From Anadara kagoshimensis (Eukaryota; Mollusca; Bivalvia; Arcoida; Arcidae): 64,000 nucleotides of DNA. The DNA is taken from positions 42,911,490 through 42,975,489 of the forward strand of contig CM037869.1 in assembly GCA_021292105.1 (NCBI GenBank), read 5' to 3'. Positions within the stretch are counted from its first letter, which is position 1. Every line of letters begins with the position of its first letter. The notes beneath the pieces were generated by a model. That model searched no databases and had not been told where the DNA came from. It saw nothing but the letters and a program-made list of their open reading frames with translations. The position numbers and the translations under genes are program-made. This document shows, in pieces, positions 1 to 64,000 of the stretch.

Positions 1-90
1 TAGATGGATTTACGGGGCGGCAAATATATCAAGGGCGATCCTGGACACAGTGACATCAACTTATCAACAATTCTGTGCTGATCTCATTTC
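1..90 (-). repeat. Penelope-like 3'-end fragment, cut by window edge
   Basis: It matches the end of the reverse-transcriptase frame of the family (reverse strand: TTGATG-TC-TGTGTCCAGGAT, then ATATTTG). The tail itself lies outside the window or is lost. Confidence 0.6.
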
Positions 91-127
91 AAATTTGTAA
101 AATATTTGAATTTTCACAGTTTTGATC

Positions 128-176
128 GAAGCATAACTGTTGAGAAATTTTATTACAATACGGCCGTCTAGTGCTG
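128..176 (+). ncRNA. Degenerate hammerhead-ribozyme repeat, copy a
   Basis: It is aligned with five other copies. Stem III (ACGGCCGT), the GTC cleavage triplet and TAGTGCT are intact. The core CTGATGA reads CTGTTGA and the GAA is altered, so activity is not expected. The flank (TTTTGAT upstream, ATTGAAAC downstream) is shared with the family. Confidence 0.55.
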
Positions 177-482
177 CAAGATTGAAACAGGTTTAGTAAT
201 AATGTAAATAGGTTCAAATTTTCGAGGTTTAATGATTTTAGATCTTTTGCGGAGTTTAATTTTCGCGGAGTTGTAATACTGACTTTCAGATCGAGAATAT
301 GCATCATTTTGCGTGTGGTTCAAATTTTAATTGAAAATAGTCGACTTTGAAATAAAAGAAATATGTACATCACGAACATAGATATTCTCACAACAATTAG
401 GTATATATCATCTGAACCCTAAACTAAGAGAGTGTACTAGTCCATTTGTTACCAACCATTAGTAAAAAGAATAAATACGAAC

Positions 483-608
483 TTTTATTGCAAGACTTTC
501 CATCTGTCAAAAGATCAAAACCATCAAAACAGGAACACATATAACTCCCATCATTGTTCTCACATTTCTGTTCACAACCATCAATCTTCTTGGTACATTC
601 ATCTACAT
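483..608 (-). CDS. Exon 37: calcium-binding EGF domain
   Basis: It encodes 41 complete codons beginning D-V-D-E-C with six cysteines (EC, GC, KC, MC, SC, SC), the calcium-binding EGF pattern. It is entered in phase 1 from exon 36. The donor is a non-typical GTTCGT, so the 3' edge is slightly less certain. No stop codon is met, so the gene continues below position 1. Confidence 0.8.
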
Positions 609-3600
609 CTAATCATTAAAAATACAAAATGTTAAAGCAGAAAATTAACATGAAATGCGACATGAAACTTATACCTTTACAATTGAATAACGTCTGTATA
701 GCTCAACTATAGTAACGAAATGTTATTTTCTTTAGTTGTAATTGTTGGAAAATTTTCTTACGAAAATCCGTACGTGAAAAAGTTCCATCGTTTTCTTATC
801 ACCGCTAACTAATTTTCTTAGAAAAATCAAGTTGATACCACCATTCTAGAACAGTCTGCCACGATATAGGCAAAACAAATCTTGATTTGTATTTAAAACA
901 CCACTACAAGTGATACCGTTGTAATATGGTAATCCTTATATATCGTTAAAACAATTTATTGTTATTTAAGAATACTTAATACTTAGGAACACCTGTATAT
1001 GCATCGTTTAAATTCAGTTGCTATAAAATATGTATATATTTTCTCAATTACTTTATAGAGACGTCTTGTCTCATCCTACTTTTTGGAAATATATGGACTT
1101 ATTCATAAATTAATCTGTATTTTATTTCTAACTAACTACTCAATAAGTCTAAAGTTGTAATAAATGTTAAATGTTGTAAAAAATTAAGACATACCCACAC
1201 ATTCACTGCCATTAACCAGGTTGTATCCACTCATACATGCGCAATAATAACTTCCTACCGTATTGGAACAATTCTGACTACATCCGTGATTTGATTCCGA
1301 GCATTCATCGATATCTAAAATAATAATGTTTAATGATTAAAGTAAGTTAGCGTCAGTCTAAGGTATGTCATTTTTGGGAAGTTGACATTAACAACAAACG
1401 ACTGAGTCCTTGTCCAAATAAAATGCAACTTGCAAATTAGTAACTTTGAAAACTTGCAAATTAAGTTACACACGTGAACCTTTACTATGGAAGAAAGGCC
1501 GGGTCCTTCGGAAGGGTAAGCTCTTCCTTGTTTATTAACTAACTACACCTGTCACGCGTGCTATCAAAATTGAGAATGTAAGGAATATCATTAGGAAATA
1601 ATGGTAAATGTTTCTGTAAGAATTTCTCAGTAGTTGGACTGTACATTCCTCTCTGTATTGGAATGTTAAAAAATATTGAGCTTAACCTAAAGAATATGTG
1701 TTTTACATACCGTGTGACAAAAGGTTTCTTTGCGTTGAATAAAAGAAAAAAACAAATCGATAACATTATACACCATTTAAAAGCTTCTTATTGTTAAGTT
1801 TGAGGATATAATTTAAATTTTTCAATTAAACTAAACGGTCTACTCTATATATCCCTACTGAAGGTTCTACTCATATCTTTTCAGGCATATAATGAAAAGA
1901 AAATACAATTAATAATAGTGTCTTTACTGTTTGCATGTGGGTTACATAGGTTTATCCGGTAATTAATTTTTATTTCTTGGACTATGTTGGTCTTTTGGGT
2001 TTCTTTTCAACATCTTTGAAAACAGTTTTGGTTTCATAATTTTAGTCCAAGCACTATTGATGAGGAATTGTATTCCGAAACGGCCGTCATGTGCTGGAAA
2101 ATTGACCCTTGTAAAATAGGTGATCTTAAAGATAACTTTTTGTTTAGTTAGGAAACTTAGGTTTTAATGAATTCAATTATCATATTTGATGGTAAATATT
2201 TATGACTGCAGTGGTTTAAATAAATAAAAAATAAAAATGCAACTAAGTTTTAAAATGTCTTCAATTTCATTAAAGATGAAACGCATTATTCGAGTTTAAC
2301 TGGTGGCTAACGATAACGTTCCACATGTTTTACAATATATAAAAATCAATATGTCCATCAGTCTGACCGGTTTGCTTGTCTTAAATTCTCAAAATTGTTC
2401 CATTACGCCAAATTCGATTTATGGATTTTTATTAAATAAGTTACGAATATTTATGAACATGAAATAACATATCCCAATACCAACTTCATTTGTATATGCC
2501 AAAGTTCGAGGTCACGCGATCTCAACAATCAATTAGGTATATCTTGAGACGGGGTCATTTGACTGTAGATTCATTACCATGAATAATGAACTTATACTGA
2601 CCATCACACTTTTGTCCGTTTTCGACATAACCTTCTCCACAAGACGAACAATTGAAACCCCGTCCTAAGGCTATTTCCTCGTCTGGTGATAAGTCGGTAC
2701 AGGTTCTATTATTAGAACACGGAAAACCTGCACAACCGTCTACTTCATCACTACAAAAATCTCCTGTAAGAATAGAAGTTAGTTCTCAATCATTTTAATA
2801 TTTAGCGACTCGCTTTTATCCTGCTAGAAATACTAGTATTGTTTTATAATTTGATATATATTATTAATACTATCAAACACAAAAATACCAAGTATGTCGA
2901 ATACTAATATATTGTCAAGGAGTCTACGTATTTTCAAGACTAGAGTAGAATAGTTAGTATGAAAATAATTTTCTTTTTTTTTAAATGTCCATGTAATATT
3001 CACATTGTCTGCACAATAAATGGAATAACTGGGATATTCAAATTTATATACAGTATACAACTATAAAATCTATTTCAGATTTTCTTTTTTTCTTGTACTG
3101 TGTCTTGCTTGTTGTGGTTAGATTGTCCACTGCACTTTTACATGTGGATTCAGTCACAAATGTCTTTGCTCTATTTCAAATTACAAACATTGCAAGAACA
3201 AACGCGAAACAAAACAAAAGAAAAAGCAAGACACAAAACATAATCCCATTATTGAACATTGATTGTCATCCGCCTTACATGAAATAGAAACTTAATTTAT
3301 CCGTTTGCGGACAGCCTTCAACTGCTTCCCTTATTTTAGAAACAGTCAAAAATATTTTGTTAAAAAACTACCTGTCCATCCAACACTACAGTTACAAACA
3401 GCATACTTGTAGTAAGATGTATTTGAATCTCTTGTATCATCAAACAAACAATCCCCATGTCCACTACAGTTGTTACATACAACTACAATGACATCGAGGG
3501 CAGGAGCAGCAGCACCGCTGTCATCAATAGCAGTTATACTGAAATAAATTATTATAAGATACATTAACAATACCATACTATTGCTTAATACGGAATAAAA

Positions 3601-6600
3601 ATCAATTACATAGCTAGAAAAACTGTGGGCCACAAGCTCACAAAAAATACCCCCGCTCCCCATATTAAAAAATCCATCGGATCAAATTTTTAAATAGGAG
3701 GTGCACATCTACATTATATCACAAAAAGTGTGTGAAAGTTTCATGAAAATCAATTGAAGGGTTTAGGAGGAGTTGCGAATAAGAGATGGGTACTCTAAGG
3801 TGTAACGGAAGGACGGACAGACAACCCTATCACTATAATTCCTCCCCCACTTTTTAACTGTACTTCAAGCAGCACTTTAATGCAGGATTTTGTTATATGA
3901 TTGCTTAGTGTTTTCCATTTCCTTTCTTTTAACTCTCAATTTTAATTACACATGTGGTGGTTGTAGCTAGCTTAACAGGAGAACTCAGCGTCATTTCGCG
4001 CTGGTAAAAGTCTACATGTTTATCCTCACTTTTCAGCTTCAAAAGTTTTAACTTTGTTTTGGAATTGTAGTTTGAACATGAATTAATGTATCTCTATTTG
4101 ATTGGTCAATTCCAGTTATATATAAAGCGGTATTCAATGGAAAATGTCTCGAATAGTTGACTATAAACAGTTAACCAGAGCTTTGGCCTACCAGTTTTCG
4201 ACCAAAACTAGAATGAGAGAAAGGAACTATCCTGAAATTCTGACATCATATTTATGAAATAATTCAGACGATAACAGGTACTGTAGTTCTTTGCACAAAA
4301 AAAGTTTTACATCGTGTAACATGTACTTTTGTTTCTAATTTAGGTATAATGTGGACGAATCTCTATTTATAAAGGCGTTTTTAAATATAAAAATTATACC
4401 ACAAAACAACTTAATGCAAACTAGAATAAAGTCAGTAAATAAAACTTAAATATACTAATGCATGTCCGAATCAAAATCCAGAAGCAAAGTAAACACTTTG
4501 AAACTAAAATGTAAGGTTAGACACATGAACTTCCACCGGAGAAGTGAGGCGGTGCTCTGGTTAGCTAGCTACTCCCGCCACGTGTGTAATCAAAATTGAG
4601 TGAAAGGAACATTGAACAATGGGACGTCAAATGTATCCTGGGCAATCCTGGACACTTATCAACAATATTGTGATGGCGGTCATAAAACTTTTTGAGGACG
4701 TTGATAAGCCTAGGCTTGCAATATCAGAGACAGCAAATGCATAAAAAGCAATAACCAACAAACAATGACATACAAAGACATTAGAAACATTACTTATTAC
4801 ATTAATAATTACGAAAAGGGAACAATTCTTATAGCAAAATGGTGTACACTTTTACGATCTAAGCAATTTCTTGTCATTTTCATTTTTATGTTATGATGAT
4901 ATTTATGAAAAAACCGTTCTATTACCTAATTTTGACAGGAGTCATATCCTGAGGTGTCCACTGGTATTCATTTCTGTCTGTTACTAATGTTAAACTGTTA
5001 TTGCTAGGTCCAGATATAACTTTATATGTAAAGTTACCATCATCACTACCGTTGACAAAAATGCTCACAGTTTGCCCAATAACCGCGTGGACAGTTTGAG
5101 TTCCCGTGATTTCTGGGATTTGATTTGCTGTGTAATAAAATATATTTTCGAAAAACATTGTCTAAATCAAGTGGACACATGGTAATGATAATTCCCCTTT
5201 ACTTAATTTAGACAATAATCTTTTATTTTACTTTTGGTTGTTTGTTGTTTCTCTTAATATTAAATGTAATTATGTACATATTTCAATCATTTTAAATCAT
5301 ATATGATGGGACAAACTGTGCTATATATCTCCCTTAAAACATATTCCCTTTTCAAACGATTTGCTTTAGCAAACTCTCCTTTGGTTCATGATAAGTATTG
5401 AATTATTTAAATGTTGCCTTGGATTGACATTAAAACTTTCAGGATAATGACGTTTTTCTTTTGCTTTGAAAATCCAAAATTTTATTTAAAAAGATTACTT
5501 AAAAAAAATTGGTGTTAAATACTCTCTTAAATGATCTTACATTTACATTTGTGACAGGTATTTACATTTAAAATTAAAACATCTACCTGCTTCTTTTATT
5601 GTTTCGGTAGAAGTTTTATCAACTTGTCCCGAAGACAGACCAACCGCTTTGTCCTTCGTCAGCAGATAGTCAAAGATACAGGCAGTTGATGCCTGATCAC
5701 CACCACAAATTTCTTTCGCTTTTTGTACGTCTTTATCAGGAAACTCATCGATGAATAAAGGAACGAATTCAGGATGTGAGTAATCCTCTGCCGATGTTCC
5801 ATTTGAGTAGTTAAATAGAGATGTTGATTCATTTATTGCCCCTTGAATGTAAACAAAACATAACCGCACGTGAATCCATAATGGATTAAAATGTTCATTT
5901 TTAATCAAATTGAAAATGTATAAGCTGCAGTTCTATAATCAAACACTTTGAAACCTTAACTTTTATCATACGTTCAAATGATTTAAAAGAAAAACAACGA
6001 GTATGCAACTGTCTCAGAATACTAGTTCGGTGCGTGTAAAAAGATAATTAACCATAGATCCAACAAGGTAATTCTATCCAGAGATACATATTTCCATTTA
6101 CAAGTATGTTATATTTATTATTAGAGTTGGTATAACAGTAGTAGCAAACTAACCAATGATGTCAATTAGTAACCTTCCGTAATACATCTATATTGTTACA
6201 TATCATATAACGTATTTTGATATTTATTTTTATTTAAAACATTCATATGTGCTGCTTATATGTAAATGCCTAAACCAATTTTTCTTGTAATAAACACAAA
6301 AGTTGTAAAACAATCTTCTTTTCACTGTTAAATTATGTTTTTATAATAAAGTTTTTACACATTAAATATGTTAAAAAAGTCTTGTGAATAAATGTATTTG
6401 TGTATTGTTTTCTTACAATGAACTCCGAAGTTGTAAAATATCTTCTTTTCAGTGTTAGTATCGTTGTTACTCAGCATGGTTCCGTTTGGGAGAATAAAGT
6501 CATTATCTTTGTTTCCGTCAAAATTACCAACAAGCCCATAAGTACTGCCTTGGAATTCATTTGGAACAGTCAAAGAGAACGTTAGCATTCTGATACCAAG

Positions 6601-9600
6601 TGTCACATTAAGTTGTAAACCTAAAATATAATAAAGAAGCTTGCAACAGATACAAACTTATCAACAAGAGTTCTAAGGGCTTTAATGATCACCTGAGAAT
6701 CTGCTATATTTCATACAGAAGTTCAACGTCAATTACATTGACTACATGGACACAAATACTTGCAATTTACCTGAATTGCTACCTTAAATCTAAAATATTT
6801 AAGGTCTAGTAAAAGTATATGTATAAAAATCCAGTATCCTATCAAAGCTTTATCGTCTCTTTCTTCAGAGATAAAGATTTTAAAAACAATTCACTGTTTT
6901 CCCCTTATTGGGCCCTAACAGGATATGAAATTATTTGTGTAAATCTGAAAGCCCTTCACCAAAGCATTAATTGTCAGTAAGATTTATCGTATTTGTCAGA
7001 ATTTTTTAGAGATGATTAAAAAGCAAAATGTTAACGGACGAAGGACGACGCACGGCAGACAACGGACGGTGAACCATTACTATAGCTCATCTGAGCTAAA
7101 ACAAGTTATTATTATAAAAAGAATAACATCTTAAAGTATATGAATAGTATTTACCTAATAACATTCCAAACAATTCTGATCCAGAATTTATTTCATTGAT
7201 GTATCCTTTAGAAAAAGATTTAAAGCGTTTTAAAACCAAATTAGAACAAAGAAATAAAATATTGAGCATTATTTAAATAAGTAATTTTTTATTTGATTCT
7301 TTATGCTTTAGGAGCTAGATAATCATTTTACCAGTTGCGCCGAAAATAACCACAAGTGTTGAGTTGTGTCTGGACATTGAAATGTCTGTATGGAATACAA
7401 TAAAGTTGTCTTCATCTCGAAATCTTGAGGTGTACTCGTAGCCATTTGCAAATATAGCAATATCTGAAAAAAACATTGAAATCGAATGAATTCGAATTAT
7501 ACAAATCATACAGTAAATACATTTAGGTTGAATAGTGTAAAATGCATTTAATAATTCTTGTGGATGCTTGAGAATAAACACTATACACTGTTACCTAATG
7601 GTTATGGTCCATCAAATTATTTTTAAACAATGATAAAGTTCTGTTTTTTATTGTTTTATTTTTTCCTTTAGTTAAACTATTTTATATTGACGCACAATAT
7701 ATATTTTGTGTAGATTACATAGTTTTTATATATAGAAATTCAATAGGAAAGTGTGTTTTGTTTTAATCTATTAAATAAATCAAACATGATTGAAAAAATC
7801 TTATGATGTTTAATTTTTTAGGACAATTTTGTTCAATGATACTGAAGCACAACACACATTTTGCAAATTCAGACTTTTTATGTTGAAATTCAATATATAA
7901 CAATGTAAGGCTTTCCTCCATTAAGGCATTCCAAACAAGCTTCAGTCATCATTTACTTACGTTTTCTGTCTTCAGTCAATTCTACTTGAAGTGTTGCGTT
8001 GTTTTCCTTTGCAGCAAACGCGCTGAATATAGTTGCGTTACTGTAAGTTTCATTTTCACTTATTATAAGATCTGTCCTAGCTTGAAGTCCAAATGTAACA
8101 TTTTCGTTCTGAAATCCTAGAAGTTGGTATTCCCCAAAACCGTTGAATGTATATTGCAGTCCATCAAGTGTTTCTATATGAGGATCACCCCAAAACCATC
8201 CTACAAAATAAACAAAATGTCTGCTAATGACAAATAAAAAAAATTATCATTTAGCCCTAGTTAAATAAATGTGGAAAATTCTGTAAAAAAAGTGGAACAT
8301 TAAATTTGTAAAATGTATTTCAAAGTCATAATTTTATGCGACTGCAAATATAAATAGTTGTAAATAGTTGTCAAAAATGTAATAAAGATATATACTTACG
8401 AAATGTGAAGGGAATTCTACCATAGCACCATCCAATAGGTCGCAAAGCATAATATAAACGACATAGGTTGGATCTATAACAGCAGTACTCTTTCGGTAAG
8501 GATTCTTCCGTTATGAATGATCGCGGTGAAAATATTGGGTGATGGAGATGAAATGATCCCGCTGATGGTGTAATCCGTATATAGTTACCATAGAAATCGT
8601 TATAACAACAAGTCTACAATAGAATGATCGTAAATGTCAGATTAGCAATGAACACAAAAGATAACATGGATGAAACACTGGGTGAATACACTTCTATTTC
8701 ATTTTAGAAACAAATATTTTTCTGAATAGACATTGAATTCGATTCATGAAATGGAGAAATTAATTATCGTGAACCATTTAAGAAATGACATTCTTTGATT
8801 TCTTTATCGATGCAAGTATGAATAACAATGGCCAGTCCAAATTGCATGACGGCGAAGCATACTTGCATCGAAAACAAAACAAAGAATGTCATTTCTTATA
8901 TTTACAATCCTCAATTTAAAAAAAACTAAATACGTAATACTTTGTATGCATTTTAAAACATGCCTCCACATCCACAGTCGGAAAAATAGAAGCGCCCACA
9001 ACCATTTCCGAATCACAATCCTGAAGCACAAACAATAAAAAAAAATAGTTCTTCCACTCGCCATAAGTTATATTTGTACTACTTCGAGAAAATCAAAATT
9101 TCATGTTAAATCACATGTTAATTGAAGGATAACATTCCTTATTGTAATTAACCGTAAATAGTTAATGTCAGAAGGTACTTAGTGATTGTAGTGTATTCAA
9201 CGCGGTGATTTGACGCAACAAGTTAATGACGTATTTACATGATGCCGCCAATTATTATCTATAGCGCTATGACATACAATTGCACAAAATGTTTCATAGA
9301 AGGAAAAACAACGACAATTGCAAATACATGTATATAGTGATGTAACTGGAAAGAGTTTTATATCGGTGTTCATCTAGTCATTATGGGAAATAATCTTGAC
9401 TTGAAACTGTGATTCCTCTACTTATCTATCGTAAACATTCAGTTTGGTATTGTAATGATATAAGAAATGATTTAAAGATGAACCAAAATATTTTCTGGTT
9501 TTCAAAATAACACTTTCGGTCATATTTTATATAATTTTAATTACTTAAGTTATCATCATATCAATAGTTTGGCAAGCCTTATACAGCCTCCAGGCAACTA

Positions 9601-11740
9601 ATTGATAACTTACTACCTGGTCATTACATAATATATGCACCTTGTCTAATTAACATGTACAGATGTTTGGTCAAAAGTTCAAACATGCTCTTCCCCTCTA
9701 TTATCTAGCAGAAGAGTATATAAGGCTTTCTTCAACACACACACAGACATACTTGGACACGCACCTGGACATCTACACACGGACACAGCAACAGATACTT
9801 TGCATTAACTTCGGAGGACACAAGACTCCAAATATGCTTCAGTTATCATTACAACACCAATTATGGTGCAAAATGGCTTCAGCATAGCGAAATGTAAAAA
9901 AAAAAATAAACAAGAGGCCCATGGGCCTGATACGCTCACCTGATAACTAATAGCTAGCTGATAGATTTAAAGACAACATAAATACTAAACCCCAATGACT
10001 TTTTTCTTTACATCATGATAACCATTGTATCAATACCTACAACATTCTTGTATACATGCCTATACAAAAAGTTAATAGTTTTTGAGATAATTAACCATTT
10101 CGGTATTGTTTCACATCTGTGACCTTGACCTATGAACCCATGACCTTTTTCTATACATCAAAATGATTGTTGTATCGATACTTACAACATTCTAATATAC
10201 ATGCCTATACAAAAAGTTTATAGTTTTCGAGATAATTAACCATTTTGGTATTGTTTCGCATCTGTGACCTTGACCTTTGAACCCATGACCTTTTTCTATA
10301 CATCAAAATGATTGTTGTATCAATACTTACAACATTCTAATATACATGCCTATACAAAAACTTTATAGTTTTTGAGATAATTAACCATTTCGGTATTGTT
10401 TCACATCTTTAACCTTGACCTTTGAACCCATGACCTTTTTCTATACATCAAAATGATTGTTGTATCAATACCTACAACATTCTAATATACATGTCTATAC
10501 AAAAAGTTTATAGTTTTCGAGATAATTAACCATTTCGGTATTGTTTCACATCTGCGACCTTGACCTTTGAATCCATGACCTTTTTCTATACATCAAAATG
10601 ATCGTTGTATCAATACTTACAACATTCTTATATACATGCCTATACAAAAAAATTATAACTTTTGAGATAATTAACCATTTCGGTATTGTTTCGCATCTGT
10701 GACCTTGACCTTTGAACCCATGACCTTTTTCTATACATCAAAATGATCGTTGTATCAATACCTACAACATTCTAATATAAATGCCTATACAAAAAGTTTA
10801 TAGTTTTCGAGATAATTAACCATTTCGGTATTGTTTCGCATCTGTGACCTTGACCTTTGAACCCATGACCTTTTCTATACATCAAAATGATCGTTGTATC
10901 AATACCTACAACATTCTAATATACATGCCTATACAAAAAGTTGATAGTTTTCGAGATAATTAGCCATTTCGGTATTGTTTCGCATCTGTGACCTTGACCT
11001 TTGAACCCATGACTTTTTTCTATACATCAAAATGATCGTTGTATCAATACCTACAACATTCTAATATACATGCCTATACAAAAAGTTTATAGTTTTTGAG
11101 ATAATTAACCATTTCGGTATTGTTTCGCATCTGTGACCTTGACCTTTGAACCCATGACCTTTTTCTATACATCAAAATGATCGTTGTATCAATACCTACA
11201 ACATTCTAATATACATACCTATACAAAAAGTTTATAGTTTTCGAGATAATAATTATAATCAGAGGTAAAAAAAATTAGGTCACGACCTTCACAATTAACC
11301 TTGACCTCATTTTGAAGATACTAACAAGAAGATGTCAAAACTGAAAACCCCATGTCATTATCTGGTCAAATAGTCAAGTTATAACAATTTGAAGCTATTT
11401 TACGATTTTTTCAAAATTAAACGCAAAAACGCGTAACCTATTTTTTGTCCGAATTTCACAAAATGAACAAACTATAGGCTTAAGACCCTAGAGAAGCCAA
11501 ATATCACATCAGATTTTTTCTCCAATCAATACTTTCGGAGGAGAAGATTTTTTAAGATTTTTGCACCCCTAGGTCACCTTGACCTAGTTATGGTAGCCAT
11601 GGCAACGCCACGAACAAATCTGAATTGCACCGACCCAGACATGCTTCTGACCAAGTCTCGTTGAAATCTGCCAAGTACTTTCAGAGGAGAAGTCGAAAAT
11701 GTGTGTTAACGACGCACGCACACACGCACACACGCACACA

Positions 11741-11776
<36 letters not shown>

Positions 11777-14700
11777 CATACACACGCTGCACCATGCCAT
11801 AAGCTCACATGACCTTTGGTCAGGTGAGCTAAAAAACCATTAGTATTTTGAATGATTTATGTAAATCGATTTGTAAAAATTTACCCTTGTTGATGGCAAT
11901 AGACGACTGGCAAATAGCGCATAACAAGAAACACCATTTTGATTTAATTTTATTTTCATCCATCTCCAATCAAATCGAATGCTTCTTAATGAACAAGGAC
12001 AGTTATATCTGGAACTGTACAGATGGTCAATATAAGATGTCTGGCTGCTGTATTTGTTGTACCATTGATAACAGAGTTGTCTGTAGTTTACTTTTTTGTA
12101 TCTGTCATCTGATAATTTGTATATATAGAAACCGTCTATGCCAACTACAACAAACAAAAATAGAATGTTTTTACATTCTATGGTACAACATGCGTGTAAC
12201 AAATTTGAATACTAAAAAACAGGAATGTAATTATTAATTAAAATTTTCCGAATATGCAAAATTTAACAAAGCGTAGTTGTGACATTATTAAAATTAACAT
12301 AAAAATGAGGGTGAAATTAACATGGAAGTATGAGACGTCAAATATATCTAGAGCAATGCTGAACACAGAGCCATCAAACTTATTAACAATACTGTGATGA
12401 CGGTCATACAACTTTTTGAGGGCCTTGATAAGCCTATGCTTGCATTATCAAAGTGTCAACAATTTATTTGCAAGCAGCCTGCTTCGATGTACAAAGTTCC
12501 CGCAGTGGGAACAAGCTCTACCAAAGGGTAATGAATCTTAGGACCTTGTCAGCTTTTCATCAATCATGATGCTTCAGATCATTGCTTTTAAATGATAATA
12601 TATAATAATTTTCACATTAAGAAAAAAGATCTTGTATCAGATATTAATATACAAAATAGGAGAGAAAAATGTGCAACCTAAACAAAACATTAACTTGGAA
12701 TAGACCACACAAACGTTGACACAGCAAAAGTAACCATAAAAGTAAAAGGCAAAGACATGTTTAAAATCTGACTCAGAAAGACTAGGATTTGGATATTTAT
12801 ATGGAATAAATAACATGATTTTAATATCATTCAAAATGATCCTTTAAAAGAGAGGTAAAACAACCCGATGTTCCTTGTCACGACAGGCGTGGCAAGTTAA
12901 AAACCCTGCCTGTATATTTTGCCTTCAATGAACTAAATTTTTGCCACTTCACCTTTAGCTGGTAACGTCTCGATGTAATGAAAATACTCTTGATTGGGGC
13001 AGTAAATTCTACTTATGCAATGAATTACTTAGACCTGTAACACTCACCATTTCCTCTGAGTGTGCCAATTTTAAATGCTTCATCATGGAAAGAGAACTCA
13101 TTTTGTTTATAATTATACAATCGGTATCCCATGGCTGCTTTGGTTCCCTGTCGTATCTTTGTACCCATGTATATATAATTAAACATGACGAAGGAGTCAG
13201 ATCCATCTGTCACCAAAACACATTGGAATGAAAGTCCCTAGAATAGAACAAGGAAATAAAATAGCGTTGTCCCAGCTGATAAGGCTTCCAACAACATTAT
13301 TCTCGTTTGTAAGAGATTCTACCTTGAATGTCTTATTAAGGAGCTTGGTTTAGATAGTATATCAAATAACCCTGCATATTCTAGAACTAATTTTACCAAA
13401 GATGAAGTTCTTTCCAACCATAGGGGAGTTCTCGAGTCTTTTGGTATCAATCTTAAAGAGGAAGATCTTGATCTTCCTTACTTGTATTGGATTCCTAAAC
13501 TTCATAAAAATCCATACAAGGAAAGATATATAGCAGGCTCATCTAAATGTACTACTAAATCATTATCGGTAACTCTAACACAAATTTTGACAATCGTCAA
13601 AGATGGTCTTCAGTCTTATTCAGAAAAAGTATATTCTACATCTGGAATCAACCAAATGTGGATTCTAAAAAATTCTAAAGAATTACTTGAACATCTTGCT
13701 TCTAATACTTTATCTCATGTAAAAAGTATAAAAACATTTGATTTTTCTACACTATACACCACAATCCCTCATTCTAAATTGAAAGAACGTCTTAAAGAAA
13801 TTATTCACTTGTCTTTCTTCTACAAAAACAGTAAGCCAAGATACAAATATCTGGTGCTGAACAGGGATTCTGGTTATTTTGTCAAGCATCATACGGATTC
13901 CAAACAAAAATATACTGAAGATACCATTAACAAAATGTTGGAGTTTTTGATAGATAACATATTTGTTGTGTTTGGTAATATAGTATTTCAGCAAACAATC
14001 GGTATACCAATGGGTACAAACTGTGCACCATTGCTTGCTGATTTGTTTCTTTATTCTTACGAAGCAGAATTTATGCAGAACCTTGTTAAATCTGGAGAGA
14101 AAACTGTCGCCAAATCATTCAACTCAACATACAGATACATAGATGACGTTCTGTCTCTAAACAATCCTAAATTTGGAGACTATGTAAATGTCATCTATCC
14201 TAGTGAGCTTGAAATAAAAGACACGACTGATTCCTCAAGTTCTGCTTCATATTTAGACTTATACCTGAATTATGACGCACAAGAAAGGCTACATTTGAAA
14301 CTTTATGACAAACGTGATGACTTCAATTTTTCTATTGTCAACTTTCCTTTTTTATGCAGCAATATACCTGCTTCTCCTGCTTATGGTGTATTTGTTTCCC
14401 AATTAATACGCTATGGTAGAGCTTGTTCCCACTACGGGGACTTTGTACAACGAAGTAGGCTGCTTGCAAATAAATTGTTGACTCAGGGATATTGCAAGCC
14501 TAGGCTTATCAAGGCCCTCAAAAAGTTTTATGGCCGTCATCACAGTATTGTTGATAAGTTTGATGTCTCTGTGTCCAGGATTGCCTTGGATATATTTGAC
14601 GTCTCATAGTTCCATGTTCCTTTCACACAATTTTGATTACACACGTGACGGGTGTAGCTAGCTAAACAGGAGGTGCTTACCCTTCCGGAGCACCCGGCCT

Positions 14701-17700
14701 CACTTCCCTGGTGGAAGTTCACGTGTCTAACCTAACTTGTCAGTTCCAAAGTTTTTACTTTGCTTCTGGATTGTGATTCGGAAATGGATAAGTATGTTTG
14801 TTTTTGATTTGTATCATATTCAAATCCGTTAAGAGAGTCTACAAAAGATAATTTTTATTTCACTAATGCATCCCCCTATTTAAATGTAAATAACGTAATT
14901 TTGGTGTTGATGTGGGGCCGTTTTTCCCTAACCCCTATCGTACTAACCAGCAATGAAAACAATGTCTCAATTTGAAAGACAGATCAGGAGTGAAATTGAA
15001 TACTTTCTTGTAATACAAACACAAACATTCCAATCCATGTCCAAATCAAGGTTCTAAAGGAAATTAAAATGTTAAAACAGGCAAATTTACAAACTAGGTA
15101 AAGTTCCACCAGGAAGTGAGTCCGGGTGCTCCGGAAAGGTAAGCGTCTCCTGTTTAGCCACAAGTGTATTTAAAATAGGGAATGATAAGAACATGGAACT
15201 ATGGATCGACGAATATATCATGGGTTAGTTTAATACAGAGGCATCACACTTATACTTGTAAAAAATGATAACTGATTACATAATAAAACGGTTATTTCAT
15301 AGGACTTTCTTGGATATTTTGGAACAATTGAATTCATTTTCTCATCGAATCATTATGATCTATGTCACGAAATACCTGATAATTTCAAAAACAACTAGAA
15401 ATTCGTTAGCCCAACATATTTCGATATAGGAAAAAAATTATAAATTATGATATTGGCTATTTTGTTTCGTTATAACAAGATACAATCTTGATTGGTGGCA
15501 TTTATATATTGTCTCGGTCGGATATCAACGGATTTTTCTCAATACGTATTCTTTATTATTGGTGATCCAAAATGTGGTTTAATGATAAATGTATATCAGC
15601 ATTAATGTTACTTTGGTACATAATCAATGTTAAACCTAATTTTAGATATATTGCTGACATACATCAACATACCCGATAAGTAAAAAAAAATATTATATAC
15701 CTCAGATTTCTCCAAATTTCCATTAATACCAACATTATCCCACGTCACTATTAAGACCCATTCAGCATGAAAGTTGGATATTCCATAAAAATGTCTGACA
15801 TCTCGTGTAGCTGTTGTTAAAATGTTATACGTCTTGCCATTGTCGTGAAGTATATTTTTTCTATCGTAAGCCTGATAGTATATATGGGAATTTGCATACC
15901 GAGTGTCAATATCGGTCCAAAATGGTGCAATAAAATCAATACCAGCTAACTGATTGAATGGTATTGGTTCTGGTGGATTGAAATTACGTGCAACTGTGAA
16001 TGATATTAGACCGTTTGATCCAATCTGAAAAATGTAAAATAGTTTCAATTTTTATATAAACAGCTGGACCTATCCTGAATATTTTCGCTACTAATGAATA
16101 GTTGCTTTTATTCCCTTGCGATTTAATTCCGCTATATTTGTGGTTTGACTTATAGCACGAAATTAAATACCAATTGCATTTTTTCATGTAGCATTAATTT
16201 AACTGATAATACGGACAGAAAATTGTTTACACTCGCTACTGCACCACGAAATTTTATACCCGTGAATACGTTCTAGTGTTTGAGCCGTGAAATTTTATCC
16301 TCACAAAATTAAACAACTATACAGTATTTATAGTTGCATAATGTTGTCATTCACATAACAATCCATACAAATTAGGTTTAATACATGACCTTCCACCTAG
16401 GAAGTGAGGCAGGGTTCTCCGGAAGGTTATAATTAAATTAAAACCGTCACCAATCAAGTTTTAATTTTCTGGGGTATGATGAAAGGATGTCGCCTGTTTG
16501 TATTGTTGGATATCTTTCATCAGAAACTGAAAACTCGTTTACAATTAGAATGATTTGCATCATGAAATGACATTTAAAATTGGATTGATTCTTATTCAGG
16601 AGTTCAGAAACAAATTGCATGCTTAGACACACTAAATCTTGTTGACATTAAACTAAAAGTGCATTTATTACCGAAATAATGAAAAACAATTTAGGACAAC
16701 TACAGTGTTTCTTATATTGAATAAGCTTATATCCTTTAGTCAATTCCATGCAAACTAAAGATATCATTTATAACAAAAATATTAATCTTAATTATTGATA
16801 AAACATAAACGAAGGCTCATATGAAAATAAATACATGAGAAAACGGCATTAACCCTTAAGAATGGATAATGTTCAAACGTTCGCACCATATGTCCGATAT
16901 ATAACAATATATATAACCTTTTATACATATGAAAACATACACGGTTATAAAAGATGTACATGCATTTATAAATAAAGATAAATGTAAACACGTACTTGGA
17001 GAAAATCGAAAAATCTGTTAACAGTAGGAAAACCAATCGGTATAGATATTCGTGGTGACATAACCTCATCTCCTTCCATTAAAAAATCGCCTGACTGAAA
17101 TCCGTATGGATAAATACCTGTAAATGGATTTAGAACTTTTTAAAGATGAATTACTGTAAATGTATTTAATTTAGTGTTCATTTATTTTCACGGTTTAACA
17201 AATTTAGACATACCCGTGCAGTTATATTTTTTTACGTTTTTTGAGATATGAACTATAACACGATGAGCATATAATAATTTCGCTTGGTATTATTTTTCGT
17301 GCAAAACAAACGACCGCGAAATAAGCGAAAATTATTACACCTCGAAAAAAATGCGTTTACAGTAATTGTATTAAAAACTAGAAAAACTGTGAGCCACAAA
17401 CTAACAAAAAATACCCCCGCTCGCAAAAATCCATCGGATCAAATTTTAAATAGGAGGTGCACATCTACAATATATCACAAAGATTGTGTGAAAGTTTTAT
17501 GAAAATCCATGAAAGGGTTTAGGAGGAGTTGCGGATAAGAGATAAGTACCCTAAGGTGTAACGGAAGGACAGACACCCCTATCACTATATACCCCCCACT
17601 TTTTAAGCGAGGGGTATAATAATAACAATAGCATAAAACAAACATAACTGGGAATAGATAAGATAGTTTTCCAAGAAACTTGACGTTTAAAAGAAAAATA

Positions 17701-20700
17701 GTCGGTTATATCAAATGATCAATGGGGTTCGCCGCCGCACCACGTGATCAATACCTCTCAACGTTTGTGCGGACTATTTTGGAAAACGTCACAAATTCCC
17801 AAAATAATGTCGTTTTTACGGGAAAACGTCATATTGTGAGATTCCATGTCCATTGGAAACAAGCGTTTTTCAGACTCGTTAGAAGGTATCACGTGGTACA
17901 GCGACGAACCCCATTGTTAAGTGACATTAATCAACATCATTAATATTCATGACTTCTGTTCTTGAGTTAAGGTAGCACAAAGTCATGCTCGACCATTTTA
18001 TCAAATGTTTGTTTACCGAACGTCAATATTAATAGCTCAATATCAATTCAAAAGGTTTTCCAAACAAACAATAACTGGAAAAAACTGTTTTTTTCAAACC
18101 ATGCGCATGCTCAAAATACCGATATACAATGTCAAATCCATCTACTTTGCCGAAGATTTTTCCTGTTTTTCTTTTCCTGTGAAGGTATGTATAATGACTA
18201 TTTCAAACATTTACCTGTTTTCGATGACTATATTTTTCTCTGAGAGAATTTGTTACATATTTAGAGTCAAGTGGATTAATGGTGTTTTACACCCAGCTAA
18301 AATTATTTTTTACTTATATCGAGGCGGTCTTTTAAAGGAATGTTGAGGGAGAATGTAACTAAACGTACTGACAAAATTCCTCACACCAAGAGCTGTTAAA
18401 ATTGTGATTTATAAGCGCGTTTAGATCGCTTGATTGTATACTGTAAAACAGATTATTGTTGCGGCATGATATTTTCGCAATATTTGTATCAAAGTCATTT
18501 CGCGGCATGGAATTTTCGCGATATTCCGTTGTGAGCCCGATCCCATCGTGAGCCCCTCATGTAAAAGTTGTAGGTATGTACGTAAAATTGCCTGTTCTCT
18601 CGTTATGAACATCTCCATCTGTAATCACATGTGAATTGCGTTTTATAATAAAGTATTTGAGTGTTTAGTACTTTTTAAAATGGATAATGGATCTTGTATG
18701 GATTTTAATAAATGTGCGTAAAACTATTTCTTTCCATTTTTTCTTTGCTTTAGATATACTTCAAGACAAAAAAACCTAGTGTGTTCCGAACAGTTACTTA
18801 CACGTTATTACTTTCTCAGTGTTTACATGATTAATATGTATTTATACCGTAGCGATCGAAAACAGTCCATTCATATTTAATCGATCAAATTTATTTTCGC
18901 GCATATTATTTTTGCGATTTTTTATGAACTCGCGAATCACGCAAAAATAACATGCACGCAAAAATTTCATGTTTTACAGTAGACCCTACATTTTGATTTA
19001 GATTTTGTGTTTACCGTTATTGTTTTGTAAAATATTTTGACTTGATGAAGGGATCATTGTTTTTATTATAAAATGATATTTTTCATGCAATTTTATTGGG
19101 CTAAAAGTCGTCACATGATCAAATTAAATAATGTAATGACCTGGCACGTGCAAGAAAAGTTGATTGAAAAAATGCTATTGACCGGAGATTGCTTATCTTC
19201 TTTGGAGTTAATTTTGATCTGAAAAGAAGCTACTTATTTACTCCAGTTAATGGTGCTTCCAAAATAGGAGGAAGATTTGGAAGAACAACACATTTTAACA
19301 ACAATGGCAGCAGGTGGAAAATTTGTGTCATTGTCGACTGAAGAAAAAGACGCTTTGTAAAATTGTCAAAAAAAAAAAAAACCAAAAAACAATAAATTAC
19401 ACAAAAATTCAAAGTGAAGTGATTTTGCATTTTCATAGCTTATTTTTATTTTTACCTATAATAAAACAATTAAAGCACCAATTTGAGGTCAATATATGTT
19501 TAATTGACCACTGAATAGCTATATTGATCTCGGGCAAGCCCTCGGTCAATATTGCTATACAGTGGTCAATAAAACATAGACCTCAAATTTGTGCCATAAT
19601 TATATAATATTAAGTCTGTCGAAAACTGGTAAAAAACAACTTACTGCCTGGTGATAAACTAGAAGTTGGAATCGGGTATGGTTTGCCTGTACCGGTGACT
19701 GAAATGGTAAAAGGGAAAATAAATAGCTGTTAAATCTAATATAAAACACAACATTGAAATTATATAGCGATTTGAATAAATAGCATATTATACCAGTATC
19801 AATTTAACATCACTTGGCAAGAAAAAAAGTTTTACAAGACAAAGTGTTAACCTTATTTAATAAAGTATTTATTCTAAAACATGGGTAAAATGCGTTGTTA
19901 CGTATAGGGATTTCGTTTACGTTGTTACGAATAGAAATTTTGTTTACACTTTTGATATTTACCCAATTAAGTTAAAGCCTATTACTTATGATTATCAAGA
20001 ATCACTTTTTAACTAGAACCAGCAACTTAGAAATGTTTATTCAAACGGAACTTTAAAAGATTCAATTGGACTATGTGCACTATATTGCATATTTGTCAGT
20101 AGAAACAGTTATTTTAATAAACACCATTTTTTAAGAATAAAAATTGAATATCTGTACAAGTAATAATTTTTGTTGAAGACCTATGTTTTATACGCAAGAG
20201 AGCCACACGAAATAATCCATACCATGGTTATTTTAGAACACGAAAAACTTTTTAAACCGGCGATTAGTTTGGGTATTTACAATGACATTGCTCAACGAAA
20301 TACTAATCAATGCCCGAATCATAATACAGAAGCAAGGTAAACACCTTAAAGCGGACAAGTAGCTTAGACCCACAAACTTCCACCAGAAAAATGAGGCAGT
20401 GTGCTCCGGAAGAGTTATCACCTTCTGTTTAGCTAGCTACACCCGCCGCGTATATTGTCATAATTGAATGAAAGAAACATGGAACTATGGGACGTCAAAT
20501 ATATCAAGGGCAATCCTGGACACAGACACATCTGTGCTTAATTTTAGAAACAAATTTTAGAGTGAGTAAAAATATTGAAGGTGTTTACGTATTAAACAAT
20601 TTAACAGTATCGCGCTAATAAAGTTTATCTATTTGCAAATTACATACCGTTTATACATTCCATCACTTTGTCTCCGATGTGTTCGTGTAAGAATTTATAA

Positions 20701-23700
20701 TTAAAGTCTAATGTTGAGGCCATTTCCGTAGAACTGCACCTAAAATAGCTTTCCTGATACGTGTTCATGTAGTAGAGGATAATATTGTCAAACTCTCTAA
20801 AATTATTAAATCATAAAGCTTAATTTGCAAATCAGTTCTAAATATTAATAAATATAAATTGAAACAAATATTAAAATGTCAATTTCTTATTTATTATATC
20901 CAGTTTATCGAGTATCTGTTTAAATGGCTACTTTCTGTTTCTGATTGGTTTTACAATGAATTTTCCATGTAAACCACATGATTAATTAAGAGCAGTAACA
21001 GCATTATTCAGTCTATTTAAAAGCCAGTCGATGTATTATAAAGTGTGACATGGATAAGTATATATGATTTTGATTGTAACTTTTTTCTAAAATTAACAAA
21101 TGTTCAAGGTCCCGCCCATGTATCCCATTATTAATCAAAAACTAACATAATGATCCATGTCTGAATCGCAATTTAGAAGCATAGTAAAAACTTTGAAACT
21201 GACAAGTTAGGTTATACACGTGATCTTCCACCTGGGAAATAAGACCGGTTGCTCCGGATGGGTAAGCACCTCCTGTTCAGCTAGCTTCACCCACCAACAT
21301 GTGTATGATCATAATTGAATGAAAGGAACATGGAACTATGGGACGTCAAACATATTCAGGGCGACCCTGGACACATGAATATAGCATTTTAGGAGTGTAT
21401 CAAAAATAAATGTAAAGAAATAAGTTAATAATTGTTTATGTTTTAAAAAGACTGGGTACTGCAACTCAATAGGAACTTACTGGCAAATTGAACTGTTTGA
21501 ATTTCGCATGTTGGAAATACGTTCTCTGGATACAAACTCTGATACACCAAACAATCCAACAAATTTTGCAACATCATCATCGCAATAAGTCGCGTTATTT
21601 TCTACTATATCTAAAACAAACCATATATAAAAAATAATAATAGTAATAATAGCAACAATAATAATATTATATCATGACATCCAATAAATTATCTACTGAA
21701 AATATTTATAAAATCGAAACGGTAGTCATGTCTTATGACAGAAATGAGAATCTTCATCAATAAAAAAATCGGACAATTCGAGTTAAAATTAACAAGGATT
21801 TAATTTGAGTAAATTTGAGTACATGACAAATTATTGAAGGGATCCTATACAATTTGTGTATTACTGATGCCACGCACGGATGTGCAACTTGAATTCTACA
21901 TGTGAATAGAAGAAATGTATTCTAAATGTAAAAGGGCCGCCTGTTGCCAATTAAAAATGGGAACAATTCAACGAGACTACTTTATTATTTGACTCTTGGT
22001 ACTTTGTCATCATTGTCATATTCGCTAACCGTTTAATGCCAAACTGTCGATGTGCGTATTTTGCTATGCCTAGATAGGTTCTTGTTTTGAATTGTTAAGA
22101 ACTTAGGTGATAATGGAAATCCTGTTAGGTAAATGTCAAGGATTTGGCAGACAATAGAATTTTGAATAAAGTGAAACGTGGGAACCATGTACAATACACT
22201 ATTATAAGGTTTTCAATAGATCAATACATAGAAATGTAAAGCAATGTTACGTAAGATTGCTACACTAAATGAAAATCGTGTGATCTTTTTCGATGAGATT
22301 CTGTTCACCAAAAATATTCAAAAGAATTATAAACACAATGCCTTTCACTAGATTACATAGCAGTTTAAACAATTTTTAGAAATTTCAAAATTTTAAAACA
22401 GTTGCTATTACGACATATAGCCAATTTTTGAGTTAATTTTAGAAATGAATAAAAAGATTCAGAATATAAATGAAAATATTCCATCTGGAACAGATTTTGT
22501 TATCAATTTTACATACTGTGACCATGGTTATCTACGTCTAGTCACTTGGGAGATTTTTGCCTTGAAAGTGACGTCTATGATATCTTGATTTTGTTAAATA
22601 TTTTAAAAAAGAAATGTTTAAATTTTACAGACGGACAATGGAAGACATACGGTTAACCGTAACAACAATTCCTCTGGCAACCCTAAAAAAGGGGAAACTT
22701 TATTCAAAATTCTGACCTTCACAGTTTTGGACAAGTTCATATACTACAGATCCGTTGAGGACTTGGTCTTTGAACCAGTTGTGTATTGACGATAATCCAC
22801 ATTTAACATAAGAATGACCATAATTGTTATAATAATATTCCCTTGTGCAATTCAGAACATGTCGATAATACCTGAAATGAAGAAGAAGAAAACTAAGATG
22901 ATTCGTTGATTAAATAGGTGTTTACGTCCCAGTTAAGAATGTTTCACTTATATGGAGACGCCACAAGGGTAAAGAGAACATGACAGACATTAGTGTATTT
23001 AAAGTGCACCCTAAGCAATGTACAGGGGTGGATCTATAACGTACCACTCAGGTCACTGATTTCGATTTTTGGTGTCTGCACCGTAAGGCTTCGCGACTTT
23101 CATTTCTGCTGAGTGATTGGCGAAAGAACATTCATTTCCTATATTCAAGTCTTGGTCAGACTTGGCCATCTTTCGAACCCATGACGAAGCGCACATTCTA
23201 CCAACTTAGCTACTGTTGTGGTATGTTTAATGAGACAAGAACATGAGCAAATTAAAACATAAGTTGTAGGTTAACAAGTATTTTTCAATTGCTTATACAA
23301 TGCTTCAAAGCAGAAAATACAAAAAAGGAGTAAACAAAGCAAAAAAATGGTCTGTAGCTCTTTCCCTGTCGTAATAAATTTGGATGATGTCCGATAAGAA
23401 GAAAAGGCATGGATAGAGATAGTGTTAAGGTAGTTCCATACTTTACAAATCGCCTGAAAACACATATTGAAATTTTGATATGTTGTACATGGGCATAAAC
23501 CATTCAAATGCCAAAATTTCAGGGCAGGTATTCGACTTGCTTCTGAAGCGCCACCTGGTGGCCATTTTCACGACATAAATGATCAAATTTTAACTGCTGT
23601 TATCGACAAATACGCTTTAATATTTTTTGTCATGCTTAGAAACCAAAAGTGTCTTGCATTTAAATTAACCATTATATCATGGAGATTATTTGTACCAATG

Positions 23701-26700
23701 GAATTTTACTTCCGGTCACGTGGTATTTTTCTACAGCGCCACCTATCAAGAGAGAACATTAATTTTCGGAAAACTAAAATTAACACCCTTTCGTTAGTTT
23801 GTAGTTTTTTAAAAAAACTAAGTCGAATACGACCCCTGATTTTCACATATATTGCACATGAATATATGTTTGATTTTCGGAAACAAAAAATAGGGGGTCG
23901 TCAAGCTACTTTTTTCATAAAATTGCATCAAAATCGTGAAACAAGTAAACAGCCTCATTCCTTACGTAAGAAGCTACTAATAATGTCCTAGTATACTATT
24001 ATGAACTCAATGTTTTTCGTTTGGTATTAACAAATAAACAAAAACATTGATTGTGAGCTATTTGGTTAGGCAAAAAATTAAAAAAAAAATAATTGAAATA
24101 TCATATGTTCTGTCACCCATAGAAACCCATAGCAACCGTTACCCAACACAGCTCAGTTAAAGTGGAAAGGGGATTCGTATACATTGATGAAGCATTTTTG
24201 ATTCTAGGCCGCTGAATGAAACGCAAATACAAGAGCATAGTCAAACTGATAAAATTTGACACCAAGAAAAATTATTATACAGTATGTTTATTGAAGAATC
24301 GTCAGTTTGTATCCTACTATTTGTATTTCAAATCACCAAACAAAACAAAAAAAACCAAACATAAACCGGCATTTAAAATACCGTCTTCAAAATTTAAACA
24401 ATGTACTCAAATCTTTCAATTATTTAGAATAGTACTATCAAAAGTGTAGATCTACCTAATTTCCGTTATGTACAATATATATTTTCTTCTTAAAAATAGT
24501 GCACATAATTGATATTGTGAATTCTAATCTTTTGTGAATGCAGAAAATTATTCTACTGCATAATAGCATAACAGCGTTCCCGCCATAATTCTGTAGGCGC
24601 CGAAGACCACACATTCGTGACGTCATAGATAAAAAAGACGTCAAATCAGACATTTCGACCGTACGCACAAAAGACGACGTCACTATGGTATGGAACTACT
24701 TTAAGGACTAACCATTTAAATAAGTATTGCCTTAACTGACGGTAACGTGATTCATTCAAGACCTTCAGGTCACTTTGAAATCAAGTTCAATTGTTTCAAT
24801 TTCATTTGTGTTCCTAAGACACTATTTCTAATTTTGAATTAAGAAATATTCACTTAGGTCGTCATGTATTGACATTATAAGTAAGCATGCACTGGATAGG
24901 TATGAACCACGACTTTCAAAATGATTTGACAAGTTTTTGTGAGAAGTTACGGTTTATTTATTCTTAAATTTTAATTTCGTACTTACTGACATCCTGCAGT
25001 ATGATCTATCATTCCAGAATTGTTAAACCCTGTTTGGATACCACGGAAACATCGACGGAAATATGTGTAAGTGTCTGACCTTCTAACGTTAAATCCATTA
25101 CACATATAAAATATATCGTTAGGATCTAAAATTTATATTTGAAAACAATAAAGTAACAATCATACTAGCTTTTGGTATTTGATATTTTCAATGTCATAAC
25201 GAGTCTACTGTTTTCAATATCAAAGCACAAAGAAAACAGTTTATGTTCAAATCATAATCCTAAAAGTAAGGTTAAAATTTTTAGAACTGACAAATTAAGA
25301 TAAATACATTAAACTTCTGAAGAGAGACCAGAGATATAAGCACACGATAACAGATATTTAAAAATCACCACGATAAGACAAGCAAAACGAAGATACCATA
25401 ATTATCATGATTATATTACTTAAATTTCGATTTTTACAGATACGTATTTCTGTAGAATTTAATTCACTCAAAATAAAAATAATTACAATATCGGTCTAAA
25501 AAGTTTCATTGCATGTTTTGTTTACGTCATTACAGATAACCACAAGACGCAAAACTATTTGTTAAAAAAAATATGATGGCATTAGAATGACAAAAGTTGG
25601 GCAAGTACAACACGCTCTCTCTCAAACACATAGTGTGCATTCATTTTAATGGATTTTGCCATTGTACCACGTGAAAAAAACCTCTTAACGTTTGTTCGAA
25701 ATTTTTTGGAACATTTTTAAGTATTAAATCGCGGCAATAACGTCATTTCTATGGGACACGTCAACTGCTTCCATTTCAGAGTTGAAAGAGTAATGTTGTT
25801 TAACGTCCCAGTCAAAAATATTTCACTTATATCGAGACGTACTTCCATTCCACATCCAGTAAACACAATCGTTCCACGCATACGTAAGGGGTATCACGTA
25901 GTACACTGGCGAAAACCATTATCAGTGGCAGACATGGGCTTGCCAATCAATTTGTCAAATATCGTTTTACAGCACGGTATATTGCTACCACTTCCTGATT
26001 GATTCTATGAATTCAATACGAATCTATTCTGACTTCCGTTTCTAATTAAATTATATTCGTTAATGTATCATATAATCTTATGAGTTCATGTGTAAAAAAA
26101 GTGTACCTTATTTTACGAAATGAGCAAACTATTGGCTAAAGATCATACAGAAGCAAAATATCACATTAGATTTATTTTCCAAGATGTTGAAAAGATACCC
26201 AAAAAGGACCAAAATATAGGCAACCTTTACAGTTTTTCTATTTGGAGGACAGTGGCCTGTATTTGGTTAATATAAAAACAACTGAATTAATTATTCCATA
26301 TAAAAAATTTCTATAATTTCAACATGAAATGAAATGTTTATAGTTGATCATGGACTTAGATTATGCTTGGTTTATGATTTTTCATTAATTTAAAGGTCCC
26401 CTAGAAATTATTTCTATTTCTGACTCAAAAACCTTCATTTGTTATAACACCACTTAACTTAAGGACGCTACAAATAAGGCTGATATTTTTAATTTGGTCT
26501 TATTGTATCTATTTATAATTAATTGAGGGTTGTCTATTACTTCTCTATTAGGGACTTAGAAATTTTTGTTTGAAAAAACAAAGGATGCTATATCTAAGAT
26601 AAGTAAAGTCTAGCTCTTGTACATTTTTAATTATTTATAGGTCCCGATTTAGGGACCAACAGCCTACAATTGTGTAAATTAAAAACTACTTGGCCAAGTA

Positions 26701-29700
26701 AAGTGATCCATATAATTATAATATCTAAAGTTTAACTTTATCAATTTAGCTGTTTATCATTTTTAAAAAATTATATGGGCCTACTACATTTTCTGCATTT
26801 GGTGCCCTACAACTAAGATTTGTGCAATCCGACTCTATAAGGTTTCTATATATATCTAGATAATAAATCGTTTGGTCTGTTATTAGTTTGTGACCTTGAG
26901 CTTTGAAATCATGACCTTGAAACATATCAAAATTATGTCAATACCTAAAATATTCTAATATATATGCCTATAGAAAAAGTTTATAGTTTTCCAGATAGAT
27001 AATCAAAAACAAACATACTTATCCATCTCCGAACCACAATCCAGAAGCAAAGTAAAAACCCTGGAACTGACAAGTTAGGTTAGACACGTGAACTTCCACC
27101 AGGGAAGTGAGGCCGGGTGCTCCGAAAGGGTAAGCACCTCCTGTTTAGCTAGCTACACCCGTCACGTGTGTAATCAAAATTGTGCGAAAGGAACACGGAA
27201 CCATGAGACGCTAAATATATCCAAGGCAACCCCGGACACAGAGACACCAAACCTATCAACAATACTGTGATGACGGCCATAAAACTTTTTGAGGGCCTTG
27301 ATAAGCCTAGGCTTGCAATATCCCTGAGTCAACACTTTATTTGCAAGCAGCCTACTTCGTTGTACAAAGTCCCCGCAGTGGGAACAAGCTCTACCATAGC
27401 GTATTAATTGGGAAACAAAAACACCATAAGCAGGAGAAGCAGGTATATTGCTGCATAAAAAAAGGAAAGTTGACAATAGAAAAATTGAAGTCATCACGTT
27501 TGTCATAAAGTTTCAAATGTAGCCTTTCTTGTGCGTCATAATTCAGGTATAAGTCTAAATATGAAGCAGAACTTGAGGAATCAGTCGTGTCTTTTATTTC
27601 AAGCTCACTAGGATAGATGGCATTTACATAGTCTCCAAATTTAGGATTGTTAAGAGACAGAACGTCATCTATGTATCTGTATGTTGAGTTGAATGATTTG
27701 GCGACAGTCTTCTCTCCAGATTTAACAAGGTTCTGCATAAATTCTGCTTCGTAAGAATAAAAAAACAAATCAGCAAGCAATGGTGCACAGTTTGTACCCA
27801 TTGGTATACCGATTGTTTGCTGAAAAACTATATTACCAAACACAACAAATATGTTATCTATCAAAAACTCCAACATTTTGTTGATGGTATCTTCAGTATA
27901 TTTTTGTTTGGAATCCGTATGATGCTTGACAAAATAACCAGAATCTCTGTTCAGCACCAGATATTTGTATCTTGGCTTACCGTTTTTGTAGAAGAAAGAC
28001 AAGTGAATAATTTCTTTAAGACGTTCTTTCAATTTAGAATGAGGGATTGTGGTGTATAACCATTTCAGTCAATTTATAAATATATGACCTTGACTTTTGA
28101 ACCTATGATCTTGAAACATATCAAACTTGTCATTATCTCGATATATACAATATTGTAATATACACGCATATACGAAAAGTTATAGTTTTCCTGATAATTA
28201 AACATTTCAGGACTCTATAAAGTATATGCCAGTTTTCAAAACTTTTATTTCGCATATAGTTTTATGCTTTGAAAATGAAATATTATGTTTGTATTGAAAA
28301 ATGATTGCTTTATAATAAATACACTATGAAGGTCTACGACGGAGTTTGTTTCAAATATGGAACTTTATTAAATTAAACAAACTGCTAACAAATAAACTTT
28401 TGACGCTACGATAATGCAATCTGATGCTTATCATGGCCCTAAAAAATGTATGATCCTTGAGAAGTATGATGTCAATGTATCCAAAATTACCCTGGTTATA
28501 CTTGACGTCCCATAGTTCCAAAATCATCTCAATTTTGATTACAAAGATGGTGGATGTTGCTATCTAAATAGGAAGTACCGTTACAGAGAAAGCCATATAT
28601 ATGTCCACTACTGGCTAAAGTTTCGTAGTTTCTCCTACTGTAGTGATGTGATGTTCATTTAGTTATGAACATACGAACTATGTTCAATTCACGATATAAA
28701 ACAAAAAAAACCTGAAAGTTGGCAGTTAAACATGTAGACTTTCACCAGGGAAGTGCGGCTGTGTACTCCGATAGTGTAAAAATTTTAAATCATATTTTAT
28801 TACTTGGACAATTCTAACAGACATACACAACAAATTTGTTGTTGTCCCAGCTGATAAGGCTTCCAACAACATTATTCTTGTTTGTAAGAGATTCTACCTT
28901 CAATGTCTTATTAAGGAGCTTGGTCTAGATAGAATATCAAATAACCCTGCATATACTAGAACTAATTTTACTTTAGATGAAGTTCTTTCCAACCATAGAG
29001 GAGTTCTCGAATCTTTCGGTATCAATGGTAAAGAGGTTCTTGATCTTCGTTACTTGTATTAGATTCCTAAACTCCATAAAAATCCATACAAGGAAAAAAA
29101 TAGCAAGCTCATTTAAATGTACTACTTAATCATTTAAATCGGTAACTCTAACACAAATTTTGACAATCGTCAAAGATGGTCTTCAGTCTTTTTCAGAAAA
29201 AGCATATTCTACATCTAGAATCAACCAAATGCAGATTCTAAAAAATTCTAAAGAATTACTTGAACATCTTGCTTCTAATAGTTTATCTTATGTAAAAAGT
29301 ATAAAAACAATTGTCTACACTATATGCCACTAGCCCTCATTTAAATTGAAAGAACGTCTTAAAGAAATTATTCACTTGTCTTTCTTTTACAAAACGGTAA
29401 GCCAAGATACAAATATTTGGTGCTGAACAGAGATTATGGTTATTTTGTCATCATTCGGATTCAAAACAAAAATATACTGAAGATACCATCAACAAAATGT
29501 TGGAGTTTTCGATAGATAACATATTTGTTGTGTTTGGTAATATAGTTTTTCAGCTAAAAATCGGTATACAAATGGGTACAAACTGTGCACTATTGCTTGC
29601 TGATTTGTTTCTTTACTCTTATGAAGCAGAATTTATGCAGAACCTTGTTAAATCTGGAGAGAAGACTGTCGCCAAATCATTTAACTCAACATACAGATAT

Positions 29701-32700
29701 ATAGATGACGTTCTGTCTCTTAACAATCCTAAATTTGGAGACTATGTAAATGTCATCTATCCTAGTGAGCTTGAAATAAGACACGACTGATTCCTCAAGT
29801 TCTGCTTCATATTTAGACTTATACCTGAATTATGACACACACGAAAGGCTACATTTGAAACTTTATGACAAACGTGATGACTTCAATTTTTCTATTGTCA
29901 ATTTTCCTTTTTTATGCAGCAATATACCTGCTTCTCCTGCTTATAGTGTATTTGTTTCCCAATTAATACGCTATGGTAGAGCTTGTTACCACTTTGTACA
30001 ACTAGTAGGCTGCTTGCAAATAAATTGTTGACTCAGGGATATTGCAAGCGTAGGCCTATCAAGACCCTCAAAAAGTTTTATGGCCGTCATCACTGTATTG
30101 TTGATAAGTTTGATGTCTCCGTGTCCAGGATAACCCTGGATATATGTGACGTCTCATAGTTCCATGTTCCTTTAACACAATTTTGATTACACACGTTGCG
30201 GGTGTAGCTAGCTAAACAGGATGTGCTTACCCTTCCGGAGCACCCGGCCTCACTTCCCGTTGGAGTTTACGTGTCTAGCCTAACTTGTCAGTTCCATTTT
30301 TACTTTGCTTGTGGATTCTGATTCGGACATGGATTAGTATGTTTGTTTTTGATTAGAGCGAAAATGGTAAAGGTTGATATACCTGCTATTAGTTTTTATT
30401 TTTCTCTTTCGTTGTAATCAACCTCAGAATAAGACCAATATAATTACATATTACACCAGTTTTAATTTTGCAGCATTTACTGCCGTTAAGGTATACAATT
30501 TCACAACAGTAATGCTTGGATGAAAAATTATTTTCAAGATAAGGGAACGACATCTAAACGACCAAGATATATTTAAACAAAACAGAAATGGAAATAATTT
30601 CCTGGAGGAGTATACATTAGTTTTTAACTAGCAGCAAATGTAGACAATAGTATATTTCTTACAATACAACCTTATTGTCTACTGTGATATTGATTTACTC
30701 GGGGAAAAACTTTTTTTTTCATAAATATTTGAATATAATAATGTGTACCTGTATACCTGTATATGATATCTGTTTGGTTTATCATTTGTTTATCCTTTTT
30801 GCCCCGAGGATGCTAGTTAAATTTTAAAATTCCTCAAAAACTAAGGTATCTCCTTCGTGCAATGTATTTCAGATTTTGGTAAAATATATTTTGTCCTTTA
30901 AGTTTCTTTTCAACATCTTTTTTGGTTTCATAGTTTTGGTCCTTTAGTGCTGTAAAATCAAAACCGGTAAGATATATACTTTTAACCCACAAAACCGGTG
31001 TATAAATTGTATAACTCCGCAAAGGTTAAGCAAAGGTTTACACACGGCCTTATAATTTAATCAAAATATTTTGCAATGATATTTATAATTTTGATCACAA
31101 TTAAATATTTTCAAAACTTCATATTCAAATTACCAGCATTATATGGTGCATTAATACATATGACGTCACTGACGTAACCATTAACAACCGCTGACTCCAT
31201 CATCTTTTCTATAGATCACGTGACCAATGTTGTTAAGTAAACTAAAAAAGATCATTTTAAAAAGAAACCCAGAATTAAATTATAAAAGTACTTACTTAGC
31301 TGGCATGATTTTAGATTTATTGTTCTGTACTTAGGAAGTAATCCTAACTGTTCAGTTAATGCTTCAAAACGTTGAGAGGTAGAACATCTAATGTACGCTG
31401 TATTCCAGTTGTATCGTGAATAAACATGATAAAGGTCATACAAGGCACTAAAAAGAATCGAAATTAAGAGTTATTTGAAAAATCTTTAATTAAGTATGAA
31501 AATTTAAAAATTGGGACAATCAAAAGCAAATACACTAATCCTTGTCCGAATCACAATCCAGAAGCAAAGTAAAAAGTTTGAAACTGACAAGTCAGGGTAA
31601 ACACGTGAACTTCACCTAGTAAAGTGTAGCTAGGTTCTCCGGAAGCGTAAGCACCTTCTGTTCAGCTAGTTACACCCGCAACATATGTAATCAAAATTGT
31701 GTGAAAGAACATCAAATTTATTAGGGTATCCCTGGACACACGGATGCCAAACTCATTAACAATAATGTGATGACGACCATAAAACTCATTGAAGGCTTTG
31801 ATGAGCCTAGGTTTGCAATATCACCGAGTCAAAACTCATTTGCAAGCAGCCTGCTTCGTTGTACGAAGTTCTCATAGTGGGAACAAGCTCTACCATAATA
31901 TATTATTGGGAATCAAATACACCATAAGCGGAAGAAGCAGGTATATACAAACACAATATGAGATATAATTAATTTACAACGTAGCATTTTTTATGTGAAA
32001 ATTATCTTTAATAATTCAGATTTCACTGTAAAACATTTCAACTCGTGAACTGTGGCAGTTATATACCATTTTACAATTCTTTGTCCAAGTCAAAAGTGTC
32101 TTATTTATGTAACTCTGTTCTAGGTTCTTCCATTCATCTTTGACAGTTTTAAGACCACATAAATATAGATCTTTCATTTCAGAAGATGACGTTTCATGAT
32201 TCTCCAGATACCGTGTTCCACTGGATCGTAATTAGGAATTTGGCATTCAATCTGACTGTGTAATGTAATCAAAAACAAACATCCTAATCCATGAAACAAA
32301 GTAAAAACTTTGGAACTGACAAGTAAGGTTAAAATCGTGAACTTCTACCAGGGAAGTGAAACCGGGTGCTCCGGAAGGGTAAGCACCTCCTGTTTAGCTA
32401 GGTACACCCGCCACGTGTGTAATCAAAATTGTGTGAAAGGAACATGTATAAATTGTCTGGATTGGTTTCTCTTTTGCGATTTAAAGCTTGCGATATGCTT
32501 TTCAGAATCCAGTTTCATATTAATATATAAAAACTTTCCGAATAATTTTAAGAAGAAAAATATTATTTTGCAGGATTCCATTTCTTCACGTGTTTGTTAA
32601 ATGACTTAATGTTTTTCAGACACTCAATGGTTTTTCTTAACATTCGATGTCTTGCTTAGTTTTGATGAATTCCATGGTCATTAAACAATATTGGAACATT

Positions 32701-35700
32701 TTCGTTTAGCAATAGTTTAAGAACCGAATCTATATAATAGTCCGAATTTACTTTTATACCTTTGTTGATGATTCTTAGCAATGTTTTGCCATAATTACTG
32801 ACGGCAGTCCAAAAAATAGATTCGGATGCAAAAACATCACGTTTACCTAACTTAACTTTTTGTCGATTAGATCTATATTGATATAATGTACTTTTCTACA
32901 GCAAAAACTGCCACTCATGTAAAACATGGCGCCGTCTGTGGTAACATAGTGTTTTACATTTGCCGTCATTTAAATGGAAAAAGAGGTGCAATGCTCGAGC
33001 ACATGCTTTTTTTTACAGTTCCAACGAAAACATCGCATTTAACAGTCACGTTTGGGAATTGCATTAATTCTACCCATCATACGACATTTTTATGACACCA
33101 GAAGTAGTTGTAGTGAAACTTGTTTTGTATTTTAACTTTTCACCCAATTTCTGATTGATATTGCGAGAAATACTTTTGCGATGTTTCATGCAGTACATAG
33201 TTATTTAGAACATCACGGGTGATAAGTGCCACGTTATGAATAGAACAGATCTCGTAAATCACAAAATACTTAGTGACCACTGGACATATTGTCAAACAGC
33301 ATTATGAGTACAGATTATTACATACCCACAAGTAAATAAACTATAATTTGCAATTGGGTAGTGATCTACCGTTGCCAGAAAAAATCCACGCTTGTCATTA
33401 CAGAAGTCTTCAATGCCGGTATCTGCAAATGAAAAGAAACATTTTCATTATAATAGTTTCATAAAAACTACCTAAACAATAAATTGTCTGGATTGGTGTC
33501 TTTTATGCGATTTTAAGCTTGCGATATGATTTTCACACATACGTAGAGATCGTCATTGAAAATGTTCCGTCTTTGAGACAAATTGACACGTTATTTTTTT
33601 TTGCCAACTGTGATCGATAAAATTCACATTTATACATGATATGTAAGGCATTTTGCCAAATAATCAACGCTGTGGTACACCTTGTTCCCACTATAGAAAT
33701 TTTATACATCAGAGCTTAACATGGCTCTCAAAAATGGCCGTTAAAATATATTGTTGTTATTTCTTTGTAACCAACATTTACCTTGATACAGTTGATATAG
33801 CAAAAATTTCTTGTTTCTTTCATTTTAAAGTTTGATTACACATATGGCGAGTGTAGTTAGCAAAATAGGACGAGCTTACCCTTCAAGAGCACCCAGTTTC
33901 ACTTCCCTGGTCAAATTTAATGTTTTTATTCAAAATATCCAGACTTTACTTTTGTTTTGGAATATTGACAAAGAAGAAAGTATCAAAGTAGTGAAAATCA
34001 AACCAAGTTAAGCATGTTGATTTCTCCAAGTAGTATCAGGTGCTCTAGAAGGGTCAACACTTAGTTATCTATTCCCACTACGTGTGATATTAAAATTTAG
34101 AATGAAAGAAATATAGAATTAGTGAAGTCAAATATACCATGTACAATTTCGGGTACACATAAATTGAATAAAATGAAACATACTGTTACATTGCGCGAAC
34201 AGAGAGGCGTTGATGCTGAAATGTGTTTGGATGTATTTGTCCGTAAAATCTTTTATGAAGTCCATGAAACATCCAGATTCACTCTCAATACACTGCAAAA
34301 CATGCCTGTATTGTCTGCAACAATAGTAAAAATATTTTTTAATTAATAGAATTACATAAATGAATACATTAAATTTGCCCTGTGTGTTTTCTATTGTCTC
34401 TTATATTATGTGATCATATGTACTGTGAATTTAGTTATATTTGCTCTTTCCAGTTATTGCTTTATTTTGCATCACGCATAAAATAATACACATTTCTATT
34501 TAATAGTCAGTTTTATAGATCCATCGAAAAGTAAACCTCGCAAAGAGTTCGGAAACAAAAGTATTGTCGGATTTGCCAGCAGGACTCTTTTTTATGAAAA
34601 ACATACATACTAATCCATGTTCGAATCACAATCCAGAAGGAAAGTAAAAACTTTGAGACAGACAAGTTAGGTTTGACACGTGAGCTTCCACCAGAGAAGT
34701 GAGGCCGGGTGCTCAGGGTAAAAAACCTCCTGTTTAGCTATCTACAACCGCCACGTGTGTAATCAAAATTGTGTAAAAGAAACATAGAACTATTGGATGT
34801 CAAATATATCAAAGGTAATCCTGGACACAGAGACATCAAACTTATCAACAATACTGTGATACGGTCATGAAACTTTTGAGGCCTTGATAAGCCTAAAATT
34901 GCAATATCCCTGATTTCATAAATTAAATAGGATAATGTGTATATGATAATAAATTTTAATTGGAATGACATTTAAACCTTCAACTATGACAAAATTATTT
35001 TTATATAAAAAAAAAACTTTTAGAAATATTTCCTTCCAAATTTGAGCTTTCGTGGATTTACCAATATTCTTGATAATATAATCTCGATATAGATATAAAC
35101 ATAAAATTTATTGGTTTAAACAGCTATAGTCACAATCTATGGGTACATAGTCATACATAAAAATGGTTTAATGCAGCAAAAATACTTTCCCTAAAATGCA
35201 AACAGGAGAACGTTTAAATAGCATAAACTGTAATCATATAAATCAAACTGTCCAGTTTATGACAAAGTATAAAACGGTATAATATAAAATGTTTTTGTAA
35301 ATGGGTCTACAAACAACAATTAAAAACTAAAAATGTCATTTCCAGTGCTTTTGTGTGTATTCAACTAAAAAGTGCAAGTAGTTTTTTCACGTGATTTTTT
35401 CTTCCATACTGGGGTTCACTAGTTTGTAATTAAAATGATAGTGGCCAAGATTTGAAAAGATAGATAATTAAATTCTTGTTATATTTATACACAATGACAA
35501 TGTCGCGTTTATCGTCTTTACCTTGACTTAATAAACAGAAAAATATAAAATTGTGATAAACTTACATTCTTAAAGGCTCAAATATTTACAGAATTATCAA
35601 AGGTTATTTCTTTGATTCATATAATATAATAATTTATTTAAGACCATATATTGTTAAATAGAAGATACCACTGATTCTTCAAGCTCTATTTCATATATAG

Positions 35701-38700
35701 AATTATACCTCAATTATGACGCCAAAGAAAAGCTACAATTGAAACTTCACATCTCTTATAGAAGTTTACATCTCATTCGTAGTATATAGTTACTATTGAA
35801 TAGCTACAGATTGAAAGGCATATGCTTTAATTGTTGACATTATTTTAATTCTTACCTGCAACCATCTTCGTAGGTCATCATTCCAGAATTGTTAAAATGT
35901 GAAACTATAGTTAAGCATCCGCTACCTATTGCGTAGCTGGTAATGTTTCCATTGCAAACTAAAATATAAAATTGTCATCAAAAACGAATACATGCAACAA
36001 TGTTCAAAAATTCAAAACAGAACTAATGAAATATCTTTAAAATATCTAGTTTCACAATTTTGGTCCAAGCATTACTGATGAGGAATTGTATTCCTAAATG
36101 GCGACTAGACAAGTGCTAAAAACTTAAAACTGGTATATGTAAATTACATATTGTTACCGGTATATCTGCTGGTGAATGTTTCCATCAAACATACTAATAC
36201 ATGTGCGAATCACAATCCAGAAACAAAGTAAACTTTGAAACTAACAAGTTTAAACACGCGAACTTGCACTCGGGAATGAGGACGTGTGTTTAGGTAATTT
36301 AGCATTCAGTAGGTAATAATTTCGTATTATATTGTCAGAAATTTACTATTGTCTAAATTTGCTGCTGATTAAAATTTGAAATTTTAGAAAACTAAGGTTT
36401 ACTCCCTCGTCCTTAGCTAAATGTAGTTCGCCGCCGTAGCACGTGATCAATACCTTTTAACGTTTGTGAGGAAAATTTTGGTAAACATCAACGTTACAAA
36501 TTCCCGAAATAACGTCGTTTTTACGGAAAAACGTCATATTGTGCGAGTCCATGTCTATTGGAAACAAGCTTTTCACAGACACGTTAGAAGGTATCACGTG
36601 GTACAGCGGCGAACCCCATTGGGTAAAATATAATTTGGTTCTTTTGGGTATCTTGAAACATTTTTAAAAAAAATGGTTTCATAATTTTGGTCCACGCACT
36701 TGTGATGAGGAATTGTATTTAGAAACGGCCGTCTAGTGCTGTAAAACTGAACCTGGTATGGTATGTAATATAGAACAATAATAAAAGTAAGTAAACTCGG
36801 TCATAGCAAATGCACTGAGAAAATGTTAACATCAGTGCCTTTAAACAAAAAACGATTACAATGACAGCACAAAATTACTGAGTCAGAAGATTTTAGTCAA
36901 TGATATAACTAGTGTCTCTTGGTGTTGTAATTACATTGTTTACTTATTCTCTCTGCCTCTGTCTATCCATCAGTGCTTCCTGTACCGAGATATTCAATTT
37001 TTTGGTCTTTCAGACTTCGTTAAGCTTTACAATTCAAGAGTCACTTTTTATCTTTCACTAGTTTTTATGTTACAAAATACTACATAATTGATTAACAACA
37101 AACATGTTTATATCATAGAAGACTGAAAATATGGATTTGACAACATAAAAATCAACAGAAATGGATCTGACAACATAAAAATCAACAGAAATGGATTTGA
37201 CAACATAAAAATCAACAGAAATGGATTTGACAACATAAAAATCAACAGAAATAAATTAAGACTTTAAACAAATATACAAATATAAGAAATTGCAAATTGT
37301 TAATATAAAAAAGAGGAAAAATACCGATATTTCATAAGAAAAGTTTTGTTAAGATAAGTATAGTGCCATAAATGTCATTTTTACGCTCCATTTGCATAAC
37401 ATATCGACCTCCGTATAGTAGACATCTCCAACATAACTGTATACACTGACTGTTACCGTGCATGTGAACTAAATGAGGGGTTATATCAAAACTTGGTTTG
37501 TTTTAAATGATAAAACACGACCAATTCCAAAAACCTCCGTCTTTTCTTTAATTACCTTTGTAATTCAAGATCCTGGACAAACTTTAAGAGACCTTTATTT
37601 CCCCCTAAATATGAATTTAAAAAATAAAGTTAGACTGGTTTTACTGGTTTTACAAGTATAGTTTTCATTGACAAACGAAAGAGGCGTTAACACCGGACAA
37701 AAAGTGCTGAAAATGTCAACAACAGGCGAAATTTTACGTCTCGGCAATCTTCGAAGTCGTGTATATTTTTATTTCCTGAATTGCATGTTCAACTTGCTCT
37801 CTATATTTTTATAACTTCATTCAACTTTTTACATTTATGTCTTATATTTTGAGTTTTTCTATTTATTTGATGTCTTTTGTAAAGGGTTACTAAAGAATAC
37901 ATATACTTTGAAAAATCTTAGCTGCTAGAATCAAACATTTTGCAGGAATTGATGTTCCTAATTACGTTCTATGTTTTGTAAACTTGTAACGAAAACTTTG
38001 GGCATCATTCCCAAAGCCACTAAAATCCCTTCTAAAAAACGCAGAATACCGCAATTATCAACAATAACCAGTGTATGTATATAGTGAGCGTGTCTCTGTC
38101 CACTGTAATATAATTGTTGAGGTTCTATACCAGACTTTTAAAAGGCACTAGAAGTTCCATCTTTTCCAGCAACAGCAACATTGAATTTTTCACACTTTTC
38201 TCTTATGGCTCTCTACTGTTTCATAATATTACTACTACTACTACTAACAATAATAATAAACAACTCTTGGAATAGGTAAACAACAATGACCTGTCTAATT
38301 GAACTTTAACTTAAATATTATCATGAATCAGTTCGTTTATGTGTAGGGAACATAGGTGTTCATATAGTCTACTACATCACGAGTGATATTCAACTCATAA
38401 AGTACACTGTGTATGTATTATCTTGAATCTAAATGCAACCAATTTATTGGGCGGATTATCCTATATGAATGTTCCTAATAAAAAGTCAAGCCGACAGGTC
38501 AATGTTGTTTGCCTATATAGGTCATCCACGATCTGATTGAATCTATATCATTATTACGGTAATTGTAACAAATGAAGCGTGTGCCGGCGTGTTTATACTC
38601 ATACGGCAATACGCAATTTACACCTGTATGGGTTATTTAAGCCATCCGTGTTTATAACCACTGTGTCATCAAATCGTGGACGGACTATAATATATGTATG

Positions 38701-41700
38701 AAGATGTAGACATATTCAATATATTACATTTACTAGTATAATGTAAAGTTAAATTAGAAAGCGTCCCCGTGTTTAGTTCACATTCACTGTCATAGTCGGC
38801 GTATACAGGTAGATTGGAGATGTCTAGTACCATGCACACTTTTGAAATATATCTATCCATGTCATCTTTTTTTGCATACGTGCCTTTTAATAGTATTCCA
38901 TATTTTGTTAAACTAGTTTTAATGTCAGAGAAACTAACTAATCAATAATGAATCGATAACGAAGAAAGATTTGAAGGAAAAACTCAAATGCAGATTAAGG
39001 TTGATCAAAGTTAAAATTAACAATCACCAGTATTCATAGAATACATATTTCTTGCAAGGTAAGTTTGGTATAATCTTTATGATAAATTAGGGATTTTTCT
39101 AATATAAAACTTACTACACGTCTGTGATACATCATGACAACAATCATTGTTAATGTGGCATCCGTAATCACATCTGCATCTTTTAGTGTTATTTGCAGAG
39201 GAGTAGCAAAACCAATAAGGAGTCCACCCATTGCAACACGCTTCAGTTTTTTCACATCCTAAAAGCAGATTTTTTTGACAAATATATTATACCCTTAAAC
39301 TAAAAACATAATAGTCCATATTCATTCCTCAACAAATAGAAATTTTAACTACATATCGTTCACCAGAAAACCAATACTTGGGTTTCCAAAGTTTAAACTC
39401 TTCCCATTTAGAAAGGTACAACCGCTTCATGTATAATTAAAGTTGAGAATGAAAAGAAAGTAAAACATGGAAATATAATCGGGTAATTTAAGATACATAG
39501 ACATCATAATTATTGTGATGACGGCCGTAAAACGTTATGAGACCCGTGATGAGCATAGGACTCCAATAACTCTGAATCGATTTTATTGTTAGCAGTTTGT
39601 TTTGGCGCATACAGTCCCCGCAGTGAGCTCAGCTTTACCATAGCGTATTAACTGTAGAACAAATACACCTTAAGCAATAGATATATTGCTGCATAGAAGA
39701 AACAAGATTTATTAAAATAAAAAGAGTTTAGTAAATATATAACCCGTGTATACCCCGGTATATTTTAAAGGTTGTTCAGTCTAATGAAATATTTTTGGTT
39801 TGTAAACATCCCAATGCCAGGAAGGGATTATTGCAGAGACTAATTTCGAATCAGTTTGGCCGTGTTCATGAGGTGTAGCTTTGAATTTGTATTTTTCGTT
39901 GTTATTATTCCTATTAAATGTACTTTGAGAATATAGCCTTTAAATCGGCTTCTTCTAAAAGTATTGGGATTAACTTCAAACAATATGACTTTGTTGAACG
40001 TGCAGACTCCCATGTTTGTCGTTGCTAAATTTTGCATTATCCACAAAATGTAAATTTGATAATTTAACTGTGATTTTAAATTTCTGTATCCGCTATACCT
40101 ATAAAGCTGTTGAAGTAATTGACTGATATGTTTGTATGATATTTCATTAAATTGTACTATTAGTTTAAAATTCATGTATTTGACACTCTCCCAAAGCTTT
40201 TGAACCAATATATAAAATTTTAACACTTGTTTGTGGGAAAAAAGAGAGGCTTGTGTGTGTCATTTGCTATTGATTGGTATAATATTGAGATTGATTTTGC
40301 TTTTTCCTGTAGGTGAGATCAAATGAAGTCCAAGATATATATAATATTCCACTGCGTTTAATTATTTAATATAATTTTTTAGCATTTTTATAATTACCAT
40401 TGAAACATTCCGCTATACCATAGTTCATTATATTCTTCACCATATCTGTTTGATTTATTAATGCAGAAAGAACGTTGGAATAATCACAGTTATACGGATC
40501 GTATCTAAGCTGATAATAGTAACAATATTGCAGCAATCTATCCACCTCTCTGAAATAAAATAAATCATCTAATAAAAGCGGTTATGTAAAACTCGATTAA
40601 AATGCTAGTTGAATAACATTTTATCCAATTAAACTTACATAGAAGTTATATTCGAAACAGTTAGTAATTTAAATATTGCATAATTATAATAGACTGCAAA
40701 TTGTTTTCATCTAGAACAGGAGAAGGAAAATGGCAGAAAATTGTCTGTCGTATCGGTTAAATTATGATATAATAATATGTAAACCAAAGGTAGACTAAAT
40801 ATACGTATGAATGGACATCGGTTTGATACCAATAACAATGGTAATCAGTTTCTTTACCAACATTTTAACCAGCCGGACCATTCTGTGTTATCTATGAAAG
40901 TCAGGCTTTTGGAAAAAATATACCACCATACAAATAGTCCTACATTAAGCACTCCATACCGATTACAACGGGAAAATTACTGGATAAGAGAACTAGGAAC
41001 TGCTTCGCCATATGGATGCAATGACAAAATTGTAAGCGTAGGAAATCTTTCAAGCCCGATTTGTCACAATGTAAATGTTTTACACTTGTTCAACAAAACA
41101 CCACGTGACAATAGAAGTCATGGACATCGCCGTTATAACAGACCCAATATCCATGATGTTAGTTTTCTTAATCCTTTACGATTCCTACAGAAACCTCTCG
41201 GATTACACCATATCCGAACTAAACTCTACTCTATACCACTATCCCGTCTTAGACAGTTACAAGAAGAATGCATATCTAAAACTACTATAGATTCTTATAC
41301 ACCAGAATATAAGCTTACTGCTATCATCATGGATATTGCTTTTAACAGATTATTTAAACTTGCTCGGGAAAACGATATTGATAACGATGGTCAACGCCAA
41401 TATCTTAAGTTACACTATGCTAACAAAGGCATAGATGCTATAAACATTTCCAATATTCTTCAAAATAAACAAGTCCAATCTAAAATCCCTGCTTATTTCA
41501 AAATTAATTCTCCACCTCTAGTTTCCTACTCCTACAATAAACCTATTGCATCCAAAATATTTAATTATAAACAAACATTGCAGTGTTTAAACTTTCATAA
41601 TTTTACTCCACCTACTTGCTCTTGCTCGTCTTCTCCCTATATTTATGGACCGGCTGGACATGTAATAACTGGTGATCTCAATATAATTGAGAACACGAAA

Positions 41701-44700
41701 TTAAGATCTTTACTTTCAAAAGGTCCTAAATATAGAAAAGCTCAACCTTTTACTTGGGGACAGAATTTCAGACTTGTCATGGATTCCGTTGAAGAGTACG
41801 CCAGACGTTGGGCTAAATTAGAAGATGTTGAGCTTGATATCTTATCCGACTGGATAAAGGTTGTGAGATCTTTCGTTAAAACTAGGATTGCCAAACTTAA
41901 AGGGTCTATGAGTACTAAACCGTCTTCAGTACTCAAGGATCCAGAAATCAAGGTAATTCTTACAGACATACACAACAAATATGTTGTTGTCCCAGCTGAT
42001 AAGGCTTCCAACAACATTATTCTCGTTTGTAAGAGATTCTACCTTAAATGTCTTATTAAGGAGCTTGGTTTAGATAATATATCAAATAACCCTGCATATA
42101 CTAGAACTAATTTTACCAAAGATGAAGTTCTTTCCAACCATAGGGGAGTTCTCGAGTCTTTCGGTATCAATCTTAAAGAGGAAGATCTTGATCTTCCTTA
42201 CTTGTATTGGATTCCTAAACTCCATAAAAATCCATACAAGGAAAGATATATAGCAGGCTCATCTAAATGTACTACTAAATCATTATCGGTAACTCTAATA
42301 CAAATTTTGACAATTGTCAAAGATGGTCTTCAGTCTTATTCAGAAAAAGTATATTCTACATCTGGAATCAACCAAATGTGGATTCTCAAAAATTCTAAAG
42401 AATTACTTGAACATCTTGCTTCTAATACTTTATCTCATGTAAAAAGTATAAAAACATTTGATTTTTCTACACTATTCAACACAATCCCTAATTCTAAATT
42501 GAAAGAACGTCTTAAAGAAATTATTCACTTGTCTTTCTTCTACAAAAACGGTAAGCCAAGATACAAATATCTGGTGCTGAACAGGGATTCTGGTTATTTT
42601 GTAAAGCATCATACGGATTCCAAACAAAAATATACTGAAGATACCATCAACAAAATATTGGAGTTTTTGATAGATAACATATTTGTTGTGTTTGGTAATA
42701 TAGTTTTTCAGCAAACAATCGGTATACCAATGGGTACAAACTATGCACCATTGCTTGCTGATTTGTTTCTTTATTCTTACGAAGCAGAACCTTGTTAAAT
42801 CTGGAGAGAAAACTGTCGCCAAATCATTCAACTCAACATACAGATACATAGATGACGTTCTGTCTCTTAACAACCCTAAATTTGGAGACTATGTAAATGT
42901 CATCTATCCTAGTTAGCTTGAAATTAGAGACACGACTGATTCCTCAAGTTCTGCTTCATATTTAGACTTATACCTGAATTATGACGCACAAGAAAGGCTA
43001 CATTTGAAACTTTATGACAAACGTGATGACTTCAATTTTTCTATTGTCAACTTTCCTTTTTTATGCAGCAATATACCTGCTTCTCCTGCTTATGGTGTAT
43101 TTGTTTCCCAATTTATACGCTATGGTAGAGCTTGTTCCCACTACAGGGACTTTGTACAACGAAGTAGACTTCTTGCAAATAAATTGTTGACTCGGGGTTA
43201 TTGCAAGCCTAGGCTAATCAAGGCCCTCAAAAAGTTTTATGGCCGTCATCACAGTATTGTTGATCAGTTTGACGTCTCTGTGCTTAGGATTGCCCTGGAT
43301 ATATTTGACGTCCCATAGTTCCATGTTCCTTTCACACAATTTTGGTTACACACGTTGCGGGTTTAGCTAGCTAAACAGGAGGTGCTTACCTTTCCGGATC
43401 ACCCGGCCTCATTTCCCTGGTGGAAGTTCACGTGTCTAACCTAATTTGTCAGTTCCAAAGTGTTTACTTTGCTTTTGTATTGTGAATCGGACATGGATTA
43501 GTATGTTTGTTTTTGATTGCAATGGAAACACAAGTTTCATTACACTACTGAAATATGATATATTTTATTGGATGTGACTGATGAATATTTATATATCGTC
43601 CGAGATATCAAAGATATCTCTGAAATATTAAAAAAAAGCTCAATGTATTGCCAAAACATGTATTTCTGCGAGAAATATCTTATTTCAATGAATAAGATTA
43701 TATTCGTAAATTAAAGAATATACTGAAAATAATTAAATTGATCAAATCGTAGCTTAGTACGACGACTAAAGGTATAAACATTCATCGATTGTTGAGAGAC
43801 TTTCATCTAGTTTGTTATTACGAAATCTTCAATGTTTCTACGTGCATTCCATACCATGCGTTATATACCCCTAGTTTAATGGTATTTTAGGCAAAACAAT
43901 GGAAATAATAATATTTGTTTTTTATGTTTTTTTTTCTGAATAGGGTCGTAGTGTAAACTCTTGGTAAAAGAAAATGGCTTGAAGAAATAACAGTACCCTT
44001 AAAGTGGTTATAAAGTGTGGCAGATAGGAATAAATCGTCAAATATAAACGTTTTATAAAAAAAATTAATAAAGGTCAAAGATTACAAGAGTACCACTCCC
44101 AACTTTTGGCGGGTCCCTAGATGGTGTAGTTATAGTATGTACTGTTTATGTTGTTCGTGTTGCACTCAACAGAGATTAATCACACAATCCCAATTCATAA
44201 AGTTTTCTTGGAAAAACAATTTTATTGGTAAAATGTCAGGGTAACAGGTTACCATGAAATAATTCACAGAAGATGCAATACAATGACAATAAGAGAGCGA
44301 TTACAACAGGTCGCAAGTACTCAGATAAATTCAAAAACGTTTTCGTCATGTTTAATCTGTAATTATCGAGTTGTTGTATGTGCCAAACAAAGATTTTAAT
44401 TCTTTTCGCTAAAAAAAATTGATTTTCTCGATAGTGTTTGTAAAACTTGCAATAGATTTATTTCCCAATGATGGAAATATTGAAATAGAAGTACAAAGAA
44501 AGAGAAGAATGAGGAAAATTACACTTTTTAACTGATTAGAAGTACTACTCGTAGTATTAGTAATGGTGTTTAACGTCCCAGTCAAGAATATTTTTCTTTA
44601 TCGACACGTCACCAGCTATAGGCGAAGATGCAGAAATGCTGCCTGTGCGTTGCGCTGATGGCATTATACAGCAGGGTTCTTTAGCTTGCCAAGCCCACCG

Positions 44701-47700
44701 TGACACGGGACCTCCTTTATTTTAAGTTCCCATCCAAAAGAACCGTGACTTTCATTTCGTAATTTCGAGTGCTTGGTGAAAGAAGTCTTATGTCAGACCC
44801 GGCCGGGGATCGAAACCACGGCCCTCCACTTACGGAGCGAGCACTCTACCAACTGGGCTACCGCAGTGGTTGATCAAAGTACTAATTCATGAACTACAAA
44901 CACTACTTTTATAATAATAATAAGAACAATTTTATTCTCATTATAATTATTATTTTTATTATTTATGCAAAAAATGGAAAAGGTAAAATGCATATACCGA
45001 ATTTATTTTTGTCATTTCATGTCATTAAATACTATTCTTTTTAAACAATTAATATATACTTACCGGCAAATTGATGATGGGGAATTTACTTTCCACGAAG
45101 GTGTATAATAACAAAATCCTATCACATAAGTGTATACCGCCAAACTATTGTCGCAAAATCCAATATTAATATCTTCATCTGTCACTTAATTTTAAGAAAA
45201 AGTATTAAAATAGAATATTTATTGAAATGCATTTATAACATCAAACATGAATAGTGATATACACAAAATGAAAAACTGTCTATAAGCCAGCTTATAGGTG
45301 GCTTACAGCGGGCTTATAGATGACCTATAAGCCTTCTGTAAGCCAGGCTTATAGATGGCTTATTGGCATTTAAAATATAAGCCATCTTAATATCTAGTAA
45401 TCAAAACCAAATGAAATTGCGTACCCAATCTTCTAGAAAACGGACGTTTTTATTGTATTATATTTAATAAAAAAGAAATAAATGGAATAAGTACATTTAT
45501 TTTTCGTTTGATTGTTTGTTTAAATTATCTTTTCTTATTGGTGAAGTTAAGTGAAGATAATTTACTTCCTCATTTATATCGACAAACATATATTATAAGT
45601 TATATATACAGGGCTTTGGCAGGTTACTCGGCCCCATGTACCCCGTCAAAGATTTATGTACCCTGAGCCGCAGGCGAAGGATACATTGATCTCTGATGGG
45701 GTATATGGGGCCGTGTAACCTGCCAAAGCCTTGTATAACGTTTTTGTCAACCTTCAAAGCGTTACCATTTGGATCATTTTAACTTCCACTTGTCGCCATG
45801 TTTGTTTACCGTAACTAGACGTCAACGATGTGCAAGTTACTTCCCTTTTACCGCTAAAGGTCGCGAGCGTTCATGTACCCCGGAAGATTTCCGAACATTG
45901 TTCCATGTACCCCGGCAAATTGACCAATCAGCATGCGAGAAATTTCTTCGAAGGGTGACAAAAGTAGAATATTTATGAGGACTTCTTAGGCGTTAGAAAA
46001 CGATCGATTTTTTGTGAGTTTTTTTTTTAAATATTTCAACACTAGTCTGCCAAAATGCTATAGAAATGATGGTAATTAAATGCGTTTTATTTATAAAGCA
46101 GGTACTCTGTAGTAGTTGACAACTTAATACTGACTTCAGAATCAATATAAGATCTTGAATAATACATAAAGTAGATACGATATTGTGATTTGGACATGGA
46201 TTAAAGTGTTTAGTTTTTATTCATACATTTTAATGTTATCCGAATGGGATATATATAGATTATCACATTTCACATCATACCCCATATTAGCCCGAGACCA
46301 ATATATTAGCCAGATGTCAGATAGGTCCTAGAGCTGGGCTGATGTCGGGTATGGTATGAAAAGAGTCATATCATATTCTTTTTTAAAATATGTATCTTAA
46401 AATGTATTTTAAATTGTACATTATTACTGTCAAATATTAAGGGAAACAGATAGTTCAGAGGTGATATTCTCACATACACATGTATGTGAAAAGGAAATCT
46501 ATCCATTTCCCCGATGCTGTCAATTTCCCTGTCTCGCCCTGGTTGAGACAGATCACACGAACCATCTCCCAGTCTGACTTTTAAATCCTATTCTATGAAA
46601 AAATAGAGGGTACGATCACTTACGGACACAAGATTGTTGACGTCATAATGATTTACGCAATAACATCAACCAAATTCGATGACGTCATTTTCACGGCACG
46701 GATGGTGGAATGAAAACGTAACATTTGATGCAAATATTTGTTTACAAATCGCGTTTTTATGTTGCCAGTTAGTGTAAAACAGAGATATCTCAAACTCGGA
46801 TGAATATTTTCAATGTGTTGGTTATTGAATAACAGCTTATCTAAGAAGTTCCGAAATATTCTGATATGGAAAATCGGTCCGAGTGTCGGGCCGATATTGA
46901 TATGGATTTTTAGCCCTAGGGCTGACATGGCTCAATGTTAAATAGCAATATCACATATGCAGAAACGCACATATAAATTGAAAAAAATATGATACTATGA
47001 TACTATGAAAATAATAAAATGCCTATTGTCCTTAACGCTCACCTGAGGATATGCATACATGATGCGGTAGTAAAATGTTAGTACAACTTGAGGTTAAATC
47101 TCAGATGGAGTTGATAGTTTAATCATAGTTTGGAGGTAAAGTTGAAGTTATGTTTAACTTGGCGCTTAATCTTTGTTAAAGTAAATAGTTTCGTCCGAGC
47201 TTGGAGTAAATAGGCAAGTGTTCATCATATAAAATTGATTATTTAAACAAGGATAGAGTAAAAAGTTTAATCATTCTTAGGAGTAAAAACTCTCAGTTAA
47301 ATTTGCATTAAGTCAACTTTAGTTAGAGCAAACAGTTAAATTCCAGTTAGTATGGAAGAATAAATAGTATCTTAACTTTGATTGTGGTTAAACTTCAAGT
47401 TTAACTATACTTAACATAAAGTGGGGCATCTTGTAGTAGGGCATCTTCGTCAAAGCCTTATACCCTAACCCTAAACTCTAACCCTAATGGTCAATAAAAC
47501 TAATAGAATAGACTAATAAATTTTAAGCAGCATGGCCAAACAGAAGGATATTTGCAAATTAATTACTACTTTGTTAAAAATAAGCTACTGTACATATACC
47601 ATAACTTAGTTCTAGCTAAAGTATCTGTATGGATAGTTAGTGAAAAGTACAAAGGTTAAGATCTAAGCCATGAGAGTATTCAAATACATCTGTGACCTTG

Positions 47701-50700
47701 ATCTTTGAACCCATGATCTATATATCAAATATGATTCTTAGGCTAATACCTACGGTATTCTTATATAAATGCCTTTACAAAATGTTAATAGTTTTCCATT
47801 AAATTAACCATTTCAGCATAAGTATGCACCTATGGCCTTGACCTTTGAATACTCGAGTACCGTCTATATATCAAAGTTATCGTAAAGCCAATACGTACAA
47901 TATTCTTATCTACATTTTTGACAAAACATTTTCTAGATAATTAACCATTTCTGTATTTGTCTGCATCTGTGACCATAGATCTTTATAACCATGACCTTCA
48001 TTCATATATCAAAATGATGTTAGGCCAATATCTACAATATTCTAAAATTCTAAAATACATTGCTATACAAAAAATTTATAGTTTTTTCCTGATAATTAAC
48101 CATTTCGGTTTTTGTTTGCATCTCTGAACTTGGCGTTTGATCCTAAAACCGTCATATGAAAATCATCAATATACATAAAGTTTATAGAAATCCCACAAAT
48201 TAACTAATTGTTTGCATTTGTAACCTTTGACTTGATCCCATCACCTTCATATCAATACCTGCATATTTCTAGTATATATGCTTAACAGAAAGTTAATAGT
48301 TTGACCTTTGAAATCACAACTGCCATCTATATATCAAAATGATAGTTATATTATTACCTGGAATTTTCTAATAAAATGAGAAACCTATGCAAAATGTAAA
48401 AAGTTTTCCGGATACCGCGAGGCTCGACGGACAACGTACGGCAGACGACGGACGGCGAATCATCGAAATAGCTCATCGGAGCTTTCCGCTCAGTTGAGCT
48501 AAAATGTTTTGGTGTGCTTTTTAAATTATTTACCGTTACATTTCAGAAAAAACTGGGAAATAACAGACTGTGGTAATATCTCCCCGATTAACCATTCGTG
48601 TATAGATGACAGATTACATGGTTGTACCATCGTAGCTAACCTCTTTCTAACACAGTCCAGTGCATACCGATACACCCTTATAATAAAGAAATATATTAGA
48701 AATAACGATACAAATGAGGTTCATTATTTATATTAAAAGGAATTATTAATAGCTGCTACATCAAATTACCGACCAATTATAATGATAAAAAAGTGGTATT
48801 AAACACCTGGTCACAGACTCAAAGTTGACATGTGGTCAATATCGTTTTCTTTTTTTATTATAACTTTGTATGTATCCACACAACCAGCTATCAATTATCC
48901 CATATAAGGATATAGAGGTGGAGTTGTTGAACTGAATTTTTTCAGTTTGAAGTGAAATTAGAAATTGTATGCAGTGTGCAGGCTTCTGAAATAAAAACTT
49001 AAGAAGAGACTGTTATTGTACATTAGGTCAATTCCAAACAAAATGATGACACTAGAAAAAAGTGTAAACTTTAAAAAATGTTGTCAAAATGTCTGGAAAA
49101 CAGGATTTTAGTAATAATTAATAATATATTTTTGTAAAACTCTACAAATCTTCAATACTTATTAAGGTATACTTCCTCATTCAAAATATTTTCTTAGATA
49201 CATTTGGTTAAATGTATTTTGGTTCTTTGGATATGTTTCAACCTTGAAGATATTTTGGTTTCACATTTTGGTTTAAGCGCTACTTTTGAGGAATAGTATC
49301 TTGAAACGGTCGTCTAATGCTGTAACATTAACACTGGAATAATATGTACTGTAGATTACTTTAATATCGCGAATATCAAATTCCGCGTACTTACATCTGA
49401 GCTTCATTTCGCGAATACGTGTATTCGCGTCCACAATCCAAGTGCATATTTAATTTCGCGTCCACTTCGTAGCGGTTATATAGTTATCTACCTGATTTTA
49501 AATTTGACTTTAAATTTTTTTTTTTGCGATTCTAGGAATATTTGTGTGATATATGAATTCGCGATTGAGAGTTCTCGCGAAATTACGCAATAATAAATCT
49601 CTCGCGATTAAAAAGTAATCTACAGTAATATGACTAAAAAAGATAAAATTACTTACCAATACAACAACACAATATAAAAAAACAGCAACATAAAAAATGA
49701 CAAAAAAAACGTATTTGGATTACATAAAACATAAATTTTGACATTAATACTTCATTTGACATGCGCAGTCATAATATGTTTATGCTTCATAATTTAAAAA
49801 CAAAATTATAACTCAAGTTAACAAATATTAAAAACTACAAATTTAATAATAATTATATCAATTATTTTTTAAAAAATGATAAAAGAATACTTACAGACAT
49901 GCCCCGTCTACCTGCATCATATTTGTTCTGTTATAGTGAGAGGGATATCGCATATATTGAAAACAGTTATAAAATTGGCTGTATATATAAACTCTATCGT
50001 TAAATGTGCTGTTACATATTCCATTTCCAGTATCGATGCCTTCTGAGAAAAAGATGTTATGCCAGGTTAAATAGCGGATTAGTTTTTGAAATAAGACCTA
50101 CTGAGAGCTGAAAGTTTAGTTTAAAAAAATATCAATCGCAAAAATAACTCCAACAATCATTATTTTTATCTTTAATCAGTGAATGTAAAATTACAATGAA
50201 TTATTTGAACAGAAAATATCAAAGATATAAACTTATACAGAGTTTGCACCGTAAAGTTGGCGTCAGGCCGCACTTGATCAATGCAGATAAGAACAACATC
50301 AGCAAATGTGTGCACCCTATAAACTTGCATCATATCCCCACATGGGAAAACCCATTTAAAATAGGCACTAATTGGAAAACAAATACAACATAAGCAGAAG
50401 AACAATGATATTGCTCCAGAAAAAAGTTGACAATAGAAAAATTTAGTCGTAATATATACGGGGAAGAATGCTGTAGCTGGGTATTTACTAAATATTTTAC
50501 TCATTTTATGCTAAACGATATAAAGATAACTGTAATAATATACGCACTATCAAAACAAGATTTCACATCAATACTAAAGGTGCTGTTAAACCAATTTGCC
50601 TCAGCAATCAATGCTTTCTCTCTTTGTGTTTCACTACAGGATAAGTATTTTGTAGATTGCAAGTTTGTATAGGCGTTCATCACATGCTTCACATACCTAA

Positions 50701-53700
50701 AAATTCATGATCATTTAATAAAGATTGAAATTAGCTACTTTGTTTCAGCGATATAGACTGTGAGCTGTGAATGTAAATCAAAAACAACATACTAATCTAT
50801 GTCCGAATCCCAACCCAGAAGTCAAAACTTTAGAACTGACAAGTTAAGTTAGACACTTGAGACTTCCATCAGAGAAGTGAGGCTGGGTGCTGAGCACCTG
50901 TTGTTGAGCTAGCTACAAGTGCCACAATCAATTATAAGCATAATTGTGTACTATGGGACGTCAAATATATCCGAAGCAATATAGAAGTTCATGCAATTTT
51001 TCACATACCTAAAAAGCAAAGTGTTGATGGTAAGGTAAGAGATTCAAATAGGCTATTTTGTTTGTAGCGATATGAACTGTAAGCTGTGAATGTAAATATT
51101 ATATTTATTTAATAAATTAACAAAACACAAAAATTATTATCTTTCGACACAGTATTATCATGTGCTACCTACATATGCGCATTGGTTTTACCCATTATTT
51201 TACAAATTAAAAAAACATAAATTCAGCAACTGATAAATGTTCTGAATATATATATATATATATATACGCTTGCTTGAATTATTATCAGCACGTACTGTCG
51301 AACAATTATGCAATATATAAAAGAAAAAATACATTTTTATCTCTAACATGTCTAAGAAAGTTGATAGAGACTTAAATCAAATGACTTACTGGTGTCAAAT
51401 GTTTAAAAATATCAGCTTTTCTTACAGACTTAAACCGAAATTAAAAGTCCTAGTTGCACAAAAGTTAAATGTAACGACTCTTTAAATTTGATTTTAACGA
51501 GTCATTATATATTTAACGAATGATTATTTATTCCTCAAAACTTTAGTTTTAACGACTTGTGAAAATGACTAGATTCTTGTTGACCTTAATTTTGCACCAT
51601 GATTTAAGAATATAGTCATTGACTAAAAGTAAATAAATTTGCCACTAATGACCAACAATCAGAAAAAGAGGATTCTGCAGGCATACACCTATTTTTACCA
51701 TCATCAGAGATATACAATGTAAATTTGGGCATGGCATGAGAGCATTAATATAATTAAAACTTTGATCAGGGAGTATATTGAAAAACATACAGAAATAAGT
51801 AAAACAATCACTGAAAACAATCAATAACTCTAAATTACACTCTACTTCTTCATTCAGGTCATCAATTTCAATAGGTGAAAAGGTTGTCTTTCCTTGCCTT
51901 TTCCAAGTGGAAGTATGGAGGCTGTCATCTTGGATGTAGTACTTAGAGTGGTGGATAATGAGTATTGTTTTTATGTAATCAATTGATTGAAAATTTAATC
52001 AATGCGTTAAAATGTTTTGAAAAACAACTTTTAATAAACTGATATGTTAATCACTTGATTAGACTTTAACAAGTCGTTAAACTTTGACTAAAGATTAAAT
52101 TTTATCATTTTCGTGCATCTGTCCCCTTTAGCTTCTGCTATACTTAATTTTATGATCTACCATGTGATTAGTGAGAGGTTGAGAATGGCGCAAATCTAAC
52201 TCAGCCTCTCCATAACCTCATGGTAGATCAAAAGTAAAATTCCATTTCTTATTTCCTATATTAACAATCTTCTAAAGACACGGAAATTTTTAACGTTTTT
52301 CTGTCAGGATGACATTCAAAATGCTTAAGTATTATTATTGGTTGAGGAAATCATTTTGCTGGAACAGCTTTGATTTTGACAGACTCAAGGTTCTGCCTTC
52401 TTATCCAATCATATTTCATGTGGCAGACGTGATGTTCCGTCCACATCTGTTGACACTTTGAAAAAGGTTGTATTTGTGACGTCAAATTCGGACAAATATC
52501 ATGAAGCTCAGCCAACATCCGTTGACACGTAGAAAACCCGTGTTTTGTGACGTCAAACTTGGTCACGTCCGGTGAGCATCTCTATGAGGCTATGGTGATT
52601 GTTTCTATGTTTGATTTAAGGAAATAATAGAATTGTAAATCTAAGCAATTAAAATACATACCGACAGGAAAAGAGCTCATTATAACGAGGATCATCAATT
52701 GCGTTCGCAGATGCCAAAATTAATGCTCTAGAGTCATTACAAAATTCTTCTATTTGAGAAGCAACTGTAACGTAAAGCAGATGTGATATTTTAATATTTA
52801 GATAAACCATGAAATCTATATCATTTGGCAAACAGAATCATTGAAATTATATTGAAATAGAAGAATCTCAATATAGTTTGCGAAAAAAAAAAACAGAAAC
52901 ATAAACAAAATAAGAAATATTGTTGATGGTTAATGGATATTGAATATGAAATAGTGCTTTCAGTTTTGTAAACATTAACTACACACACTTTACACTATAT
53001 AATATTTTGATTGTTAAATATTTATATTTAATGTAATAAGTAGAATGGTTGGTTCAATTCAATAAGTTGAAAGCATAAAAGCATCTTTTAATCACTAAAC
53101 AAGTTAAATATTAGTAACTTAAAATGCTAGTCCATTGCAATTGATTTATACTTGTTTCGATTAATTTTTTTTACAAAATTGTTTTGAAAATTTGAATGAT
53201 TTATGCATATTAAAGATACCTGAAGTTTTTATCTTAAAAAATAAAATTAATAAGTAATTAGTTAACAATTTCTAGTGTTATACAAAACCTAAATCAGATA
53301 CAACCCGGATTTGTTTAAATTTCAGATCTAATATGTGAACACGATTCAAAATATTTCAAGAATAATGTACTCTGAGGTGAGTAATCCAGACATCTTAAGA
53401 GCATATTGATATTCTTCTCTGTTATAAGGAATCGAATTCCTTCCATTTTCCATTTACTATAGCACTTACCATTACATACACTTGCATCGTAGTTATAAAA
53501 CAAATACCTTCTCCCATACAGAAAATCAGGTACCCAGATATGCAGAGATGAAAGTGGACACTTGAAGGTATTTCCTAATTCAAATACTTTCGACTGCAGA
53601 CAACGGATAAAGTGATAATAAATCCTGTAAGAAACAAAAATATTATATATAACTAGATATCGTATATTAAAGATGTCTAAATAAAATTTCTTTAAAATGC

Positions 53701-56700
53701 ATAATTCATTCTTTTAACTTTGAAGCTCTTGAATACATTACGTGTTACATATGAATATATTTTTGCATTACCAGTCAACTTATATTCTTTGTAATTGAAT
53801 ACACACCGGCATTTGTCTTCGTCTGTCATCTTTGTAATTAATCTATAATAATTACTAAGGTAATAACAATAATGACTGCTTAACTCGTTCAGTACAGCGC
53901 TACTTCTGCAAATATCAGTTTTTGTCGAATCACCTGGATTAAAAAGTAAATTAAACAATGATCATAAACTCATTACAACAAATATAACAGACCGTATTCA
54001 AATCACAATAAAAAAATCAAAATCAAAACTGGCAAATAAAGTTAAACAGGTGATTTTGCACCAGAAAAGTGGTGCTTAAGTACACTTTTCTGATAAGAAT
54101 TTGTCTGTTCTGTTTCATTTCCAATAACTAAGTCGGTGCTTCTGCAATATGTTCCTTATTTTTGTTAAATGGAATAAACATTGTGAAAAAAATATATCAT
54201 TGGATCGCAGTTTCCAAAACCTATTAATTTTGTATTAAGGGAATTGTCTTTAAACAGCCTCTGGATTTTCCTTTTGTCTTTATTTTAATCCATAATTTTA
54301 ATACTGCCTATACTAACAACAAAAATGTGCCTCGGACGGACGCACTCGCAGACCAGTGGCTCTCACAGCCTAGATTCGAATTCCAGTAGGAGCATTGTAA
54401 GAGAGTTTGTTCAGTAGTAGCAATGTAAGAGTTTGTTCCAGTAGGTGCACTGTAAAAGAGTTTGCATTCGATTGTAGTACCTCGAACGTTTTCTTCTCCT
54501 ACCCAGAACTGACTACTGATAAAAATAAAATTGAATAAAATTGACTAGCTGTAAAACTTCGTTACTTTCCTTTACGTCAAATCCTGTTTATTATATGCAA
54601 AACTTCAAATGTAATACATTGCATTGATCAATTATTCATAATACAATTAAATACAAACACAATACCAGAAGAACATCCAGATATATTCAGTCCCCAATTA
54701 TCCGTAAACCAGTCAACTTCATTTGTCAGTTGGTTTCTGATCTCCTCGGTAGAGCACTGGAAATATGTCGATGGTCCAGATGATGTATAACATTGCTTTA
54801 GAAACACTTCCTCGAAAAACCTGTATCAAATCAAAAACAAACCTACTAAGTCATGTTTGAATCCCAATCCAGAAAAAAGAATTTTTTAAAGCTGACACGT
54901 TAGGTTAGACACGTGAAATATGAAAATTAATAAGCAAATCAAAAAGACCTAAGGTTGAAATAGATAAAGATATGTGTAGGTGCTCAATATTCTAATTAAT
55001 AAAACATAGAACAGCACACTGTACTAAATAATGAAAGAAACAGCCAAACATAAGAAACAGATTTAAAAAAAAAGAACGATTTTAATATTTTGAGACAAAT
55101 ATGTAGTTTCTTACAACAATTTGAAAGCTAAAATCTAATTTATGAAATAACAGATAAGAAGAATTGTGCTTTACAATCACACACAACTGGAGATGGTTAC
55201 TTTTTGTCAATATTGTTGCTACATTTTAGCTTAGCTCAATCTTGTTCTAGTCTATACTAAAGATTTTCATATACTGTAAAAAATTTCACGTGTCGCAGAA
55301 TGGTGTTGTCAACATCTTGCGAGTATATATTTTTGCAATATACTAATTCTTGTCTGGCCGCCATTTTTTAATTTAATGGCTATGTTATAATTCTGTACGG
55401 GTTGCTTCCCTTTAACAAAGCTCTAGGTAAGTCTTAAATAGACACAAAACATTATTTAGTAAATTTTACATATTATTCAAAAATGTATTCAAATTGTTTG
55501 AAAACATGTGTCTTGAATAGGCACAAAACATGGTTTAGTTGTTTAAAAAAGTAAAAGGATTATTGAAAATTACAACAAAAAGAATGTATGATTCAAACTT
55601 TTTCAAACCAACTGTATTTCCATAATCATCAAGTTTATTTTATTTAATGGAATATGAAAGTTTTTATACTTTAATTCTTATAAATTTCCACGTTTTATGT
55701 ATAATATCTAAAAGGGTTTTGGTGGTAAATGTTCCAAATAAAAAACAAAGATACTAAGCCATGCCCGAATCACAATCCAGAAGCAAAATAAAAACTTTCG
55801 AACTGAGAAGTAATCTGTTATAGAAATTTTTAACTAGGTTTAGTTTCTGATGTCCCTACTGATTCAAAACGATTCCTATTTCTATACCTTAATCCTCTAT
55901 AACACCTGCTAAACATAGTGATTTCGTTCATAATTCTCATTAAAAATGTATTAGCTCGGTTGTGCATTCAGGTGAACACGAAATATTAATACTATAAACG
56001 TATTTAATTGCGCGTGCATATATTTTCGAGGTATATGAAATTTAGACATATGCGCGTAGTAAAATCTTCTTCGCGTTTTTATGACATTACGCATAATTTA
56101 ATTTCCGCGCAAAACAAACGACCGCGAAATTAGCGAAAATTAGTTCACCGCCAAAATAAATACGTGTACAGTAGCATCAATTTTCATTTTTTCTAATGAT
56201 AACTATATCTCAACATGTTAATGTAAGTTTTGTGGTCCTTTTTATATATTGAGTTCCAACACCTTTTCAATATTCTTGGCAACGATCAACGTTAAAAACA
56301 GCACAAGGTATATTAAATACTAATATACGCATGGTTGAACTAATAATATTTCTAAAATTCCAGACAACAACACTAGAGCTAGCTAGCAAACAACAGGAAT
56401 TGGACATGGACAGGCATATTTGATTGGATTGTACGATTGCAGCCACCTTTAATAGTTTCTGAGTATTGCCCACTCTTTAATTAATTGAACATAATGTTAA
56501 AATCGTACTTTAAATGGATAAGTATGTTTGTTTTTGATTTAATTAATTTTACTTACGCACAGTTATGTTCAGCAGTCATCCCGCCACACAAACCAATCCC
56601 TTTACTAAGAAGGGCTAGACTATCATTGCAGTAGGCATTTTCTGTTTTATTCACTGCAAAATTCAAGAGAAAATCAAACAATAGAAACAAAAATCTAATG

Positions 56701-58206
56701 TCAGTTCATTTGAAAAGTCATCAAGAGTTAGACTATCGTTGCAGTCGGCATGTTCTGTTTTATTCACTACAAAATTCAAGAGAAAATCAAACAAAAATCT
56801 ATGTCAAATCATTGAAAAAGTCCTCTATCTAGATATATCGGGATAATGCTATGTGGAGATGGATTATACAGCAATACTTTAGGTTGCTTCAATGGTGTTT
56901 ACCCTTTCTAGAATTAGGAAGAGTTGTAGCATTGGTAGTTTTCAGTCATTTATAAGCAAACTGCTGATACATATATTGGATTATCATACCCAATACTTTT
57001 TACTTCCGCCATCACAATATTGTGTTGTAGCTGTATCCTACATACCCTGGATATATTCTACGTCTCACAGTTCAATGTTTTTTTATGTTCTCAAATTTGT
57101 TTTATTGGCGGATGTATTCAACTGAACAGGAAGCATTGCCCTTATAGAGCACCCGGCCTCACTTCCTTTGTGGAAGCTCAAGTGTCTTAATTTGCCATTT
57201 TTAAGAATTTTACTTGCTCTGCGATTGTGATTTAATTAATGGTGGATTGGTATGGTTATATTAGTGTATTTGACGTTTCGCCGCCACGCCTACAATGTTC
57301 CGACAAAGGGTCGACGTGCTTGAATGACACGCAAAAAGAATGAAAACTCGGCCTGAGCTGTGCGGTTTAATGACGTCACTGACACTAAACGTCATTAGTT
57401 GCCATGACACTGCTTTGGTACCGTGATGGCGGCCAGTGACGGAACATTGTGGCGTGGTCTGTGATATGTCAATTTGAAATGTTAAAATCAATCTTTTTAC
57501 ATTGACATGGATACTTCTTTTTACATATATACTTAATATTCTTGACTCGCAAAGATCAGGATTACTAAACTTTATGACAGTGCTGTTTCATGTACATTCT
57601 TATAACTGGAGACAATTTATTATTTAGTTTCGATCCATTTGCATAATCGTTCAAAAGAGTTATTTAAACAAACATACCAGCCCACGTCAAAACCAACCTG
57701 GAAATGCAAGTAAAAACATTTTCAAAACTAGAAAAACTGTGAGCTACAAGCTCACAAAAAATACCTCCCACTCCCAAAAATCCATCGGATCAATTTGTCA
57801 ATAGAGGTGCACATCTACATTATATCACAAAGATTGTGTAAAAGTTTCATGAAAATCCATTGAAGGGTTTAGGAGGAGTTGCGGATAGGAGATAGGAACT
57901 CTTAGGTGTAACGGAAGGACGGACGAACGGACACCCTATCACTATATACCCCCACTTTTTTAAGCGGGGAGTATAACTACTATATACTAACCGTTGCATA
58001 ATCCAAAATGTCCATACATAATTCCGACATGATTTATCATTAGATTCGACAAAACGTTATGAACGATGTCAGTTGTACAAGAATTGTTGTTCAAATTGTC
58101 CAAATTGTCTTCGAGACATCTTACACTGTGGTGATACAACCTGAGGAGAGATGATAAAAACAAACAATTATCACCCGAAAAATAATACTGCAGTCAAGAA
58201 AGAAAG

Positions 58207-58248
<42 letters not shown>

Positions 58249-59517: not shown

Positions 59518-59617
59518 CTAAACAGATAATAAACAAAAATAAATATCAATAAGAAAGTGCTAAGTATATTTCATGTAACAGTATTATACGTATAGTAACA
59601 ATGTTAGACATTGTAGC

Positions 59618-59689
59618 GGTCTGGGTAGCTCAGTGGTAGAGCATTCGCCTATAGTGCGGGAGGTCCCAGGTTCGATCCCCGGTGTGACC
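59618..59689 (+). tRNA. tRNA-like unit 1 (probably SINE head or pseudo-tRNA)
   Basis: 72 nt with A box TAGCTCAGTGGTAGAG, an anticodon stem TTCGC/GCGGG with a 7-nt loop reading CTATAGT (anticodon ATA by position), B box GGTTCGATCCCC and a T6 terminator shortly after. The acceptor stem pairs only in part (GGTC/GACC), so a functional tRNA is doubtful. Confidence 0.55.
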
Positions 59690-59716
59690 GTCCGTTTTTT
59701 CTCTCTTCTATAAATC

Positions 59717-59728
59717 TGGGGGCTCGTC
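59717..59728 (+). other. tRNA-Pro primer-binding-site-like 12-mer
   Basis: TGGGGGCTCGTC equals the complement of the conserved 3' end of animal tRNA-Pro. It lies between the two tRNA-like units. No LTR is evident, so this may be chance or a scrap of an LTR element. Confidence 0.35.
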
Positions 59729-59815
59729 TGACACTGGGTAGGTTGGTCCCATTGTGAAACCTGATGGTTTCAATTCGAGGTAATTAAATCGAAAAAAGGA
59801 AGGGAGGAATGTAGC

Positions 59816-59887
59816 GGTCTTAGTAGCTCAGTGACAAAACACTCGCCTATAGTGCGGGAGGTCCCGGGTTCGATCCCCGGTCCGAGT
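59816..59887 (+). tRNA. tRNA-like unit 2
   Basis: It repeats unit 1 at a distance of 198 bp, with the preceding TGTAGCGGTCT also repeated. The B box GGGTTCGATCCCCGG gives a perfect T stem. The D arm is diverged (GTGACAAAAC). T6 follows. Confidence 0.5.
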
Positions 59888-60675
59888 CTGCATTTTTTCT
59901 CTTTCCTGTCACACAAATAACTTTATATCCTGCTATTCATCAAGTCTTTTGCTATATATAGTTAAGTCCATCTAAATAAGCCTACAAGCATTTAATAACC
60001 TAAAGCCTTTCTAGTTCAGCAGAATGGTAAGCGCAAAAATGATTTTATTTATTTTTTTCTAAAAGAGATGTTTGAAAAATCGTATAAAAATATTACCGGT
60101 TTGAATATGAAAATTGAACTTTTCTTCTTGTTGAAACCCTTATTTTATAACACACAAACTTCGGTAAATGCATATTAAGATTTCTTATCACCACTATTTG
60201 ACTCCCAGCCAAGGGAGAAGTTATAAGTACATGTGGTCATTAAATTATCGGAATTTAAAGAATCATACGAATTTTAAAACATCTCCAATAACTCCATATT
60301 ACAATAGTTTACTAATTACAGTCAGTATAAATGACTCGACGCTCTTAGCCTTGCCATTAATGTAACCAAAAATGAAAAAAAAGTGAAAATTAAAAATACA
60401 TATGTTGAAAATTGTGTAGCTGTTTTTGATACTAAACTATGCTATAGGAAAAAAGGGCACTTATATCAAATAAATACATATTATATACACACTGTGTATA
60501 TGATATTTTTGTCTAACATTTCTAATTAGGTTCTTTAAAATAATTTTAAAAAACCAATACTTTATGTGAAAAAATTACATTTTACCACAGAAAACCACTG
60601 AACTATGTTATGACCGACAATCCAAGACTCCCTGATGACGTAACAATGAGAAAGTGCACGTGCGCTTTACTGCCA
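59888..60675. other. Intron or 5' flank, nothing recognised
   Basis: AT-rich sequence. I looked on the minus strand for an exon that would precede exon 1 and found none. Confidence 0.35.
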
Positions 60676-60678
60676 ATG

Positions 60679-60712
60679 TTGTATCACCACACCACAGTGT
60701 GTGGTGATACAA
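60679..60712. repeat. Perfect 14-bp hairpin
   Basis: TTGTATCACCACAC and GTGTGGTGATACAA are exact inverse complements around CACAGT. The left arm plus loop resembles the start of exon 2 (TTGTATCACCACAGTGT). Confidence 0.7.
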
Positions 60713-61164
60713 GATTCTGTATTATACGTGTTTGATAAATCTTGTATTTCGCCAAATCAGATAGAAAAAATTGTCTAATGTTAGATAAAACTAGTTATCA
60801 AGAAATATAAGAATTAAACATACACTAAGAGCCTATAATTTAGAACTAATCACGGGCTAAAATTATAACAAACTATAACTTAAACTTTAATCATAGCTGA
60901 CAGCAGGCAAAAACCCAAATAATTCAGAATATGTCAAGTCTAAAATCAAATAATTTAGATCTAATCATAAGCAAAAAACATATTATTCATATTCATTTTC
61001 TTTATTCAGCCATAAGTAACATTTCATAGGCAAACATAAATTTTTTTAAAAGTATGAACAATAAATAAACAATAATAATAATATACACATGGGAGGATTA
61101 ACATTAATAAATGTTACTTTATACATTGTTAAGTTTGTCTATTGAAGATACATATGAAAGTACA

Positions 61165-61886
61165 TAATATTTAAGTGACATAAGATTTTCTTAGCAACTC
61201 TGCTTCTAATAAATACTTAGCTAAATTTCTTAATTGTTTTGAATTTTGAATACTAAAAAGTTGAACTAGCTTGAAAACAGATGGACGAACCCTGTAATAT
61301 TGTTTTATATATTGTTTACGAATACTTAAGTAGTAAGGACAAATTAAAACAAAGTGAAAAAATCTTCAATTTCATTTGATTTACAAAAAAAACCCTGTTA
61401 CTTCTTCCTATATTATTCTACCCTCCCTTTTCAATTAATAAATCATGCGATGACAATCTATATTGACACAGTATTTTTTGGTGTTTATATGACAAAGGTT
61501 TACGTAAATAAAATTGTAAATAGAATCTATCAACTAAATGTCTATACAAGTCACACTTTGAAGAATTATTAAAAAATGAAAAAGAAGTTTGTAAAAAGTT
61601 ATCCTTTATAACACTTGTAAAGATGCCTTAAAATATTTTCAGACTGTTGTAACCATATAGCATTGAACCCATGTCTACATAATAAATCTTTAACCTGTAC
61701 AAGCCAGTTATTTTTACCATCACTATCTATTCTGTCATACACATCATTATAACAAGCTTTTAAAACACAATTATCCGAATTTAAAAGTTTTAACCAATAT
61801 TTTATAATGCGATTATATCTGTACAGTTGTAGAGGAAAACGAGCTAATTCAAAATAAACCATCATGTTACATGTCGTTTTCCGCAC
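61165..61886 (-). pseudogene. LINE (jockey/CR1-group) C-terminal relic
   Basis: Minus-strand reading gives FELARFPLQLYRYNRIIKYW...VLKACYNDVYDR..., NNWLVQVKDLLCRHGF, then LYRHLVDRFYLQFYLRKPLS, HFVLICPYYLSIRKQYIKQY and LVQLFSIQN. This matches the C-terminal region of LINE polyproteins common in molluscs, ending with a divergent HF-L-CP zinc-knuckle-like segment. Several frameshifts and stops. Confidence 0.75.
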
Positions 61887-61914
61887 CCCAAGTAAAGTTT
61901 TACAAAAATTAGTG

Positions 61915-62065
61915 AAATGAACTTGGAACTATGAGGCACCATTTATATCTAAGATGGGTTTGGATACGAAGACGTCATACTTTTTAACATTATTTTGATG
62001 ACGCTCATAACACTTTTTGAGGCACTTAGCTTAGACTTATAATATACCCAAGTAATTTTATATCT
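61915..62065 (-). repeat. Penelope-like RT-end fragment
   Basis: GAACTTGGAACTATGAGGCA, AAGACGTCATACTTTTTAAC and TGATGACGCTCATAACACTT correspond to the last RT codons and tail start. Confidence 0.65.
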
Positions 62066-62243
62066 GTAAGCAAAATACATCATAATATTTTATGTTGCCA
62101 TTGACTACCTTTTCATTGCAATGAGGAAGTAACATTTAAAGCTAAATATTTGTCAAAAGTAACTTCGTTTTGCCTAAAGATTTCGCACATCAGTAATATT
62201 TGTTCGTGTATTTAGATGATTTTATGATTTGAGACACATCGAG

Positions 62244-62458
62244 AATTGACGTATAGCCGGACACGCCTTTTATGTTCCGACACTGGCCACCATCACGGTA
62301 CTAAAGCAGCGCAACGACAACTAATGACGTTCTAGTGTCAGTGACGCCATTAAATATCACAATTCAGGCTTTCATTCTTTTTGCATGTAATTCAAGCATG
62401 CTGGGCCTTTGTCGGAACATTGTGAACGTGTCCGGCGATCCGTCAATTGAGTGTATGA
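62244..62458. mobile_element. MITE family T3, copy 2
   Basis: AATTGACGTATAGCCGGACA and GTGTCCGGCGATCCGTCAATT are inverted ends. The interior is the reverse complement of the copy at 57268. Confidence 0.78.
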
Positions 62459-62805
62459 AAGAAGACTATTAAACTTTATAAAAGGGTGGACGTAGCTATA
62501 TACCACAAACGGTTCCATACTGTTTATGTTAGCAATTGGTAAAATGGACCCGACTTATCGGTCACAACCCTCTTAACCACTACTTTTCAATCCTACTTGC
62601 AGTTATAAAAAGTTTCTCTTGCCGAAGGTCGAAATTAAAAAAAATACTCCACTCAATAATGAATATGAATAGAAAATTAAGACACAAGTTCGTATTTAAC
62701 AAATAGTTCATGGCATTGCGTTTATTTTCAAGAAAAACTTCTGTCCCAAAGTTTCGAAACTTAAGTATAACTTAGCTATATAGTGTTGAATTTTGCCAGT
62801 CATAG

Positions 62806-63087
62806 CAGGGGTGGATCCAGCATTTTTGAAAAGGGGGTTAAAAATTATATCAATGCTAGGTGCGAGCGCCGAAGTCGCGAGCTTTCAGAGATGAGGTGTC
62901 TAGGGCAATGCCCCGATGGGGGCCAAGCTTTTTTTTTTTTTTTAAATATTTCTGAGGACCTCTGGTACAACACTTATACAGAAATGGGCTGTTATATTAA
63001 CATATGGGGGTCTCTCTCTCTTTTAAAATTTTTCAAAGGGGGCGGGGTTGCAACCCCTGCAGCCCCCCCCCCTTTAATCCGCTCCTG
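62806..63087. mobile_element. hAT-like MITE with 7-bp target duplication
   Basis: GTCATAG occurs at 62799-62805 and 63088-63094. The ends CAGGGGTGGATCCAGC and TTTAATCCGCTCCTG are inverted (CAGG-G-GGAT). Poly-T and poly-C/G tracts lie inside. Confidence 0.72.
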
Positions 63088-63359
63088 GTCATAGTTAGTT
63101 TGAGTAAAAGTGAATATGTAGCTTTTTGGGGGGGAGGAGTATATAATATAACAAAAAGTCATCCCCAAAGAAGTATATGAACCGAAGCGAAGCGAAGTTT
63201 TTGGATGGTTAATTGATGAATTTTGATATCATGTTTTGTTCTTAACTTTCTAACTTTTTGAAGGATATACTAGTAGTGAAATTATTTACTTTTACTGTGC
63301 ACTTTGGAGTATATTTGAAATTTAATTTTTGAAAAAAGAGAACAAAAGATATATTTCTA

Positions 63360-64000
63360 TCATGAATAACACAGTGAACAGTTCTCTCAGAGAAGTAGGG
63401 AGCTCGGTCATGCAGGCTTACAACGTATTAAATAACGTAAATACCACAGGTAATTGACCTGTATTTTCACCGAATAACTCGGACAGTGGTCAACAACAGT
63501 TAGGAAATGTGATTGTAGATATATACCACCGATTGGAAAAAACTCACACTTTTTGACGATATCAACCAGAGACTAACAAATATTGAACATAAATTTGCAG
63601 CAAGTTTCTGCAAATACTGAGAGAATACAAAAATGCGAGCATGGACAAGCGGATCTAGATGATGGAATGCGATACTTGGAACAAGATAAAGAAGAATTAT
63701 TTAAAATGACAAGTGAACTGAAAGAGCAAGTATTAGACACACAAACAAGAGCAATGAGAGACAATGTTCTGTTTGGTGGTATTAACAGGATGTATAAAAC
63801 AAACGATAAAGGCATCGAATATGAGGACACAGAAGAGTTTTTACAGGAGTTTTTAGAGAAAGAAATGGACATAAGAGACGCAGAATTTGAAAGAGTGCAT
63901 AGAATGGGGAGAGGTAAAAACGGTAGACCGCCGTATATAGTGGCAAAGTTTAGTAGTCATAAAAAACGAGAAGAAGTTAGAACGAAAGCACCAGATGTAC
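63360..64000 (+). pseudogene. LINE ORF1-type sequence, running off the window
   Basis: Starts MNNTVNSSLREVGSSVMQAY, then a coiled-coil-like stretch (GLN/GLU/LEU-rich). From 63601 an open frame contains QTRAMRDNVLFGGI, FLQEFLEKEMDI, ERVHRMGRGKNGRPPYIVAK and KREEVRTKAP, the L1-type ORF1 (transposase_22-like) RNA-binding core. Length changes near 63560 and 63597 and a stop near 63466 break the upstream frame, so this copy is likely dead. Confidence 0.78.

Follow-up and report, generated by a model that had tools for sequence, protein, structure and literature searches.

Two questions are raised by this locus: what is the dispersed repeat whose damaged copies are scattered over it, and which machinery could have moved it? 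The literature consulted leaves open which partner mobilises animal retrozymes. The locus is a 64,000-nt stretch of the Anadara kagoshimensis genome (the window), for which the first-pass annotation had reported five full plus-strand copies of the repeat and a core-deleted one, all of which were found again where it had placed them. Its list was nevertheless incomplete, as a minus-strand copy with a ribozyme (30516-30472) and two minus-strand fragments (26218-26172 and 19814-19777) had been missed, and the block that it had aligned, while real, is part of a longer unit of 339 bp. The copies of the repeat, with the corresponding positions of the unit and the likeness to it in brackets, and the element that interrupts one of them, are:

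87..208, plus strand: retrozyme copy a (unit 257 to 41, 76.6%)
130-175, plus strand: dead hammerhead of copy a (core CTGTTGA, AAT in place of GAA, a single mismatch in either of stems I and II)
1983..2130, plus strand: retrozyme copy b (unit 235 to 41, 85.8%)
2050-2095, plus strand: hammerhead of copy b (one core change, TTGATGA; two stem I pairs broken; Rfam match at 2056-2090)
19777..19814, minus strand: retrozyme fragment i, faint (unit 2-39 only, running from the cleavage site up to the 3' end usual for the family)
26172..26218, minus strand: retrozyme fragment j (unit 233-276 only)
30442..30704, minus strand: retrozyme copy h (unit 75 to 37, 70.2%)
30516-30472, minus strand: hammerhead of copy h (CTGTTGT, TTA for GAA)
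30811..30988, plus strand: retrozyme copy g (unit 152-298 followed by 1-44; ribozyme core deleted)
36030..36174, plus strand: retrozyme copy c (unit 261 to 67, 76.7%)
36068-36117, plus strand: hammerhead of copy c (TAA for GAA, 4-nt insertion on the 3' side)
36306..36408, plus strand: retrozyme copy d, 5' piece (unit 94 to 198, 86%)
36428..36613, no strand: inverted-repeat (MITE-like) element within copy d (its arms were detected at 36420-36447 and 36593-36620, and its ends were set by eye)
36617..36772, plus strand: retrozyme copy d, 3' piece (unit 221 to 39, 84.3%)
36695-36740, plus strand: hammerhead of copy d (GTGATGA, stem II closing pair lost)
49163..49348, plus strand: retrozyme copy e (unit 183 to 34, 82.7%)
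49276-49321, plus strand: hammerhead of copy e (core CTTTTGA)

The majority base of the six aligned window copies gives AGCACTACTGATGAGGAATTGTATTCCGAAACGGCCGTCTAGTGCT (plus a final G), a type I hammerhead with a stem I of 7 bp and a stem II of 5 bp, which reproduces letter for letter the consensus ribozyme proposed earlier. The order of parts that typifies type I (CUGANGA, stem II, GAA, stem III, a NUH cut site and an open stem I) is present in this consensus. Every copy had been described as damaged, and the window indeed holds no intact one: a strict descriptor of the consensus hammerhead had 0 matches on both of its strands, and likewise 0 matches in 200 simulated stretches of 64 kb each (12.8 Mb, one strand). 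The stem I/II covariation that the first-pass annotation had expected is absent within the family, equal pairing being reached in 318 of 500 shuffles of the six window copies, and their core sites are conserved no better than the flanks (49/66 core cells versus 75/96 and 111/150 flank cells). Thus, the six window copies behave as neutral fossils. The Rfam Hammerhead_1 model matched the best window copy (b) weakly, at 13.2 bits in a search of a short stretch, and one intact genomic copy at 28.1 bits (E value 1.7e-5), which is below the curated cut-off of 34 bits, while the hammerhead was not listed in searches of the whole window at E<=10, of the stretch 36000-36800 (copies c and d), or, at E<=1, of four loci with intact copies. 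This low score and the missing covariation in the window would be expected if some unrelated dispersed repeat had come to look like a hammerhead by chance; we nonetheless reject that explanation as barely credible, given the consensus itself, thousands of exact cores in the genome against a backward control of 0, and the empty simulated sequence.

The copies at 36068 and 36695 are in the register of one broken dimer (unit 261 to 67 followed by 94 to 39); they are separated by the tail of a Penelope-like element (PLE; 36186-36288), located between copies c and d, and by the inverted-repeat element (about 36428-36613) inside copy d. Copy c, which extends into the first letters of the hairpin described below (36166-36175), is however flanked by an exact 11-bp direct repeat, AATGTTTCCAT, at 35942-35952 and again at 36175-36185 directly after its end, by which it may rather be its own insertion than half of a broken dimer. 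Direct repeats around single window copies also include TAAAAACTAAT at copy h and a weaker one at copy b; no flanking direct repeat was found at the other window copies at the score used for these. The word TAAAAACTAAT is part of the unit and was rejected as a target duplication. A relative of the MITE-like element is located at 17721-17916.

In the genome to which the window belongs (1.115 Gb), the exact 32-nt ribozyme core has 3,061 matches, with 0 for the backward control, so that the CTGATGA...GAA core, whose loss was looked for among the genome copies, is present. The unit (339 bp, 33.9% GC) carries one type I hammerhead and occurs, among the loci examined, as singles, as dimers in several loci, and in head-to-tail arrays of up to seven, as in locus L042 with its seven ribozymes. 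Intact ribozymes make up 30 of the 52 in the 35 best-matching loci, a share biased by the choice of loci for their likeness to the ribozyme. These results bear out the earlier proposal of scattered, damaged descendants of an active, hammerhead-bearing, retrozyme-like source, and the search for ends and tandem copies among family members yielded both, in the form of dimers, arrays and a common 3' end. The repeat is not itself a PLE, as it lacks an RT and GIY-YIG ORF of its own, for which the 339-bp unit is too short; 34 insertions sharing the common end comprise 141-2291 bp of unit. A circular fold of the unit (-61.5 kcal/mol, 60% of bases paired) is not more self-paired than those of shuffles (-59.3 kcal/mol; z -0.46). 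Viral contigs and prokaryote genomes were also scanned, which returned 34 prokaryote places and no recognised eukaryotic relative; the one viral match (L001) looks like chance and was rejected.

Judged from its sequence, the repeat is probably a metazoan non-LTR retrozyme of the kind known from Mytilus. Low GC and units of about 170-400 bp, each with one type I hammerhead and found from singles to tandem arrays, characterise such retrozymes and are all seen here, whereas the high self-pairing of the circle that also characterises them is not. Cervera and de la Pena (2020; PMC7229834) describe in M. galloprovincialis a type I hammerhead in units of about 350-390 bp, tandem arrays and thousands of copies, with circular RNA and self-cutting shown experimentally. 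The Anadara family (339 bp, 34% GC) agrees with it in hammerhead type, approximate unit length, arrays, copy number and mollusc host, and differs in the fixed insertion end and PLE link reported here, and in being known from sequence alone. Plant LTR retrozymes, as portrayed there (PMC7229834), are also non-autonomous and hammerhead-bearing, with type III hammerheads, LTRs and a circular RNA intermediate, which in the present retrozyme would be a predicted one. The hammerhead of the Anadara family, in contrast, is of type I, and no LTR is visible in alignments of the genome loci.

The family also resembles a provisional mussel repeat sequence; a profile matched it with an E value of 1.5e-6 in a 710-nt search. 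Eight of 15 flank pieces of the window copies match it (at most 10 of 500 shuffles being as good), and the remaining seven do so no better than chance. With the ribozyme removed from a profile of four window copies, the score of the upstream part hardly exceeded those of 1,000 shuffles, one of which equalled it, and no match was obtained for the downstream part. The ribozyme letters differ from those of the provisional mussel repeat, and it is against this repeat only that compensated stem I/II differences were seen, by eye; a 15-nt piece of the mussel ribozyme had 0 matches in literature text.

What is new relative to known retrozymes is how the element ends. The insertions have a fixed 3' end, located 33-43 nt past the ribozyme cut (unit 33-43) in 34 of 38 cases and, in a second set chosen by the ribozyme core alone, in 23 of 30; the commonest end is unit 37 (16/38 and 8/30), and 7 of 9 window pieces end at unit 34-44. 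The 5' ends, by contrast, scatter from unit 6 to 326 and from 28 to 319 in the two sets, and 8 of the 34 common-end insertions are longer than one unit plus tail. A fixed 3' end past the cut together with scattered 5' ends indicates that copying would start inside the unit and cross the cut going back, so that the template would be a circle or an uncut multimer; a linear monomer ending at the cut is excluded for the 34 copies, since each of them crosses it. The targets are AT-rich, and target duplications are weak genome-wide (mean end repeat 3.9, versus 3.3 when permuted). AT-rich targets, a fixed 3' end and ragged 5' ends are also traits of SINEs and LINEs, and the repeat might be read as a SINE-like element of a LINE with the hammerhead as mere decoration. 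We rejected this as very improbable: a search for a SINE head (tRNA, 5S or 7SL) found no match at E<=1 in four unit-bearing loci, the 3' ends of most listed copies lack poly-A and simple-repeat runs, whole units stand head to tail in arrays, and the genome has thousands of exact cores.

It is possible, if somewhat doubtful, that the template was the uncut multimeric transcript of tandem arrays, in which case the ribozyme would be unneeded for insertion. Circle and uncut multimer are indistinguishable from genomic data, and in several dimers the two units resemble each other no more than they resemble units from different insertions, a comparison biased by the choice of loci by their best unit. 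The units within one insertion of L042 or L059, however, share private variants (alignment read by eye), as expected for several turns of one circle, although a homogenised array would look the same. In mussel, moreover, retrozyme RNA was mostly circular in northern blots, according to PMC7229834.

A candidate partner for the retrozyme is present in the window itself, in the form of the following PLE copies:

13260..14809, plus strand: PLE, 5'-truncated (reverse-transcriptase frame 13260-14609; 3' end at 14809, ..GTTTTTGATT)
26999..28068, minus strand: third PLE copy (a piece of the reverse transcriptase plus the tail, which ends 3' at about 27000)
36186..36288, minus strand: PLE tail fragment
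40783..43518, plus strand: second copy of the PLE at 13260..14809, longer than the first (interrupted frame; 3' end at 43518)

The element at 13260..14809 is abundant, with 94 scored genome copies which are 96-100% identical in protein. Its GIY-YIG domain precedes the RT domain, by which order we take it to be of the permuted Naiad type. For residues 20-130 of the frame no protein was found at E<=0.001 among 88 candidates, so that this stretch may be non-coding. None of the 27 matches to the PLE tail in the window extends more than 6 nt beyond the tandem junction, and 15 of them stop no further than 5 nt from it.

At both PLE tandem junctions (L111 and L112), the 3' end of the element is followed by 21 nt and then by CTGCTGGTGG. 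The retrozyme 3' ends at unit 36-38 lie 20-22 nt before the same CTGCTGGTGG, the commonest at 21 nt, and both elements would appear to begin copying at an equal distance from a common RNA block. This block comprises 44 nt with 77% identity, and its alignment score of 38 compares with a maximum of 33 in 1,000 shuffles (with looser scoring, 4 shuffles in 1,000 do as well); against PLE copy L106 the score is 37, the best of 100 shuffles being 35. The minimum-energy fold gives the same 36-nt hairpin in both, at unit 52-87 of the retrozyme, with two compensated pairs. According to the first-pass annotation, the family and the Penelope tail have no flank in common, which holds for the tail and fails for the whole PLE, whose 5' side has this hairpin. 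The 8 differences between the two hairpins leave all 9 named pairs intact (P 0.0008-0.003 under a simple model, the pairs having been named after both sequences were seen). In an alignment of 17 of 27 retrozyme and 2 of 3 PLE hairpin sequences, the covariation score of 0.110, which rests on one distinct PLE sequence, was reached by 0 of 500 shuffles. The ten omitted retrozyme rows have indels or are near-duplicates (L086, L066, two of L076, three of L042, L055, L059 and L036), and the 5' part of the omitted PLE row, L106, is flanking DNA. Three pairs are doubly changed, one of them from L049, whose first base is flanking DNA; sliding the structure by two columns also gave three, but with only 58.6% of cells paired.

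The spacing and the hairpin are features common to both elements, and we consider it probable that the family is a retrozyme with a circle cycle, mobilised by the RNP of this type of PLE. A transcript of tandem 339-bp units would cut itself at GTC^TAGTGC, and the cut unit would be closed into a circle, to whose hairpin the PLE RNP may bind. Target-primed reverse transcription would then start about 14 nt upstream of the hairpin, at ..ATATGTAATT (36-37 nt past the cut), and proceed upstream through the joined ribozyme, sometimes for several rounds, halting at varied points; the expected outcome is one fixed 3' end and ragged 5' ends, in anything from fragments to arrays. The shortness of the 44-nt block and the insertions that end elsewhere (4/38 and 7/30) count against this reading, as do the weak target duplications, the unremarkable circular fold, the failure to find a hammerhead in this PLE and the Anolis PLE discussed below, whose insertion was unaffected by ribozyme mutations. 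A more specific proposal, to which we give even chances, is that the GIY-YIG-first PLE is the partner, that its RNP reads the hairpin and starts at that distance upstream, and that the circle mimics the PLE tandem-junction RNA, the hammerhead making the circle and the circle supplying the signal. Such mimicry would place the signal always just 3' of the start. As part of this reading, the same signal is absent from the 3' end of inserted PLE copies.

Alternatively, something other than this PLE might move the retrozyme, either a LINE or another PLE that perhaps carries a hammerhead. The hairpin would then be a relic of common descent and not a working signal. The block is short, the 3'-end letters of the two elements differ (..GGTATAATATGTAATT versus ..GTTTGTTTTTGATT), and a hammerhead was looked for in the window PLE and not found; all the same, we hold this to be unlikely, since the spacing from 3' end to block is equal (21 versus 20-22 nt) and the hairpin differences preserve pairing. 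With mobilisation by this type of PLE as the preferred reading, the hairpin and equal spacing make the guess at a partner testable with one protein and a few RNAs. If true, it would suggest why the hammerhead is retained: the circle would place the PLE signal downstream of the start, which is impossible for a cut linear monomer.

The closest parallel among PLEs is Poseidon (PAc) of Anolis, for which PMC11167929 reports a copying start inside the RNA, a hammerhead in the element, a proposed binding motif within the ORF's first 172 nt, and ribozyme mutations that left insertion unchanged. The likeness extends to the fixed tail of genomic copies, tandem copies and AT-rich targets (PMC11167929). 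Unlike Poseidon, the retrozyme is too small to hold an RT ORF, and the window PLE is GIY-YIG-first and without a detected hammerhead.

The hammerhead copies that the first-pass annotation had listed in the window are present, and their majority sequence is exactly the ribozyme it had described. No copy is free of core changes or losses. A hammerhead descriptor demanding an exact core, a stem I of at least 5 bp, a stem II of at least 4 bp, and a stem III of at least 2 bp with an A-U closing pair matches the consensus of the window copies once, and it found 0 matches in the window itself (both strands) and 0 in single-strand scans of 200 simulated sequences of 64 kb. When each copy is compared with the majority of the others, 49 of 66 cells agree at the core sites, 65/83 in stem I, 66/78 in stem II with its loop, and 42/48 in stem III; for the flanks, the values are 75/96 and 111/150. 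The counts of stem pairing among the window copies were no higher than in shuffles. The core agreement and pair counts have the look of neutral decay, in line with the proposal that these are non-selected descendants.

The genome searched, which includes the window, comprises 1,115,223,567 bases in 36 contigs. An 84-nt query gave 381 candidates, and among the 40 scored there are near-identical copies, up to 99%; one locus, L042, contains seven ribozymes spaced 336-339 bp apart. Numbered from the ribozyme cut, the majority unit is 339 nt long, starting with TAGTGCTGTAAAATTAAAACTGGTATAATATGTAATTTAAACCCC and ending with GGCCGTC. The CTGATGA...GAA core is retained among the genome copies: the 32-nt stretch from CTGATGA to GTC is present, without a mismatch, 1,592 times in the forward and 1,469 times in the reverse orientation, and the same pattern read backwards, used as a control, occurs 0 times. 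A sample of 35 loci, selected by ribozyme likeness and with five segmental duplicates excluded, includes 52 ribozyme matches. Of these, 46 could be aligned gap-free, and 30 have both the core and the pairing intact; an intact ribozyme is held by 23 of the 35 loci. Stem III (unit 331-338, ACGGCCGT) is a perfect palindrome, so that two retrozyme hammerheads might pair as a dimer through it. Other type I hammerheads of weak activity are reported to form dimers in this way.

Matches to the unit were collected in two sets of loci, and they show a common 3' end at unit 33-43 and ragged 5' ends. The first set comprised the 40 loci of the 84-nt query, whose 49 unit matches were reduced to 38 by removal of five duplicate loci, locus-edge matches and matches no longer than 60 nt. 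In this set, 34 of the 38 3' ends are at unit 33-43 (16 of these at 37), and the 34 insertions concerned span 141 to 2,291 bp, 8 of them exceeding one unit plus tail. The second set, the first 30 exact-core loci, for which the flanks were no selection criterion, gave 41 matches, reduced to 30 by like removals; 23 of these end at unit 33-43, 8 of them at 37. The 5' ends are scattered along the unit, from 6 to 326 in the first set and from 28 to 319 in the second, and a single case in both sets together (locus L038, position 6) is within 6 positions of the cut. Among the window pieces of the retrozyme, 7 of 9 have an end at unit 34-44. The three bases following ATATGTAA are most commonly TTA where the unit reads TTT, so the final T, or the final two, could be part of either element or target.

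Target-primed reverse transcription is recognised by just this pattern, one fixed 3' end together with ragged 5' ends. Because the insertions end beyond the cut and extend back over it, the template was joined at that site. Judged from these ends, the retrozyme template is a circle or an uncut multimer, and not the linear cut product. A 38-nt retrozyme fragment in the window (19777-19814, minus strand) runs from the cut to the usual 3' end; this single, faint case is what copying from a cut linear RNA would leave.

The proposed partner of the retrozyme, a Penelope-like element (PLE), is present in the window as follows:

13260-14809 and 40783-43518: PLE, with further 3'-part matches elsewhere in the window

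Genome copies of this PLE (94 scored of 71,900 candidates) share 96-100% protein identity, and on this evidence the element is extraordinarily abundant and young. Among the 120 relatives of its reverse transcriptase (RT) listed of 3,642, the sole named species is Pinctada imbricata (60-65% identity). The longest frame, in the genome locus L106, has 1,067 codons. Its GIY-YIG match (203-292) and its RT match (814-917) are significant, yet under the Pfam curated cut-offs. GIY-YIG before RT is what we take to be the order of Naiad-type PLEs. The 5' regions of L106 and ten further copies were compared. Four of them (L106, L107, L111 and L112), with reported frames of at least 1,037 codons and internal stops in two of the four, include TGTCTCTGCTGGTGGAATTTTCCCCGAGGATACCATTAGCCCAGTCGC near the frame start, and the other seven end short of this point. 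In L106, the stretch at about 651-795, upstream of the hairpin described below, is unlike the other PLE copies and reads on in frame, so the opening stretch of the 1,067-codon frame is unlikely to encode PLE protein. Tandem PLE copies are present in both L111 and L112, where the 3' end GTTTGTTTTTGATT is followed by exactly 21 nt and then CTGCTGGTGG. The 64-kb window contains 27 matches to the PLE 3' part or tandem junction, of which 15 stop within 5 bases of GATT and none extends more than 6 bases beyond it. Together, these match ends and the tandem junctions indicate that GATT is the usual genomic 3' end of the PLE; that of the retrozyme is ATATGTAAT(T).

Retrozyme and PLE share a block of 44 nt (unit 45-88) with 77% identity (E value 1.4e-4 among ten fetched stretches). 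Its local score is 38, and 1,000 dinucleotide shuffles reached 33 at most; under looser scoring the value was reached by 4 of 1,000 shuffles; against L106 alone, the score is 37 (maximum 35 in 100 shuffles). A mussel repeat, taken in a provisional version of its sequence, scores higher against the PLE block (61 versus a maximum of 35). For the peptide of this repeat, the protein collection contains 29 relatives, which indicates that such a repeat exists, its exact letters being provisional. Folded separately, the retrozyme (loci L098 and L042), the PLE (L112) and the mussel repeat all adopt the structure ((((((.((..(((.(((....)))))))))))))), with a longer tip in the mussel. The hairpin occupies unit 52-87, 14 nt past the commonest retrozyme end, and the distance is the same in the PLE.

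Retrozyme and PLE hairpins differ at 8 of 36 positions, 5 of them within nine chosen pairs, and all nine stay paired, two through double change. The chance of this is 0.0008, or 0.003 given five stem changes, under a simple model and for pairs picked after both sequences had been seen. When 17 of the 27 retrozyme sequences were aligned with 2 of the 3 from the PLE, giving 15 distinct rows, pairing was kept in 94.3% of cells, a value reached by 2 of 500 shuffles, and the covariation score was reached by 0 of 500. Three pairs are doubly changed, but one of them has to be discounted, as L049, a retrozyme locus, contributes to it a first base that is not part of the insertion. A structure shifted by two columns likewise yields three doubly changed pairs, with 58.6% of its cells paired. 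The covariation thus comes down to one distinct PLE sequence.

For an Anolis PLE, it has been reported that copying is initiated internally, with genomic tails matching this start, that targets with ATT are preferred, that a protein-binding motif is proposed in the first 172 nt of the ORF, and that insertion is not stopped by ribozyme mutations (PMC11167929). The layout of the retrozyme is alike, and its hairpin is likely to be the RNA signal. A PLE inserted singly carries the hairpin close to its 5' end and has none following its 3' end; in a tandem PLE RNA and in a retrozyme circle, the hairpin would be directly past the copying start. If the circle joins signal and start, the hammerhead would gain a role, that of producing the circle which unites them. 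The common hairpin and the equal spacing lend moderate support to a link between retrozyme and PLE.

The retrozyme belongs to a known kind, as metazoan retrozymes with circular RNA have already been published, including about 5,000 type I ribozymes in Mytilus galloprovincialis, usually in 350-390 bp repeats, and PLEs are considered there a strong candidate for mobilising them (PMC7229834). According to a review, the partner of a retrozyme is not told by any motif (PMC7761336). Titles and abstract openings in the literature searched, with subscription journals mostly outside its scope, report no start signal common to retrozyme and PLE; as far as these searches go, the link through hairpin and spacing is new.

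Other features of the window are:

17721-17916 and 36428-36613: MITE-like element with inverted ends of about 28 nt, TTCGCCGC..GCGGCGAA
59626-59682 and 59824-59880: a pair of stretches resembling tRNA, at a distance of 198 bp (33.9 and 22.8 bits with the Rfam tRNA model)
45314-45375: near-palindromic hairpin, both strands like mir-9424, far under the family cut-off
15608-16051, minus strand: nidogen-like domain (Pfam NIDO)

The two MITE-like copies are 86% alike, and one is located within a retrozyme copy (36306..36408 and 36617..36772, plus strand). The tRNA-like stretches are perhaps tRNA-derived repeats. Stretches at about 480-620 and 1195-1320 look, by eye only, like EGF-like exons, and together with the NIDO domain they perhaps represent a host gene of the extracellular-matrix type.
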